From Clostridia bacterium (GTDB taxonomy: Bacteria; Bacillota; Clostridia; Oscillospirales; Acutalibacteraceae), in contig JAFSEP010000053.1 of NCBI GenBank assembly GCA_017435665.1, positions 44,852-108,851 of the forward strand: 64,000 bases of DNA, given 5' to 3'. Under the pieces are notes generated by a model. The model saw only the letters and a program-made list of their open reading frames with translations, was not told the origin of the DNA and did no database searches. The translations under genes and the position numbers were made by a program. This document shows, in pieces, positions 1 through 64,000 of this stretch (positions are counted from its first letter, which is position 1; every line of letters begins with the position of its first letter).

Positions 1-94
1 TTGTCGGAGTTTCTGCTGCCAATGAAACTATGGGTAACGCTGAGAGTATCATCATTACCGCAAGAATGACTGATAATGTTTTCTTTGTTTTCAT
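1..94 (-). CDS. N-terminus of a secreted protein (partial, runs off the left edge)
   Basis: Read leftward from the ATG at 94-92, the first 31 codons encode a typical Gram-positive signal peptide. It has a Lys-rich start (MKTKKT), a hydrophobic core (LSVILAVMMILSALPIV) and a small-residue cleavage region ending SLAAE. A GAAAGGAAAC ribosome binding site lies about 9 bases upstream and favours this ATG over an in-frame ATG at 112-110, which has no such site. The mature protein lies outside the window, so its function cannot be stated. The signal peptide is similar in style to those of the large secreted proteins further right. Confidence 0.75.
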   Translation of the reverse strand, partial: MKTKKTLSVILAVMMILSALPIVSLAAETPT

Positions 95-123
95 ACTAAT
101 GTTTCCTTTCATAAAATAAATTG

Positions 124-323
124 TTACTCCCTCAGTCAAAACCTTACGGTTTTGCCAGCTCCCTCAGCGAGGGGGCCTTTTTTGCCTCCCTCAGTAGCGA
201 GAGCTACGGCAGAGGGAGGTGGCTGCGTAGCAGACGGAGGGAGTTTTCCGGGAGGCGAAACGCCTCCCTCACACGGTGCATTTTCCGTGTGCGGTTTCGT
301 AGTGGAGGGGTTTTCCCTCCCAC
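124..323. repeat. Cluster of palindromic intergenic repeats
   Basis: This non-coding stretch is built from back-to-back hairpins. There is a CTCCCTCAG...CGAGGG unit with an inner AAAACC/GGTTTT stem, a CCTCCCT...GAGGGAGG unit around 185-218 enclosing GTAGC/GCTAC, a perfect GGAGGCG-AAA-CGCCTCC hairpin at 251-267, and a GGAGGG/CCCTCC hairpin at 304-320. Short open frames across it on both strands are low-complexity products of the palindromes and lack ribosome binding sites. Elements with CTCCCTC/GAGGGAG ends are, to my knowledge, common between genes in gut Clostridia and may be miniature mobile elements; that identification is from memory. Confidence 0.65.
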
Positions 324-469
324 TGTATATTAACATCCCGGTTCTATCATCTCCTTTGCAAAAATCAAACTTTACCCGAATATTAACACAATAAAAATGC
401 CTTGTGTTTGTTTTTTAATAAGTGTTGAGTTAAAACCGATAAGTGCAAGCTCAGGCAAGGTTTGTAAGG

Positions 470-499
470 TTGAAACGGAATGATTTGATGTGATATAAT
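470..499 (+). promoter_or_regulatory. Promoter of the LytTR two-component operon
   Basis: TTGAAA (470-475) and TATAAT (494-499) are separated by 18 bases. The predicted start near 506 falls at the beginning of the left arm of the long inverted repeat, so that repeat would be transcribed at the 5' end of the operon mRNA. Confidence 0.6.
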
Positions 500-501
500 A
501 T

Positions 502-709
502 GAGTGCAGAGTGCAGAACGCAGAACGGCGGGTAAACTAGATTACTTTTTTCACTCTTTACCCGCAGACCAAATTTCATCAAAAAAACAACAAATAATTT
601 CTTAAAGTGTAGACACAGAAATGTAACAAAAGTCAGAGCAGAGTGTAAATAATTAAGCAGTCGCTAACGGTTAAAACCGTTCTGCGTTCTGCGTTCTGCA
701 CTCTGCACT
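502..709. repeat. Long inverted repeat flanking the regulator leader
   Basis: The left arm (502-528) and right arm (677-709) are complementary over about 26 bases. Both are built from short direct units GTGCAGA and GCAGAAC, and the right arm carries one extra seven-base unit. The arms enclose about 150 bases that include a second stem, CGGGTAAA (529-536) with TTTACCCG (557-564). The right arm ends about 20 bases before the regulator ATG. It is either a MITE-like insertion or a leader hairpin able to influence expression of the two-component genes. Confidence 0.6.
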
Positions 710-729
710 TAATCGAACGGAGTGAGATT

Positions 730-1449
730 ATGAAAACCGCCGTAATTGACGATGATATTTTTATCTATAATCAGATTAAAGAGCTAATCGCATCCTTTTT
801 TGTCAGTGAAGAACGGATGCAGGCTAATGAGCCTTTATATTTTGCTGACGGCATTGAGTTTTTAGAATATATGGAAAAAGGCGAAAAGGCTGATATAATT
901 TTTCTTGATATTGAAATGGCTCAGTCCAACGGTATTGATATTGCAAAAAGATGCAGAGAAATAATGCCTGATATAATCATTATCTTTGTGTCCTCTCACA
1001 GAGAATGTGTCTTTGACACTTTTCGCTGTGAAGCCCTGCACTTTATTGTGAAGCCCATTGATAAGGATGACTTTAACGAGGCTTTTCGCAGAGCCGTTCA
1101 TAAATACAACTCGGCCAATTGCTTTTTGCCTCTGAAATGGCAACACGAAAGAGCTAATGTTTCCATTCAGGATATTCTTTATGTTGAGTCTTACAGGGGG
1201 CATCTGATTATACACACCCTTAAAGAGCCTTTTGAAGTGGTGGGAAATCTGAAGGATATTTTCGCCTTTCTTGAGCCTCACGGGTTTATGCGTATTCATC
1301 ACGGTTACATTGTGAATATGCAGCATATCCGCCGCTTTAATTCAGACAGTATTCTTCTTGTAAACGGTGAAAAAGTGCAGATGAGTATTAGAAAACGCAA
1401 CGAAGCACTCAGTACCTATGACGGATTTTTACAGAAATGGAAGTGGTAA
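730..1449 (+). CDS. LytTR-family response regulator (AgrA/LytR type)
   Basis: A cytoplasmic DNA-binding response regulator of 239 residues, the normal length for the AgrA/VirR/LytR group. The receiver domain (about 1-122) shows the acidic pocket IDDD at 6-9, the phospho-acceptor Asp60 in FLDIE, the switch SS at 88-89 and the conserved Lys108 in VKP. The LytTR DNA-binding domain (about 132-235) has the usual ILYVES and MRIHHGYIVNM motifs. The start is set by GGAGTGAG just upstream. Its stop is one base before the likely kinase start, so the two genes form one operon. No AgrB/AgrD-type peptide genes are visible beside it, so the signal and target genes are unknown; secreted proteins and peptide genes in this window are possible targets only by inference. 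Confidence 0.9.
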   Translation: MKTAVIDDDIFIYNQIKELIASFFVSEERMQANEPLYFADGIEFLEYMEKGEKADIIFLDIEMAQSNGIDIAKRCREIMPDIIIIFVSSHRECVFDTFRCEALHFIVKPIDKDDFNEAFRRAVHKYNSANCFLPLKWQHERANVSIQDILYVESYRGHLIIHTLKEPFEVVGNLKDIFAFLEPHGFMRIHHGYIVNMQHIRRFNSDSILLVNGEKVQMSIRKRNEALSTYDGFLQKWKW

Positions 1450-1450
1450 A

Positions 1451-2752
1451 ATGGGACAATATCTGATAAATTTTGTTGGTGATTTGTTTTTCTTGATAAT
1501 TATTTTTCAGTACCTTTCTGCGGTAAGCGAGAAAATAGATTATCCGAAAATCGTCAGAATAGGTGTAACGTTACTTGGTTTTGGAATCATATTTATCGGC
1601 TCCAATTTTGTGTTTAGTCAATCAACTATAATTGTTTTATTTATGTTGGGAGCCTTTTTTATGCTTAATTGGCTTTACAAAAGCAAATGGTACATGAAAA
1701 TTCTGCACTCTGTTGTTTTATATATCATTGTGGCACTACCGGAATTTTTTGTCGGTATGCTTTTAACGTTTTTAGAAATTGACTTGACATATGCCCAAGA
1801 AAATATTTATATCTACACAATCTGCAATTTTACCTCAAAGCTTCTTTCGTTCTTTGTTGTCAGATTTGTAAAACTGTTTTTTAAGAAAAACTACATTATT
1901 GATACTAAAGGAATGGTTTTTCTTATTCCTTTACCAATAGCTACAATTCTTCTGCTTGCATTATTGTTAAAGAACTGCTTCATCATAGATGACACATATC
2001 ATCAGATACTCGCCCTTGTTTCATCCGTTGTTCTCGTCTTTGCCAACCTTTCAATTTTCTTCTTTATTGACCGTATGAACGACTACACGGAAAACAAAAC
2101 AGACCTGATGCTTTATGAAAGAGAATATAAGTCTCAAAAGCTCTATCTTGACTCCTTGCAGGAGCACCTGAGCGAAACAAGAGCCTTCCGCCACGATACC
2201 AAAAACAATATGCTCGCTCTCATCGGTCTTATGAACGCCGGTGAACACGAAAAAGCTCTGACAGAAATGAAACGGAGCCTTAATATTCTTGACGAATCGG
2301 GCAGTGATATTGTCAACACAAATCATCCGATTATAGATGCTCTTTTGCAAAACAAGCTGCGTGAAAACAAGCCAAAAGGTATTTTTGTAAGACCCATCAT
2401 AAAGCTGACTGACGAGCTGCTTGTCAATGAGGTTGATATGGGTATACTTCTGGGCAATATTGTTGACAATGCTATTGAAGCCACCGACCGCCTTGAAAAA
2501 GAAAAGAGAATTCCCATTGAAGTGAGAATTCTGTCCCTTGACGGAATTGTGTCTATCAATGTGCAGAACGCAGTTGACCACGAGGTTGATACAGAAAGTC
2601 TGCACACAATAAAAAAAGACAAGCTTATGCACGGTCACGGTGTGAAGCAAATAAAAAAGACCGTTGCAAGATACGACGGTACGGCAGAGTTCTCATGTAA
2701 GAACAATGTTTTCACAGTCAAAACCACAATGGTCAACAGACCGAGAAGATAA
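1451..2752 (+). CDS. Membrane sensor histidine kinase, AgrC-like (GHKL ATPase)
   Basis: The partner of the preceding regulator. I place the start at 1451, one base after the regulator stop, with GGAAGTGG as ribosome binding site. An earlier in-frame ATG at 1418 would add 11 residues inside the regulator gene. The resulting 433 residues begin with about six hydrophobic membrane segments (to about residue 208). A coiled linker follows, then the phospho-acceptor box FRHDTKNN with His248, the N-box NIVDNAIEATD near 337-347, and a glycine box HGHGVKQIKK near 394-403. This is the AgrC/CitA-like GHKL layout used for sensing peptides or small ligands at the membrane. The ligand cannot be read from the sequence. 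Confidence 0.88.
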   Translation: MGQYLINFVGDLFFLIIIFQYLSAVSEKIDYPKIVRIGVTLLGFGIIFIGSNFVFSQSTIIVLFMLGAFFMLNWLYKSKWYMKILHSVVLYIIVALPEFFVGMLLTFLEIDLTYAQENIYIYTICNFTSKLLSFFVVRFVKLFFKKNYIIDTKGMVFLIPLPIATILLLALLLKNCFIIDDTYHQILALVSSVVLVFANLSIFFFIDRMNDYTENKTDLMLYEREYKSQKLYLDSLQEHLSETRAFRHDTKNNMLALIGLMNAGEHEKALTEMKRSLNILDESGSDIVNTNHPIIDALLQNKLRENKPKGIFVRPIIKLTDELLVNEVDMGILLGNIVDNAIEATDRLEKEKRIPIEVRILSLDGIVSINVQNAVDHEVDTESLHTIKKDKLMHGHGVKQIKKTVARYDGTAEFSCKNNVFTVKTTMVNRPRR

Positions 2753-2760
2753 TAAAACTC

Positions 2761-2793
2761 AGCTACCAAAGGAGAAATCCCGAGGTAGCTTTT
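2761..2793 (+). terminator. Possible terminator after the two-component operon
   Basis: AGCTACC (2761-2767) pairs with GGTAGCT (2784-2790) across a 16-base loop, followed by only three Ts. The stem is short and the loop long, so termination would be weak. Confidence 0.4.
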
Positions 2794-2817
2794 CTGCGCC
2801 GCTGATTATGCACTGAC

Positions 2818-2846
2818 TTGCAGGTTGCCGACGGTTGTGATATAAT
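2818..2846 (+). promoter_or_regulatory. Promoter of the GH20 gene cluster
   Basis: TTGCAG (2818-2823) and a perfect TATAAT (2841-2846) are 17 bases apart. The predicted start near 2853 gives a very short leader before the AGGAGAGG ribosome binding site. Confidence 0.7.
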
Positions 2847-2869
2847 CAACAAGAAAGGAGAGGTGCGAA

Positions 2870-4486
2870 ATGACAGGACTCATTCCAAAGCCCCTGAAGA
2901 TGACGGAAAAGGGCGGATACAGCGAATTCGGGAAAAACAGTAAAATCTATTGGGACGAAGCTCTTAGAAAGGGTGCCGACTTCCTTGCAAGGGAAATCCT
3001 CGGAGCAGAAATTATCGATTTTTCATCAGAGGATGCTAATATCAGGGTAGTGACGGATAAGACCGTGGCTCAGGAGGGGTATGCGGTTGAGTGCGCCGAC
3101 GGAAAACTGATTGTAAAGGCGAGTAGCTTTACAGGCGTTTTCTATGCGGTGCAGACCCTCAGACAGCTTGTTTTCTTCACGCCGCAGACAAAGGCGGACA
3201 GAATACGTATACCGAATGTGAAAATAGAGGATAGGCCCCGTTTTGCACACAGAGGTCTGCTCTTTGACGAGGCCAGATATTTCTTCGGCAAGCAGAATAT
3301 CAAGCGTATTCTTGACCTTATGGCGATGTATAAGCTGAACGTTCTTCATTGGCACCTTACCGACGATACAGGCTGGAGGGTTGAAATAAAGAAATACCCT
3401 TTGCTGACGGAAATCGGTTCAAAGCGTAAGGATTCATCCGTAGGCGGCTGGAGAAACGGAAAGCTGATGGGTAAGCATCACGAAGGCTTTTACACTCAGG
3501 AGGATATCAGGGAAATCGTAGCCTATGCTCAGGAAAGAGGCATTATGATTATTCCCGAAATTGATATGCCTGCTCACTTTGCGGCGGCAATGGCAGGGTA
3601 TAACTATCTTGGCTGCCGTGAAATCCCCTGTGAGGTTCATTGGTTCTTCGGGGGCAATATACCTATTGATATGGGCTGGAAGGATTGGAACCGTTCAGCC
3701 TGTCCCGGCAAAGAAACAACCTATGAATTCATTTTCGGTGTTATAGATGAGATAGTGGAGCTGTTTCCTGCCCCTTATTTCCATATCGGCGGAGATGAGG
3801 CTCCCAAGGACGAATGGAAGAAATGCCCCGAATGTCAGAAGAAGATGAAGGAAAATAACCTGAAAGATGTCGAAGATCTGCAGGGCTACTTCAATAACCG
3901 TATTGCTGAGTATCTTGAAAGCAAAAATAAGCGCTTAATTGTCTGGAATGAGGCACTTAGCGCAGGAAATCTCAGCAAAAATGTGGTCGGACAGTATTGG
4001 ACCCCCACCTATGATAAAAATGTTAAGAAGCATACAAAAAATGGCGGTCAAGTGATTATAAGCAAGCATCAGGCATTCTATTTTGATATGGGCTATAATC
4101 AGTATCCCTTGAAGAATACGTATAAATTCGAGCCCGTGGGGAAAATGATTGATAAGAAGCAGGAGGACAGCATACTCGGTCTTGAGGGCGCTTTGTGGAC
4201 GGAATGGATATCCGATATGGAAAAGGCTGAGATGCAGCTGTTCCCACGACTTCAGGCGCTCGCCGAGGTTGCCTGGATACCCAAGGGAAAAAGGAGCTTC
4301 ACCGACTTTCTGGAGAGACTGCACCGTAATAACGAAATCCTCGATACCTTAAAGGTGAATTATGCCGAGGACAGCGTCTCAATGCCCAAGGGTCTACTGA
4401 AGCGGAAGAAAGAGCTGAAGCTCTGGTATGATGCGGACCAGCACAGAGAGGTTCGTCTCAACAGAGAGGAAAAGGGGAAGAAATAA
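2870..4486 (+). CDS. Beta-N-acetylhexosaminidase, GH20 family
   Basis: A 538-residue glycoside hydrolase that removes terminal GlcNAc or GalNAc from glycans or peptidoglycan fragments. Residues 1-120 form the small alpha/beta domain that precedes the barrel in GH20 enzymes. The barrel begins at RPRFAHRGLLFDEAR (about 122-136) and contains LNVLHWHLTDDTGWR (about 156-170), IIPEIDMPAH (about 227-236) and the catalytic pair Asp309-Glu310 in HIGGDE. GH20 acts by substrate-assisted catalysis with this Asp-Glu pair. The C-terminal part keeps LEGALWTEWISDM and ALAEVAW. There is no signal peptide, so the enzyme should work in the cytoplasm on imported oligosaccharides. A GNAT gene follows two bases after its stop. 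The extra C-terminal region is Lys/Arg-rich. Confidence 0.92.
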   Translation: MTGLIPKPLKMTEKGGYSEFGKNSKIYWDEALRKGADFLAREILGAEIIDFSSEDANIRVVTDKTVAQEGYAVECADGKLIVKASSFTGVFYAVQTLRQLVFFTPQTKADRIRIPNVKIEDRPRFAHRGLLFDEARYFFGKQNIKRILDLMAMYKLNVLHWHLTDDTGWRVEIKKYPLLTEIGSKRKDSSVGGWRNGKLMGKHHEGFYTQEDIREIVAYAQERGIMIIPEIDMPAHFAAAMAGYNYLGCREIPCEVHWFFGGNIPIDMGWKDWNRSACPGKETTYEFIFGVIDEIVELFPAPYFHIGGDEAPKDEWKKCPECQKKMKENNLKDVEDLQGYFNNRIAEYLESKNKRLIVWNEALSAGNLSKNVVGQYWTPTYDKNVKKHTKNGGQVIISKHQAFYFDMGYNQYPLKNTYKFEPVGKMIDKKQEDSILGLEGALWTEWISDMEKAEMQLFPRLQALAEVAWIPKGKRSFTDFLERLHRNNEILDTLKVNYAEDSVSMPKGLLKRKKELKLWYDADQHREVRLNREEKGKK

Positions 4487-4488
4487 CA

Positions 4489-4962
4489 ATGGAAATTCGC
4501 AGAACAAAGCCGTCGGAGCTGGATGCGGTAATGGAGGTTTACGCTCAGGCCCGCAGGTTTATGGCAGAGCACGATAACCCCAACCAATGGAAAACCCACA
4601 AGCCCCTGAGAGAACAGATAGAGAAGGATATCGCCGAGGGTGTCCATTACGTATGCACCGAGGCTGATGAGATTATAGGCGTGTTCAGGTTTTCGAAAGG
4701 TGTTGACCCCACATATGTTAGGATATATGAGGGCCAATGGCTGGATGAGAGCGATTATGCGGTTGTGCATTCGATAGCATCTTCGGGAAAAGTGAAAGGA
4801 ACAGGCAGTTTTTGTCTCAAATGGGCCTATAATCAACATAATAATATAAGAATCGACACTCATAGGGACAATTATGTTATGCAGAATCTGCTGAAGAAGC
4901 TGGGATATAAGTATTGCGGCATTATCTATCTTGCTGACGGCGACGAAAGGCTGGCGTTTTAG
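4489..4962 (+). CDS. GNAT-family N-acetyltransferase
   Basis: A 157-residue acetyl-CoA-dependent acetyltransferase of the GNAT fold, the usual length for a single-domain member. The N-terminus (DAVMEVYAQARRFMAEHDNP, about 12-31) and the acetyl-CoA-binding region HSIASSGKVKGTGSFCLKWA (about 94-113) match a clostridial subfamily I recognise by pattern. The C-terminal IRIDTHRDNYVMQNLLKKLGY (split here at about 120-140) is the usual motif B strand and helix. The gene starts two bases after the GH20 stop and is translated with it. The substrate is unknown; its neighbour suggests an amino sugar but nothing in the sequence proves it. Confidence 0.82.
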   Translation: MEIRRTKPSELDAVMEVYAQARRFMAEHDNPNQWKTHKPLREQIEKDIAEGVHYVCTEADEIIGVFRFSKGVDPTYVRIYEGQWLDESDYAVVHSIASSGKVKGTGSFCLKWAYNQHNNIRIDTHRDNYVMQNLLKKLGYKYCGIIYLADGDERLAF

Positions 4963-4967
4963 AAGCT

Positions 4968-5692
4968 ATGAACAGAAACCGACTGAAGCTGTTTGCCTGC
5001 CTTTCAATGCTTATGGATCACGTAGGACTTGTGCTTTTTCCCGATATTGAGGCTTTCAGGCTTATAGGCAGGCTTGCAATGCCGATATATTCGCCTTCTT
5101 TATAGGCGAAGGCTGTCTTCATACAAGGAACAGAAGGGCGTATTTCCTTCGTGTGTTTATACTTGGCATAGTGTGTCAGGCTGTATATATTGCTGAAGCC
5201 GCAATAAACGGCGGAAACGGCTTCTATCTTAACATTCTGCTGACATTTTCCGTTGCAATCCCTCTTTGTTATCTCTTTATTTATATTGAAAAAAGGCTTA
5301 AAGCCGAGGAGAAAGATAATCTTGCTCTTATAGGCTTTGCGATGTTGTTTGCCCTTGTTTTCCTTGCAGAAAGGGGCGTTACGGCTCTTTGCGATACAGC
5401 TTTCGGCATAGAGCTAACCTTTGATTACGGCTTTGCAGGCATATGCCTTCCCATGTTTGCGCTGCTCGGCAAGGATAAACGGAACCGGATGCTGTTCTTT
5501 ACCTACGGTTTGCTTATCTTCTGTGCAGCAAACTACGGCGACAATTATATTTGGACAATCAGCACGCTGTTCAGCCTGATATTGCTGTGGCTTTATAACG
5601 GGAAGGGCGGAGAAATGAACCTCAAATACTTCTTTTACGCCTTCTATCCACTACATTTAGTTGTCATTTACGGCATCGATATGCTTATATAG
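4968..5692 (+). pseudogene. TraX-family membrane protein, broken by a frameshift
   Basis: The ATG at 4968, five bases after the GNAT stop, opens a TraX-like N-terminus (MNRNRLKLFACLSMLMDHVG...GRLAMPI) that stops at 5103. The homologous reading continues in another frame from about 5093 (AFFIGEGCLHTRNRRAYFLR) to the family-typical end FYAFYPLHLVVIYGIDML at 5692. The frame changes within GATATATTC at 5084-5092. Removing one TA there restores the expected PIFAFF and gives about 240 residues with several membrane segments, the normal size. TraX family members are multi-pass proteins related to membrane acyltransferases. The gene is either inactive in this strain or carries a sequencing or assembly error; coding character is intact on both sides. 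Confidence 0.8.
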
Positions 5693-5703
5693 AAATGATG
5701 AAA

Positions 5704-5729
5704 ACAGTCGCAAAAAGCGGCTGTTTTTT
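5704..5729 (+). terminator. Terminator after the GH20-GNAT-TraX operon
   Basis: ACAGTCGC (5704-5711) pairs with GCGGCTGT (5717-5724), with one G-U pair and a five-base A loop. It runs into six Ts (5724-5729). Confidence 0.75.
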
Positions 5730-5748
5730 CATGGTTTTCTGATGAAAA

Positions 5749-5776
5749 ACTGACCGTTTAGCTGCGGTCGGTTTTT
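5749..5776 (+). terminator. Second terminator-like hairpin in tandem
   Basis: ACTGACC (5749-5755) pairs with GGTCGGT (5766-5772), with one G-U pair, followed by a T run to 5776. Two hairpins in a row insulate the giant gene downstream from read-through. Confidence 0.6.
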
Positions 5777-6158
5777 CGCTGTCTGATGCCGAAATTTGCA
5801 ACGCAAGCCGTTTTTATTGCTAAAAAAGAATAAAAACTGCAAAAATTTGATAATTCACAGAAAGTTTACATTTCGAAATGACGGGTTCAGGGGTATCTGA
5901 TGCATATTTTTGTGCAACATTACAAGACAAAAAACAGCATATTTATAATGCGAAAACAGAAAATAAAATTGTGATGAGAAAAATCAAAACACAAGATTTA
6001 GGTGTTGAGAAGATAGCAAACACAAGATATATTATGTTTGAAATTACTAAAAAAATCAGGCCGCTTTTGTTCAATATGCATAAAAGTACAGCTTTCGCAT
6101 TTTTCCCTCTAAGGGATATATGCAATATGTAGAAAACGCTTTTTGAGGCCGTTTTTAC
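5777..6158. other. AT-rich spacer with no convincing gene
   Basis: About 380 bases between the tandem terminators and the giant-gene promoter. One rightward open frame (5878-6132) and one leftward frame (starting with GTG at 6257) cross it. Neither has a ribosome binding site or recognisable composition, and the leftward one overlaps the promoter. I see no RNA gene or mobile element here. Confidence 0.6.
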
Positions 6159-6187
6159 TTGAAAAAAGGGGGCAAAAATGATAAAAT
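6159..6187 (+). promoter_or_regulatory. Promoter of the giant secreted-protein gene
   Basis: TTGAAA (6159-6164) and TAAAAT (6182-6187) are 17 bases apart. Transcription would begin near 6194, about 188 bases before the start codon. Confidence 0.65.
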
Positions 6188-6193
6188 AATCAC

Positions 6194-6381
6194 AGTTATA
6201 GGTGTCTCTATCGGCGTATTCTGCCCATTTTTCACCGTTACATATGTGAAATCTCACAGCGCATATCAGGCGAAAAAACGCCCTATATATAAATAGTATA
6301 GGAAAACGGGCGGTAACGGCGGTATTTATATAGGGAATCCTATTTGTAAATATATACTTTTCTATCTAAGGAGGAAAATCC
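6194..6381 (+). promoter_or_regulatory. Long structured leader of the giant gene
   Basis: The untranslated leader of about 188 bases has several possible stems: TGTGA/TCACA near 6245-6258, GGCG/CGCC near 6269-6282, and a larger pairing of CCTATATATAAATA (near 6282-6295) with TATTTATATAGG (near 6332-6343). It ends in a near-consensus AAGGAGG at 6368-6374, eight bases before the ATG. I do not recognise a known riboswitch class. An unusually long leader on this gene may control stability or translation. Confidence 0.45.
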
Positions 6382-9300
6382 ATGAAACTCGGAAAGAAGA
6401 TTTTGAGTACGATTCTTGCGATCACTATGATTATCACAAGTGTTTCTGTGTGCTTCAGTTCACTTGCGGCAGATAGTTATGGCGAGACCCTCGTAAACAC
6501 AATCAATGCGCATTACGCAGGATTGGCACAATCTCTCAAGGACGGCGATGTCGATATCGACAGCGGCGTTGTAACGATTGCGCCCGATACCTACGAAAGC
6601 GGTTGGTACTCCGTTGCCAAGGCATACGCAAAGTATGTATTTGAAGGTACGGACGGCGTTAAGGTCGGTACCGTATACGATACATATCTTGCAGTGCTCG
6701 AGAAAATTGATGAGTGCGAGAACTACTACACCGACGTAGACTACGCTCAGATTCTCGAGGTGTTTGCATTTGGTGACAAGACTACCGGCAATTACAGTAA
6801 TGCAGGCACAAAGTTTGTTATTACTGTCGGTTCAGGTTATGATATCCTTGCATGGGATAGCATAGCTGAAATGGCTGCCGGTGCAGACAGAGATTATTAT
6901 CGCACTGAAATGACCTTCTCAATGGAAGGCGATGCAGGCGTTTATACTCTCGGCAACTATTCAGTCAACGCTAACTTTGACGGCTATGACCCGGACAACG
7001 AAGCAAACAAGACAATTGTTGCAGGTCTTGCAGATGCTATGCAGGATATCGTTGATCTTTATGTTGATTGGGCAGCCGGCAATGCATCAACAACAGATAC
7101 CGAAATCCTTGGTGTTTCTTTCAATGCCTTTGAAACAATTGCACCCTCTACAGGTGCAACTGCAACTGAGCTTTGGGATCAGTATATCAAGGCTAATGTT
7201 GGCGGCGTTTCTTTTGATGAGGCAAAGAGCCGTGTTGACGCAAGCATCAACAGAGATAAGATCCAGGCTGTCGTAGATCAGTACAAGCAGCCCATTCTTG
7301 ACTTGCTTGATGATTATGATGAAATGAAGAGCGCATACGACGCAGGCACAGGCGACATGAACGCTCTTGTAAAGGACAATGACGGTAACGTAAGCGAAGG
7401 TAACCTTGCTGCTCTTTATAAGCAGGTTGCAGATCTCGTTAATGCGCTCAACGCTGATGACTATGCTGTTTCAGCTCAGAACCTTATGGGTGATGTATGG
7501 ACAAATATAGTTGACAGATTTGAAAAGATGGAGCTTATGCTTTCAAGAAGATACGCAGCCTTCTATGCAGATACTCTTGCAGAGCTCCTTAACCGTGTGG
7601 TTCCCACATATGACAAGAACGACGAAGCAGCTGTTGAAGCATGGCTTGCAGAAGACAGCGAGGACAGACTTGCTGCAGAAGCTTGGATTATTGAAGCACA
7701 GTCCTTGCTTATTAACCTTGAAACAAGAGTTGCAGACCTTGACGGTACTCAGTATATCTATTGGGAAAATGAAAGTCTCGAAGAGAATCCTTATTCCCAT
7801 GTAGAAGACAGCAAGTATGCTCAGGGTTCAGCATATGCTGACGATGCAACTAAGTTCAACCGTGTAAACAAGAATGCGGTTGACGCTCTCCTTACAAAGA
7901 TAGACACAGTATCTCTTGATACAGAGGCAGGCAACTATGCAGGTATCAAGACTCAGCTTGATAACCTCATGGCTGATACTCTTATCAAACCTATGACACT
8001 TGAAGGTCTTATGGCTCATTTTGATGAGTTCCATACTCTTTACAGCAGAGCAAATGCTCTTAAGAACAGTGCAGCGACCGATAAGGGTGACGAAACAATC
8101 TTCAGACTTATCTTCGGTGACCCCGTTGATGCTCTTGACGCTTATGAAGATTGGCTCTTCGCTATCACAGATCATGCAGCTGAGAAGGCTTATGAGCAGT
8201 ATCTTACTCTCTATAAGTATTGGGAGCATGACGGCCTTGACGATAAGACAGGCACTCCCGCTACTCCCGGTATAACCTTCTATAACTACGAAGCAATCAT
8301 CAGCTATTATGAATTCGCTTATGACGGTCCCGCAACAATTGTCTGGCTGAACAGCAAATATGCTTGGTTCAATCCCACAGATGAAAACTGGACAATTGAA
8401 AAGCTTAACGAGCAGCGTGACCTTATTGTTGAAAACGCTTACGCTCCTGCAGTTGAGTTCGAAGAGGGTGTAAAGGTTCTTCGTTCAGCAACACCCGGTT
8501 CAGACGGAAGAGTTGACAAGGCAATCCTCAAGCAGCTGTTCTCCTCAACAGGTGCTGGTGGCTACAAATTTGTGTCAGGCATTGTTAACCTTGACTGGAG
8601 AATTGTTACAGACTATGTTAACAATATCGCTGTTATAATGAAGGACGGAAGCCCCTCAACAAAGAGCGATGCAGAGGTTAAGGCATTACTCGGTGGTGTT
8701 GTTGCAGCACTTGACGATATGCTTTCATCTGAGGACCTTGGTATTGTTCTTGACTCCATTATGGCTTCAGGCGCAACCACAGGCGGTCTCGGTAAGGCTG
8801 CTTACACATTCCAGTATACAAACCACAACGGTCAGAAGGTAACCGTTAAGGCCGATGACGAGATTGAAACCATTATTGAATGGCTTCTTAATATGATCTA
8901 TAAGATCCTTTACGGTGGCACACTTCAGACTGTTATTATGGGTCTTTACGGAATGCTCGGTGGCGTTCTCTCTACGGAGATAGGAAAACTTATTAACTCA
9001 ACTATTTCTAACGGTGACGTACTCATTCTAAACTTTATCAACGGTATGTTACCTCTGTATCCGCACTTGTTCTCACAGAAGTCTGTAAAGGCTATCCGTG
9101 GTGGCGGTTCAGGTCAGCATAGATTCGCTTCTGAACGTTGGGCAAGACTTTTCGGCCCCATTTCAGGCGGCTCAGCAGCTTTCACATGTCCGGAAATCGG
9201 CGGCACATTCAATTATCCCATAGTGGCTGCTGCGTTTGATGCTATTCCGTATACAGACGTATCAGCTAAGCCTCCTGTACTTTCGGCATTTAATGTGCAC

Positions 9301-12300
9301 GCTTCATCGTGGGATGGCTTGGATACAAGCACGTGGAACGCAACCTTTAATGCTGACGGTACAGTAGATGACCATGGCGCATGGCGCATAGGTATTAACG
9401 GTGCTAACGCAACTGCAACGCAGAACAGAAACGATTTCCTCAGATCTATGACCGCATCAGGTGGTGCGCTCGGTTACGTTCTCAACTGTCTTCTTTCTGG
9501 TAAAACATTGGCTCCCACTCTCGATCTTGGCACGTTGGGTGCATCTATCGGCGTTGCTATCAAGGTTTCAGATGATGGATTGCTTTCAATTTATGACAAC
9601 CTTGTTCTTCCTCTTTTCAATCTTTTAGGTATAACAGAGGGTGTCATTCAAACTCCGGATCTTCTGACAACAATGAACAATTTAGGTATGTCAGATCCCC
9701 TTATGTCAACAGATGAAAGCGGTGACCAGACTAAGTTACAGCAGCAGACAACAGCATCATATTATGTATGGAAGGCTATATTTAATCCCATACTTAACTG
9801 GTTAGAAAATACTCTTGCAGCAAATCCGGTTGCAACAATTGTTCAGTTACTTCCTAACCTCTTAGCGGCAATTGAATATAACCAGATTTTCCCGAAGATT
9901 GCAAACTGTGGTCTTGCACTTTATATTACAGATATTGATATTCTCGGCTTTATTCCTATTGCCGGTCTTATCTCACAGCTCAAAAATGCTCTTTACGTTC
10001 TCCGTGTCGGTGACCTTCTTGGCGACCTCCTTCTTAACAAGATGGGTCTTACCTTCGAAAACGGTCTTGACGGTCTGTTGACCGGTGGTGTAACCAACGA
10101 AGCAGGTCAGTATATGACGGGTCTTCTGGGTCTGAAGAGAATCGAAGCAAAGCCCACGATTACGGCTGATAATTCAGGTCAGTATCTTCTTACCTATAAG
10201 GAGAATATTCCCGTTGATGCAAACGGCGAAATCATTTATGATAATGAGGTTGATTCAAAGACGGCAGTCGGTACTACAAAGAGTACTAACTGGAATACCT
10301 CCTCAAAGCAGAGTGCTACCGATAATCCGGATTACCGTCCCTATATTCAGGATGGTTGGTATTATCAGTGCGGCGGTCTTGCTCAGACAATCGCTAACCT
10401 GGTTGGCTTTGAAACCTATCTGAACTTTATCGAATGGTACAAACGTGACACCTTTGCAGGCAAACCCGGTACAGGTAAGTCATATGTTTACGGTAAGTTC
10501 CCGCTTCACATCCCTGTTAACAGACTTATTGCTCAGGGTACGGTAATTCCTGCTAATAATGCAACATATTCATATCTTGACAGAAATAATAACAGAGTAT
10601 ACTCATATCACATCAACGTTGACAACGGTGCACTTCTTCTCACATTGTTCCGTTGGCTCATGGATGACGGCTTCATCAACCAGATCAAGCCTCTTATTAA
10701 CCCGCTTCTTCTGAAGGATACCGATAATGACGGTGACCTTTCAGATGAAGTTTCAATCCTTGACACAATCGGCGGCGGCCTTGCCGGTATAGGTGACTAT
10801 GTTGCAGGTATTCTTATTGCACTTCTTAACGAATACCTTATTGAATATATTCCCTATCAGGATCCCATGACATCATATATCGACGATACAAACAATGACG
10901 GTGACTATGCAGACGGTATTGCAGGTCTCTGGCTGTCAACAGGCGGTTTCAGCGTAAACGAATACCTCAGACAGTATCTCGGTATCAATAATCTCAGCGA
11001 AACAGAAAACGCTGAAACATATAACGCAATCGTTGCTGACAGCGCAACATATACAGCAAACAACAAGTTCAATGCTGAGGATGCTTCTATCATCGCTCAG
11101 GCAGACCTTGCAGTTGCAAACCTTGACAAGATGATCGGCGGAGCTATCCCCGTTGTTCTCGACCTTCTCGGTCCCATGCTCGGCGACCTTCTCGGCGGCA
11201 TCCAGATCAACGGTCAGGCTCTCTTCCCGGCTGATTTTGTTGAGCATATGTTTGACGGTGTTAAATCCCTTGAAGACGTATTCACAAAGATCGTTCTTAA
11301 CAAGGAGCTCTTTGACGTTCTTATGAACCTTCTTCTCGGTACTAAGACAACAGACGGTCTTATCTCAAATCTCCTCGGCTCAGGTGACGAAGTCATCGTT
11401 AAGGTCGGCGAGGTTAGCTACAGACAGTATGAATACACTTCAGGCACAGAGACCAAGTACCTTTACAAGGAGCTTGATGCAGAAGGCAACGAAAAGGACG
11501 GCTATTTCGAAATCACAGAAAAAGACGGAACTCAGGAGGTTAAGTCAGCATCTGCTCCTTCAGGTGTTCAGCTGACAGCTTCTGTTCCCGGCATTGGTAT
11601 TCTTGACCAGCTCTTTGAGGCTTTCAAGAACCTCGGTATTGATATTACCGTTGCCGGCTTCTACCGTTCACTCTTCGGTCCTCTCAGCAACACAGGCGAC
11701 CACAAGGCAGGCTCATTCAGCGAAGATTACTATGCTTACAATGAGAGTGTTGCTAAGTTCTGGGAGCTTAACGCTGACCACTTCAACGGCAGTGTTGTAA
11801 GCACACATGCGAATGTTGCAACAAGAGCTAAGGCATATATTGCAGTTCTTGAGGAAATGACACTTGCTGACCTTTATGCTCCCACATATGAGGAAGGCTT
11901 CGAGTGGTTTGACTATGACGGTGCAACAGCAGAGGCTAAGTTCGAAAGCCTTGTTGACACACTTCTTTCATTCCTCACACCTATAAACGGTATTTTAGGC
12001 TTCTTACTTTCAGGCCAGAATATCACACTTCTTAACGCTCTTACTCTTCGTGGTAATAAGGGCTACTCACGTGCTATCGCTCCCATTTTCGAGGCTCTTA
12101 ACCTCGGTCTTACATGGGGTGACACAAACAATGACGGTGTAGTTTCACAGGCTGAATATGATGCATATTATATTGCAACTCCCTCTTCAGCTTCACAGAG
12201 ACTTACAATTTACAAGGAATCTCCCCTCAAGGAAGTTCTTTACACAATCGGTGATCTCATCTTCGCAGAAGAAGGCTTTATCAACAGACCGATTTCAACT

Positions 12301-15300
12301 ATTGTTAACCTCTTACCGAACCTCTTCTATGCTCTTTATTCATATCCCGAATTTGAATGGGTATGGAGTGGCTCAGCATGGGTACAGGAGCCTGTTATGG
12401 CAACCGATGCATTCGGTAACGAAATAGGTCAGGCAAGAACAAACAACCTTGCCGCAGCAGTCAAGAACCTTATCAGACCCGTTTCTGAGCTTCTTGAAAA
12501 CGTTGATCCCGTTCTTTCAAGATTCATTAACCTCAATCTTGATGAGCTCCTTGACGAATTCCTTAACCTTGAAAATACTCTTAATGACGCAGTTGGCGGT
12601 CTCTTCTCATCAGCAGCTGCCCGTAAGAGTCAGACAATCGGCGGCACAACTTATAACGAATACACTTATAAGGATGTTCTCGGCGAGACAGTAACAGTTT
12701 ACGTTGCTCTTGATGCAACAACAGGTGAAGAATTAATGGATGTTGCATTCTATTCACTTGTTAACGGTACAATGAGACCCACAACTGTTCCCTTAGGCAC
12801 ACAGCTCAAGGCAGAATATGAAAGCGAACTCAGAATCTTCGACTTCGCTTCACTTGCAGCTACATCAGCTTTCGTTTACGAACAGAAGCTCTCTGCAAGA
12901 CCTGCAAATCCGGGTTCTGCAGACAGTGATACAAGCACATTCACACACTTCACATCAAGCCCCGGTATGGTGCTTATCACACTCTTCAGATCAATCCTTT
13001 CAACTGAAGCTCTTGACTCAATTGCTTCAATGCTTCTTACCACCCTCACAAAGGAAGGCACAATGGATGAGCTCAGTGAAGAGGAATACAAGCGCTACGA
13101 AAACATTATTAATGGTATCGTAGGTCGTCTTACAGAAGTTGTTAAGACAGCAGAAGGCGCACCTAAGGGTCAGCGTGTTGACCTTGTAACATCAATCCTT
13201 ATTTCTCTTCTCACAGACTATATGGTTGATGATCCCTATGCATATTTCTATGAGTTACAGGGCAACCCCGCAGTGGGCGGCTCAATGAGCAACGATTGGA
13301 AAGAAAAGTATGCAATGGTACACACCGGTCACGATTGGGAAAGCACAGAGGAATACTTTACAAAGGATAAGGTTGAAGATGCTATCAGCAACCTTGACTA
13401 TGTAATTGCTAACGCAGTTCCCGGTGTTCTCACCTCACTCGTTGACAACAATGTTCTTTCAATGGATCTCTTTGAAGGCGTTGAGCTTTCAGAGGATGCA
13501 GTTCTTATGGATCTTCTTGAAGATGTTGTTATGAAGAACGTCTTCACAGATGACATTATGACCGTTATCTGCTCAGCTATCGCAAGAACATTCGGTGGCT
13601 TAGGCTCAACAGGCGACATTATCTTCGGTCTCCTCGGTGAGCTCGGCTACGATGTAAGTGCAGAAGGCTACCTCTTCAACGATGACGGTTCACAGACACC
13701 CTTCTACTCATTCCTTTCATACGGTTATGACAGCATCACACTTAATGCTGACGGCTCAGTTACAGCTAAGATCGGCGGCAAGGATGCAGAAGTAACATGG
13801 GCTCAGGTTGCTGAGAACCACAGAAAGCTCACAGTAGACGGTGAAACATTTGACGTTCTCATGTTCAATGATGAAGGTCAGGTTCAGTATATCGGTGCAA
13901 ACAATAATAACGTATACGTTAACACTCAGGTTCAGGCTGTTGATAAGGACGGCAACCCCGTTGTTGACGAAGACGGCAAGGCAGTTATGGCTGTTGATAC
14001 AGAGGGCAACCCTGTATACACAGTTCAGCTTGATGAAATCCCGTCACAGAACGTTATCAGAATTCCCGCATACACAAAGACAGTAGCTGTATCATACGAT
14101 CCGGTTACAGGCGAAAAGATTGAAACCGTTACATATGAAGCAGTTAAGTATACAGACTGGACTGTTACATTTGATGCAGACGATAAGGCTGTTTACACAC
14201 CTGTTGAAAAGACTGCATACAAGGTAATCAATCCCGATAACCTTTCAGATGACGACAAGGCATACCTTGAAGAAATCGGTATGGAAATCCCCGAAGCAGT
14301 TAATGCTGGTTGGGATTGGGGTCTTGCAAACGCAGGCAACACATTTGAAGCTAAGAAGGCTAAGTTCGTTGAAATCCATTGGACAATGATCCAGCCTCTT
14401 GAGCCCATCTTCAGATTCTTACTTCTCGGCGAAGATCTCGTATTCTTCGACGGTCTCAGAATAGTTGGTATCAACGGTTATCAGACAGTTATTCTTCCTC
14501 TCCTCCGTGCATTCGGTCTTGAAGAAGCAATTGATAACATTCCCACTGAAGACAGCGACAGATTCCTTAATGTATATCCGGGTGAAACAGATGCAAGAGC
14601 ATATGACCACCTTATGACATTTGAGGAATATAAGGGCTATTGCGAAGATTATGGCATGGGCGTTGCAATGGAAGAAATCGTTGACCAGATTCTCCTTCTT
14701 GTAAGACTGGTTGCAACATATCCCGTTTCAACTCTCGCAACAGCAATACCCACACTCGTATACTTCATTCTTGGCGACGGCGCTGTAAGCTTGATTGAGA
14801 ACCTTCTTCTCGGTCTCACAACACTTACAAACAGACTCCAGGAAATCGTAAGTATCCGTATCAACACAATCGGCGCAGGTCTTATCGAAGCTCTTGCTAT
14901 GAGCGACTGGACTAACTTCCAGAATGCTCTTATGTCATACACAGGCTTCAATGAAGACGGTACTCTTATGGATGAGGCAACTAACGTTGTTGAACTCAAC
15001 CTTACAGATACCATCCTCAAGGTTCTTGCAGGCATCGAGTTCCAGCTCAAGGCTGCAACAGAAACAGAAGCTGCTGTTATGGCAGGTATTTACAGCTTCA
15101 CAGAAACATACAGTGCTGATCAGGAAGCTTGGCTCGTTCAGGATGCAACTCAGGGCTTAGACGCTGAAGAGGATGCTGACGAAATTGCTAAGATTTCTAA
15201 GGATGTTAAGCAGACTTACCGTGCAGAACACATCAAGGAGCTCCTCAAGCAGATCGCAGGTCTCGGTGACGATACCGCTGACGATTCAGAGGGTGACGGC

Positions 15301-18300
15301 TATGTTGATATTTCTGCAACAGGTCAGGTAAGCGTAAGCCCGGGTGAATTCTTCATCTGGCTTATGAAGTTCCTTACAAACAACACAACAATTATCAATC
15401 TCCTCGGTGATCTTCTCGGCTATGACCTTAGCTACACAGAAGGCGCATCACGTGAAGATATGTTCACAGGTAAGGAAGGCGACGAGCTTTCACCGTTACT
15501 TGATGAAATCCTCACAATGGCTATTGAAAATCCGGAAGGTCTTGTAGATCTCATCGTTTCAATCTTCACAGATTATGAGGTTGACAAGGTAACACCCGTC
15601 AGCTTCACAGCAAGCAGCATTGGTGAAACACACTATCCGTTTGCTGAAAACGAAGCAGAGGAAGATGAAATCGACCTTTCAGGCACAATTTCAAGAGTTC
15701 AGGTAGCTCTTGCTACTGATAATCTTAACCTTGTTATCAATAATGTTCTTGATATGCTCAAGGATATGCTCACAGGCGAAGAAGGTCTTATAGACTTCGT
15801 TGAATTCGCTGAGGGTGAGGAAGTAACACTCAGAACAATTATCAACAAGGTATTTGCAGAAGCACTTTATAACAATGAATCATTTAATGAAATCATTGTT
15901 ATGCTCGTTGAATTACTCGGCTCAGGTGAAGAGGGCGAAGCTGACATTATCAGCGTTGTTCTTGATATCCTTGCCGATTCAGGCATGAACCTTACACCGC
16001 AGTCTGTTCTTGCAGCTGCAGAAGCAACACTTACAGCAGACTATGCTGCAAAGGCTCTCGAGAACTTTGAAGCTCTCATCGGTGATTCCACAAAGTGGAG
16101 CGAAATCATCAAGAAGGCTGAGTTCATCGGTCCCTCAGAAGAAAATGTAAATGTTGTTTACAATAAGGTGGACGAAAAGACAAACGAAGACGGTTCAGAT
16201 GCAACAACAGTTGAGAAGTTCACATTTGAAGTACTTACCTACAAGCTTCCCGTACTTGAAGACGGTCAGCAGAAGGTTGACGCTGACGGCAACAAGGTAT
16301 TCACAGAACCCGTTACAGTTTGGAAGAACGGCGACAAGTACTATGCACCTGTCGGTGTTCAGGACGGTGAAGAAGCAGGCGTTCACTTCGCAACTGCTGA
16401 TCCGTTTGCAACAGAAGTGACAATTCCCGAAGGCGCAGTTATTGAAAACGTTAAGGAAGAATTACAGAATCAGTTTGTTCTTAACTTCGACTGGGGCTTT
16501 GAAGCAGGTATAACAAAGGAAGCTATGGATGCTAACAAGGCACTCCTTTCAGACATCCTCTGGACACTCCTTTCTAACCTCAGACCCGTTCTTGAGCTCA
16601 TTATGATCGGCGGTAAGCTTACCGTATTCGATAAGATCGGCATCAAGGGCTTCGAAGGCTATGCAGGCGTATTCTATCCCCTTATGATCGCTCTCGGCTT
16701 TGACACATTCAAGACTGAGGCAGTTCTCAGAACAACAGTTGATGACCTTGGTCAGACAACCACAACAACTGTTATTGACGAAGAAGGCAACACCGTTCTC
16801 AGAGTTATGACAGCTGAAGAGCTCGAAGAATACTCAGAGGAAACAAACGGCAGAGCACTTCTTGACGCAGTACTTAACATCATCTTCGCTCTTGTTGATG
16901 CTCTTGCAGACAACCCGATCAAGGCTATTGAAACCTTACTTCCGGGTCTTGCATACCTCATCGACAGCGGCGCACTTGATACAATTATCGGCAACCTTCT
17001 CAAGCCGCTTACAGCTCTTGTTGTTAAGCTCGACGAAATCTTTGCAGTTGACCTTATGGGTCTTATCAAGAACTTCCTTGGTAACCTTGTAACAGAAAAT
17101 ATCGAGCTCCTTCCCAAGAAGGGCGAAGGCGATGCAACTGATGCAGCAGCATTCGCAGCAGCAGCAACAGCTCAGGATGCACTCAACACAATTGAAGGCA
17201 CTGAGGCTGATGTAAACAACGGCACAGACGAAGGCACAGACATTGACGTTTCTGACTTCATCACACCCGTAGCTCTCGACGATACCGCAACAGGTACAGA
17301 GGAAGGCGAAGAGAAAGAAGAAGCAGAGACAAAGGGTCTCTCACTTATGGATATCATTGATATGCTCAGAGCTGAAAACGCTCCCACGCTTACTATCAAG
17401 GAAATCCTTATGCAGATCCTCAGACGTGTAACTATTAACGGTACACAGCTTACAACAATCCTCGGCGGTGAAGACATCTTCCAGAGACTCGGCTCATGCG
17501 CATGGTTCGAAGGTTCAAGCATGGATATCGTAACCGAAAAAGCAAAGCTTGAGGAAACACCCACTATCGCTCACAGAGTGGCTGATGTTTACACAGCTGA
17601 TAAGGAAACAGTTCTCTTACAGATCTTCAACTGGATCGTATTCTCAGAAGATATCAAGGCTCTCCTTGTTGAGCTTCTCAATATCGATATGAGCGAAAAG
17701 GCTCCCGTTCAGAAGACAACCGAGCTTTCAGTCACAACAGGCGAAGGCGAAGAGGCTGTTACAACAAAGACAACTTATAATGAATATAAGTATACAGTAA
17801 CTGTTGACGGTGCTGAAACAGACGTAATCGTTTATAAGGCACTCGACGCAGAGGGCAATGAGCTTGAAGGTTACTTCACAATTGCTGACGGCAAGGCAAC
17901 TGCAACAACAGTTCCCGCTGATGCAACAGTAATCGCAGTTTACCTGCCCGAAACATTCGATATCGCAACACTCCTTCCCGATCTTCTTAACTACATCTTC
18001 GAGTCACCCGAAGGCGTTGAAGAGCTTCTCATCGACCTGCTTTCATGGTATGACCTCGACTATGCAGATGTAAGATTTGATCTTGGCGAGCTTGAGCTTG
18101 ACAATGAAATAGTAGTTGACTATGACAAGGTCGGCGTAAGCAAGGAAGATATCGAACAGCTTCCCGCAGAGGTTGACGAGCTTATCAGCGCAGCTATCCC
18201 CGTACTCCTTTCAGTATTCGGCGGTGACCTGGGCGATATGATGAACGTTGAAATCACAGGCACAACAGCAACAGAGGTTGTTAACGAGCTTGTGGCAGGT

Positions 18301-21300
18301 CTCCTTACAGACGAAATGCTCAACGGTCTTATCGAAATGCTCGTTAAGGCAATCGGCTCAGAAACAGTTTCACCCATCCTTGATTATGTTAAGATTGCAG
18401 GTATTGACCTTTCACCCGCTGCATTCGCAAACGGTGCAACAAGTGCTCTCGGCGATATCCTTACTTATGAGGAAGACGGCGAAACAAAGGCATACGCTAA
18501 CTGGGCTGAAGTAGAAAAGGCTTATGCTGAAACAGTAAATGCAACTGAAAAGATTAAGTTCAATGAAGCTGACGAAGCTGAAACAGAAGTTGAAATTTGG
18601 GCAGTTGAGGTTGACGCAGTTGACGAAAACGGCGACGTTATCCTTGATGACGAAGGCAACGCAACAAAGACAACCGTAACTCTTTACAAGACAGCAGACG
18701 GTAAGTTCTACGAAAAGAAGGTAACTCTCGCAACAGAAACAGTTCCTGCTAAGACAGAATATGTTGAAACAGAAATTGACACAACTGATGCAGTAGTTAC
18801 AACAACAAAGGTTTATACAAAGCTTTACGATACAAAGTGGAATGTCACAAACGTTGGCGACGTATTCGCTATCCTTGTTGATATCCTTGCACCTCTCGGT
18901 GCTCTTATGAACCTGGTAATGTTCGAAGAAGACCTCGTTCTTCTTGACGGCATAACAATCACCGGCGGTGACGGTTATGACCGTGGTCTTGTACCCCTCT
19001 TTGAAATGCTCGGTATCGGTGCTATCGCTTCCAAGTATGAGATGCTCTATGACATCGGTCTTGCAGAAGACGGTTCACTGGACGTTCGTGCAGTTCTTGA
19101 TGAATTCCTCAGCTACATTTGGGATGCTGAAGATAATTGGGATAACGTAACAGGTGACGAAGTACCTGACGGTAAGGCAGACGGTTGGCTCAACCACTTC
19201 CTTGAATCTCCGTTCACAGTTCTCTTCACACTTATTCCCAACCTTTCATTCTATCTCTACACAGGTGAACTCAGACAGGCTATGGAACAGATCCTTGCTC
19301 CTGTTATCACCCTTCTTAACAATGTTGAAAGAGCTGTTGGCATCGACGTTGTAGGCGACCTTCTTATGCCGCTTATCGTTCCCGATGCTAAGGATACAAG
19401 CAACTTCCTTGTTAAGGCATTCGGTACAGACAGAATTGCAGCAACAAAGACACTCGAAGATCTCTTCGGTCTCTTCCTTACTGCAGAAGGACTTGAAACG
19501 ATCATCTATTCACTTGTTGACAACACAACAATTGATGATGAAGAAGTTGAAATCACACTTCCCGATAACCTCTTCAAGACTCTCGTTGAAAAGACAGCTG
19601 TTGTTACTGATGTAAGAACATTCAGATTCTTCGGCGCAGAATATGAAGACGGTTCAGATGCACACGCAACATATCAGGAATGGCTCAGACTTTACACAGA
19701 GCCGGAAGATAATGAAACTCAGGCAACAATCGAAGACTTTGAAGATTCAGACGACGCAGTAAGAGTAATCGAAGGTGTACAGGTTGACTTCGCAGCAACA
19801 GTTGTATACATCTTAGGTGACCTCCTCTTCGGCGGCGAGGGCGAAGGTATCCTTGTTCCCATCCTCGATGGCTTCGGTGTAATGGATGATCCCACAGTTG
19901 CCGGCATTATTGAAGGCATCACAGGCGATAACAAGTATGTAGTTCTTCAGGTTCTTGTTAACTACTTCATGCACTATGACGTTGAGTCACAGGTTGTTGA
20001 ATACCTTTCATTCGCAAAGGTAGACTATGACTACAACTTACTTGCTGACACATGGCTCGGCGGTAAGAGAAAGATCAGAAAGTCACTCAACAAGCTTGAC
20101 AAGGGTATCTCAACTCTTGTTCCCACAATCCTTCAGATGCTTGATACTGACAACATCGAAATTCTCAAGAACTTCGCTGTAAATGACAGTTCAACACTTC
20201 AGGATCTTGTTGACCACGTTCTCGGTCAGTTTGTAACAGACGAAATGATGAACGACCTTCTCGGCTTACTTATCGGCTTACTTGCTGAAAACGGCGAAAT
20301 GATAGACGGTCTTGTAGACATTATTGAAATGGCTGCAGGTGTAAGCCTTGCTCCCATTGACTTCCTCAATGCAATTGAAGAAGCAAGCGGAACATCAGGC
20401 AAGTTCTATAACTTCCTTGCAAATGCTATCCAGGGCGTACCTCAGAATCCTGTTGAGGGCGAACCCGTAGCAAGAGTCACATGGGCAGACGTAGGTGCTG
20501 CACTTGGCGGCGCATATGTTGACTTCTCAACATACGCATACACAACAAATCTCGTAGTTGTAACAAGAGATGACAACTCAACAGTAACATACGAAGCATA
20601 CAAGTATAAGAATGCAGAAGATGCAGACGTTGTAGTTTACAAGCTCGGCGACAGCTACTACGCTTCAACAGCTGCAAACGCAGAAGCTCTCACATTCGCT
20701 GACGGCGTTCCCGCAATGACAGCTGCTGAAACAGAATATACTGTATACCAGGTTGCAGGTAATGACACAACATGGTACGCACAGGTTGGCGGCGATATCG
20801 CAACAGTTCCCGCAGGCGTAACACCTGAAAAGGTAGAGGTAATCTACACAGTTACAACAGGCGAGGGCGAAGCAGCCGTAGAAACAGAATACACAACATG
20901 GACATATGAAACAGTAGATGCTAACGACACCACACAGACAGTTAAGCATACTATCTATATGGATGGCGAAGGCAAGTACTACAAGCTTAACGGTGAAACA
21001 CTTGAAGAAACAGAAGTTCCCAATGATGTAACACCTGTTAAGTCATATGCAGGCGGAACAAAGTATGTTCTTGACCTCAACACAGTTTATGCTAACTACT
21101 GGGGCATTAACGCTGCAGTAGGCACAGAGGCTAAGCTCGATGCATTCGTTGCTCCCATCACAGAGCTTATCGCTCCTCTTGATGTTGTCTTCGGTCTCTT
21201 ATTCAAGGGTCAGGATCTCGAAATCCTTCCCGCTGAAAGCGGCGCAGGCGTTATCGACATCAAGGCAGGCGACGGCGGCTATGAATACGGTCTTCTCCAG

Positions 21301-24300
21301 TTGTTCATCGGCCTCGGCTTCGATTCACTCGGCATTGATCTTGTAAGCGGTGCAGAATACAAGGCTGACCAGACTCTTACACTCAGCGCAATCGTTGATC
21401 CTATCATCGACTTCGTATATGAGCTTTGCGAGAATCCGGTTCAGACACTTCTCACAGTACTCGGCGCACTTTCATATTTCATTGCTTCTAACGGTCTCCA
21501 GACAGTTCTTGAAAACATCCTCAAGCCTGTAATGGGTCTTCTCGATGTTGCAGAGCCCGTTCTCGGACCCATCATCAATGATCTTATTGCTAATACTCTT
21601 TCACCGATTCTCAAGCCGATCTTCGGCAAGGATTTCGCAACTCTCAGCGATATCACAGGCCTTGCAGGCGAAACAGGTGACGAGCTTGCAGCTCTCCTTA
21701 ACAGCCTCATCTCAGGTCTCATCGTAGAAAAGGATGAAAACGGTCAGGCAACTCAGATCTTCCAGATCTTCAAGAGCACATTCTTCGAAGATTATGCAGC
21801 AGCCGCTATCAACGCAGGTACACCTGTTGACGGCGACGACACACTCTACTACTACTGGTATGAAAAGACAGACGCTGAAGGCAACGTAGAAATCGTTAAG
21901 ATTTCCTCAGAAGAATACAAGCTCTCAGGTGAAACAGGCAAGATTGTTAAGCAGGCATACATGGTTAACAGCCAGTTCGATATTCTCAACATCAACTGGA
22001 AGGTTGACGTAGTTGACGCTTATATCTTCCTCCTTTCATACGTTCTCAGCGAAGATGTTCTTGCAGTTATCTGCGATCTTGCAGGCATTGACCTCAATGA
22101 CGAAGAGAACATCGTAGCAACAATCATCCAGAGCGTTATCGATACAGATGATCCGGGTCTTGTTCTTGCTGATATCCTCGCAACACTCTTAGGTCAGTAC
22201 ACAGTTACTACCAACGACTTTGTTGGCGATCAGATCATCATCGAAGATAAGACACCGTACGCTGAAGGTCCCACAGATGCAGAAATCGAGGCACTTCCGG
22301 GTCAGCTTGATTCACTCATTCTTGACAACCTTGGAACAATCCTTGATATCGTTGCAGATCTCATAGACCTTTCAGCAGCACCTGAAATGCTTACCGATCT
22401 CATCGATAAGTACACAGCTGACACAATGCCGGCTGATCAGGTAACAGTAGAAAACATCGTTAACGATCTTCTCGTTGACCTTGTTTACACAGACGAACTC
22501 GTAGGCTCACTTATGGGTATGCTCGTAGGTCTCCTCGGCGGTGAAAACCTTGCAGGCACTCTTGCAACAGTTCTTCCGCTTGTTAAGGATCTTGCAGGCA
22601 TCGACCTTGCTCCTGCTGCATTCGCAACAGGCGACGGTAAGATTGCAACTCTCATCAAGGCTGTTCCGGCATCTGATGCTGAAGCAGGCGTAACATGGGC
22701 AGATGTATACAATTACTATAAGGCTGACTACGAAACAACATACACAGTTTACACTTATAAGAATGCTGAAGGCGAAGACGTAACTGTTTACGAACTTGGC
22801 GGCGTATATTACGCAGCTAAGGGTGATACAGAAGCAGCAGTTCTTCCCGAAGGTGTAACACCTGTTGTTAAGACAGAAGATGTTCTGGATGCTGACGGCA
22901 ATGCAACAGGCGAGAAGCAGAATGTTACTGAAGCATACTTCGATCTCACAGCAGCAGCTGATTGGATTGAAGAAGGCGCTGAACTTGAAAGCTTCAAGGC
23001 TGTATTTGCAGAGCTTCTCACTCCGCTTGCTCCCGTTGTTAACTTCCTGTTCAAGGGCGAATCTCTCAAGATCGTTGAGTTCAAGGAAGGCTGGTACAAC
23101 GACGACTATAACGATTCTGTTGAAGGTGACAAGGGCTTTGATCCTGACACTGAAGCAGAAATAGAGAATTATGCAAACAATGGCGTAACAACCTCAACAT
23201 CAGATGACGATCTTTCATACGCACTTATCGAACTCAAGGGCGCAACACTTTACAGCGATGTATTTGTTCCTCTCTTCAGCTCAATGAGCGTATTCGACGA
23301 TCATACATTCAAGAGCGAGTCAGCACTTGCAGCTCTTGACACGGCCGGTCTCGTAGACGAAATCTTCGATATCATCTATGTTCTCATCGATGCTATCGCA
23401 GCAGGTCCCATTGAAGCTATCCTTTCAGTTCTTCCGGGTCTCCTCTACTTCATCGGCAGCGACGGAATTAGCCTCATTGCTAATAACCTCCTCGCATTCG
23501 TTACTCCGTTACTTGACGCTATTGAGCCTCTCGTATCAGTAACAGATCTCCTCAACGGCTTACTTGGCACAGAATTCGATTCAATCAACGCACTTGTTGA
23601 CAGCTATGTAACTGCTGACAACCTTGTTGCTCTCATCAACGGTCTCATCCCGGCAGATGAAGAAGGCAAGAAGGCATTCGAGCTTGAAGAAGGTATCTTC
23701 CTCACACTCGCAGCAGCTATGGCAGACGAAGCAACATCACGTCCCTTCGCAGCAGCAGCTCTTGAAGGTGACAAGGCTGAAGACGGCGTAAGATACACTA
23801 AGGTTCGTGGCACAAATGTTACAATCCTTCGTGGCCTTCTTGAATATGTTCTCAGCGATGCTCTCATCGGCAAGCTTCTCAACATCGATACTTCAGCAAT
23901 GAAGGATATCACAGTTGGTAACGGCATCGTTTCAATCCAGCTCAAGGCAATCGTTGACAACCTCCTTGCAGCACTCAAGACACCCGCTGCAACTCAGGGC
24001 GTTCTCAATGTACTTGTTGAACTCTTCAACAGCTACAAGGTAGGATATCAGGTACTCGAAGGCACAGCTCCCGCAAAGGTTGCAATCGGCTACGGTACTG
24101 ACCTCAAGTCAACTGAAGCTGAAGTTGAAAACCTTGTGGCAGGTCTTGATTCAATCATTGATCAGGTATTTGCTAAGGGTATCATCGCAGATCTCATCAC
24201 AGATGAGGAACTCAAGGCTAATGCAACTTCAATTGAAGCTCTCATCAGCTCATTCCTCTACACAGATGATCTTGCAGTAATGCTTGTTGAACTTCTCGTT

Positions 24301-27300
24301 CCCATGCTTGCAGGTCTTGAGACCAAGGCAGACGGCGCAGAAAAGTCAACAATGGAAACAATAGACGAATTCCTTCCGATGATCAGCGATCTCATTAAGA
24401 TCAGCGGCAACGCTCTCACTCTTAATCTCCACGCTGACGCATGGGCAGGCAACGGTGCATTCGGTTCACTTATCGGTGAAGCAACAACATGGACAGCAGT
24501 TCGTGATGCTAACTTCACATTGACAACAGCTGAAGATGGCTCAGAGTCATACAAGCTTAACGAAGGCACCACATTCGGTATCGATACAGCAGACGAACTC
24601 GTTGACTTCATCTGCGAGCTTATCGCTCCTCTCGAAAGCGTACTTAACCTCATCATCCTTGGTGGTGAGCTTCAGGTTCTCGCAGTAGAAGGCGAAGATA
24701 AGACAGACGGTATCTCACTCACATTCGGCAGCATGTACAACTATGCTATCCTTCCCATCCTCGAAGGTCTCAGCGTTGATGCTCCTGCTGCAAAGGATGC
24801 AACTCTCAGAACAGTTCTTACAGCAATCCTCGGTCTCGTAGATGATGTCTGCGATGCTCCGATTGCAACAGTAGCTCAGCTTCTTACAGAACTCTTCTAC
24901 TTCATCTCAATTGACGGTCTCTCAGTAGCAGTTGAAAACCTCATCGCTCCGATCGTTAAGATCCTCGAAGCAGTTGAACTCATTGCTCCTGTGAACGTAA
25001 CAGTTGATATTACAAAGCTCGACCTTGCTTCACTCCTTGCTCCCAAGGCAGAAGGTGAAGAGGCAGAAGGCGAAGAAACAACAGCAACACCTGTTGATCC
25101 CGTTGTTTCAATTGCTCCCGCAACAGAGACATCAGTTAACGTTAACCTTGACGGTGACGCTATCATCGCTCTTGTTGAAGGTCTTGCAGCAAGCTTCCTC
25201 GGTGCAAAAATTACTCTCGACATCGACGGCTTCCTTGCAAAGGCAATCGCAGGCTCAGCTCCTTCAAAGGTTGTAACTGCTGACACAGCATTCGATACAA
25301 GCGACGCTACAAAGACTTGGGCACCCGTTGTAACAGCTGACACAGCAGATGCTCTTGTAGCTCTTATCGCTACAATCCTTTCACCCGCAAATGTTAAGGC
25401 TATCATGGGCTCAGAACTCATCACAAAGCTTGACCTCAAGTCTCTTGGTGACTTCGAACCGGTAGTTAAGGCAGTTCTCGCTTACCTCGGCACAGATGCA
25501 GGCAGTGACGTTGGTTACGACGTAATCGATCTCCTTGTAGCACTTGTTTCAGGCGCAGACGTTGAGCTTCTCATCGCTGACCAGAAGAAGTATGCAGCAG
25601 TAGATCCTATCCCGTATGAATCAGCAGATCTTGAAGCTTCAAGTGACGAAGTTAACGCTCTCTTTGCAGAGCTTGACACACTCATCGCAAAGGTTGTTGA
25701 GTCAGGTCTCCTCAGCAAGTTCGACCTTGGTATTGAACTCAAGGGCGCAACAGTTAAGGAAATCGTTCTCGGTCTCCTCTTCGGTGAAGATGCACTCATC
25801 GATGTAGCCGGACTTATCGTTCCCGCAATCGTTGGTCTCTTCGCAGGTATGGAAACTCCGAATGACGAAGGCAAGACAACTCTCGATACAATCGAACCCA
25901 TCTTCGGTTATGTTAAGGATATCCTCGGCATCGAGCTTACTCTTGACATAGATGCATGGACAACAGGTTCAGGCGCATTTGCAACTCTCCTCGCAACAGT
26001 TGAGGCAGGTCTTGCAGACGGCGAAGAACTCACATGGACAGCAGTTAAGACATATCTCGACAGCCAGATGGTTCAGGCAACCGAAAAGAATGAAGCAGGC
26101 GAAACAGTTGGTAAGACAAATGCAGACGGTACACCTGTAATGGTTAACGGCTATGACTTCGGTATTACCAATACAGCAGGTCTTGTAGATCTCATCGCTG
26201 ATCTCCTCGCTCCGTTCAACAGCGTAATCGCACTTCTTATGAACAGCGACGCTCTCACAGCATTTGCTGATGACGACTTCGCAGGTCTCAACATCAAGCT
26301 CGGTCACGCTTACAACTACGCTCTCGTACCTCTCCTTGAGGCATTCGGTGTTACAAACATCCCGACAGCTGATTCAATCAAGGCAGGCGCATACGAAGGC
26401 GAATATCTCAGAGCATTCCTTTCAGCACTTATCGGATACGTTGAAAACGTAGTTCTTGCAACTCCGCTTTCATCAGTGGTTAACCTTCTCGGTAACCTTG
26501 TGAACTTCATCGCATCCAACGGTCTGACAGTGGTTATCACTAACCTTATTGCTCCGATCAATGCACTCATTAAGGTTATTGCAGATATCGTTCCGGTATC
26601 AGCAGAAATCGACCTTGATAAGCTCGATATAGCTTCACTTCTTGCTCCCAAGGCAGAAGGCGAAGAAGCAACAACAGAAGCTGAACCTATCTTTAAGGTA
26701 TCAGAAGACGGTAAGACAATCTCAATTCTTGACGGCGTAGTAGCTATCAACCTTTGCGATAAGGCGGTGGCAACCGGTATCGCACTTGATCTCAGCGACG
26801 CTAAGCTCGAAAAGATTATCACAGATCTTATCAACTCACTTCTCAAGCTTGAAGATGCTGATAAGCTTGCTAACCCGTTCATCGACTTCTCAGTCCTTGC
26901 ACAGTATGCAATTGCAGGCAAGACATCAACAACAAGCGTTGTTGCAACAGACGCTGATGACCGTATCAACGGTACAACAGGCGGCTCAATGGGCGTATAC
27001 GATGTAAACAAGGGCGACATGTTCGTAGCTCTTCTTACAAGCGTTCTCACACCGGATATGATCGATGCTATCCTCGGAATGCTCGACATAGATACAATGC
27101 TCGCAGAGGCTGACGATATGGTTTACGGTATCGTAACCAACGTAGTTGAATATCTCGACGAAGCTGATGCAGAAACAGCAGAAGGTGTTGTATACGGCTT
27201 AATCGACTTACTCGTTGATCTCTTCAACGTATACACAGTAGGTCTCACAGTTACAGATCAGACTCTCACAGGTGCTACAACATCTGCAGTCCAGAACGCA

Positions 27301-30300
27301 GGTCTTGAGTCAACAGAAGCTCAGATCGAAGAAGCAATCACTAAGATTGAAGCTCTCCTTCCGCAGATTCTTGAACTCACAGGTCTTGTTGAAGAAGGCC
27401 AGGGTCTTGCAGGTCTCGTAACAGGTCTCATCTATTCAGACAATATTGCTGACGCTCTCATCCCGGCACTTGTAAATGCCTTCGCAGGTATGGAAACAGT
27501 AGCTGAAGGTGCAGAAAAGTCAACAATGGCTACAATAACAGAAATCTTCGGTTACGTTAAGGATGTAACAGGCATTGAGCTTTCACTTGACGTAAGTGCT
27601 TGGGCTAAGGGCGACGGTATGTTCGCAACTCTCATCGGCGATGCAAAGAGCTGGTCAGAGGTTAAGACAGTTATCGACGCTAAGATGGTTCAGGTAACCG
27701 AAAAGAACGAAGCAGGCGTAGAAGTAGGTAAGGTAGATGCAGAAGGCAAGCCTGTAATGGCTTATAAGCTTGGTCTCGGCGTTGATACCAAGGCTGAATT
27801 CATCAACCTCTTCTGTGAAATCGCAGCTCCGTTCGCACCGATCATCAATGTTCTCTTCGTTGGCTCAGACGATAAGGCTGACCTTGAAGCATTTGAAACA
27901 ATCGGTCTCGAATTTGGTCAGGCATACAACTATGTAATAATCCCGCTTCTTGAAGCTCTCGGCATTAAGAACGTTCCCAACGTTGCTAAGGTTGAAGCTG
28001 ACTTCGACGGCGATTATGTAAGAGCTATCCTTACAACAGCTCTTGACTATGTAGACGTAGTTCTTGCAGCTCCGCTTACAGGCGTAGTTAACCTTGTTGG
28101 TAACCTTGCAAACTTCGTAGCAAATAACGGTCTCACATCACTTGTGCTCAACCTTATTGCTCCCATTAACGAACTCCTTGTTAAGCTTGATAAGGTAGTT
28201 CCCATTGCAATCGATATCGACCTTGGTAAGCTTGATCTTGCAACTCTCCTCGATGGCTCAATGGCCTTCGCAGTTGAGTTCGATAACGCAACAGAAACTC
28301 TCAGAATTCTCGGTGAAACAGTTGTTGTATACCTTGCTAAGGAATATACAGACCTCAGCGCAGGTGTTAACCTTGAGCTTGGTGCTGAAACACTTGAAAG
28401 CATCCTCGTAGCTGCTATCGCAGGTCTCGTTAAGGATATTGACCTTGATCTCTCAGGTCTCAGCTTCACAGCAATCGCAAGCCAGTTCATCGCAGGCAAG
28501 GCTTCTCTTGGCACAAGCGTTGTAACAGGCGATGCAATCGGTATCAACTCTAAGGCAGAAGGCGCTGTATCACTCGGCGTATACTCAGGTAATGTTGCAA
28601 ATACTCTCGTTGAGTTCCTTAACGAAGTAATCACAACAAAGAATGTTGACGCAATCCTTGAGATGCTCGACGTTGAAAAGATGCTTGCAGATGCTAACCT
28701 TGATCCCGCACTTGCAGAAGTAATCAACGATGTTCTTGATTACATTGCACACGGTGACAAGCCCGTAGGCGCAGCACTCATCGACTTCATCGTAACATTC
28801 TTCGCAGAATACACAGTTGACCTTGAAATCATTGATCAGGTAGTAGCAGCAGCTTCTACAATCAAGTATGACCAGGCCGACAACTCAACAGGTCTCACTT
28901 CATCCAACGCTGAAGTTAATGACCTCATCACAAAGCTTGATGCAATCCTTTCAAGCGGCATCCTCACAACACTCGGTGTTCTTGAGGAAGGCAAGACTCT
29001 CAAGAGTCTCGTAACAGATCTCATCTACTCAGATGCTATTGCTGATGCAATCATCCCGGCTCTCGTAAATGCATTCGCAGGTATGGAAGTTAAGGACGAA
29101 GAAACAGGCGAAGTATCAATGGGCTCACTCGAAGATACACTCGCTATGATCGGCGACATCATCGGTATTGAAATTAACCTTGGAACAGATGCATGGGCAG
29201 GCACCGGCGCATTCGGTACTCTCATCGGCACATCTGCAACATGGACAGAAGTTAAGGCTAAGATCGACGCTAAGCTTGTTCAGGAAACTGAAAAGAATGA
29301 AGCAGGCGAAGAAGTAGGTAAGGTAGGCGAAGACGGTAAGCCGGTAATGGTTTACAAGCTTGGTCTCGGTATCGATACTAAGGCAGAATTCATCGGTCTC
29401 ATCGACGAAATCGCAGCTCCGTTTGCTCCGGTTATCAACCTTCTCTTCCTTGAAGACCAGAAGCTTACAGCATTCGGTCCGGACGGTGTAGCTCTTTCAA
29501 TGGGCTCAGCTTACAACTATGTACTCATTCCTCTCTTCGAGGCACTCGGTATCACAACAGTTGTTAAGCCTGACGTTGAAAACGGCGTAAGCTGTGTAGC
29601 AGCTCTTCTTACAACAGTTCTTGACTATGTAGAAGCTCTCCTTACAAGCAACACAGTTCACGGTGCAGTTAACCTTCTCGGTAACCTTGCAAACTTCGTT
29701 GCAAACGACGGTCTCACAGTATTCGTTTCTAACCTCATCGCTCCCATCAATGAGCTCCTTGTTAAGATCGGTGCAATCGTACCGCTTACAGCAAAGGTTG
29801 ACCTTGAAAAGCTTAACCTTGCAGATCTCATCGGCGGCACAGAGGAAGGCGAAGAAGCAGCTCCCATCTTTGCATATGACGAAGAAGCAAAGGCACTCAC
29901 AATCCTTGACGGCGTAATCGCTGTTCAGGCAGGCACAGGCGTTGCAGCAGATGCAACTCTCGGCCTTGACCTTGACCTTTCAGACGTAGTTCTCGAAGGT
30001 CTCATCGACCAGCTCGTAGAAGACGTACTTCCCACTCTTGTAGAGGGTCTCAACCTCAAGATCGACCTCGACTTCAGCAAGCTCGCAGCAGAAGCACTCA
30101 CAGGTGCAACATGGCTCGGCACAGCAGTAGAAGTTAAGGACGGCGATACAAAGCACAGTGACGGTACAGCTTACTCAGCTGACAACACATTCAACTCAAT
30201 CGGTGTATACGATATTAACGAAGCTAACCTTCTCGTATCACTTCTTACAATGATCGTAACATCTGACAACATCAATGCAATCCTTGATATGATTGATGTA

Positions 30301-33300
30301 GATGCTATGATCGCTGAGATGGAAGACGGCATGGTTAAGGATATCCTTACAGATGTTATCTCCTATCTTGAAACAAATGCTAAGGATACACTCGTTTACG
30401 GTCTTGTAGATCTCCTTGTAGGTCTCATCGCTGAAAACTATGTAGACTTCATCATCGTTGAAAACACAGCAGTAACCGGAAAGCAGAATGTTACATACTC
30501 TTCAGAGCTTACTAAGGATGATGTAACAAGCGCTCTCAGCAAGCTTGCAACTGTTCTCAACAATGCACTTCCTGTATTCGATATCAACCTTTCAACTCTT
30601 GTAAGTGATAATCTCTATACAGGTGAGATGCTCGCAACAATCGTTAACGCTCTTGCAGGTCTCTTCGCAGGCATGGAAACAACAGCTTATACATACTCAG
30701 TTGTTGAAGACGGCGAAACTGTTGAAAAGACAGCATATGCTAAGGACGGTAAGTATTACTCAGACGAAGCATGCACAACAGAGCTCGGTGCTGACGTAAC
30801 TGTAACCGAAACAATCACAATGGGTTCAGTTGACGGCATCCTCGATACAGTTGCAGATCTCGTTTCAATCGGCGACAAGCCTCTTAACATCGACCTTGGT
30901 GTTCAGGCTTGGGCAGACACAGCAATCCTCGGTGCTATCATCGGCGATGCTAAGTCATGGAAGGATGTAAGCTTCACAGCTGAATCCTTCGGTGAAGTTG
31001 ACAAGGCTAAGTTCATCAATGTTATCGCTGACCTTGTAGCTCCCTTCGATGCAGTTCTCGGACTTCTCTTCGACGGCGGTGCAGTCAAGACAAGCGGCAC
31101 ATACGGTAACTCACTCAATGCAGTTGATGCTGTAACAGTCAACTTCGGCAGCGGTTATAACTACGCAATTCTTCCGCTTCTTGAAGGTCTCGGTATTAAG
31201 GGTCTCAAGACTCAGGATGAATACAGAGAATATAGCGAAGACAACGGTTACATCAAGTACATCCTTGAAGCTGTTCTCGGTTACGTTGATACAGTTCTTG
31301 CTGATCCCATCAACGGTGCTATGGCTCTCGTAGGCAACCTTGCATACTTCTTAGCAAATGACGGCTTGTCAGCATTCGTTACAAACCTCATTGCTCCCAT
31401 CAATACACTCATTAAGGCAATCGACAGCATTATTCCTGTTGCAGTATTCATTAACCTTGAAGGTCTCAACTTCACAAATGAGGTTAACGCAGAAACAGGC
31501 AAGAAGGAATTCAAGGTAGATGCTTCTGAACTTCTCAAGCTCTACATCGCTGTTGACCACGAAGGTATCCCGGCAGGTCTTTCAGTGAACCTCAATGCAG
31601 CTACTGTTCAGGATCTTGTTGATAAGCTTCTCACAGCTCTTGAACTTGACCTCAACATTAACCTTGACTTCGCTAAGATCGCAGCTCAGGCAGCAGCAGT
31701 TGACGCAGACGGCAACATCAGCGTTGAAGCTTCTAAGCTTGACAGCAAGTGGGATAACGCAATACCGGCAGACGGTGAATCACTCGGCGTTCTCAATGTA
31801 GACAGTGCTGATATGTTAATGGCACTTCTTCAGATGGTACTTACAAGCGAAAATGTTGAAGCTATCCTCGGAATGCTCGACGTTGACCTTGAACAGCTCA
31901 TCACAGACGCTAACCTCGGTGACGACGTAACACCGATCCTCATTGACGCTATCAACAGAGCAGTTGAAGACCCGATGAACCTCATCGCAGTTGTTGTTAA
32001 GATCATCAACGGTGAGTTCAGCGTAAACGGTACAGAGTTCGTGCTCAAGTTCGTTGGTAATAAGGAATATGATTACAACGGCCACTACACAACAGCTAAC
32101 GGCTACGCAGAGGGCGAATGGGAAACACTTGCTAACGGCGATATCGCAGCTCTTGACAGAATCATCGTTAAGTTCGTTCCCACTCTTCTCGATATGCTCG
32201 CAGAAGGCGAAAATGCAGCTCAGATTCTCAAGGATCTCGCAGCTCTTGAAGCAGGCGAAGGTCAGAACAACATCACAGTAATCCTTGACTACTTCCTTGG
32301 TGAATATGTAATCAAGAATGACACAGTTGATATGGTTGTAGGCGCACTTGTTCCTGTTCTTGCAGGTCTTGATGCAGACACAATGGATATCATCAAGTCA
32401 GCAGTTGGTCTTGATCTTGCTCCCACATCATGGGCAGGCGAAGGCACATTCGGTAAGTTTGTTGGCGAAGCAAAGACATGGGCAGAAGTTCGTGACGCAC
32501 ACTTCACAGCAACAACCGAAGGCGAAACAACAACATACAAGTTCAACGGTTACGATTGGAAGGTAACAGATACTGATACTCTCCTCGCAATCTTCGAAGA
32601 ACTTCTTAATCCTGTATCATATGTACTCGACTTCGTTCTTACAGGCGGTTCAATCACTGTATTCGGTACAATTGATGGAAACGGCGTAATGGCTGACGAC
32701 GGTATCACTCTTACAGGCATTAAGCTTTACGACAACGTTCTTGCACCTCTTGCAACAGCTCTTCAGCTTGATCTTGCAAACAACACAGTTGCAAACGCAA
32801 CAAGCGCTCAGAAGCTCATCGGCTTCGTTAAGGCACTTCTTGCATACGTATACGACGACGTTGCAGCATCACCCATCAAGGCGGTTCTTGAACTTGTTGG
32901 TAACCTCAGCTTCTACATTGCTAATAACGGTCTTAACAACCTTATCGACAATGTACTTGCTATCGTTGACGGCTTACTCGCTCTCGTATCTTCAATCCTT
33001 CCGGCTGAAGACGTAGATAAGCTTCTCAGCGGTCTTACAAAGGATGTAGCAATCATTGGTGACATCTTCGGTGCAGACGGTCTCACAGTCGCAGGCATCA
33101 GAAACATCGCCGGCAACAACGGTGACGGTATCATCAAGATTCTCAACACATTCATTGATGACATTACAATCGGTGATAAGCAGGTTAACCTTGCTAACAT
33201 CATTCCCGAAACATTCTTCCTTGATCTTGCTCAGGTAGTAGTTGAAGAAATTGAGCCCGACGAAGATACTCTTACTGATACAGATAAGTTTGTAACTCCT

Positions 33301-36300
33301 GTAACAGAATGGGATATCAATGAAGTTAAGGTTCTCCTCTTCGTACTCAAGACAGTTCTCAGTGAAGACACAGTCAACCTCATCGCTGACCTTATCGGCG
33401 TTGATATGACTAACACAGATGACCTCGTTGTAGGTATCCTCGATGCAATCGCAACTAACCCGAATGCTCAGGACGGCTTACTCGACATCATCACACTCAT
33501 ACTCAACAAGTATCTTGTTAAGTATGAACTCATCAGCGGTGAAGAACTTACCAAGATTGAGCTTAATTACAGCGCATTCGGTATCATCACCGATCCCGTT
33601 GCAGCTCCCACAGAAAAGGATGCTGTTAACAACGCAATCGCAAAGCTTGACGTACTTCTTGCAAACGCTCTTGACGTATTCATGGGTAAGGATCTCAAGA
33701 CAATCGTCGGCGAGCTTCTTTACACAGACAGTCTTGCAGTAATGCTCGTTGAACTTCTTGTTCCGATGCTTGCAGGTCTCGAAGCTAAGAATGATGCAGG
33801 CAAGTCAACAATGGATACAATCGATGAAATCCTTGTTCTTCTTGAAGACTTCCTTGCATTCAACGGCGAAGCACTCAACATCAGCCTCCACGCAGATGCA
33901 TGGGCAGGCGAAGGCGTATTCGGTAAGTTCGTTGGCGACGCTAAGACATGGACAGAAGTTCGTGAAGCTCACTTCACAAAGGACGGCGACACATACAAGC
34001 TCAACGAAGGCACAACATTCGGCATCAAGGATGCAACAACTCTTGTTAACTTCGTAAGCGAATTACTTCTTCCTGTTGACATCGTACTCGAAATTCTCCT
34101 TGACGGCGGCGTGCTTGCATACAACGGCACAGGCGCAACAAAGGGTGACAGAATTGAAGGTGCTTACGGTAAGGCACTCTCAGTTCTCGAAGATATCAAT
34201 ATCTTCTTCGGTAGCGGTTATAACTACGCAATCATTCCTCTCCTTGAGGCTCTTGGTATGACAGACGTTATGACTCAGGCTGAATACTCAGCTGACGCTG
34301 CTGCAAACGGACACCTCAAGGCAATCCTTACAATGCTCCTTGGTTATGTTGATACAATCCTCGGTGCACCGGTTGATTCAGTTCTCGGACTTCTTGCAAA
34401 TCTTGCAAACTTCGTAGCAGCTGACGGTCTTACAAAGATCGTATCCAACCTTATTGCTCCCATCAACACAATCCTTGAAATGGTTGACGGCGTTCTTCCC
34501 ATCGCAATCATGATTGATATCACTCAGATCGGCGTAGAAGGCGGCACAGTTCTCAACCTCTTCCTCGGCAAGAAGCATACAGGTATCCCGACAGGCGTAT
34601 CCATTGATCTGAGTGCACACGCAATCGAAGGTCTCCTTAACGGTCTCCTCGGTTCAACAGGTCTCGAAATCGACCTTGACTTCAACAAGCTCGCAGCTCA
34701 GTCAATGAAGTCAGGCAGCACACCGACAGCTTCTAAGGTTGACGTTAACTATGACGAATCAACCGGTGAAGGTACACTCGGTGTTGTTGAAGGCGATAAC
34801 GCAGACACATTGATCGCACTTCTTCAGACTGTTGTAACAACTGAAAATGTGGAAGCAATTCTTGATATGGTTAAGCTTGACCTTTCAACTCTTGATCCCG
34901 AACTTCAGACAGTTATCAACAATGCTCTTAATAACACTGATGCTCTTGTTGGTATCGTTATCAACATCATCAACGGTTACTACGATGTAGAAGGTGTAGA
35001 CTTCCTGTTCAAGTGGCTCGGTGACACAAGCTATGATTATAACGGTCAGTATAATGACTGGGATGACAAGGCTAACCTCACTATCAAGAAGCTCGACACA
35101 ATCATCATCAACCTTGCTCCGTCACTTCTCGGTATGTTCATCGGTGCAGATGCTGAAGGCATCCTTGCAATCCTCAGAGATGCAGCCGCAGAAGAAGACG
35201 CAACACTCGTATCAATCGTTGACGCAGTTCTCAACGGCTTCGTATTCAACGATGATATGATGACAACAATCATGGGCGCTCTTGTTCCGCTGCTTGCAGG
35301 CCTCGATGCTGATACACTTGACCTCATCGGCAAGCTCGTAGCACTTGACCTTGCTCCGCAGACATTCGCTAACGGTGCTCTCAAGGCATACATCGGCGAT
35401 GCAAAGACATGGGCAGACGTTCGTGATGCACGCTTCACTGCAAAGACAGAAGGCGAGACAACAACCTATACTCCCAACGAGTATAAGTGGAACATCGACA
35501 GCCAGGACGACTTCCTTGACGTAATAGCTGATCTCCTTGCTCCGCTTTCAATGGTTCTTGACTTCTTCCTCAAGGGCGGTAACCTTTCAGTTCTTGAAAG
35601 CGTATCACTCAAGGGTGCAGAAGGCTTCACAACAGTTCTTGTACCGCTTGCAAAGGCTCTCGGTCTTGAACTTACAGCAACTCAGGCAGACACAAGCGTA
35701 ACAATGATAAGAGATCTTGTTGAAGCTCTCCTCGCATTTGTAAGAAACGACATCTGCAAGGCTCCGCTTAACAGCGTTCTCACACTCCTTGGTAACTTGT
35801 TCTACTTCGTTGCTAACGACGGTGTAAATGCTCTTGTACAGAACATCCTCGCACCGATCACAGGCTTACTTCAGACAGCAGAAGAACTTGTTGATGAGGA
35901 AGCTCTCAATAAGATTCTCAGCGGTCTTACAAAGGATGTTGAGGCACTCAAGTCAATCTTCGGTGACGAAGGACTTACGCTCACAGGCATCAAGAATATT
36001 GCAGGTAACAGAGGCGACGCTCTCGTAGCTATCGTTAACAACCTCCTTGCAGGTATCGAAATCACTGATAAGAACGGCAACAAGGTTGAACTTGCAAATC
36101 TTCTTCCTGAAACATTCTTCTTAGATATTTCTAAGATTGCTATTGAAGAACTCACAGGTCCCGCAGCAGACCAGGCATGGAACAAGTCAACAGCAACTGT
36201 TTATGAAACAAATGTTGAAACTTGGGATGTGAACGTAGCATCACTTCTTATGTATGTTCTCCAGACTGCTCTGAGCGACGACATCATTGAGCTTCTCGCA

Positions 36301-39300
36301 GGTCTCATCGGTGCTGACCTTGCAGGCGATGACCTTGTAGCAGAAATCTTCAATACACTCCTTGACAGCGATAATGCACAGGATCTCATCCTCGACGTAA
36401 TTATCGGTCTGTTCAACGGCTACGACGTAGCATACATTCCTGTAAACGGCAAGCTTATCGAGACAGGTACTCACTTCGACAAGCATGAAAATTGCGAAAT
36501 CGCAGACAGAGAAGACGATATCAATGCTCTTACAGGCAACATCGACAGACTCATCAACAAGGCAATACCTGAGGTATTCAACCTTCTTGAAGAAATGGGT
36601 ACTATCGACAACATGGAAGCAGGCGCACTCAAGGATATCCTCCTTCAGATTGCAGCTGACGAAGATGCAACAGTAGCAAGTGCTCTTGACCTCCTTCTTA
36701 ACAGCTTTGTATTCACAGCAGATATAGCCACAACAGTTGGTAAGGCTCTCATCGGTCTCCTCGGCAGCGGTGATCTTGCTGAAACAATCGCAACAATTCT
36801 TCCGATTGCTAAGAGCGCAGCAGGTCTTGACCTTGCTCCCGCAGCATTCGTAAGAGCAAACGGCGGCGCATTCAGCACATTCATCAAGAAGGCTATCGGT
36901 GATAAGACTGACGCAACTTGGGCAGACGTATATGCATACGGCGAAGCTAACGGCTATGACTTCAGCAGTGTTAAGGATGAAAAGACATTCAAGGCACTTA
37001 TTGAAGACATTGCAACACCGCTCAGCCCGATCCTCGAATTCCTCTTCTTAGGTAAGGACCTCAAGCTCCTCGACTATGAAGTAGAAGGCGAAGCAGGCGT
37101 AACAAGCGGTATCACCCTCACAGGTGTAGAAGGTTATGATCAGGTTCTCATGCCGCTTATCGATGCACTCGGTCTCTACGATGCATCTGCAGCAGATAAC
37201 ATCATAATCTCAGCAGCAGAAGCTAAGGAAACAATGAACGGTGCTAAGTTCCTTGTATACTTCATCGACGTACTTCTTTCATTCGTTGATGACCTTGCAG
37301 AAGCTCCGGTAACAACGCTTCTTAACAAGCTCGCAGGATTACTTTACTTCGTAATCAGCGACGGTGTATACATGATCGCATCTAACCTCGTATCATTCGT
37401 TGACGGCTTACTTGCTATCACAGACAGCATCACAGGTGAAGAAAAGCTCAGACTTAACTCCATCCTCGAAATGCTCAACCTCGGATTCAGTCTTGAGACT
37501 CTCAAGATCTCCGGTCTCCTCGAGATGCTTGACGGAGAAGGCATGCTTAACGGCAAGCTCAAGGAAAACGGCATTACAGTTGAATTCATCGAGAAGCTCG
37601 TTGGTTCATGCGGTGATTACGCAATCGTTCCTTCACTCCGTTCAGACGCAACAGATGGCCTCTACAATAAGGACGGCGAGCTTGTTAACGTAACAACAGC
37701 CGGCGTTATCAAGACAATCGTAGGCACACCCGCAGATACACTCATGGCAGTTCTTGAGTTCGTATGTGAACAGGGTACACTCGAACTTCTCTTCGGTAAG
37801 AATGTAGAAGATATGAGTGCTGATGACATCATGAAGGTACTTATAGAGAACCTTTCAGATCCGATGGCAGAAGACTACGTAGTAGAAGTTATCCTCAAGC
37901 TCTTCACAAAGTATCTTGTAGAATATCGCTTAGTAGGTGCTACAACACCTCTTGCTAAGGAAGAACCCCAGTTCACTGAAAGCTTCAGTAAGGAATATCT
38001 TGAAACATTGATCGGTCAGATTGAAGAAGCTATCGGCTCAGCTCTTGCTAATGTCGAAGGCGGCTCACTCAGCTCAATCATTTACAACTTACTCCTTCAG
38101 GATTCTTACTTAGACGAAATTATGAAGTTACTTCTTCCGTTACTTCGTGACAACGAAGCAATGCTCACAGATATCGTAGGTTATGTAAGTGCATTCACTA
38201 ACCTCGAAATCGACCTTTCAGTTGAAGGCTTCAGATCACTCGCAAGAGACAGCTTCTTCAAGGCATACCTCGGTGATGCTAAGACATGGGCTGAAGTTGC
38301 TGAATTACACAACCTCAGAACAGAAACAATAGTAGATCCCGAAACAGGCGAAGAAAAGACAATTACTCTTATCGACGCTTACGATTGGAACATCACAGAT
38401 GCTAAGAGCTTCGTTGACAGACTTGTTGATATGCTCAGACCTCTCGATGACGTTCTCCAGCTTCTCCTTATCGGTGGTACAAAGCGTGAAGCATTCTATG
38501 CAGACGGCACACACAACGGTCAGTACATCAGCGTTCTTGATGAACTGAACATCATGGGTGGTAGCGGTTACAACTACGCAGTACTTCCGTTACTCGAAGC
38601 ATTCGGTATCAGAAGCGAAGCAATTCTTACTCAGGATGAATACATTGCAAGAGTAGAAGCAGACGGCTCAACACTCAAGTACATCCTCTACACAATCGTA
38701 GAAGCACTTGACAGAGTTCTCGGTTCAACAACTCTTCTTCAGGATCTCCTCGGTATCTTTGCTAACCTTGCACACTTCATTTCAAATGACGGCTTGACAA
38801 TAGCTGTTGCAAACCTTATCGCTCCTGTTAATGAGCTTCTCACAACAGTCGGCAAGGTATTCCCGATTTCAATCAGCATTGATCTCAAGAACATCAATAC
38901 TGAAAACGAAATCATCAACTTCGCTCTTGGCACAGCTAAGGCTGAAGACGTAGGCATCAAGATTGACCTCGACGGTGCAACTCTTGAAGCATTGATCGCA
39001 AGTCTCCTCGGTGAAGACTCAACAATGAATATCAGCTTCTCTGATATTGCTAATAAGACAGTTAAGACTGACGCAAACGGCAACATTGTTTACAAGGCTG
39101 TTAACTCAGAAATCGACTTGTCATATGACGAATACACAGGCTCACTTTACAGACGTATTGAAGGTGACGCAGCTGATACAGTAATGTATGTTCTTGACCT
39201 TCTCGGTGCAGGCGATCTTGACCTCGGCGGTATGGATATCGGCACAATCATTGACGCAGTTATCAACCTTCTTGCTAACCAGCGTGAATACACACCGATC

Positions 39301-41112
39301 CAGAACCAGAAGGTTAACCCGAACGGCGAAAAGCTTGGTGCAACATACGGAACCTACATTTCAGAAGCAAACGTTAACATCGTTGTAGATAACCTCGACG
39401 CAGTTATCTTTGACATTCTTGAACTTGCAGGTATCGGCACACTCGAAGATCTCCTTTGCGGTATGCTCGCAACCAATGCAAACATTAACTCAATTCTTAA
39501 CCTTGTTGTTGGATTACTTTCAGATAACAGCGACCTGATTTCTCAGCTTCCTGAGTACATCGGAATGGCCGCAGGTATCCTTGGTGAAGAAAACATCAAC
39601 TTTGGTCCTGAATACACCGGATTCCTTTCACTTCACGATGCAGAAACAGGCTATGGCTTCTATGATCAGCTCTATGCAGTTTCAGTCGGCGAAGGAAATG
39701 CAACCACAGGAGTTAACTACAAGCAGGGCGATGTAACATTCGCAAATGCTCTCAAGATTCTTGCTAAGGCAGAAACATGGGCAGATCTCGACAACACCTC
39801 ATTCACAAATTGTGATTGGGGCTTCAAGGATGGCGATCTCCACGGATTCCTCCAGGTAATCGCTCAGGTACTCACACCGCTTAACAACCTTCTCGGCTTG
39901 TTCTTATACGGTGATCCTGATAACCCAATTATCAATGCATTTGATATTCTTTCAATTGCAGGCGGTCCGGGCTATGACTTCGCAATCATCCCGCTTATGG
40001 AAGCACTTGACATTAACTCTGTACCGACAGCAGCTCAGTACGTTGCAATGATCAACGGTGAGGCCGGCAGACAGGTATCAATCGGTGGCGTAGCTTACAG
40101 ATCAGGTCCCACAGCAGTTCTCGGCACAGTTCTTACAATGCTCGAAACTCTTGTAATGGATCTCTGTGAATCACCCACAGATACACTCCTTACTCTCCTC
40201 CCGAACCTTGCATACTTCCTTTCAAATGACGGACTTTCACTTGTATTCCAGAATCTTATCTCACCGCTTTACGGTGTACTCTGCGCACTCAACGCAATCC
40301 TTGGTCTCGGTATCCCGACCAGAATCGAACTTGAACAGATTCTCCACGATATCGACCTTGGCACATGGGTACTCTGGTCATGGCTTGATCTCAAGATTCC
40401 TGTAATCGATTGGCTCGACTTCGCAAGAAAGGGCGCAGCTTCAATCACAGAAAAGAAGACATCCAGAAGTGAAGCAGCTTGGTCTTACAGCAACCCGACA
40501 TTACCGCTTTACTATACTGACAATGTAATTACTCAGTATATCGACGGTGAATACACAACAGAAGGCATCAGCAAGGAAACAAAGTCAACTCAGACTTATA
40601 TCGTAGCTGATAAGGGCGATATGCTCGTAACACTCCTTCGTTGGGTACTCGACATCTTCAAGGATGAACACAACCGTAACGCTCTTACAGAGTGGCTTGC
40701 AGGTCTCTTCGGACTTGAAGCAGGCGGTAAGGAAATCGTCAGATTCGCTCTTGACGAAATGTTCAAGGTAACTGATGCAGCTAATGTAAACGATGCAATC
40801 ATCGGTGGTATCTTCAGTGCCCTCGTAGCATTCGTTGCAGTTGATGCAATAGTTAAGGATAGATACGACTTCGTACAGAAGCTCCTCAACGATATCTTCA
40901 CAGAGCTTGAGAAGTGTGACAGCGATTGCTGGTATGCAAACCTTGCAGACGCAATGCAGATCTTCACAGGCTGCTGGAAGCAGACTATCGGTACTGATGA
41001 TGACTACCACGATACAACAGATAAGGTTGAAGAGAACCTTAGCTGGTGGGAGAAGTTCGTCAAGGCTATTAAGGACTTCTTTGCAAAGATCGCAGCTCTC
41101 TTCAAGTTCTGA
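6382..41112 (+). CDS. Giant modular secreted repeat protein of 11,576 residues
   Basis: An uninterrupted frame of 34,731 bases. Residues 1-31 are a clear signal peptide (MKLGKKILSTILAITMIITS..., likely cleaved after SLAA), so the product is exported. Residues 32 to about 1100 form a non-repeated, acidic, mostly helical region. From about 1147 to 11,300 a degenerate module recurs about 18 times. Its best-preserved parts read like LLAPLxPVLxLLLxG, YNYALxPLLEALG, LLGNLxxFVANDGLT, NLIAPINxLL, WAGxGxFGxxIG with TWxEV, and LTxENVxAILxMLDVD. Tyr/Val-rich cassettes interrupt the modules, and three DxDxDG loops lie near residues 1446, 1502 and 1914. No LPxTG motif, S-layer domain or final membrane anchor is present; the protein ends WWEKFVKAIKDFFAKIAALF-KF, an amphipathic tail. 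Cysteines are very sparse. Codon choice (AAG, GCA/GCT, CTT/CTC, AAC) resembles the ribosomal protein genes nearby, suggesting strong expression. I recognise no family; a surface fibre, adhesin or helical solenoid is inference. Confidence 0.93.
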   Translation: MKLGKKILSTILAITMIITSVSVCFSSLAADSYGETLVNTINAHYAGLAQSLKDGDVDIDSGVVTIAPDTYESGWYSVAKAYAKYVFEGTDGVKVGTVYDTYLAVLEKIDECENYYTDVDYAQILEVFAFGDKTTGNYSNAGTKFVITVGSGYDILAWDSIAEMAAGADRDYYRTEMTFSMEGDAGVYTLGNYSVNANFDGYDPDNEANKTIVAGLADAMQDIVDLYVDWAAGNASTTDTEILGVSFNAFETIAPSTGATATELWDQYIKANVGGVSFDEAKSRVDASINRDKIQAVVDQYKQPILDLLDDYDEMKSAYDAGTGDMNALVKDNDGNVSEGNLAALYKQVADLVNALNADDYAVSAQNLMGDVWTNIVDRFEKMELMLSRRYAAFYADTLAELLNRVVPTYDKNDEAAVEAWLAEDSEDRLAAEAWIIEAQSLLINLETRVADLDGTQYIYWENESLEENPYSHVEDSKYAQGSAYADDATKFNRVNKNAVDALLTKIDTVSLDTEAGNYAGIKTQLDNLMADTLIKPMTLEGLMAHFDEFHTLYSRANALKNSAATDKGDETIFRLIFGDPVDALDAYEDWLFAITDHAAEKAYEQYLTLYKYWEHDGLDDKTGTPATPGITFYNYEAIISYYEFAYDGPATIVWLNSKYAWFNPTDENWTIEKLNEQRDLIVENAYAPAVEFEEGVKVLRSATPGSDGRVDKAILKQLFSSTGAGGYKFVSGIVNLDWRIVTDYVNNIAVIMKDGSPSTKSDAEVKALLGGVVAALDDMLSSEDLGIVLDSIMASGATTGGLGKAAYTFQYTNHNGQKVTVKADDEIETIIEWLLNMIYKILYGGTLQTVIMGLYGMLGGVLSTEIGKLINSTISNGDVLILNFINGMLPLYPHLFSQKSVKAIRGGGSGQHRFASERWARLFGPISGGSAAFTCPEIGGTFNYPIVAAAFDAIPYTDVSAKPPVLSAFNVHASSWDGLDTSTWNATFNADGTVDDHGAWRIGINGANATATQNRNDFLRSMTASGGALGYVLNCLLSGKTLAPTLDLGTLGASIGVAIKVSDDGLLSIYDNLVLPLFNLLGITEGVIQTPDLLTTMNNLGMSDPLMSTDESGDQTKLQQQTTASYYVWKAIFNPILNWLENTLAANPVATIVQLLPNLLAAIEYNQIFPKIANCGLALYITDIDILGFIPIAGLISQLKNALYVLRVGDLLGDLLLNKMGLTFENGLDGLLTGGVTNEAGQYMTGLLGLKRIEAKPTITADNSGQYLLTYKENIPVDANGEIIYDNEVDSKTAVGTTKSTNWNTSSKQSATDNPDYRPYIQDGWYYQCGGLAQTIANLVGFETYLNFIEWYKRDTFAGKPGTGKSYVYGKFPLHIPVNRLIAQGTVIPANNATYSYLDRNNNRVYSYHINVDNGALLLTLFRWLMDDGFINQIKPLINPLLLKDTDNDGDLSDEVSILDTIGGGLAGIGDYVAGILIALLNEYLIEYIPYQDPMTSYIDDTNNDGDYADGIAGLWLSTGGFSVNEYLRQYLGINNLSETENAETYNAIVADSATYTANNKFNAEDASIIAQADLAVANLDKMIGGAIPVVLDLLGPMLGDLLGGIQINGQALFPADFVEHMFDGVKSLEDVFTKIVLNKELFDVLMNLLLGTKTTDGLISNLLGSGDEVIVKVGEVSYRQYEYTSGTETKYLYKELDAEGNEKDGYFEITEKDGTQEVKSASAPSGVQLTASVPGIGILDQLFEAFKNLGIDITVAGFYRSLFGPLSNTGDHKAGSFSEDYYAYNESVAKFWELNADHFNGSVVSTHANVATRAKAYIAVLEEMTLADLYAPTYEEGFEWFDYDGATAEAKFESLVDTLLSFLTPINGILGFLLSGQNITLLNALTLRGNKGYSRAIAPIFEALNLGLTWGDTNNDGVVSQAEYDAYYIATPSSASQRLTIYKESPLKEVLYTIGDLIFAEEGFINRPISTIVNLLPNLFYALYSYPEFEWVWSGSAWVQEPVMATDAFGNEIGQARTNNLAAAVKNLIRPVSELLENVDPVLSRFINLNLDELLDEFLNLENTLNDAVGGLFSSAAARKSQTIGGTTYNEYTYKDVLGETVTVYVALDATTGEELMDVAFYSLVNGTMRPTTVPLGTQLKAEYESELRIFDFASLAATSAFVYEQKLSARPANPGSADSDTSTFTHFTSSPGMVLITLFRSILSTEALDSIASMLLTTLTKEGTMDELSEEEYKRYENIINGIVGRLTEVVKTAEGAPKGQRVDLVTSILISLLTDYMVDDPYAYFYELQGNPAVGGSMSNDWKEKYAMVHTGHDWESTEEYFTKDKVEDAISNLDYVIANAVPGVLTSLVDNNVLSMDLFEGVELSEDAVLMDLLEDVVMKNVFTDDIMTVICSAIARTFGGLGSTGDIIFGLLGELGYDVSAEGYLFNDDGSQTPFYSFLSYGYDSITLNADGSVTAKIGGKDAEVTWAQVAENHRKLTVDGETFDVLMFNDEGQVQYIGANNNNVYVNTQVQAVDKDGNPVVDEDGKAVMAVDTEGNPVYTVQLDEIPSQNVIRIPAYTKTVAVSYDPVTGEKIETVTYEAVKYTDWTVTFDADDKAVYTPVEKTAYKVINPDNLSDDDKAYLEEIGMEIPEAVNAGWDWGLANAGNTFEAKKAKFVEIHWTMIQPLEPIFRFLLLGEDLVFFDGLRIVGINGYQTVILPLLRAFGLEEAIDNIPTEDSDRFLNVYPGETDARAYDHLMTFEEYKGYCEDYGMGVAMEEIVDQILLLVRLVATYPVSTLATAIPTLVYFILGDGAVSLIENLLLGLTTLTNRLQEIVSIRINTIGAGLIEALAMSDWTNFQNALMSYTGFNEDGTLMDEATNVVELNLTDTILKVLAGIEFQLKAATETEAAVMAGIYSFTETYSADQEAWLVQDATQGLDAEEDADEIAKISKDVKQTYRAEHIKELLKQIAGLGDDTADDSEGDGYVDISATGQVSVSPGEFFIWLMKFLTNNTTIINLLGDLLGYDLSYTEGASREDMFTGKEGDELSPLLDEILTMAIENPEGLVDLIVSIFTDYEVDKVTPVSFTASSIGETHYPFAENEAEEDEIDLSGTISRVQVALATDNLNLVINNVLDMLKDMLTGEEGLIDFVEFAEGEEVTLRTIINKVFAEALYNNESFNEIIVMLVELLGSGEEGEADIISVVLDILADSGMNLTPQSVLAAAEATLTADYAAKALENFEALIGDSTKWSEIIKKAEFIGPSEENVNVVYNKVDEKTNEDGSDATTVEKFTFEVLTYKLPVLEDGQQKVDADGNKVFTEPVTVWKNGDKYYAPVGVQDGEEAGVHFATADPFATEVTIPEGAVIENVKEELQNQFVLNFDWGFEAGITKEAMDANKALLSDILWTLLSNLRPVLELIMIGGKLTVFDKIGIKGFEGYAGVFYPLMIALGFDTFKTEAVLRTTVDDLGQTTTTTVIDEEGNTVLRVMTAEELEEYSEETNGRALLDAVLNIIFALVDALADNPIKAIETLLPGLAYLIDSGALDTIIGNLLKPLTALVVKLDEIFAVDLMGLIKNFLGNLVTENIELLPKKGEGDATDAAAFAAAATAQDALNTIEGTEADVNNGTDEGTDIDVSDFITPVALDDTATGTEEGEEKEEAETKGLSLMDIIDMLRAENAPTLTIKEILMQILRRVTINGTQLTTILGGEDIFQRLGSCAWFEGSSMDIVTEKAKLEETPTIAHRVADVYTADKETVLLQIFNWIVFSEDIKALLVELLNIDMSEKAPVQKTTELSVTTGEGEEAVTTKTTYNEYKYTVTVDGAETDVIVYKALDAEGNELEGYFTIADGKATATTVPADATVIAVYLPETFDIATLLPDLLNYIFESPEGVEELLIDLLSWYDLDYADVRFDLGELELDNEIVVDYDKVGVSKEDIEQLPAEVDELISAAIPVLLSVFGGDLGDMMNVEITGTTATEVVNELVAGLLTDEMLNGLIEMLVKAIGSETVSPILDYVKIAGIDLSPAAFANGATSALGDILTYEEDGETKAYANWAEVEKAYAETVNATEKIKFNEADEAETEVEIWAVEVDAVDENGDVILDDEGNATKTTVTLYKTADGKFYEKKVTLATETVPAKTEYVETEIDTTDAVVTTTKVYTKLYDTKWNVTNVGDVFAILVDILAPLGALMNLVMFEEDLVLLDGITITGGDGYDRGLVPLFEMLGIGAIASKYEMLYDIGLAEDGSLDVRAVLDEFLSYIWDAEDNWDNVTGDEVPDGKADGWLNHFLESPFTVLFTLIPNLSFYLYTGELRQAMEQILAPVITLLNNVERAVGIDVVGDLLMPLIVPDAKDTSNFLVKAFGTDRIAATKTLEDLFGLFLTAEGLETIIYSLVDNTTIDDEEVEITLPDNLFKTLVEKTAVVTDVRTFRFFGAEYEDGSDAHATYQEWLRLYTEPEDNETQATIEDFEDSDDAVRVIEGVQVDFAATVVYILGDLLFGGEGEGILVPILDGFGVMDDPTVAGIIEGITGDNKYVVLQVLVNYFMHYDVESQVVEYLSFAKVDYDYNLLADTWLGGKRKIRKSLNKLDKGISTLVPTILQMLDTDNIEILKNFAVNDSSTLQDLVDHVLGQFVTDEMMNDLLGLLIGLLAENGEMIDGLVDIIEMAAGVSLAPIDFLNAIEEASGTSGKFYNFLANAIQGVPQNPVEGEPVARVTWADVGAALGGAYVDFSTYAYTTNLVVVTRDDNSTVTYEAYKYKNAEDADVVVYKLGDSYYASTAANAEALTFADGVPAMTAAETEYTVYQVAGNDTTWYAQVGGDIATVPAGVTPEKVEVIYTVTTGEGEAAVETEYTTWTYETVDANDTTQTVKHTIYMDGEGKYYKLNGETLEETEVPNDVTPVKSYAGGTKYVLDLNTVYANYWGINAAVGTEAKLDAFVAPITELIAPLDVVFGLLFKGQDLEILPAESGAGVIDIKAGDGGYEYGLLQLFIGLGFDSLGIDLVSGAEYKADQTLTLSAIVDPIIDFVYELCENPVQTLLTVLGALSYFIASNGLQTVLENILKPVMGLLDVAEPVLGPIINDLIANTLSPILKPIFGKDFATLSDITGLAGETGDELAALLNSLISGLIVEKDENGQATQIFQIFKSTFFEDYAAAAINAGTPVDGDDTLYYYWYEKTDAEGNVEIVKISSEEYKLSGETGKIVKQAYMVNSQFDILNINWKVDVVDAYIFLLSYVLSEDVLAVICDLAGIDLNDEENIVATIIQSVIDTDDPGLVLADILATLLGQYTVTTNDFVGDQIIIEDKTPYAEGPTDAEIEALPGQLDSLILDNLGTILDIVADLIDLSAAPEMLTDLIDKYTADTMPADQVTVENIVNDLLVDLVYTDELVGSLMGMLVGLLGGENLAGTLATVLPLVKDLAGIDLAPAAFATGDGKIATLIKAVPASDAEAGVTWADVYNYYKADYETTYTVYTYKNAEGEDVTVYELGGVYYAAKGDTEAAVLPEGVTPVVKTEDVLDADGNATGEKQNVTEAYFDLTAAADWIEEGAELESFKAVFAELLTPLAPVVNFLFKGESLKIVEFKEGWYNDDYNDSVEGDKGFDPDTEAEIENYANNGVTTSTSDDDLSYALIELKGATLYSDVFVPLFSSMSVFDDHTFKSESALAALDTAGLVDEIFDIIYVLIDAIAAGPIEAILSVLPGLLYFIGSDGISLIANNLLAFVTPLLDAIEPLVSVTDLLNGLLGTEFDSINALVDSYVTADNLVALINGLIPADEEGKKAFELEEGIFLTLAAAMADEATSRPFAAAALEGDKAEDGVRYTKVRGTNVTILRGLLEYVLSDALIGKLLNIDTSAMKDITVGNGIVSIQLKAIVDNLLAALKTPAATQGVLNVLVELFNSYKVGYQVLEGTAPAKVAIGYGTDLKSTEAEVENLVAGLDSIIDQVFAKGIIADLITDEELKANATSIEALISSFLYTDDLAVMLVELLVPMLAGLETKADGAEKSTMETIDEFLPMISDLIKISGNALTLNLHADAWAGNGAFGSLIGEATTWTAVRDANFTLTTAEDGSESYKLNEGTTFGIDTADELVDFICELIAPLESVLNLIILGGELQVLAVEGEDKTDGISLTFGSMYNYAILPILEGLSVDAPAAKDATLRTVLTAILGLVDDVCDAPIATVAQLLTELFYFISIDGLSVAVENLIAPIVKILEAVELIAPVNVTVDITKLDLASLLAPKAEGEEAEGEETTATPVDPVVSIAPATETSVNVNLDGDAIIALVEGLAASFLGAKITLDIDGFLAKAIAGSAPSKVVTADTAFDTSDATKTWAPVVTADTADALVALIATILSPANVKAIMGSELITKLDLKSLGDFEPVVKAVLAYLGTDAGSDVGYDVIDLLVALVSGADVELLIADQKKYAAVDPIPYESADLEASSDEVNALFAELDTLIAKVVESGLLSKFDLGIELKGATVKEIVLGLLFGEDALIDVAGLIVPAIVGLFAGMETPNDEGKTTLDTIEPIFGYVKDILGIELTLDIDAWTTGSGAFATLLATVEAGLADGEELTWTAVKTYLDSQMVQATEKNEAGETVGKTNADGTPVMVNGYDFGITNTAGLVDLIADLLAPFNSVIALLMNSDALTAFADDDFAGLNIKLGHAYNYALVPLLEAFGVTNIPTADSIKAGAYEGEYLRAFLSALIGYVENVVLATPLSSVVNLLGNLVNFIASNGLTVVITNLIAPINALIKVIADIVPVSAEIDLDKLDIASLLAPKAEGEEATTEAEPIFKVSEDGKTISILDGVVAINLCDKAVATGIALDLSDAKLEKIITDLINSLLKLEDADKLANPFIDFSVLAQYAIAGKTSTTSVVATDADDRINGTTGGSMGVYDVNKGDMFVALLTSVLTPDMIDAILGMLDIDTMLAEADDMVYGIVTNVVEYLDEADAETAEGVVYGLIDLLVDLFNVYTVGLTVTDQTLTGATTSAVQNAGLESTEAQIEEAITKIEALLPQILELTGLVEEGQGLAGLVTGLIYSDNIADALIPALVNAFAGMETVAEGAEKSTMATITEIFGYVKDVTGIELSLDVSAWAKGDGMFATLIGDAKSWSEVKTVIDAKMVQVTEKNEAGVEVGKVDAEGKPVMAYKLGLGVDTKAEFINLFCEIAAPFAPIINVLFVGSDDKADLEAFETIGLEFGQAYNYVIIPLLEALGIKNVPNVAKVEADFDGDYVRAILTTALDYVDVVLAAPLTGVVNLVGNLANFVANNGLTSLVLNLIAPINELLVKLDKVVPIAIDIDLGKLDLATLLDGSMAFAVEFDNATETLRILGETVVVYLAKEYTDLSAGVNLELGAETLESILVAAIAGLVKDIDLDLSGLSFTAIASQFIAGKASLGTSVVTGDAIGINSKAEGAVSLGVYSGNVANTLVEFLNEVITTKNVDAILEMLDVEKMLADANLDPALAEVINDVLDYIAHGDKPVGAALIDFIVTFFAEYTVDLEIIDQVVAAASTIKYDQADNSTGLTSSNAEVNDLITKLDAILSSGILTTLGVLEEGKTLKSLVTDLIYSDAIADAIIPALVNAFAGMEVKDEETGEVSMGSLEDTLAMIGDIIGIEINLGTDAWAGTGAFGTLIGTSATWTEVKAKIDAKLVQETEKNEAGEEVGKVGEDGKPVMVYKLGLGIDTKAEFIGLIDEIAAPFAPVINLLFLEDQKLTAFGPDGVALSMGSAYNYVLIPLFEALGITTVVKPDVENGVSCVAALLTTVLDYVEALLTSNTVHGAVNLLGNLANFVANDGLTVFVSNLIAPINELLVKIGAIVPLTAKVDLEKLNLADLIGGTEEGEEAAPIFAYDEEAKALTILDGVIAVQAGTGVAADATLGLDLDLSDVVLEGLIDQLVEDVLPTLVEGLNLKIDLDFSKLAAEALTGATWLGTAVEVKDGDTKHSDGTAYSADNTFNSIGVYDINEANLLVSLLTMIVTSDNINAILDMIDVDAMIAEMEDGMVKDILTDVISYLETNAKDTLVYGLVDLLVGLIAENYVDFIIVENTAVTGKQNVTYSSELTKDDVTSALSKLATVLNNALPVFDINLSTLVSDNLYTGEMLATIVNALAGLFAGMETTAYTYSVVEDGETVEKTAYAKDGKYYSDEACTTELGADVTVTETITMGSVDGILDTVADLVSIGDKPLNIDLGVQAWADTAILGAIIGDAKSWKDVSFTAESFGEVDKAKFINVIADLVAPFDAVLGLLFDGGAVKTSGTYGNSLNAVDAVTVNFGSGYNYAILPLLEGLGIKGLKTQDEYREYSEDNGYIKYILEAVLGYVDTVLADPINGAMALVGNLAYFLANDGLSAFVTNLIAPINTLIKAIDSIIPVAVFINLEGLNFTNEVNAETGKKEFKVDASELLKLYIAVDHEGIPAGLSVNLNAATVQDLVDKLLTALELDLNINLDFAKIAAQAAAVDADGNISVEASKLDSKWDNAIPADGESLGVLNVDSADMLMALLQMVLTSENVEAILGMLDVDLEQLITDANLGDDVTPILIDAINRAVEDPMNLIAVVVKIINGEFSVNGTEFVLKFVGNKEYDYNGHYTTANGYAEGEWETLANGDIAALDRIIVKFVPTLLDMLAEGENAAQILKDLAALEAGEGQNNITVILDYFLGEYVIKNDTVDMVVGALVPVLAGLDADTMDIIKSAVGLDLAPTSWAGEGTFGKFVGEAKTWAEVRDAHFTATTEGETTTYKFNGYDWKVTDTDTLLAIFEELLNPVSYVLDFVLTGGSITVFGTIDGNGVMADDGITLTGIKLYDNVLAPLATALQLDLANNTVANATSAQKLIGFVKALLAYVYDDVAASPIKAVLELVGNLSFYIANNGLNNLIDNVLAIVDGLLALVSSILPAEDVDKLLSGLTKDVAIIGDIFGADGLTVAGIRNIAGNNGDGIIKILNTFIDDITIGDKQVNLANIIPETFFLDLAQVVVEEIEPDEDTLTDTDKFVTPVTEWDINEVKVLLFVLKTVLSEDTVNLIADLIGVDMTNTDDLVVGILDAIATNPNAQDGLLDIITLILNKYLVKYELISGEELTKIELNYSAFGIITDPVAAPTEKDAVNNAIAKLDVLLANALDVFMGKDLKTIVGELLYTDSLAVMLVELLVPMLAGLEAKNDAGKSTMDTIDEILVLLEDFLAFNGEALNISLHADAWAGEGVFGKFVGDAKTWTEVREAHFTKDGDTYKLNEGTTFGIKDATTLVNFVSELLLPVDIVLEILLDGGVLAYNGTGATKGDRIEGAYGKALSVLEDINIFFGSGYNYAIIPLLEALGMTDVMTQAEYSADAAANGHLKAILTMLLGYVDTILGAPVDSVLGLLANLANFVAADGLTKIVSNLIAPINTILEMVDGVLPIAIMIDITQIGVEGGTVLNLFLGKKHTGIPTGVSIDLSAHAIEGLLNGLLGSTGLEIDLDFNKLAAQSMKSGSTPTASKVDVNYDESTGEGTLGVVEGDNADTLIALLQTVVTTENVEAILDMVKLDLSTLDPELQTVINNALNNTDALVGIVINIINGYYDVEGVDFLFKWLGDTSYDYNGQYNDWDDKANLTIKKLDTIIINLAPSLLGMFIGADAEGILAILRDAAAEEDATLVSIVDAVLNGFVFNDDMMTTIMGALVPLLAGLDADTLDLIGKLVALDLAPQTFANGALKAYIGDAKTWADVRDARFTAKTEGETTTYTPNEYKWNIDSQDDFLDVIADLLAPLSMVLDFFLKGGNLSVLESVSLKGAEGFTTVLVPLAKALGLELTATQADTSVTMIRDLVEALLAFVRNDICKAPLNSVLTLLGNLFYFVANDGVNALVQNILAPITGLLQTAEELVDEEALNKILSGLTKDVEALKSIFGDEGLTLTGIKNIAGNRGDALVAIVNNLLAGIEITDKNGNKVELANLLPETFFLDISKIAIEELTGPAADQAWNKSTATVYETNVETWDVNVASLLMYVLQTALSDDIIELLAGLIGADLAGDDLVAEIFNTLLDSDNAQDLILDVIIGLFNGYDVAYIPVNGKLIETGTHFDKHENCEIADREDDINALTGNIDRLINKAIPEVFNLLEEMGTIDNMEAGALKDILLQIAADEDATVASALDLLLNSFVFTADIATTVGKALIGLLGSGDLAETIATILPIAKSAAGLDLAPAAFVRANGGAFSTFIKKAIGDKTDATWADVYAYGEANGYDFSSVKDEKTFKALIEDIATPLSPILEFLFLGKDLKLLDYEVEGEAGVTSGITLTGVEGYDQVLMPLIDALGLYDASAADNIIISAAEAKETMNGAKFLVYFIDVLLSFVDDLAEAPVTTLLNKLAGLLYFVISDGVYMIASNLVSFVDGLLAITDSITGEEKLRLNSILEMLNLGFSLETLKISGLLEMLDGEGMLNGKLKENGITVEFIEKLVGSCGDYAIVPSLRSDATDGLYNKDGELVNVTTAGVIKTIVGTPADTLMAVLEFVCEQGTLELLFGKNVEDMSADDIMKVLIENLSDPMAEDYVVEVILKLFTKYLVEYRLVGATTPLAKEEPQFTESFSKEYLETLIGQIEEAIGSALANVEGGSLSSIIYNLLLQDSYLDEIMKLLLPLLRDNEAMLTDIVGYVSAFTNLEIDLSVEGFRSLARDSFFKAYLGDAKTWAEVAELHNLRTETIVDPETGEEKTITLIDAYDWNITDAKSFVDRLVDMLRPLDDVLQLLLIGGTKREAFYADGTHNGQYISVLDELNIMGGSGYNYAVLPLLEAFGIRSEAILTQDEYIARVEADGSTLKYILYTIVEALDRVLGSTTLLQDLLGIFANLAHFISNDGLTIAVANLIAPVNELLTTVGKVFPISISIDLKNINTENEIINFALGTAKAEDVGIKIDLDGATLEALIASLLGEDSTMNISFSDIANKTVKTDANGNIVYKAVNSEIDLSYDEYTGSLYRRIEGDAADTVMYVLDLLGAGDLDLGGMDIGTIIDAVINLLANQREYTPIQNQKVNPNGEKLGATYGTYISEANVNIVVDNLDAVIFDILELAGIGTLEDLLCGMLATNANINSILNLVVGLLSDNSDLISQLPEYIGMAAGILGEENINFGPEYTGFLSLHDAETGYGFYDQLYAVSVGEGNATTGVNYKQGDVTFANALKILAKAETWADLDNTSFTNCDWGFKDGDLHGFLQVIAQVLTPLNNLLGLFLYGDPDNPIINAFDILSIAGGPGYDFAIIPLMEALDINSVPTAAQYVAMINGEAGRQVSIGGVAYRSGPTAVLGTVLTMLETLVMDLCESPTDTLLTLLPNLAYFLSNDGLSLVFQNLISPLYGVLCALNAILGLGIPTRIELEQILHDIDLGTWVLWSWLDLKIPVIDWLDFARKGAASITEKKTSRSEAAWSYSNPTLPLYYTDNVITQYIDGEYTTEGISKETKSTQTYIVADKGDMLVTLLRWVLDIFKDEHNRNALTEWLAGLFGLEAGGKEIVRFALDEMFKVTDAANVNDAIIGGIFSALVAFVAVDAIVKDRYDFVQKLLNDIFTELEKCDSDCWYANLADAMQIFTGCWKQTIGTDDDYHDTTDKVEENLSWWEKFVKAIKDFFAKIAALFKF
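10717..12156 (+). other. Three EF-hand/dockerin-like calcium loops
   Basis: Within the giant protein, DTDNDGDLSDE (10717-10749), DTNNDGDYADG (10885-10917) and DTNNDGVVSQAE (12121-12156) match the DxDxDG calcium-loop pattern. The third is a full 12-residue EF-hand-type loop with Glu at position 12. They lie singly in turns between helices, not as a paired dockerin. All are in the first two modules and I saw none later. Calcium binding is inferred from the motif. Confidence 0.55.
11400..30830 (+). repeat. Tyr/Val-rich cassettes inserted in the giant protein's modules
   Basis: Short segments of about 30-70 residues with a common style interrupt the helical modules at differing points: YxxYxYKxxxGxxVTVYxxxDGxYY, then DAxGN and a VPxxVxxxxVY end. 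Clear examples lie near 11405-11590, 12630-12830, 13830-14230, 16150-16460, 17735-17945, 18600-18830, 20545-21070 (about three in tandem), 21840-21990, 22740-22950 and 30680-30830. Shorter forms with TEKNEAGEEVGKV-type sequence lie near 26070, 27690 and 29275. They look like beta-hairpin or beta-sheet inserts. Their absence after about 31 kb explains part of the shorter module spacing there. Confidence 0.6.
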
Positions 41113-41162
41113 TAGCAAATCGGTAAAACGAAAAGCTACCAAAGCGAATTGAACAAAGTTCA

Positions 41163-41193
41163 CCCCCGTTGTCCTCGGACAACGGGGGTTTTT
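41163..41193 (+). terminator. Strong terminator of the giant gene
   Basis: CCCCCGTTGTCC (41163-41174) pairs perfectly with GGACAACGGGGG (41177-41188), followed by five Ts. It lies 50 bases after the giant-gene stop. Confidence 0.92.
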
Positions 41194-41208
41194 CCTTGGG
41201 GCAGATAT

Positions 41209-41240
41209 AAAAATAACCCGTATGGACAGCCATACGGGTT
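41209..41240 (-). terminator. Terminator of the leftward apgM gene
   Basis: An 11-base perfect stem, AACCCGTATGG (41215-41225) with CCATACGGGTT (41230-41240) around a four-base loop. On the minus strand it is followed by a T-rich run (complement of 41207-41214), so it serves the leftward gene. Confidence 0.8.
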
Positions 41241-41279
41241 ATAAACTGTTTTGTGTAAGCTTGAGAAATTAAGGGTGAC

Positions 41280-42485
41280 TTAACCGATAAATCTTCTCAT
41301 AAGTGACGGGCCTTCTTCAATGAAATTGCCCGTTGCTTTTGCTGTTTCCTCGTTAATTGTCTCAACACCTGCGATTTCGCCCTGCTTGTGATAAATCATA
41401 TAGGGTACAGGATCGCTTGCGTGAGTCATTGTTACAATGGGAGTGGGATGGTCGGGACAGATGAGGATTTTATAATCGTCATATTTTTCAAGTCCCTCAA
41501 GAATAATGGGAAGCACACGGCTGTCAATAAGTTCGATTGACTTAACCTTATTTTCCGGCTCGTTTCTGTGACCGCATTCGTCGGGAGCTTCAAAGTGAAC
41601 GTAAACGAGGTCGCTGCCGTTTTCAAGCTCTTTGATTGCCTGTCTTGCCTTGCCCTCAAAATTGGTGTCAATATATCCCGTTGCACCTTCTACGTCGGGA
41701 ACACTCATATTTGCGCTCAGACCGATACCCTTGAGAAGGTCAACGGCTGAGATGATGCTGCCCTTGATGCCGAAGGTTTTTTCAAAATCCTCAAGTGCAG
41801 GCTTGCTGCCTTCGCCCCAGAGCCAGATTGAGTTACCGGGACGCTTGCCCTCAGCAATTCTCTTAACGTTGACGGGATGATTTTTCAGCACGTCATAGCT
41901 CTTTTTCATCATATCAATAAGTTCTTTTGCATTTTCTGACTTTGTCAGATAGGGACCTACAACCTTGCCGCTTATATCGTGAGGAGGAGTGGGTGAGCCC
42001 AGGTCTGTTGTACCGCCGTGCCATACGAGGCAGTGTCGGTAGCTTACACCGCTGTAATACTTATAGGTTTCGTTGCCGAAGGCCTCCTCAACAGCCTTGA
42101 TAAGCTCAGCTGCTTCAGCAGTTGAAATATCGCCTGCCGAATAGTCAACCATTGTCTTATCCTCGTATTTTTCTTCATCAGAAAGAGTAACCACATTGCA
42201 GCGAAGAGTGATGTCATCGTCAGCAAGGTTTACGCCTATGCTGACAGCCTCAAGAGGTGAACGGCCTGTGTAGCACACCTTGGGGTCATAGCCGAGAACG
42301 CTCAGGTTTGCAACGTCGCTGCCGGGCTTGAGACCGGGAGCAACGGTTCTTACGAGACCAACCTCTCCTTTTGAAGCGAGAGCATCAAAGTTGGGCTTGC
42401 TTGCCACCATCATAGGTGTCTTTCCGTCAAGTGCCGGTACGGGATAGTCAGCCATACCGTCGTATAACAAAACAACATATTTCAT
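41280..42485 (-). CDS. apgM: Cofactor-independent phosphoglycerate mutase, archaeal (apgM) type
   Basis: A 401-residue enzyme of the alkaline phosphatase superfamily. Family members interconvert 3- and 2-phosphoglycerate in glycolysis using two metal ions and a serine intermediate. The N-terminus VVLLYDGMADYP carries the first metal ligand Asp9, and GLKPGSDVANLSVLGYDP (about 51-68) holds the nucleophile, probably Ser56. The later metal-site motifs are VHFEAPDECGHRNEP, LICPDHPTPI and THASDPVPY. Length and motifs match the apgM/COG3635 group. A close relative in this group has been proposed as a homoserine kinase in bacteria with threonine genes nearby; none are seen here, so mutase is the better call. 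AAAGGAG lies about 9 bases before the ATG. It is transcribed divergently from pncB. Confidence 0.85.
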   Translation of the reverse strand: MKYVVLLYDGMADYPVPALDGKTPMMVASKPNFDALASKGEVGLVRTVAPGLKPGSDVANLSVLGYDPKVCYTGRSPLEAVSIGVNLADDDITLRCNVVTLSDEEKYEDKTMVDYSAGDISTAEAAELIKAVEEAFGNETYKYYSGVSYRHCLVWHGGTTDLGSPTPPHDISGKVVGPYLTKSENAKELIDMMKKSYDVLKNHPVNVKRIAEGKRPGNSIWLWGEGSKPALEDFEKTFGIKGSIISAVDLLKGIGLSANMSVPDVEGATGYIDTNFEGKARQAIKELENGSDLVYVHFEAPDECGHRNEPENKVKSIELIDSRVLPIILEGLEKYDDYKILICPDHPTPIVTMTHASDPVPYMIYHKQGEIAGVETINEETAKATGNFIEEGPSLMRRFIG

Positions 42486-42518
42486 GTCGGAGTCTCCTTT
42501 GATTTGATTTTTTTATTT

Positions 42519-42547
42519 AGTTTAATATATATAGCCGGATTTGTCAA
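42519..42547 (-). promoter_or_regulatory. Promoter of apgM
   Basis: On the minus strand TTGACA (42547-42542) and TAAACT (42524-42519) are 17 bases apart. It lies back to back with the pncB promoter. Confidence 0.6.
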
Positions 42548-42557
42548 TGAAATAATA

Positions 42558-42586
42558 TTGATAAATTAATTTTTCGGTGCTATAAT
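42558..42586 (+). promoter_or_regulatory. Promoter of the pncB-rluA operon
   Basis: TTGATA (42558-42563) and a perfect TATAAT (42581-42586) are 17 bases apart. Transcription near 42593 gives a leader of only about 15 bases, barely including GGAAGGAG. Confidence 0.75.
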
Positions 42587-42607
42587 TAACCGGAAGGAGT
42601 TGATAAT

Positions 42608-44059
42608 ATGAGCAATACATTATCGTCAAGAAACCTGACAATGCTCGTTGACTTTTATGAGTACACTATGGCAAACGGTTATTTCGCCAACGGAATGAAG
42701 GATACCGTTGCCTATTTCGATATGTTTTTCAGACGTGTGCCTGACGGCGGAGGCTTTGCTATTATGGCAGGTCTTGAGCAGGTTATCGAATATCTTGAAA
42801 ATCTCAGCTTCAGTGAGGAGGATCTGGAGCTTTTCAGGCGTCACGGCTTCAGAGAGGACTTTATTCAATATCTGAAGAATTTCAAGTTTGAGTGCGACGT
42901 CTGGGCTATTCCTGAGGGTACCCCGATTTTCCCCGGTGAGCCTCTGATAAAGGTAAGAGGTCCTGTTATTCAGGCTCAGATTATTGAAACTATGATACTT
43001 CTTGCCATAAATCACCAGAGCCTTATTGCAACCAAGGCAAACCGTATTGTCCGTGCTGCAGAGGGCAGAGCAATTATGGAGTTCGGCTCAAGACGTGCTC
43101 AGGGCTTTGACGGTGCAATTTACGGTGCAAGAGCAGCTTACATCGGCGGTTGTTCGGGAACGGCCTGCGTAATTGACGAGCGAGACTTCGGTGTTCCTGC
43201 TCTGGGAACAATGGCTCACAGCTGGGTTCAGCTTTTCGGTGACGAATATGAGGCATTCTGCGCTTACGCAAACGAATACCCCCACGACTGCACATTGCTT
43301 ATTGATACATATAATGTTCTCAAATCCGGTCTTCCCAACGCCATAAGAGCCTTCAACGATGTTGTTGTGAAAAAAGGCTTCAGACCCAAGGGTGTCAGAA
43401 TTGACAGCGGTGACATAACCTATCTTTCAAAGAAGTGCCGTAAGATGCTTGACGATGCAGGCTTCCACGATTGTAAAATTGTGGCTTCAAACTCGCTTGA
43501 CGAATATATCATAAGAGATATGCTCATTCAGGGGGCTCAGGTTGACTCCTTCGGTGTGGGTGAGAGACTTATCACGGCTTCTTCATCTCCCGTTTTCGGC
43601 GGAGTGTATAAGATAGTGGCCGTTGAGGAAAACGGTGTAGCTGTGCCCAGAATCAAGCTCAGCGAAAACGTGCAGAAGATTACAACTCCCTGTGCTAAAG
43701 AGGTCTGGAGGCTTTACGACAACTGGACAGGTAAGGCTATCGCCGACGTGCTGACCCTTGAGGGTGAAGAAATTGACGACAGCGAGGATTACGAAATCTT
43801 CGATCCGGATTATACCTGGAAGCGTAAGATTGTTACTGATTTCACTGCAAAGAAGCTCCTTGAGCCGGTGTTTGTAAAGGGCAAGAGAGTATATCCCTGC
43901 TATAACATAAACACCATCAAGGATTACTGTGCAAAGCAGGTCAATACACTCTGGGATGAAGTTAAGCGTTTTGAAAATCCGCATAAGTATTATGTTGACC
44001 TTTCCCAGAAGCTCTGGGACGAAAAGAACGAGATGCTTAAAAAGGCAAACGTTAAATGA
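42608..44059 (+). CDS. pncB: Nicotinate phosphoribosyltransferase
   Basis: A 483-residue enzyme that joins nicotinate and PRPP, with ATP, to form nicotinate mononucleotide, the entry step of NAD salvage in the cytoplasm. The N-terminal LVDFYEYTMANGYF (about 13-26) and FFRRVPDGGGFAIMAGLEQ are typical. EFGSRRAQGFDGAIYGARAA is cut by the family's substrate-site Arg pair near 162-163. GTMAHSW carries the phospho-accepting His204, and GVRIDSGDI (about 262-270) is the phosphate-binding strand. Length fits the bacterial long form. GGAAGGAG precedes the ATG. The last four bases overlap the start of the pseudouridine synthase gene, so the two are translationally coupled. Confidence 0.93.
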   Translation: MSNTLSSRNLTMLVDFYEYTMANGYFANGMKDTVAYFDMFFRRVPDGGGFAIMAGLEQVIEYLENLSFSEEDLELFRRHGFREDFIQYLKNFKFECDVWAIPEGTPIFPGEPLIKVRGPVIQAQIIETMILLAINHQSLIATKANRIVRAAEGRAIMEFGSRRAQGFDGAIYGARAAYIGGCSGTACVIDERDFGVPALGTMAHSWVQLFGDEYEAFCAYANEYPHDCTLLIDTYNVLKSGLPNAIRAFNDVVVKKGFRPKGVRIDSGDITYLSKKCRKMLDDAGFHDCKIVASNSLDEYIIRDMLIQGAQVDSFGVGERLITASSSPVFGGVYKIVAVEENGVAVPRIKLSENVQKITTPCAKEVWRLYDNWTGKAIADVLTLEGEEIDDSEDYEIFDPDYTWKRKIVTDFTAKKLLEPVFVKGKRVYPCYNINTIKDYCAKQVNTLWDEVKRFENPHKYYVDLSQKLWDEKNEMLKKANVK

Positions 44060-44925
44060 GAAGGCTTGAATATATAATTCCCGAAGAATTCGACGGAGAA
44101 AGAGTGCAGAATTTTCTCAGAGGAGGAGTACACCTTTCTCTGAGGCTTCTCAGGTCACTCAAAAGGGTGGAAAACGGCATAGAGCTTAACGGTGAACACG
44201 TCAGAACTGTGGATATTATCCATAAGGGTGACGTGCTGACACTTAATATCCCCCAAGAGGAGGGAGCTGTGGCTGTAAGCGGAATAAGGCTGAACGTTAT
44301 CTATGAGGATGAGGATATCCTGATTGTGAACAAGCCGCCCATGCTTCCCGTTCACGAGTCCCACAATCATCAGGGTGACACTCTTGCAAACGCCGTAAGC
44401 GCATACCTTAACGAAAAGGGTAAATCCTCGGTGTTCAGGGCAATCGGCAGGCTCGATATGGGCACCTCGGGACTTGTGGTATGCGCACTGAATCAGTACT
44501 GCGCAAGCAGGCTTTCGGGTAAAATTGAAAAAGAATATCTCGCTGTTGCAACGGGTGAGTATACGGGCTGCGGAACTATTGATGCCCCCATATACAGACC
44601 CGATCCCCTGAAAACAACACGCTGTGTTGACGAAAGGGGAGACAGGGCGGTAACCCATTATGAAAGCCTGAAAAGCGGAAACGGAATGTCTCTTCTCAGA
44701 ATTAGGCTTGAGACCGGCAGAACACATCAGATAAGGGTGCATTTTGCAAGTCTGGGAACACCGCTTGTGGGTGACTATCTTTACGGCAAGACCACCGAAC
44801 GCTTCAATCATCAGCTTCTCCATTGCCATAAAGTGAGCTTTGTTCATCCCGTTACAAAAGAAAGAATTGAATGCATCGGTGATATGCCCGAGGATATGGC
44901 GACCTTTGCAGAGGAACAGATATGA
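44056..44925 (+). CDS. RluA-family pseudouridine synthase
   Basis: A 289-residue enzyme that isomerises uridine to pseudouridine in ribosomal or transfer RNA. An S4-like RNA-binding domain occupies about 10-65. The catalytic domain begins near VIYEDEDILIVNKPPMLPVH (about 81-100) and has the catalytic Asp134 in AIGRLDMGTSGL. LETGRTHQIRVHFASLGTPLVGD completes the active site, with the usual RTHQIR motif. It resembles the RluD/RluA branch, but which uridine it modifies cannot be told. Its ATG overlaps the pncB stop (ATGA). Confidence 0.9.
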   Translation: MRRLEYIIPEEFDGERVQNFLRGGVHLSLRLLRSLKRVENGIELNGEHVRTVDIIHKGDVLTLNIPQEEGAVAVSGIRLNVIYEDEDILIVNKPPMLPVHESHNHQGDTLANAVSAYLNEKGKSSVFRAIGRLDMGTSGLVVCALNQYCASRLSGKIEKEYLAVATGEYTGCGTIDAPIYRPDPLKTTRCVDERGDRAVTHYESLKSGNGMSLLRIRLETGRTHQIRVHFASLGTPLVGDYLYGKTTERFNHQLLHCHKVSFVHPVTKERIECIGDMPEDMATFAEEQI

Positions 44926-44927
44926 AA

Positions 44928-44955
44928 AAATCCCGCTTCCTGAGAAGCGGGATTT
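44928..44955. terminator. Bidirectional terminator between pncB-rluA and the first peptide gene
   Basis: AAATCCCGCTT (44928-44938) and AAGCGGGATTT (44945-44955) form an 11-base stem. The A run before it becomes a T run on the minus strand, so it is strongest for the leftward peptide gene, whose stop lies 13 bases away. It also closes the rightward operon. Confidence 0.82.
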
Positions 44956-44968
44956 GTTTACATCCTGA

Positions 44969-45058
44969 TTATGCGGGGATCTTGTTGATCAGGTTTGAGA
45001 AGAGCTGCATAAGAGCATCCCAAAGGTGAGCAAAAAGTGCCTTGATATCTTCTAACAT
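44969..45058 (-). CDS. Small amphipathic peptide, 29 residues
   Basis: A complete short gene: ATG at 45058-45056, 29 sense codons, and TAA at 44971-44969. AAAGGAG lies about nine bases before the start. Its own promoter (45096-45124) and terminator (44928-44955) bracket it. The peptide starts MLEDIKALFAHLWDAL and ends LINKIPA. Hydrophobic residues fall at 2, 5, 8, 9, 12, 13, 16, 20, 23, 24 and 27, the spacing of one continuous amphipathic helix. There is no signal peptide or Cys. It shares LEDIKAL with the peptide encoded next to it. The size and amphipathic pattern recall phenol-soluble modulins or small membrane-active peptides, but I find no direct match. Secretion, toxicity or regulation are all possible. 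Confidence 0.7.
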   Translation of the reverse strand: MLEDIKALFAHLWDALMQLFSNLINKIPA

Positions 45059-45095
45059 TGCGAGAAACTCCTTTCTTCCTTATTTTGTTAATTAT

Positions 45096-45124
45096 ATTCT
45101 ACACCAAGCATTAGGAAAAATCAA
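45096..45124 (-). promoter_or_regulatory. Promoter of the 29-residue peptide gene
   Basis: On the minus strand TTGATT (45124-45119) and TAGAAT (45101-45096) are 17 bases apart, about 38 bases before the ATG. Confidence 0.6.
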
Positions 45125-45179
45125 TAGAATAAAGACGAAATGAAAAGTTTTCTGATAAATTTTATTAAGTTTGTTTTAA

Positions 45180-45216
45180 AAAAGTAATCAGTCTGCAAAC
45201 ACATTCTTGCAGACTG
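45180..45216 (-). terminator. Terminator of the 34-residue peptide gene
   Basis: CAGTCTGCAA (45189-45198) and TTGCAGACTG (45207-45216) form a perfect 10-base stem with an eight-base loop. On the minus strand a T-rich run follows (ATTACTTTTTT). It lies 9 bases after the peptide stop. Confidence 0.8.
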
Positions 45217-45225
45217 ACTTCTTAA

Positions 45226-45330
45226 TTATACGTTGATTTCAATGTCACCGATTTTTGAGAAAAGCATATCCTTGAGAGCTTCAATAAGCTGCATAAGGAG
45301 AGCCTTGATATCTTCTAAAATTTTATCCAT
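45226..45330 (-). CDS. Small amphipathic peptide, 34 residues (paralogue)
   Basis: A complete short gene: ATG at 45330-45328, 34 sense codons, and TAA at 45228-45226. AAAGGAG lies about eight bases upstream. It has its own promoter (45361-45389) and terminator (45189-45216). The peptide begins MDKILEDIKALLMQLIEALK and ends GDIEINV. Hydrophobic residues at 4, 5, 8, 11, 12, 15, 16, 19, 22, 23 and 27 give one strong amphipathic helix. It shares LEDIKAL and the following MQL spacing with the 29-residue peptide, so the two are paralogues. There is no signal peptide and no Cys. Complete, separate expression signals around two similar tiny frames make chance unlikely. Function is unknown. Confidence 0.7.
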   Translation of the reverse strand: MDKILEDIKALLMQLIEALKDMLFSKIGDIEINV

Positions 45331-45360
45331 GATATTTTCTCCTTTCAATTATATACATTT

Positions 45361-45389
45361 ATTATATAACATATTATCGGAAAAAGCAA
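45361..45389 (-). promoter_or_regulatory. Promoter of the 34-residue peptide gene
   Basis: On the minus strand TTGCTT (45389-45384) and a perfect TATAAT (45366-45361) are 17 bases apart, about 30 bases before the ATG. Confidence 0.65.
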
Positions 45390-45469
45390 TATATGGAAAT
45401 CAAAAGAAACAATATCATCCTATGTGTCGATAAATAACATATAATTTTTATAAAATAAAGTGTTCCCCC

Positions 45470-45498
45470 TTGACTTTTGGGCGTTTTAACTGTAAAAT
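45470..45498 (+). promoter_or_regulatory. Promoter of the toxin-44-like gene
   Basis: TTGACT (45470-45475) and TAAAAT (45493-45498) are 17 bases apart, about 30 bases before the ATG at 45529. It diverges from the two peptide genes. Confidence 0.7.
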
Positions 45499-45528
45499 AT
45501 TTGTGAATAAGAATCCGGAGGTACAGAA

Positions 45529-46464
45529 ATGGAAAGACTCGTTTCTATTATACTTGCTCTCGTAACATACGTTACATCTTTATCAACTGCAATCCCTGCG
45601 CTCGTAAGCGACATTGAGGATAGCTTCTTAAAACATATTGTATGGATGGTAGATGAATCCGAAATCAGTGAAGTGGACTATGATGAAATCTATGCATTCC
45701 ATCAGGAGAACTATGTGCCTCTGCCCTCATTCGGTAAGCCGGAGAATTATCCCGACCTTACAGAGGATTACATAAAGCTTCTTGAAGATAACCTCAAGAT
45801 TGCAATGGAATGGAAGAAGGATCCCATTAACGGTCAGATCAATTTCTATAATGCAGTTAAGAACTTCGGTGTATGGGACTACAAGAGACCTGATGCTCAT
45901 CCCGATTGGCACAGCAAGACAAAGAACGGTTACTTCACAGCCTTCGGTGTTGTTATGAACTGGGAGGTTATCGGTAACATCAACTTTGCGTTTACAGGCG
46001 CTGCAGTCGGATTCTCCGAAAAGACAATTCTTACAGGCGGCGGTCTTGTAAATGTTATGGGCGGTAACGGTCGCTGGGATGAAATTAAGTATTACTTCGA
46101 CGATAAGGAAGATAACGACTGGATTACCTTCGGTATTGACCTCTATAAGTTCTATGATAAGGAATATGAGGACGAGTCATCAATGATAGACAATTTCCTC
46201 ACAATCGTTGACCCCAGAGTTATCGGCGGTTATATGATTCTCGATCAGGAAAGAGAAGCTAACGGAGGACAGTTCATTGTTCCCACCAAAGAGGAAATCA
46301 AGGGTGCTTTAGAGATTGTTATGGCTGAGTACGGACTTGAAATCGAATTGGATAGTATGTCCTACACAGAATTGCTTGAGCTTCTTAATGCTCTCGGAAT
46401 AAAGATACCTCAGCCTGAGGTTCCTCAGGATCCTGCAGAGCCTGAAATTCCGGTAATACAGTAA
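45529..46464 (+). CDS. Protein with a region resembling polymorphic toxin type 44
   Basis: A 311-residue protein with GGAGG eight bases before its ATG. Residues 4-27 are hydrophobic (VSIILALVTYVTSLSTAIPA) and could be an atypical signal peptide or membrane segment. Residues about 107-208 (NAVKNFGVWDYKR, GNINFAFTGAAVGFSEKTIL, GGGLVNVMGG, DDKEDNDWITFGIDLYKFY) have the order of motifs I associate with the Ntox44 domain: a GN-x-x-x-x-x-x-G-x-A-x-G-F-S core followed by D-x-x-x-D...GIDLY. That domain occurs at the ends of polymorphic toxins; here it stands without a long delivery region. Residues 228-290 are helical and the end is Pro/Glu-rich. No immunity gene is evident: ksgA follows. The toxin assignment is from remembered family pattern. 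Confidence 0.5.
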   Translation: MERLVSIILALVTYVTSLSTAIPALVSDIEDSFLKHIVWMVDESEISEVDYDEIYAFHQENYVPLPSFGKPENYPDLTEDYIKLLEDNLKIAMEWKKDPINGQINFYNAVKNFGVWDYKRPDAHPDWHSKTKNGYFTAFGVVMNWEVIGNINFAFTGAAVGFSEKTILTGGGLVNVMGGNGRWDEIKYYFDDKEDNDWITFGIDLYKFYDKEYEDESSMIDNFLTIVDPRVIGGYMILDQEREANGGQFIVPTKEEIKGALEIVMAEYGLEIELDSMSYTELLELLNALGIKIPQPEVPQDPAEPEIPVIQ

Positions 46465-46481
46465 ATTTTCAAAACTATTTT

Positions 46482-46519
46482 ACGGAAGACGCTTTCTTAG
46501 GAAGCTGTCTTCCGTGATT
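46482..46519 (+). terminator. Terminator after the toxin-44-like gene
   Basis: ACGGAAGAC (46482-46490) pairs with GTCTTCCGT (46506-46514), with additional CTT/AAG-type pairing in the loop, followed by GATTTTT. Confidence 0.75.
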
Positions 46520-46531
46520 TTTATTCTGCCC

Positions 46532-46560
46532 TTGAATATGCAGAGTGTGTGTGATAAAAT
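46532..46560 (+). promoter_or_regulatory. Promoter of ksgA
   Basis: TTGAAT (46532-46537) and TAAAAT (46555-46560) are 17 bases apart, 28 bases before the ksgA ATG. Confidence 0.65.
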
Positions 46561-46588
46561 ATATTCAAATAACCTTTGGAGGTTAAGG

Positions 46589-47440
46589 ATGAAAAATCTT
46601 TGTGATATAAACGTAATAAAAGATGTGATGACCCGTCACGGCTTTAATTTTTCCAAGGCACTCGGTCAGAACTTTATTGTCAACCCGTCGGTATGCCCGA
46701 GGATTGCAGAAATGGGCGGTGTAGATGAAAACACCGGCGTTATTGAAATCGGTGCAGGTGTTGGTGTGCTTACCGCCGAGCTTGCAAAGAGAGCAAAGAA
46801 GGTTGTGTGCATTGAAATTGACAGCAGACTTCTCCCCGTGCTTGATGAGACCCTTGCAGAATTTGATAATATTGAAATCGTCAACGAGGATGTGCTGAAG
46901 GTTGACCTGCATAAGCTGATTGAAGAAAAGTTTGCCGGTATGCGTGTTGTGGTCTGTGCTAATCTGCCCTATTACATAACATCTCCCATTATTATGATGC
47001 TTCTGGAAAGCAATCTGCCGATTGAAAGCGTGACGGTAATGGTGCAGAAGGAGGCGGGGGACAGACTCTGCGCTAAGGTGGGGTCAAGAGATGCAGGCGC
47101 AGTTACGGTTGCAGTTGACTATTATGCACGTGCAACGAAGCTGTTTGATGTTTCAAGAGGCTCCTTTATGCCCTCTCCCAAGGTTGACAGTATGGTAATA
47201 AAGCTCGAGCTGAGGCAGGAAAAAATGTTTGAGCTGAGTGATGAAAAGAAATTCTTCCGTCTTGTGAAAGCAGCATTCGGTCAGAGACGTAAGACAGCCT
47301 CCAATTCTATATCCTCGGGAATGGGCTTGCCCAAGTCAGACGTTATAGCTGCCCTTGAAAGAGCAGGCTTTGATGCAAACGCCAGAGCTGAGAAATTCAC
47401 AATGGAGGATTTCAGAAGGCTCTGTGAAGAAATACAGTAG
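46589..47440 (+). CDS. ksgA: 16S rRNA (adenine1518/1519-N6) dimethyltransferase
   Basis: KsgA (RsmA) transfers four methyl groups from S-adenosylmethionine to two adjacent adenines in helix 45 of 16S rRNA late in small-subunit assembly. I choose the ATG at 46589, behind TTTGGAGG and a promoter, rather than a GTG at 46514, which would put 25 unlikely residues upstream and start inside the preceding terminator. The resulting 283 residues show the family motifs: KALGQNFIVNP (about 23-33), the SAM-binding VIEIGAGVGVLTAEL (about 51-65), CIEIDSRL, and the catalytic NLPYYITSPI (125-134). FGQRRKT lies in the C-terminal domain. It is a single-gene unit with the rpsF operon downstream. Confidence 0.94.
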   Translation: MKNLCDINVIKDVMTRHGFNFSKALGQNFIVNPSVCPRIAEMGGVDENTGVIEIGAGVGVLTAELAKRAKKVVCIEIDSRLLPVLDETLAEFDNIEIVNEDVLKVDLHKLIEEKFAGMRVVVCANLPYYITSPIIMMLLESNLPIESVTVMVQKEAGDRLCAKVGSRDAGAVTVAVDYYARATKLFDVSRGSFMPSPKVDSMVIKLELRQEKMFELSDEKKFFRLVKAAFGQRRKTASNSISSGMGLPKSDVIAALERAGFDANARAEKFTMEDFRRLCEEIQ

Positions 47441-47492
47441 GAACGGATGATATCTGCCCTCTCTGTGATAAGAATAAAATATTGCAAAACCC

Positions 47493-47521
47493 TTGACAAT
47501 TATTGGGTTTGCTGATATAAT
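47493..47521 (+). promoter_or_regulatory. Consensus promoter of the rpsF operon
   Basis: A perfect TTGACA (47493-47498) and perfect TATAAT (47516-47521) with 17 bases between them, the strongest promoter seen in the window. This fits a ribosomal protein operon. Confidence 0.9.
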
Positions 47522-47527
47522 ACATCA

Positions 47528-47599
47528 GTCGCAAATATGTCAGGCGACGCCTTGCTCCGACTAACCGCCGGGGCCAAAGTCCAGAAGGAGGTGCTTAAA
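47528..47599 (+). promoter_or_regulatory. Likely S6:S18-binding leader of rpsF
   Basis: The leader of about 72 bases before rpsF is GC-rich, with GGCG/CGCC pairing and two CCG elements (in CTCCGACTAACCGCC near 47557-47571). In many bacteria the rpsF leader carries a CCG-containing hairpin bound by the S6:S18 complex for feedback control. Position and motif fit, but I have not matched the full consensus. Confidence 0.45.
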
Positions 47600-47884
47600 A
47601 TGGCTAACAACTACGAAACCATGCTTGTATTTTCAGTTGCAGATGGTGAGGAAAAGGTACAGGCTTTAGTTGAAAAGTTCAAGTCACTTATCGAAGCAAA
47701 CGGCACAGAGGTTGCTGTTGATGAATGGGGTAAGAGAAGACTTGCATATCCCATCAACTATCAGCCCGAAGGTTACTACATGCTTGCTACTTACGCAAGT
47801 GAGCCCAGCTTCCCGCTTGAGCTTGAACGTGTAGCTAACATTACCGAAGGTGTTCTTCGTTTAATGACAGTTAAGAAGGCATAA
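47600..47884 (+). CDS. rpsF: Small-subunit ribosomal protein bS6
   Basis: A 94-residue ribosomal protein that binds 16S rRNA together with bS18 on the platform of the small subunit. The start is the ATG at 47600 behind AAGGAGG; an in-frame ATG at 47537 lies in the leader RNA and is rejected. The sequence begins MANNYETMLVFSVADGEEKV and contains DEWGKRRLAYPINYQPEGYY, both typical. ssb and rpsR follow, the standard bacterial order. Lysine codons are mostly AAG, the same preference seen in the giant gene. Confidence 0.96.
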   Translation: MANNYETMLVFSVADGEEKVQALVEKFKSLIEANGTEVAVDEWGKRRLAYPINYQPEGYYMLATYASEPSFPLELERVANITEGVLRLMTVKKA

Positions 47885-47897
47885 GGAGGAAATTAAA

Positions 47898-48326
47898 ATG
47901 ATTAATAATGTCACTTTAATGGGCCGCCTTACAGCTGATCCCGAACTGAGAACAACTACCACCGGCAGAAATGTCACATCATTCTCAATTGCTGTTGACC
48001 GTAGCTTTGCAAGAGCAGGTGAAGACAGACAGACTGATTTCATCAACATCGTTGCATGGCAGCAGCAAGCAGACTTCGTTTGCCGTTATTTCAAGAAGGG
48101 CTCAATGATTGCTCTCACAGGTTCGCTTCAGACCCGTTCATATGAAGATAAGAACGGTAACAAGAGAACTGCATATGAGGTAGTCGCAAGAGAGTTCAGC
48201 TTCTGCGGCTCAAAGGCTGAAACAGGTGCTGCAGGTTCAATGCCCGCACAGGCTGCACCCGCATACCAGACAGCAAGCGCAGCAGACTTCGAAGAAATTC
48301 CCGACGACGAAGATTTACCGTTCTGA
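47898..48326 (+). CDS. ssb: Single-stranded DNA-binding protein
   Basis: A 142-residue SSB that coats single-stranded DNA during replication and repair. The OB-fold domain (about 1-105) starts MINNVTLMGRLTADPELR and includes FINIVAWQQQADFV and KGSMIALTGSLQTRSYEDK. A short flexible linker rich in Ala, Pro and Gln follows. The acidic tip DDEDLPF is the canonical docking site for partner proteins. AAGGAGG lies upstream. It sits between the genes for its two ribosomal partners, as usual. Confidence 0.96.
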   Translation: MINNVTLMGRLTADPELRTTTTGRNVTSFSIAVDRSFARAGEDRQTDFINIVAWQQQADFVCRYFKKGSMIALTGSLQTRSYEDKNGNKRTAYEVVAREFSFCGSKAETGAAGSMPAQAAPAYQTASAADFEEIPDDEDLPF

Positions 48327-48359
48327 GAACGCAACTAAAATTACAAGGAGGTTAAACTC

Positions 48360-48611
48360 ATGGCATACGATAAGAACGAAAGACCGAATCGCCCCAACAG
48401 AAAGCCTCGCAAGAAGGTTTGCGCTTTTTGTGCAGATAAGGTTGAGGTTATCGACTACAAGGATGTAGCAAAGCTCAGAAAGTTCACTTCTGACAGAGCT
48501 AAGATCCTTCCCCGTCGTGTAACAGGTACATGTGCACGTCACCAGAGAGAGCTTACAACAGCTATCAAGCGTGCTCGTCAGGTTGCATTACTTCCCTATG
48601 TAAGCGACTGA
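48360..48611 (+). CDS. rpsR: Small-subunit ribosomal protein bS18
   Basis: An 83-residue ribosomal protein, partner of bS6. It has a basic N-terminus and the conserved core [20 protein letters not shown] followed by [30 protein letters not shown]. The pattern CAFCADK plus CARH suggests the zinc-binding form of S18; zinc-free paralogues lack these residues. AAGGAGG precedes the ATG. It is the last gene of the operon. Confidence 0.95.
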
Positions 48612-48628
48612 TAAAAAGAAAATTTTTC

Positions 48629-48660
48629 TCCCGCCTCATTGAGGCGGGATTTTTCTTTTT
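48629..48660 (+). terminator. Terminator of the rpsF-ssb-rpsR operon
   Basis: TCCCGCCTC (48629-48637) pairs with GAGGCGGGA (48641-48649), followed by TTTTTCTTTTT. Confidence 0.9.
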
Positions 48661-48728
48661 AAGATATACAAAAATAAGGAATGTGCACAAAGCGTACGAC
48701 ACTTTTTATAAAAAATATATAAAACTTA

Positions 48729-48757
48729 TTGAAATCTTTATTAAAAAATGATACAAT
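48729..48757 (+). promoter_or_regulatory. Promoter of the first Cys-rich secreted-protein gene
   Basis: TTGAAA (48729-48734) and TACAAT (48752-48757) are 17 bases apart. The layout is the same as at the paralogous gene downstream (55240-55268). Confidence 0.7.
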
Positions 48758-48763
48758 TGCTAT

Positions 48764-48899
48764 GCATAATTATATTGGCGGCGGTGTCTGCACTTTTGGC
48801 GACGAAATGTGACGGTCAATAAGCATTTTGTCTTAAAACCCGAAAATAAGGATAACAAAGCCAAACGGACAAATATTTTAGAATTGGAGGAAATTCTAT
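48764..48899 (+). promoter_or_regulatory. Conserved leader RNA, copy A
   Basis: A leader of about 136 bases that is repeated before the paralogous gene at 55413. TGTCTG (48785-48790) can pair with CGGACA (48866-48871), enclosing about 75 bases. An inner stem CAC-U-UUU with AAA-U-GUG follows directly. Next comes TGTGACGGTCAATAAGC, identical in both copies, and then TTTTGTC. Copy B changes a C-G and a U-A pair of the inner stem to U-G pairs, keeping the fold. I could not assign it to a known riboswitch; it does not match the cyclic-di-GMP consensus as I know it. Confidence 0.55.
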
Positions 48900-51800
48900 A
48901 TGAAAAACAAAATTCTGAAGAAAAGCTTATCAGTTTTTCTTTCATTCTTGATGGTATTAAGCTGTCTTGTGACCATGGTGCCTGAGATTGCGCTTAAAGC
49001 AGAGGCGGCAGTAAACTCGGGTGAGAATACAACCATACCAAACTCAGCAGCATGTGGTCAGTATCACGTCAGAATGACGGTTACTTTTAAAATTGACAGT
49101 GGAGGCCATATAAAGATTTTGTATCATCCGGTTAACTCTACCACCGGCGCAGTTGATACAAGCACAAGTAGTGAATATCTTTTAGTCAACTCCATCGGCA
49201 AGTATTCTTCTAATACGACCTATACACTCAGTACAGCTTATTGGGGATATAATAGCGGAACCGACAGACGACCGCAGGATAGCAACGCCTCCGACGGCAT
49301 TATCCCCGGATGGCCCTATGCCGTTCATTTAAACACCAGCGGAGGTAATGATAATATTGCAATGACAAAATTGGAAATCGGTAACGGTTCCACTTGGGTA
49401 ACTGTATTTAGTGGGGGTACTTTATCTGCAGGAGAAGGAAATGACAAAACCTTTAGCTATACAGATTCCTATTTCACCTCGTGGAATGTACCTGCCGCTT
49501 CTTCGATAACAGGCAGCTCTGATACAACACTTGATGTCGCAAGCATAACCAATTGGTCAACAGCTTATTCTACCAAAAATGCGTATGTGAAAGATCAATA
49601 TGGTGTGCCATATCCCGGAGATGTTACTTGGACAGTTGAGCCTGCTTCTGCTAACGGCACAACTATTGGTATTTCAGCCGCTGAAATATCTGAAAACAAG
49701 TCAACCGGTTATTCTCAGGGACGTCTCTATTTTGCAGATACAATTGAGCAGAATTTACCTGCTGACACAACAAACGGTACACTTTCCTATAAGTTGATTG
49801 CTAAATGCGGAAGTGCAACTAACACAAAGAATGTTACGGTTAACTGCCCGAAATATAAGGCAAATTATGTGAATGCTGCGGGAACAACGGTTTACTCGGT
49901 TGATGCAGGCTACTATAACAGCACATATAGTGTTGATACCGATATTGTTGAAAACACGGCCACCACATCAACCGGAACAAACCACACGGTTTATTCCTGG
50001 CCTAACCAGACCTATTCCGTAACAGGTCCCATAACAATTAACGAGAAAGCTACGACAAATGCTCATACATACAGCGATTGGTCAGCTGCAGGCGATGTGA
50101 ACCATTCACGTTCCTGTACGGTCTGCGGATATTCAGCGGAAGAAGCACACAATTTCACTAACTGGGTTTCTGTTGACAGCGCTAACCATAGTAAGACCTG
50201 TCAGACTGCCACTTGCGGTCATGTTGTAACAGCACCTCACAATATGAGTGACTGGGTAAGTGACGGTGACGGCAAGAACGCAACCCATACAAGAATCTGC
50301 GAGGACGGTTGCGGATATGAGGAAACTACAATTCATACATGGGGTAGCGGTGTTGAAACAACACCTGCCTCCTGCGCAACTGACGGTGTAATGACTTACA
50401 CCTGTACAGACCCGAATTGCGGCGCAACATATACAGAAGCAATTCCCAAGACAAACGCCCATACTTACGGCGGAACATATTACAATGTGGATACAGACGG
50501 CAACGGTGTAGCAGATTCACACAGACAGTATTGTATTAACGGCGATTCCAATTGTACAGCATACAGCGATAATGCTCACTCATACGGTGCTTGGACCTAT
50601 GCTGACGAAACAAATCACGTCCGCACATGTACTGTATGTAATCTTCCCACAGCTAAGGAAACACATACTCACGGCTGGGATGAAGGTACGGTTACAATCA
50701 AGCCCGATTGCGACACAGACGGTGTGAGAACCTTCACATGTACAGAATGTAAGGGCACAAAAACGGCGGTTGAGCCGAAAACAGGTCACAACTGGAGCAA
50801 CTTCGTTGCACAGGCCGACGGTGTAAGCCACAAGCGCACTTGCCTGACCTGCAAGGTGACAGAAACCGTTAACTGCTCATTTAATGATTACAGCACAACT
50901 CAGGCAGCAGATTGCGACAGCAACGAAATCAGAGTATATACCTGTGCTGATAAGTGCGGTAATACAAAGACAGTTGAGGGCGGTACCGACGAGGGTACTC
51001 TTCTCGGTCTCGGCAAGGCAACCGGTCACACATGGGGTGATTGCACTCTTGACGGAACAGAGGGTGACTCCTTCTATCTTCTCAAGGCTGCGACCTGCAC
51101 AAGCTCTGCAAGATATTACAGGCCTTGCGAAACCTGCGGTGCAAGATCAACTATTGAAAACTATAACCAGACAGCAGCTATTAATAACCTGCCACTCATT
51201 ACTGTTGATACAAATAATAAGAACTTTGTTTTCTATTCAGGCGAAGCAAAGCTCGGTCATGACTTCTCAGCCGGAGTTGTAACAAACGACGACAGAACTC
51301 ATTCATATAAGTGTGTAAGATTCGATGAATGCGGAGCTGTTGGTGTAGGTAATGTTGAGGGCGAGACAATCAAGTGCTCAACAACCTGCTCATCAACAGT
51401 AATTGCTCCCACCTGCACAGCAGCAGGCTATACGGCATATAGCTGTGATGTTTGTAAGAACAAGTGGCAGGCTGATGAAACACCGATGGTGGCTCACACA
51501 TGGATTTCAACTGCAGTTGAATCAGAGCTTGAAGGCTTCACACTCAAGTCAGAAGCTGACTGCGTGAACAAGGCAGTTTACTATAAGAACTGCTCAGTCT
51601 GCGATCAGAGCGCAGAGACAATTGGTGCAACACAGACATTTACATTCGGTAATGCTCTCGGTCACAAATACGGCGATTGGATAAGCAACGGTGTTGCAGA
51701 GGACGGCACAGGCACACATACACACACATGTACAGTTTGCGAAGAAACCGATAATTTTGAAGGCCGTACAGAAACATTACCGCACGAATGGACATTTGAT

Positions 51801-54800
51801 AAGACAATCTCAGCTCCCTCATGGGGCGTTGCAGGCGAGGATCAGTACAAGTGTACAGCCTGCGGTGCAACAAAGACAGTTGCAACAGAATCTCAGAACG
51901 ATGATGTTTATCCCACCGGTAAAATCAGCTGGAACGCAACGGGCTGGGAGAAATTCCTTGAAACAATCTCATTCGGACTTTATACACCTAACGACGTAAC
52001 ACTTACGATTTCTGCATCAGACGTAGGCTCAGGCTTAAAGTCAGTTGAATATTATAAATCAGAAGCAGCTCTCACTCTTGATGAGGTTAAGGCTGTGAAT
52101 GATTGGGAAGAATACGTTGAAGGCGCACTCAGCATTCCTGCAGAAAATGCAAAGCAGTTCGTTGTATATGCCAAGATTACAGACAATGCCGGCAACGTTA
52201 CATATCTCAGCACAGACGGTATCGTATTTGATACGGTTGCTCCCGTTATTTCAGTAACAGGTGCCGGTGCAGATAATGTATACTGTGAAGAAGTAACAAT
52301 TTCATTCTCAGATGCAAACCTTGACCTTGCAACAAGAAGAATAGGCTATTTCTTGAACGGCACTTATATGTGGACAGATGCTAAAGACATCGTAAAAGAC
52401 GAGCCGGTTATCAGCACAGCAGGTAAATATAAGGTTGTTGTAAGCGATAAGGCAGGCAACGAAGCTTCAGTTGAGTTTGAAGTTGTAGCTCACGATTATG
52501 CAGAAATAGTCCTTGAAGAAAATTCAAATCTTGCTTCAGGTGCAGATTGCACAAACGCAGCAACATACTATAAGGTATGCTCTAACTGCGGTGATGTAAG
52601 CTCAACAGAAATATTCACCGTCGGCGAGCCTGAAGGACACGACTGGATTGACGGCTACTGCGAGAAGTGCGATACATATTGCGGACACGAGAATGTAACA
52701 GGTGCAACCTGTAAAACACCCGTAACCTGCGACATCTGCGGCTATGATGTATATGACACAAGTGTTCACGAGGGTGAATATGTGCTGGTTTGGCTTAGTG
52801 ATAAGCAGCATTGCACAGAGTGGGAATGCTGTCACGCTGATGCAGTTTACTACGACCACGTTTATGAAAACTACACAGTAACCACTCCTGCTAACTGCAC
52901 GGATAATGCAAAGGAAACAGGCACTTGTGTCTGCGGAGCAAAGGATATAAGAGAAATTCCCGGCACAGCTCTTGACCACGATATAGTTATTGATGCGGCT
53001 GTTCCTGCTGACTGCGTAACCCCGGGTCTCACAGAAGGCTCACATTGCTCACGCTGCGATGAAATGACAGTTGAACAGGAAGTAGTTTCTGCTCTCGGCC
53101 ATAAAGAAGGCGAAGCTAAGACAGAAAATGAAGAAACGGCAGATTGCGAAAATGACGGTTCATACGATACGGTAGTTTACTGTACAGTCTGCGGCGAAGA
53201 ATTATCACGTAAAACAACAGTAGTTCCTGCTCTCGGTCATAAAGAAGGCGAAGCTAAGACAGAAAATGAAGAAACGGCAGATTGCGAAAATGACGGTTCA
53301 TATGATACGGTTGTTTACTGTACAGTCTGCGGCGAAGAATTATCACGTAAAACAACAGTAGTTCCTGCTCTCGGCCATAAAGAAGGCGAAGCTAAGACAG
53401 AAAATGAGGTTGAAGCAGACTGCGTAACAGACGGTTCATATGATACGGTTGTTTACTGTACAGTCTGTGGCGAAGAATTATCACGTGAAACAATAGATGT
53501 TCCTGCATCAGGCCATACATATGACAGTAAGGTAGCAGATCAGGATCATATGAAGTCAGAGGCAACCTGCGAAAGCGGAACTGTATACTATTATGAGTGC
53601 TCGGTTTGCGGTGAAGCAGACAGAAATGATGCTCATACATGGGAAGACAGCGATATGCTTCCTCACGACTTCACAGGCGCATGGAGTTACAGCGTAACAG
53701 AGAAGCAGCATCAGAGACAGTGCTCAAGATGCGATGCATGGACAGAGCTTGAGGACTGCACATTTGCAGAGGGTTACAGCCCCATTACCAATGAAGGTGA
53801 TATTCACACACACAAGGCACTTTGTGAATGCGGTAACGCTAAGACAGAGGTATGCACAGCAGTGAAGGGTGAAACTCACGAAGATCCCACCTGCGGAGAC
53901 AGCAGCGATTACGGCTGGACAGATTACAGCTGTGCACTCTGCTCAAATGAATGGGAAGGCGACATAGTTTATGTCCTTCACAACCTTGAACTCAAGGAAA
54001 AGGTTGACGGCGACTGCAGAACAGAGGGCTATATCACATACGAATGCACAAATGACGGCTGTGATTATGAAGTAACTCAGAACCTCGGATACGGCACAGC
54101 TCACGTTGGTGACCCCGATGCACTTACAAGAGTTACAATAGAAAATGTTAAGACAGCAACCTGTGCTTCAGGCGGCTACACAGGCGATATTGTATGCGAA
54201 TGCGGTGACATCCTCAGAAAGGGTACTGCAACACAGCCCGATCCCAACGATCATTTCTGGGGCAACCCTGTAATTCAGAGTGGCACTTGCGTAATCGAAG
54301 GTTATCAGATTTTAACCTGCGAGGATTGCGGTGAAAAGAAGACTGATTCAATCGGCGTTGACCCGAACAATCACGTGAACGTTATTGCCGGTCAGGACGT
54401 TGAGCCCACATGTACCGAGTTCGGTTATAAGGGCGCAACAGTCTGCGATGATTGCGGTGCAGTTGTTAAGGAAGGCGCACCCGTTAATCCGCTTGGTCAT
54501 AAGATCAGCCCCTGGATGGTTATCACAATGCCTTCGGATGACGGCAAGACTCCCGGCTATGCAGAGCGTTATTGCTTACGCTGCGGCGGAGAGAGAGAGT
54601 CAAGAAATGACTTCTATTATGATGATCTTCATTACGTTGTATATCACAACGATAACGGCGTAAGACTTACAGTTCCCAGATATTATATTGAAGGCGACTA
54701 TACACTCAGACCCGAGAAGAATCCCGTAAAGCAGGAAGATGATAAGTATACTTATGAGTTCATCGGCTGGAATTACTCGGATGATGAGCTGAACTTCGTT

Positions 54801-55160
54801 GAAAAGCAGATGGCTGTTATTGCTCAGTATAAGGCAACAGAAAAGAGCTATAAGGTAACCTTCTATGATGCAAACGGAAAGATAATTCCCGTTGAGGGCA
54901 TAGCAGGTAAGGATATTCTCTTCTCAGATATTGCGAAGGCTTATACAGGCGCAACACCCACCAAGCCTGCAACTGCAGAATACACTTATAAGTTCAAGGG
55001 TTGGAATATCAAGTGTGATTATGTAACAGGCGAAGCAAAGGTAATTCCCGAATTTGAAGCAATCCCCGTTGAAAAGGAAGAAGAGGATGACGGCGGTATC
55101 TTCGGCTGGTTCATCAGATGGATTATGTCAATTCTTGCAAAGCTTGGCATTAAATTCTAA
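48900..55160 (+). CDS. Large secreted Cys/His-repeat protein, 2,086 residues
   Basis: A secreted protein with signal peptide MKNKILKKSLSVFLSFLMVL..., probably cleaved near ALKAEAA (about 37). Residues about 40-330 form a beta-rich N-terminal region without a sure match. From about 380 to 1010, and again from about 1200 to 1880, there are many copies of a Cys/His module with H-x3-C-x2-C-x(6-9)-H pairs and TCxxxGxxxYxCxxCG. Residues about 1015-1190 are an Ig-like block (NDVTLTISASDVGSGLKSVEYY, ITDNAGNVTYLSTDGIVFD, DTVAPVISVTG). The end has two GWN-type Listeria-Bacteroides repeats (YHNDNGVRLTVP, VTFYDANGKIIPV), an acidic linker and the hydrophobic tail GWFIRWIMSILAKLGIKF. No LPxTG is present. 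TTGGAGG lies before the ATG. Metal binding or disulfide cross-linking at the surface is plausible but unproven. Confidence 0.88.
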   Translation: MKNKILKKSLSVFLSFLMVLSCLVTMVPEIALKAEAAVNSGENTTIPNSAACGQYHVRMTVTFKIDSGGHIKILYHPVNSTTGAVDTSTSSEYLLVNSIGKYSSNTTYTLSTAYWGYNSGTDRRPQDSNASDGIIPGWPYAVHLNTSGGNDNIAMTKLEIGNGSTWVTVFSGGTLSAGEGNDKTFSYTDSYFTSWNVPAASSITGSSDTTLDVASITNWSTAYSTKNAYVKDQYGVPYPGDVTWTVEPASANGTTIGISAAEISENKSTGYSQGRLYFADTIEQNLPADTTNGTLSYKLIAKCGSATNTKNVTVNCPKYKANYVNAAGTTVYSVDAGYYNSTYSVDTDIVENTATTSTGTNHTVYSWPNQTYSVTGPITINEKATTNAHTYSDWSAAGDVNHSRSCTVCGYSAEEAHNFTNWVSVDSANHSKTCQTATCGHVVTAPHNMSDWVSDGDGKNATHTRICEDGCGYEETTIHTWGSGVETTPASCATDGVMTYTCTDPNCGATYTEAIPKTNAHTYGGTYYNVDTDGNGVADSHRQYCINGDSNCTAYSDNAHSYGAWTYADETNHVRTCTVCNLPTAKETHTHGWDEGTVTIKPDCDTDGVRTFTCTECKGTKTAVEPKTGHNWSNFVAQADGVSHKRTCLTCKVTETVNCSFNDYSTTQAADCDSNEIRVYTCADKCGNTKTVEGGTDEGTLLGLGKATGHTWGDCTLDGTEGDSFYLLKAATCTSSARYYRPCETCGARSTIENYNQTAAINNLPLITVDTNNKNFVFYSGEAKLGHDFSAGVVTNDDRTHSYKCVRFDECGAVGVGNVEGETIKCSTTCSSTVIAPTCTAAGYTAYSCDVCKNKWQADETPMVAHTWISTAVESELEGFTLKSEADCVNKAVYYKNCSVCDQSAETIGATQTFTFGNALGHKYGDWISNGVAEDGTGTHTHTCTVCEETDNFEGRTETLPHEWTFDKTISAPSWGVAGEDQYKCTACGATKTVATESQNDDVYPTGKISWNATGWEKFLETISFGLYTPNDVTLTISASDVGSGLKSVEYYKSEAALTLDEVKAVNDWEEYVEGALSIPAENAKQFVVYAKITDNAGNVTYLSTDGIVFDTVAPVISVTGAGADNVYCEEVTISFSDANLDLATRRIGYFLNGTYMWTDAKDIVKDEPVISTAGKYKVVVSDKAGNEASVEFEVVAHDYAEIVLEENSNLASGADCTNAATYYKVCSNCGDVSSTEIFTVGEPEGHDWIDGYCEKCDTYCGHENVTGATCKTPVTCDICGYDVYDTSVHEGEYVLVWLSDKQHCTEWECCHADAVYYDHVYENYTVTTPANCTDNAKETGTCVCGAKDIREIPGTALDHDIVIDAAVPADCVTPGLTEGSHCSRCDEMTVEQEVVSALGHKEGEAKTENEETADCENDGSYDTVVYCTVCGEELSRKTTVVPALGHKEGEAKTENEETADCENDGSYDTVVYCTVCGEELSRKTTVVPALGHKEGEAKTENEVEADCVTDGSYDTVVYCTVCGEELSRETIDVPASGHTYDSKVADQDHMKSEATCESGTVYYYECSVCGEADRNDAHTWEDSDMLPHDFTGAWSYSVTEKQHQRQCSRCDAWTELEDCTFAEGYSPITNEGDIHTHKALCECGNAKTEVCTAVKGETHEDPTCGDSSDYGWTDYSCALCSNEWEGDIVYVLHNLELKEKVDGDCRTEGYITYECTNDGCDYEVTQNLGYGTAHVGDPDALTRVTIENVKTATCASGGYTGDIVCECGDILRKGTATQPDPNDHFWGNPVIQSGTCVIEGYQILTCEDCGEKKTDSIGVDPNNHVNVIAGQDVEPTCTEFGYKGATVCDDCGAVVKEGAPVNPLGHKISPWMVITMPSDDGKTPGYAERYCLRCGGERESRNDFYYDDLHYVVYHNDNGVRLTVPRYYIEGDYTLRPEKNPVKQEDDKYTYEFIGWNYSDDELNFVEKQMAVIAQYKATEKSYKVTFYDANGKIIPVEGIAGKDILFSDIAKAYTGATPTKPATAEYTYKFKGWNIKCDYVTGEAKVIPEFEAIPVEKEEEDDGGIFGWFIRWIMSILAKLGIKF
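53097..53510 (+). repeat. Three tandem 138-base repeats
   Basis: Copies start at 53097, 53235 and 53373 in exact 138-base (46-residue) steps. Each encodes GHKEGEAKTENE, then an acidic stretch, then GSYDTVVYCTVCGEELSR. Copies 1 and 2 differ at only a few positions; copy 3 has diverged at EVEADCVTD and ETIDVPAS. This is recent in-frame expansion and a likely site of length variation between strains. Confidence 0.93.
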
Positions 55161-55185
55161 ATAAGTCTTTCGGATAAGATTATAT

Positions 55186-55217
55186 TTCAGGCAGTCTTTT
55201 GACTGCCTGAATTTTTT
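55186..55217 (+). terminator. Strong terminator between the Cys-rich paralogues
   Basis: TTCAGGCAGTC (55186-55196) and GACTGCCTGAA (55201-55211) form a perfect 11-base stem with a four-T loop, followed by six Ts. The two paralogues are therefore separate transcription units. Confidence 0.92.
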
Positions 55218-55239
55218 GCCTATAAAACAAAGAAAATAC

Positions 55240-55268
55240 TTGAATTTTTTGGTAAAAAGTGATAACAT
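55240..55268 (+). promoter_or_regulatory. Promoter of the second Cys-rich secreted-protein gene
   Basis: TTGAAT (55240-55245) and TAACAT (55263-55268) are 17 bases apart. The distance from here to the TGTCTG of the leader is 26 bases, against 28 in copy A. Confidence 0.6.
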
Positions 55269-55274
55269 TAATCT

Positions 55275-55412
55275 GTATAATTATTGGTGGAAGTGTCTGC
55301 ATTTTTCGGGGTGACAAAGTGTGACGGTCAATAAGCGTTTTGTCGGAAAAGCCACAAAGACAAGGGCAACGAAGCCAAACGGACAAATATTTAGAATTGG
55401 AGGAAATTCTAT
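55275..55412 (+). promoter_or_regulatory. Conserved leader RNA, copy B
   Basis: The counterpart of the leader at 48764-48899. TGTCTG (55294-55299) can pair with CGGACA (55380-55385). TGTGACGGTCAATAAGC, TTTTGTC, and GCCAAACGGACAAATATT down to TTAGAATTGGAGGAAATTC and the ATG are shared. The middle part differs in length by several bases, while the outer and first inner stems can still form. UUUUGUC can also pair with GACAAGG in this copy. Confidence 0.55.
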
Positions 55413-58400
55413 ATGAAAAACAAAACGTTTAAAAAATCAATATCAGTATTTTTATCTGTATTGATGATTTTATCGTGCTGGGTGTGGACTCCCTTGGAGC
55501 ACAATCATGCAAGTGCTGCCACTACCGAGGTTAAAGTAACAACATCCTTCACCTTGAGTCCTCAGGGAAATCGAGGTGCTACCGACTGGACAAGACTTGC
55601 CCTGACAGGCGAAAGCAGTGCGGGAGGAACATCTGTTGTCCTTTTCAGGTTCACTAATGATGACTTGAAGCAGTTAGCAGAATTGGATACAGTAAATCTG
55701 CAGTTTTATGCATATTCATGTAACAACAGATTATCACATAACAATGTTGGCGTTACCGTTATGGCTGACGTATATTATATTACCCAGAACGGCTCTTTAG
55801 TAAGTGCTCAGGGTACAAATAAAAATGCCAACGTAACAGATACGGGCAATGCTGCTTTGGGTACAAATTATACCGAAACCTATATGCAGAATCACGCAAA
55901 GAGCTATTTCGGATTATCTGACTCTACCCTTGTAGGTTCATTTGAGCAGCCTGCCATAAACGGTCAGGACAATGAATCACTCAGAACCGGTGATGTAAAC
56001 TGCTCTTATCCTGTTACTGATATAGTCAAGCAAAAGGCTGATGCAGGTGAAGATCTTAGCTTTATCGTTATGCTCAGACAGGGATATTCCTGCTCAGGTG
56101 ACAGAGGTTGGTCTGATGTTTATATAAACTCTGATTCAATTGCTCTTTCAGGTTATAATGCTGTTGATGAGCTCAAAAACAGAATAGAAGCCTATGAAGA
56201 GTATTTTTCAAACGGTATCTTCTATACAAATCTTCAGAACAACTATAAGGCATATAATGATGCAAAGCGTTATTATGACGCTGTTACATACGGCGGCGTT
56301 CAGTTTGATGCAGCAATAGCTCAGAATTATATCAGCGCAATTGATACAGCTATTGCAAACACGGGATTTAACGAAACCTATATTGACTATCTTAATGCCA
56401 ATATCACAAGCCGTGACGGAAGCAGTGTAAGTGCTGCATACAGAAAGAACGTTATCTGGTATCCTTGGGATTTTTCATGGGACATCACAACAAATAATGC
56501 AAGACCTGAGATTCAGGACACATTCTTCTATTTCACAATGCCCAACACTATCGTTGGTATCACCAATGACAGCGAGACAACCTTCCCGCTTCATTCATTC
56601 TTCTGGACAACCACCGACAGCCGCTATGTAAGATACGCCATTGCCGGTTCCGGAACCGCAAGCAGCGGTGTTGTGGGCTCAAGTGATTTTGCTACTATGG
56701 CACCCTGGAAGATTTCTAATGATAGCAACAGACACACAACCAGCGGACTTGCCCCCGGAACAGACGGCTTCGGCGGTTGGGTCTTTGAAAAGAATTATCG
56801 CACAGATGTTACTCTTGATAATGCTGAAGATAACAGCAGTAATTTTGCTTACAGCCAGGACCAGGTATATCAGATATCTTCATATGCTCAGATTAATAAA
56901 AACAGCATCGGCGTAAACGCAACAACTACCTATAAAAAGGTTGACCAGGGCTTTACTTTTGCTACTTCTAACAGCAGTAACAACGGTAAAACCGGCTACG
57001 GCAACCACTATGCAAGTAATTACAGCAATTACGGCGGCGCCCTTCACGTTGTTTATATGGACACATATAAGAACAACTACGAGAACTGGAAAACCTTGAT
57101 TCCGGCTCTTTCATATAAGAACTATAACGGTTATGTTTACAGCAATGCAGTAAACGTTACAACGAATCTTGATTACGCTTCAGAGATTCCTCTTAACCTT
57201 AATCTTACTGAAGCTAACCGTGTGGGAGATATTAGCTCCACCGTTACTGTATGGGCTCAGAATATAAACAAAGGCGCAAATGACCTTAAAAACGCAAAGG
57301 CTGCAGGTACAACCAAGGTTACAACAAAGTATGTTGACCTTATAAATGCTATTAAGAATTCCGAGGCAGCTTATGCAGACGGAAGTGCTAAGTATACCTA
57401 TGCTTCATGGAAAAATTTTGTTGCTGCATATAATGCAGCTAAGGCACATATGGCATCACTTGATCCTTCCGGCTCAAATGTACAGTACAGCTCAGATGCA
57501 ACTGCAATAGGCAACCTTGCATCAGCACTTGATAGTGCAAGAAATGCTCTTCAGGTGAGAACCTATGACGTTACATACGAAAATATGTTCTCATTCTCAA
57601 ATTGGGTAAACTCTGCTTCAGGCGTTATAGGCACATCAGCAAAGGGCACAATGACTTATGATGTTAATGCAGGCACAATCACCGTAAATAATAACGCTGC
57701 TAACACACAGAGCAACCCCAACGATCATTACACAAGCTACGGCTTTGGCAACGGTCATTACAATATGACTCTTGTTCCCGGCGAGACTTATACATTTGAA
57801 TATACAACAAGCGGCGGTACAGCCGACCAGGTGCATATCTTCTTCTATGATGCTGACGGTAATGCGGTTGCAAACAAGGCAAACAGCGGTAATCCCTTTG
57901 CACATGCTTACGGTACAGGCAGAGGAACACATACTATTTCCTTTACCGCACCTGAAAACGCTACAAAGGCGGCATTCCGCTTCGGCACAACCGTGCTTGG
58001 CGAAAGTGTAACCTTCTCTGATATCTTTATGTATTCACATACAAGAGGAGATTATGCAGATATTGCCAATTGGACGGACAGACCTAACAGAGAGGTATAT
58101 ACCTACAATACTGCTCTGGGCACGACTCTTGAGGTTCCCACACGTCCCGGCTATACCTTCAACGGCTGGTGGGTTGATTCAATTAACCCCAACGGTCAGA
58201 AGGATGCAGGCGAACAGGTAACAGACGGCAACGGAACAGTTGTTGCAGATCTTCAGGGCTTCGGTATTACTCAGGATTGGGTGCTTTATTCAGAATGGAC
58301 CGTGAACAAATATACAGTTACATGGAAGAACGGCGATACGGTTCTCGAAACTGATACTGATGTTGCTTACGGTTCAACACCCGAATATAACGGCGCAACA

Positions 58401-61400
58401 CCCACGAAGGCTTCGGACGATGACTACGATTACACCTTCAAGGGCTGGTCACCTGCAATTGCTACCGTGACCGGTGATGTGACATACGTTGCAGAGTTTA
58501 ATGCAATTGCCAAGACCAAGTATTATACGGTAACCTTCAAGGATTGGGACGGCACAGTTCTTTCTACACAGACGGTTGAAGAAGGTACTGCTGCGACAGC
58601 TCCTGAAAATCCCTCACGTGATTACGATGATAATAACCATTATGCTTTTGCATCATGGGATAAGAGCTTCAGCAACATAACAGCAGATACTGAAGTTACG
58701 GCAACCTATACAACAACGGCACATAGCTATAATTATGTTCAGAATGCTGACGGCGCAAGCCACACAGGAACCTGTAGCTGCGGCAAGACCGTAACAGGTG
58801 TTTGCTCCGGCGGCACGGCATCCTGCGATAAGTATGCAATCTGTAAAGACTGCGGCGGAGAATACGGTGATCTTACAGTTCACACAGAAGAAATCATTCC
58901 CGCTGTTGAGGCAACATGCACATCAACGGGTCTTACAGCAGGTAAGAAGTGCTCAGTCTGCGGTGAAATTCTCGTTGAACAGACAGTTGTTCCTAAGAAG
59001 GCACACACAGAAGACATCATTCCTGCGGTTGAGTCAACATGTACAAAAACAGGTCTTACAGAAGGTAAGAAGTGCTCAGTTTGCGGCACAATCCTCGTTG
59101 AACAGCAGACAACAGATAAGAAAGCTCACACAATGGGCGATTGGATTACAGATACAGAGCCTACCTGTAGCACGGAAGGCACAAAGCACAGAGATTGTGA
59201 AGTCTGTGGTTACACGGAAACAGAGACTCTTACTGCCACAGGTATACACAATTTCAACGCAGATCCTCAGCCTAAGGCAGGCTCACAGTCCTTCCACGAT
59301 TACAGGTGCGCTACTTGTGACCTGCGTGGTGTAAACGTTGACGGTGTACCCACTCTTAATATGGCGGAAGAATGCTATTTGAACCCGACAGTTTCACCGA
59401 TAAACGGCAACAACAGCTACCACAAGGAAACTTGCGTCTGCGGAAACACAAGGGATAATGTTGAACATACACTTATTGACGTTGAAGGCACATATGTAGC
59501 TCCTACCTGTACAGCAAAGGGCTCACAGGGCAAGGAATGTACTGAATGCGGATATACCTTCACAAAAGAACTTCCGGAAGATGCCAATGCTCACGCATAC
59601 AGCGAGTGGATTGAAAAAGTTCCCGCAACTTGTATTGCAACAGGTACAGAGGGACATTATAACTGCTCGTTATGTAATAAGAACTTCGATGAAAACAAGG
59701 TTGAAATCACTGATCTTACACTCGGAATTGATGCAGATGCACATACAAAGCTCAACAAGACAGATGCAAATCCTGCAACCTGCACAGACGAAGGTAACAT
59801 CGAATACTGGACCTGCGAAGGCTGTAAGAAGATTTACTCAGACGCAAATGCAGAAACAGAAATTACTGAAGAAGAGACAGTAATCGGCAAGATCGCACAC
59901 AATTGGATTGTTGCAACTGACAGTATAGACGGCTTCACACTCAAGTCAGAGGCAGACTGCGTGAACGAGGCAGTATACTATAAGAACTGCTCAATTTGTA
60001 AGAAGAGCGCATCAGAGTATGGTGTTGAGGAAACCTTCGAATACGGCGATGCAAACGGTCACGTATACGGTGCTTGGGCAAATGACGGCGTTGAAGATGA
60101 CCACACAGGCACACATACAAAGACCTGTACTGTTTGCTCAGAGGATGACGGCTTTGACGGTTACACAGTAACAGAAGCTCACACTTGGGATGCAGGTGTT
60201 GTTACAGAAGAACCCTCATATACTGCAGCAGGCGTAAAGACATATACATGTACAGCATGTCCGGCAACATATGAGGAAGCAATTCCGGCAAACAAGGATG
60301 AAATCAAACCCACAGTATCAATCAAGTGGGGCACAACCGTATGGAACTCAATTCTTACCACAATCACATTCGGCAGATATGTGAACTATGATATTAACCT
60401 TGAAATCAATGCTGAAGATGCAGAGACAGGCATTGCAAAGGTTGAATACCTTGTTTCAAACACAGCAATTGATGACGTTACAGCAGTAACAGAGGGCTGG
60501 ACATCCTATGATGCAAATAACAAGCTCACAATCGCTAAGGAAAATGAGGCTAACTATGTTGTTTATGCAAGGGTAACAGATAACGCCGGTAACGTATCAT
60601 ATGCAGGCACAGACGGCTTTGTGCTTGATATAACCAAGCCCGTTATCACAATTGTTCCGTCGGTAAACGGAAATGCAGATACAAATGTTTACTGTGGAAA
60701 TGTTACCGTTACCGTAACAGATAACCTTGACGTAACAGTAACACTCAACGGTGAAGAAGAAGGAAGCAACATTACAGTAAGCGATGCAGGCAATTACACT
60801 GTTGTTGCAACAGATAAGGCCGGCAACGTAAGCGAAGTTACTTTCACAGTTAATGCTGACCATACATGGGATGACGGTGAGGTAACAGACGAGCCCTCAT
60901 GCACAGAAGAGGGTGAGAAGACATACACATGTGAAGTATGCGGTGATACATATACAGAAAGCGTTCCTATGGAAAGCCACAGCTATGAGATGACTGATCT
61001 CGGCGACGGCACACATATCAGCAAGTGCTCAGTTTGCGGTGCAGCCGAAGCTGATGCCGTAGCTGAAGCACACACATATACATATGCAGATAACGCAGAC
61101 GGTACTCATACAGGAACATGTTCAGTTTGCGGTGCAACAGAAACCGATGCACACAACTTCACCTGCACCGATATAGTACGTCCGACTCTCACAGACGGCA
61201 CATGGACTGCAGGCGAATACACCTATACCTGTACCGATTGTAATGCAACAAAGACCGAAGCTGCTGAAAGAGCAGATTACTCAGAGCTTGAGGATGCAGT
61301 TGCGGCTCTTGAAAAGCTCGATGAAGACTATGAGCTTACAGATGATGCCAAGGCTGAGATTGAAGCTGCACTGAAGAAGGCAGAGGATCTTGCTGACAAC

Positions 61401-64000
61401 CTTGTAACAACAGAGCAGGAGCAGATTGATGCACTTGTTAAGGAGCTTCAGCAGGTTAAGACTAATGTTATAAATGCTGTTACAGGTTCAATGCTTACAG
61501 CTCCCATAACAGATGCTACATCAGGTCTTCAGATCAAATTCCTGAAGGAGACCGGCGTTGATACAATTGACAGCGTTCAGCTCAAGGCAGGCGGCGGATT
61601 TGATACCGTTAGACTGAGACTTACAAGCGGTAATGAGACACTTCCCATAACCGTTACTAAGGTTGAAGCTGATAAGGCTTACATCGGTGCTGATAATACG
61701 GCATCTTCCGGTGTGTATGCGAATGAAATCGCTCTTGAAACCAAGGAATCAGCAAATCTTTACATTGTTGCTCCCTCTGATTTCAATGAAACAGGTATTA
61801 TCACATATACAATCACATACAAGATCGGCAGTGATGCCACAGGCTATCTTATGAACGCAGACGGTACTCCCGTTGTGCTTCAGACAAAGGCATATCTTTA
61901 TGTGAAGGATGTGGCAGTTACTCCGTATCACTTAATGGATGAAGACTGCAATAATGGTTCTGCAACATCTGAATGGGATTTCTCATACGAAGCAACCTAT
62001 GGTGATTTTGCAGTTGTTCACAACTATAAGGCACCCAAGGCTGATTTTGGCAATGGTAATCTTGTTCAGAATGAAGGTTTTTTTGCAAACCATTCTGAAT
62101 ACGACTTTGAAGACGACACCTGCTATGCAGGCTGTCCCACTCCGGATGAGTTCCACCCCGGAACCACCTGGCACAAGGGTGATGCTCATGCAGCAACATA
62201 CAGATATTATATTGACACAAGCCTTGCAGCTACATGGGAAGATGCAGGACTCAGAGCAAAATTTGCAGAAACTACTGCATCAAACTATGATAATGCACCT
62301 TTCAAATATATAAGACTTGCAAACAATCAGGAGTATCTTGATGCTATCAGTGGTGCTGACAAGACTTTCTCTGTTACTATGGTACCCGGTGCAAGCTCAA
62401 ATGTACCGACTAAAACATGGACTGCGACTTCTAGTGGCGATTTAAGCGTTTCTTTGTTATCGCTTAATGATGAACAGCAGAAAGATTTCGTTTTTGGTTC
62501 ACATTATACAGGCGACCAGAATCTTTCTGTTGCATATGCAAACTTCTCAGGTGCTATTCCTCAGAATACCACAGAAGCTAATCTTATGTTCTCACCCAGA
62601 ATGGAATATAATAAAGCAAGAGAGGGCCTTTTGGGAACTCCCCAGGCTGAAGCTGTAACAATGACAACTCACCTTTACATTACTTCATACGATAAGGGTG
62701 AACTCAGAGCAGCAGTTACTGCAGCCGAACAGGCAGGCTACAATGCAAACTATTACAATGCAGAAAAGTTTGCTGCTTATGAAACAGCACTCAAGAACGC
62801 TAAGGAAGTTCTCGGTAAGGCTGAAACAAACCAGAATGATGTTGATGCAGCAACAACAGCTCTTAACGCTGCAATCGCAGATCTTGCAAGAGCAGAATAT
62901 GTTCTCACATTAACTCACAGCATTCACGAAAGTGCCGATAAGAACAGCACAGCAACAGGCACAAATACAGAATACTATCTTCTCGTTGGCGGCAGCAGCT
63001 TTGCTGTTCCTCACGATGCAGATGTAATCGAACTTGATACAATCAATAAGTATGATGATGCTGTAACTCTCACTATCAATGATACTGCAGAACAGACATA
63101 CAATTATTGGTTTATTGATTACGAAGGCGTTGACGAAGCAATCGCTAAAGCAGAGGAAATCATTGAAAATGCTGATGACTACGACGAGGAATTCGTTAAT
63201 GATGTAATTGCAAAGAAGGAAGCACTCGAAGATCTTATCAATGAGACTAATGCACCTGAATCACAGAGTGATGTTGATACAGCACTCGGCAATTTAACAG
63301 CAGTTACAGATCACGAATGTGCTTACGGAGATAAGTATTATTCAAACGGAAACGGCAAAGACGCTACTCACTATCAGCTTTGCGAAACCTGCGGAGCTAA
63401 GAGTGAAGCTGTCGGTCACGTTTGGGGAGCCGGTGTTGAAGATCCTAAGGCTGACTGCGAAAATGAAGGCACAATGACTTATACCTGTACTGCAAACGGT
63501 TGCGGTGCAACATACACAGAAGAGGTAGAAGCACTCGGTCACGAATACGGCGAATGGATTGCAGAAATCCCTGCAACTTGTGTTGCAACAGGTACAAAGG
63601 GTCACTACCATTGCGCAGTATGTGGTGTGAACTTTGATGCTGATAAGAATGTTCTTGCTGATCTCACACTCGGAATTGATGCAGATGCACATACAAAGCT
63701 CAACAAGACAGATGCAAATCCTGCAACCTGCACAGACGAAGGTAACATCGAATACTGGACCTGCGAAGGCTGTGGCAAGATTTACACAGAAGAAGCAGCA
63801 ACAAACGAAATTGAACTTGCAGATACAGTAATTCCTGCAACAGATCACAACTGGGATGCAGGCGTAGTAACAACAGAACCCACATGTACAGAAGACGGTG
63901 TTAAGACATACACATGTCAGAACGCAAACTGTCCTACAAAGACAAAGAGAGAAGCAGTTCCTGCACTCAAGCACATACTTGTCAAGACAGAAGCATCAGC
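55413..64000 (+). CDS. Large secreted Cys/His-repeat protein, partial, at least 2,862 residues
   Basis: The frame starts at the ATG at 55413 behind TTGGAGG and has no stop up to the window edge. The signal peptide (MKNKTFKKSISVFLSVLMIL..., cleaved near SAA) is nearly the same as in the 2,086-residue paralogue. Residues about 40-250 resemble a DNRLRE-type beta domain (FRFTNDDLKQLAELDTVNLQ, VTDIVKQKADAGEDLSFI). Residues about 720-890 look like a carbohydrate-binding-type jelly roll, followed by Listeria-Bacteroides repeats (about 890-1090, GYTFNGWWVD, YTFKGWSP). Cys/His repeats run from about 1110 to 1625, an Ig-like block from about 1630 to 1815, and FIVAR-like helical domains near 1955-2022, 2430-2500 and 2575-2630. 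The Cys/His repeats then resume to the edge. It shares an HTW...GFTLKSEADCVN...VYYKNCS block with its paralogue. It is probably a surface adhesin or glycan-binding protein, by inference from the domains. Confidence 0.85.
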   Translation, partial: MKNKTFKKSISVFLSVLMILSCWVWTPLEHNHASAATTEVKVTTSFTLSPQGNRGATDWTRLALTGESSAGGTSVVLFRFTNDDLKQLAELDTVNLQFYAYSCNNRLSHNNVGVTVMADVYYITQNGSLVSAQGTNKNANVTDTGNAALGTNYTETYMQNHAKSYFGLSDSTLVGSFEQPAINGQDNESLRTGDVNCSYPVTDIVKQKADAGEDLSFIVMLRQGYSCSGDRGWSDVYINSDSIALSGYNAVDELKNRIEAYEEYFSNGIFYTNLQNNYKAYNDAKRYYDAVTYGGVQFDAAIAQNYISAIDTAIANTGFNETYIDYLNANITSRDGSSVSAAYRKNVIWYPWDFSWDITTNNARPEIQDTFFYFTMPNTIVGITNDSETTFPLHSFFWTTTDSRYVRYAIAGSGTASSGVVGSSDFATMAPWKISNDSNRHTTSGLAPGTDGFGGWVFEKNYRTDVTLDNAEDNSSNFAYSQDQVYQISSYAQINKNSIGVNATTTYKKVDQGFTFATSNSSNNGKTGYGNHYASNYSNYGGALHVVYMDTYKNNYENWKTLIPALSYKNYNGYVYSNAVNVTTNLDYASEIPLNLNLTEANRVGDISSTVTVWAQNINKGANDLKNAKAAGTTKVTTKYVDLINAIKNSEAAYADGSAKYTYASWKNFVAAYNAAKAHMASLDPSGSNVQYSSDATAIGNLASALDSARNALQVRTYDVTYENMFSFSNWVNSASGVIGTSAKGTMTYDVNAGTITVNNNAANTQSNPNDHYTSYGFGNGHYNMTLVPGETYTFEYTTSGGTADQVHIFFYDADGNAVANKANSGNPFAHAYGTGRGTHTISFTAPENATKAAFRFGTTVLGESVTFSDIFMYSHTRGDYADIANWTDRPNREVYTYNTALGTTLEVPTRPGYTFNGWWVDSINPNGQKDAGEQVTDGNGTVVADLQGFGITQDWVLYSEWTVNKYTVTWKNGDTVLETDTDVAYGSTPEYNGATPTKASDDDYDYTFKGWSPAIATVTGDVTYVAEFNAIAKTKYYTVTFKDWDGTVLSTQTVEEGTAATAPENPSRDYDDNNHYAFASWDKSFSNITADTEVTATYTTTAHSYNYVQNADGASHTGTCSCGKTVTGVCSGGTASCDKYAICKDCGGEYGDLTVHTEEIIPAVEATCTSTGLTAGKKCSVCGEILVEQTVVPKKAHTEDIIPAVESTCTKTGLTEGKKCSVCGTILVEQQTTDKKAHTMGDWITDTEPTCSTEGTKHRDCEVCGYTETETLTATGIHNFNADPQPKAGSQSFHDYRCATCDLRGVNVDGVPTLNMAEECYLNPTVSPINGNNSYHKETCVCGNTRDNVEHTLIDVEGTYVAPTCTAKGSQGKECTECGYTFTKELPEDANAHAYSEWIEKVPATCIATGTEGHYNCSLCNKNFDENKVEITDLTLGIDADAHTKLNKTDANPATCTDEGNIEYWTCEGCKKIYSDANAETEITEEETVIGKIAHNWIVATDSIDGFTLKSEADCVNEAVYYKNCSICKKSASEYGVEETFEYGDANGHVYGAWANDGVEDDHTGTHTKTCTVCSEDDGFDGYTVTEAHTWDAGVVTEEPSYTAAGVKTYTCTACPATYEEAIPANKDEIKPTVSIKWGTTVWNSILTTITFGRYVNYDINLEINAEDAETGIAKVEYLVSNTAIDDVTAVTEGWTSYDANNKLTIAKENEANYVVYARVTDNAGNVSYAGTDGFVLDITKPVITIVPSVNGNADTNVYCGNVTVTVTDNLDVTVTLNGEEEGSNITVSDAGNYTVVATDKAGNVSEVTFTVNADHTWDDGEVTDEPSCTEEGEKTYTCEVCGDTYTESVPMESHSYEMTDLGDGTHISKCSVCGAAEADAVAEAHTYTYADNADGTHTGTCSVCGATETDAHNFTCTDIVRPTLTDGTWTAGEYTYTCTDCNATKTEAAERADYSELEDAVAALEKLDEDYELTDDAKAEIEAALKKAEDLADNLVTTEQEQIDALVKELQQVKTNVINAVTGSMLTAPITDATSGLQIKFLKETGVDTIDSVQLKAGGGFDTVRLRLTSGNETLPITVTKVEADKAYIGADNTASSGVYANEIALETKESANLYIVAPSDFNETGIITYTITYKIGSDATGYLMNADGTPVVLQTKAYLYVKDVAVTPYHLMDEDCNNGSATSEWDFSYEATYGDFAVVHNYKAPKADFGNGNLVQNEGFFANHSEYDFEDDTCYAGCPTPDEFHPGTTWHKGDAHAATYRYYIDTSLAATWEDAGLRAKFAETTASNYDNAPFKYIRLANNQEYLDAISGADKTFSVTMVPGASSNVPTKTWTATSSGDLSVSLLSLNDEQQKDFVFGSHYTGDQNLSVAYANFSGAIPQNTTEANLMFSPRMEYNKAREGLLGTPQAEAVTMTTHLYITSYDKGELRAAVTAAEQAGYNANYYNAEKFAAYETALKNAKEVLGKAETNQNDVDAATTALNAAIADLARAEYVLTLTHSIHESADKNSTATGTNTEYYLLVGGSSFAVPHDADVIELDTINKYDDAVTLTINDTAEQTYNYWFIDYEGVDEAIAKAEEIIENADDYDEEFVNDVIAKKEALEDLINETNAPESQSDVDTALGNLTAVTDHECAYGDKYYSNGNGKDATHYQLCETCGAKSEAVGHVWGAGVEDPKADCENEGTMTYTCTANGCGATYTEEVEALGHEYGEWIAEIPATCVATGTKGHYHCAVCGVNFDADKNVLADLTLGIDADAHTKLNKTDANPATCTDEGNIEYWTCEGCGKIYTEEAATNEIELADTVIPATDHNWDAGVVTTEPTCTEDGVKTYTCQNANCPTKTKREAVPALKHILVKTEAS
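59712..59825 (+). repeat. 114-base duplicated block, copy 1
   Basis: This block is repeated at 63660-63773, 3,948 bases downstream in the same reading frame, with a single mismatch that I can see (GATCTT against GATCTC). It encodes DLTLGIDADAHTKLNKTDA and the following Cys module. Near-identity amid diverged repeats points to recent duplication or gene conversion. Confidence 0.92.
63660..63773 (+). repeat. 114-base duplicated block, copy 2
   Basis: Second copy of the block at 59712-59825. Both copies are followed by CxxC-containing ends that differ (GCKKIYS against GCGKIYT), so the homology ends abruptly at the Cys module. Confidence 0.92.

Follow-up and report, generated by a model that had tools for sequence, protein, structure and literature searches.

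An 11,576-residue exported protein of an uncultured Clostridia bacterium, a candidate surface-tethered stalk built from divergent modules and ending in a portable amphipathic tail

Very large proteins are known from bacteria, and in the part of a survey of huge bacterial proteins drawn on here most of those above 5,000 aa are placed at the cell periphery or membrane, with the largest reported proteins being mentioned from Omnitrophota (PMC11573180). The extracellular proteins Giant1-5 of Apilactobacillus kunkeei, as described in the cited part of their report, measure 3,000-8,000 aa and carry N-terminal beta-solenoids in Giant1-4 (PMC12863079). Two further systems concern the C-terminus: the LPXTG/sortase proteins, which in the cited portion of the source combine a signal peptide with a short C-terminal retention signal (PMC12445088), and the pestivirus protein Erns, exported and, in the section cited, anchored to the membrane by a C-terminal amphipathic helix (PMC3937272).

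The protein described here is encoded by a single gene within the window, that is, the whole stretch of 64,000 nucleotides that was analysed. It exceeds 5,000 aa as the huge proteins of the survey do, and no size record is claimed for it, but unlike those in the part of the survey used it has no NRPS, PKS or known extracellular domain and is genus-conserved, not strain-specific (PMC11573180). With the A. kunkeei giants, so far as the cited part describes them, it shares the character of a very large secreted surface protein of a host-associated bacterium, but it belongs to another family and, judged from one modelled module, consists of an array of helix-and-strand modules (PMC12863079). It resembles LPXTG proteins in its signal peptide and, by inference, in a short C-terminal retention signal, but has no [LNISVQ]PxTG anywhere in its 11,576 residues (PMC12445088). 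Its tail may likewise form a membrane-anchoring helix as in the Erns account excerpted here, with the difference that one tail is common to many unrelated proteins; no relation is claimed (PMC3937272).

The gene occupies positions 6382-41112 on the plus strand (34,731 bases) and comprises 11,576 codons from an ATG start to a single terminal stop. A preliminary description made from the DNA alone had called it real and complete, and the open frame, codon usage, flanking signals and orthologous giant frames all agree. From the gene's base composition a stop-free run of 11,576 codons has a random probability of 10^-274, the longest stop-free run in the other five frames over the gene is 268 codons, and synonymous codon usage correlates with that of nine neighbouring genes at 0.80. 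The protein has a computed mass of ~1,245 kDa and a net charge of about -1170, and its leucine content of 12.2% bears out the earlier remark that it is Leu-rich. The gene is repetitive and its source is a MAG, both of which would suit an assembly artefact, but we consider such an origin very improbable indeed: repeat collapse is unlikely because no exact repeat within the gene exceeds 25 bp, identity in the 30 best-scoring module pairs is only 37-57%, orthologues occur in MAGs of several series, and the gene is collinear with that of genome G027 and under purifying selection.

The following sites flank the gene and appear to frame it, together with a ribosome binding site, as its own transcription unit:

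5700-5728: upstream terminator-like site (sequence pattern)
6159-6187, plus strand: promoter-like site TTGAAA-17-TAAAAT with extended TG (sequence pattern)
6191-6384, plus strand: conserved 5' leader up to the ATG (orthologue alignment)
41162-41189, plus strand: intrinsic terminator-like site, 12-pair stem and T run (sequence pattern)

The signal peptide, ribosome binding site, promoter and terminator announced earlier were thus each located, the promoter as a promoter-like site, of which the same 801-base stretch holds 4 against 2.8 expected by chance. In orthologues a -10-like box lies at the same place upstream of the conserved leader as in the window. The leader, conserved across 11 aligned giants, contains GTTATAGGTGTCTCTATCGG at 6195-6214, an TATAGGGAATCCTAT element and AAGGAGG, with AAGGAG starting 14 nt 5' of the ATG, and its GTTATAGGTGTCTCTATNGG core adjoins the presumed transcription start. 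A 20-base leader core (at most 2 mismatches) was found in 18 of 39 genomes, namely 17/24 of the genus and 1/15 others, only part of these matches being checked for position before a giant; a reversed control pattern gave one match. It mostly occurs once per genome, with two copies in G003, one per giant, and a second copy with two mismatches in G005. The leader has no match in Rfam, and RNAalifold gave weak structure support (-1.84 kcal/mol). It may perhaps serve specifically to regulate the giant gene.

Within the encoded protein the following parts were recognised, all on the plus strand and the modules placed by profile:

6382-6471, plus strand: signal peptide (MKLGKKILSTILAITMIITSVSVCFSSLAA, residues 1-30; cleavage position assigned by eye)
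6472-8661, plus strand: N-terminal region, residues 31-760, the least conserved part, 33% to G027
8677-9903, plus strand: module 1 (partial), residues 766-1174
10618-12612, plus strand: module 2
12964-15174, plus strand: module 3
15334-17367, plus strand: module 4
17965-19599, plus strand: module 5
19783-21816, plus strand: module 6
22003-23736, plus strand: module 7
23821-25311, plus strand: module 8, approximate start of the expandable middle (also from giant comparison)
25339-26949, plus strand: module 9
27004-28503, plus strand: module 10
28591-30114, plus strand: module 11
30214-31752, plus strand: module 12
31798-33276, plus strand: module 13
33316-34761, plus strand: module 14, residues 8979-9460 (modelled 33316-34794 with AlphaFold2)
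34795-36207, plus strand: module 15
36229-37575, plus strand: module 16
37729-39156, plus strand: module 17
39235-40494, plus strand: module 18, last and positionally fixed (also from giant comparison)
40495-41034, plus strand: C-terminal domain, aligned in 17/17 giants compared (alignment)
41035-41109, plus strand: cationic amphipathic C-terminal tail of ~25 residues, NLSWWEKFVKAIKDFFAKIAALFKF (alignment, profile, hydrophobic moment)

Each of the 12 giants whose 5' end is complete starts with a signal peptide. Cys24 of the window giant follows Val and is replaced by Ser in the orthologues of G002 and G015, so that there is no lipobox and no conserved lipobox cysteine after the signal peptide that would mark a lipoprotein. 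For residues 31-760 no repeat, no PDB sequence match and no Pfam match above the cut-off was found. An iterated profile places 18 divergent modules, 17 of them nearly complete, over residues 766-11,371; the conserved part of a module is ~480 residues long, insertions occur in several, mostly in the first half of the array, and the 18 segments score 38 to 354 bits against a profile built from giants, the window giant included. The AlphaFold2 model of module 14 (pLDDT 85.8, pTM 0.82) shows helix with some strands, so that the protein is predicted to be helical, as first described, though not purely so. The further suggestion of a solenoid finds no support, the repeat being a ~480-residue unit of mixed helix and strand in this model.

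Neither Pfam nor NCBIfam, searched with the whole giant in pieces, gave a family above the cut-off, which leaves modules and tail uncovered and upholds the earlier view that the protein belongs to no recognised family; a match of the modules to a described family, named beforehand as the finding that would count against that view, was likewise absent above the cut-off in both libraries. Condensation, adenylation and ketosynthase domains of NRPS and PKS were lacking above the Pfam cut-off over the whole length, as were adhesin domains (Big, InlB, LRR, TED and the like) in Pfam and NCBIfam, and no PDB match was found for the module. Judged by these searches, the module appears to define a domain family for which the libraries searched offer no described relative.

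Comparison of the giants shows how the array has evolved. The 12 with complete 5' ends have 13-18 modules each, and in 132 directed comparisons modules 1-5 counted from the N-terminus found their best match at the same position 132, 132, 132, 132 and 131 times, N-position 6 124 times and N-position 7 94 times. Counted from the C-terminus, the last module did so in 132/132 and positions 2 to 7 in 105, 98, 74, 54, 44 and 56. The array is therefore old and fixed at its ends, with a middle that grows or shrinks from lineage to lineage. The nearest orthologue, that of G027, has an equal number of modules and 49% identity overall, the value increasing along the chain from the N-terminal region (33%) towards the C-terminus (61%); dN (NG86, five parts) is 0.30-0.71 and dS 1.57-2.31, the latter near saturation. 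This N-to-C gradient of conservation and the fixed ends would fit a chain rooted at its C-terminus with its N-terminus exposed.

Such giants were seen in one genus. A one-piece search of 59 genomes (34 of the genus, its own included, 2 of other genera of the family and 23 of the order outside the family) gave matches in 34/34, 1/2 and 0/23, respectively. Frames above 8,000 aa are present in at least 16/34 genus genomes, and giant frames of 8,291-11,501 aa in at least 15 genus genomes other than its own (at least 16 genes); the 16 orthologous giants examined from 15 other genomes measure 7,900-11,497 aa, some with incomplete 5' ends. The idea of a one-of-a-kind gene was rejected on finding these orthologues in other genomes of the genus, and the giant is a member of an old gene family, no singleton. 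The G003 bin holds two different giants, C21 and C108 (10,186 and 10,010 aa), which are either true paralogues or the product of a mixed bin. In G033, a 97% complete genome of the genus, the module profile matches only three times, within frames measuring 890 and 1,204 aa, so that a giant is not a feature of the whole genus. The C-terminal profile found 17 loci in MAGs labelled Clostridia, Oscillospiraceae, Ruminococcaceae, Ruminococcus or Clostridiaceae, ten of them with roe deer, sheep, goat or water buffalo named in the label; relatives of this uncultured bacterium live in ruminant guts.

The module itself reaches further. Its profile has members in 24/150 genomes of the bacterial family (19/135 genera), in a class-wide draw of 391 genomes a single weak match (E 9e-4, with an internal stop) came to light besides the own genome, and an order-wide draw of 197 genomes with a single-sequence query yielded the own genome and two others; the module is therefore essentially a trait of one bacterial family. 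Frames above 8,000 aa with the module were seen only in this genus, the longest elsewhere among the matches listed being 4,285 aa.

The C-terminal end of the giants is their second distinctive feature, and it changes the earlier statement that the protein has no anchor domain, as the chain ends in a portable cationic amphipathic tail that would serve for tethering. Each of the 17 giants closes with a helix-like stretch resembling ESLNWFQRLIKKIKEFFQKIFSIFK, with a hydrophobic moment of 0.61-0.89 and a charge of +3 to +5; internal segments of the window giant have a moment of 0.32 +/- 0.10, and 0.6% of them are as amphipathic by this measure as its tail. Within the tail, the core residues L, W, I, F, F, K are invariant in 17 rows, with W replaced by F in two further giants. 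The tail profile matches 34/34 genus genomes at E<=1 and 32/34 at E<=1e-3, the best match in the other 25 genomes having E 0.067. The structure model of the C-terminus is of low confidence (pLDDT 46.8).

The same tail is found on other proteins. Among 20 non-giant matches to its profile down to E 3.6e-7, 17 were read, and all 17 tails lie 0-5 residues from the stop; in 16 of these proteins both a crude rule and inspection by eye indicate a signal peptide at the start, the remaining one being cut at a contig start. Three weak matches read from the own genome lie 13-17 residues from the stop. Nine tail proteins were scanned for domains, seven of the 17, all belonging to relatives, and two that the own genome encodes; the scan revealed InlB repeats (2), a TED thioester domain with Big_2, CotH and BspA-type LRR (2), the rest being a CxxC-repeat protein without a family above the cut-off, an esterase-like own-genome protein with a Cys-flanked tail and one without a match; no model covers the tail in any of the nine. 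A tail scoring at least 5 bits ends 4/26 neighbours with a signal peptide and 3/132 other neighbours, and is found in 0/130 internal segments (19 loci, 3 picked for module proteins). The three positives without a signal peptide look like mis-started or truncated exported proteins, and with 4/26 the tail is therefore common, not general. A second tail type, with cysteines on both sides of the aromatic amphipathic stretch (CxCDCH ... CACG), was seen in L139:3084-4130 of the own genome and L061:13081-13797. The occurrence of one tail on unrelated exported proteins suggests that these bacteria retain proteins at their surface by a means not yet described.

LPXTG and MYXO-CTERM are tags recognised by a dedicated sorting or export protein, and the tail might similarly be such a tag, afterwards cut or exchanged, with no membrane anchor at all. 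The strictness of its core exceeds the need of a simple amphipathic helix and its position is extremely C-terminal in 17/17, but the giants' tails have no cysteine, PxTG-like motif or hydrophobic span, and the looser tails of other genera keep the amphipathic aromatic pattern while losing the sequence; we regard this reading as doubtful. Nor does the giant have the combination of a C-terminal PxTG-like motif, hydrophobic span and basic end by which a sortase anchor is recognised.

The best comparative argument for a tail that holds proteins on the cell comes from smaller relatives. The module family takes three forms, ~850-residue membrane-helix proteins, others that reach as many as 4,285 residues, and the giants of one genus. 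We read 18 non-giant module proteins, selected from match lists without a random draw, to their stop codons: eight end in a membrane helix, seven in a tail that is aromatic, cationic and amphipathic (L059 and L061 of the genus; L190, L192, L193, L200 and L204 of four other genera), three in neither (L194-L196) and none in both. Membrane helix and tail thus exchange at the same place. The tails were called by eye and separated by charge, aromatics and position, the hydrophobic moments of the seven tails (0.45-0.76) and of the three proteins without an anchor (0.45-0.56) overlapping. These three anchorless members would suit a giant that is a soluble secreted or matrix protein, whose tail serves self-association or folding, and a net charge of about -1170 beside a cationic tail could allow self-interaction; as helix and tail substitute for one another and the tail terminates proteins with adhesin-type domains, we think this unlikely.

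The eight membrane-helix members are 826-915 aa long and have two modules, as judged by reading them or from their length; in the six for which profile segments were counted there are 2-3. Seven of them (L060, L038, L197, L198, L199, L201 and L203) directly adjoin a gene of ~915 codons for a MacB-like ABC ATPase-FtsX protein, one such gene being checked by Pfam and NCBIfam profiles and the others by their start sequence; the eighth, L202, has no MacB-like neighbour. The pair is recurrent (e.g. L060:3293-8632, L197, L198, L199, L201, L203). It raises the alternative that modules bind a small ligand, peptide or lipid passed to or from the ABC exporter, the giant being a high-capacity version, and in G020 a 582-aa ABC-type frame does follow 541 bp after the giant, with a membrane-helix/MacB pair 8-11 kb further on; in G009 an ABC ATPase lies 10.7 kb from the giant. 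In 14/16 giant loci, however, a crude motif scan of the flanks, several of them short, found no ABC ATPase, no ABC exporter gene was seen by eye in the window, and no second module protein was found in the own genome, and this hand-over seems to us improbable, about as much so as the soluble protein.

The reading we favour, by a modest preponderance of probability, is that the giant is a surface-tethered stalk. The gene, its export signal, the module array with stable ends and changeable middle, the gradient of conservation and the portability of the tail are shown by the data; from these comparisons we infer its retention by the tail, the orientation of the chain and a binding role. The signal peptide would carry it across the membrane by Sec, and the C-terminal cationic amphipathic helix would sit in or at the outer face of the membrane or the wall and so prevent the protein from leaving the cell. 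The fixed base of the stalk would consist of the last module and the C-terminal domain, and the middle block would lengthen or shorten by duplication and so set its reach. The first ~six modules and the fast-evolving N-terminal region would be the outer part, most likely binding an external target such as a plant particle, mucus, a neighbouring cell or a ligand. Counting against tethering by the tail are the 3/18 relatives without an anchor, the few neighbours with a tail, the low pLDDT of 46.8 at the C-terminus and the three sortase matches in the own genome, which make another anchor available. That the tail is an undescribed portable retention signal on unrelated exported proteins in a family of gut bacteria, taking the part of a sortase motif or membrane helix, and, in addition, the module a new fold, the small partner of an ABC exporter expanded to an 18-module stalk, is a larger proposition, which we hold to be quite possible but not yet probable.

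Other large exported proteins lie near the giant. In the window it is accompanied by the following neighbour:

48900-55160, plus strand: 2,086-aa exported protein with CxxC repeats and a similar aromatic end (IFGWFIRWIMSILAKLGIKF) (signal peptide and tail by eye)

A second large exported CxxC-repeat protein (55413-63998, >2,862 aa) runs off the window, and large frames with aromatic tail ends adjoin the giant in G005, G017, G019, G027 and G003. The contig of the giant also carries, ~24 kb upstream of it, a 533-aa frame with a sortase domain (G000:C43:26638-27156), and long sortase frames like it are present elsewhere in the genus.

Giant surface proteins are a known kind; the module domain and the tail are undescribed in the libraries and literature searched. 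What this giant adds is a domain family whose copy number ranges from ~2 up to 18, and a C-terminal tail common to unrelated exported proteins. If the tail is a retention signal, it would explain how many exported proteins of uncultured gut bacteria are held at the surface, and it would let annotators recognise surface proteins that are at present taken as freely secreted.
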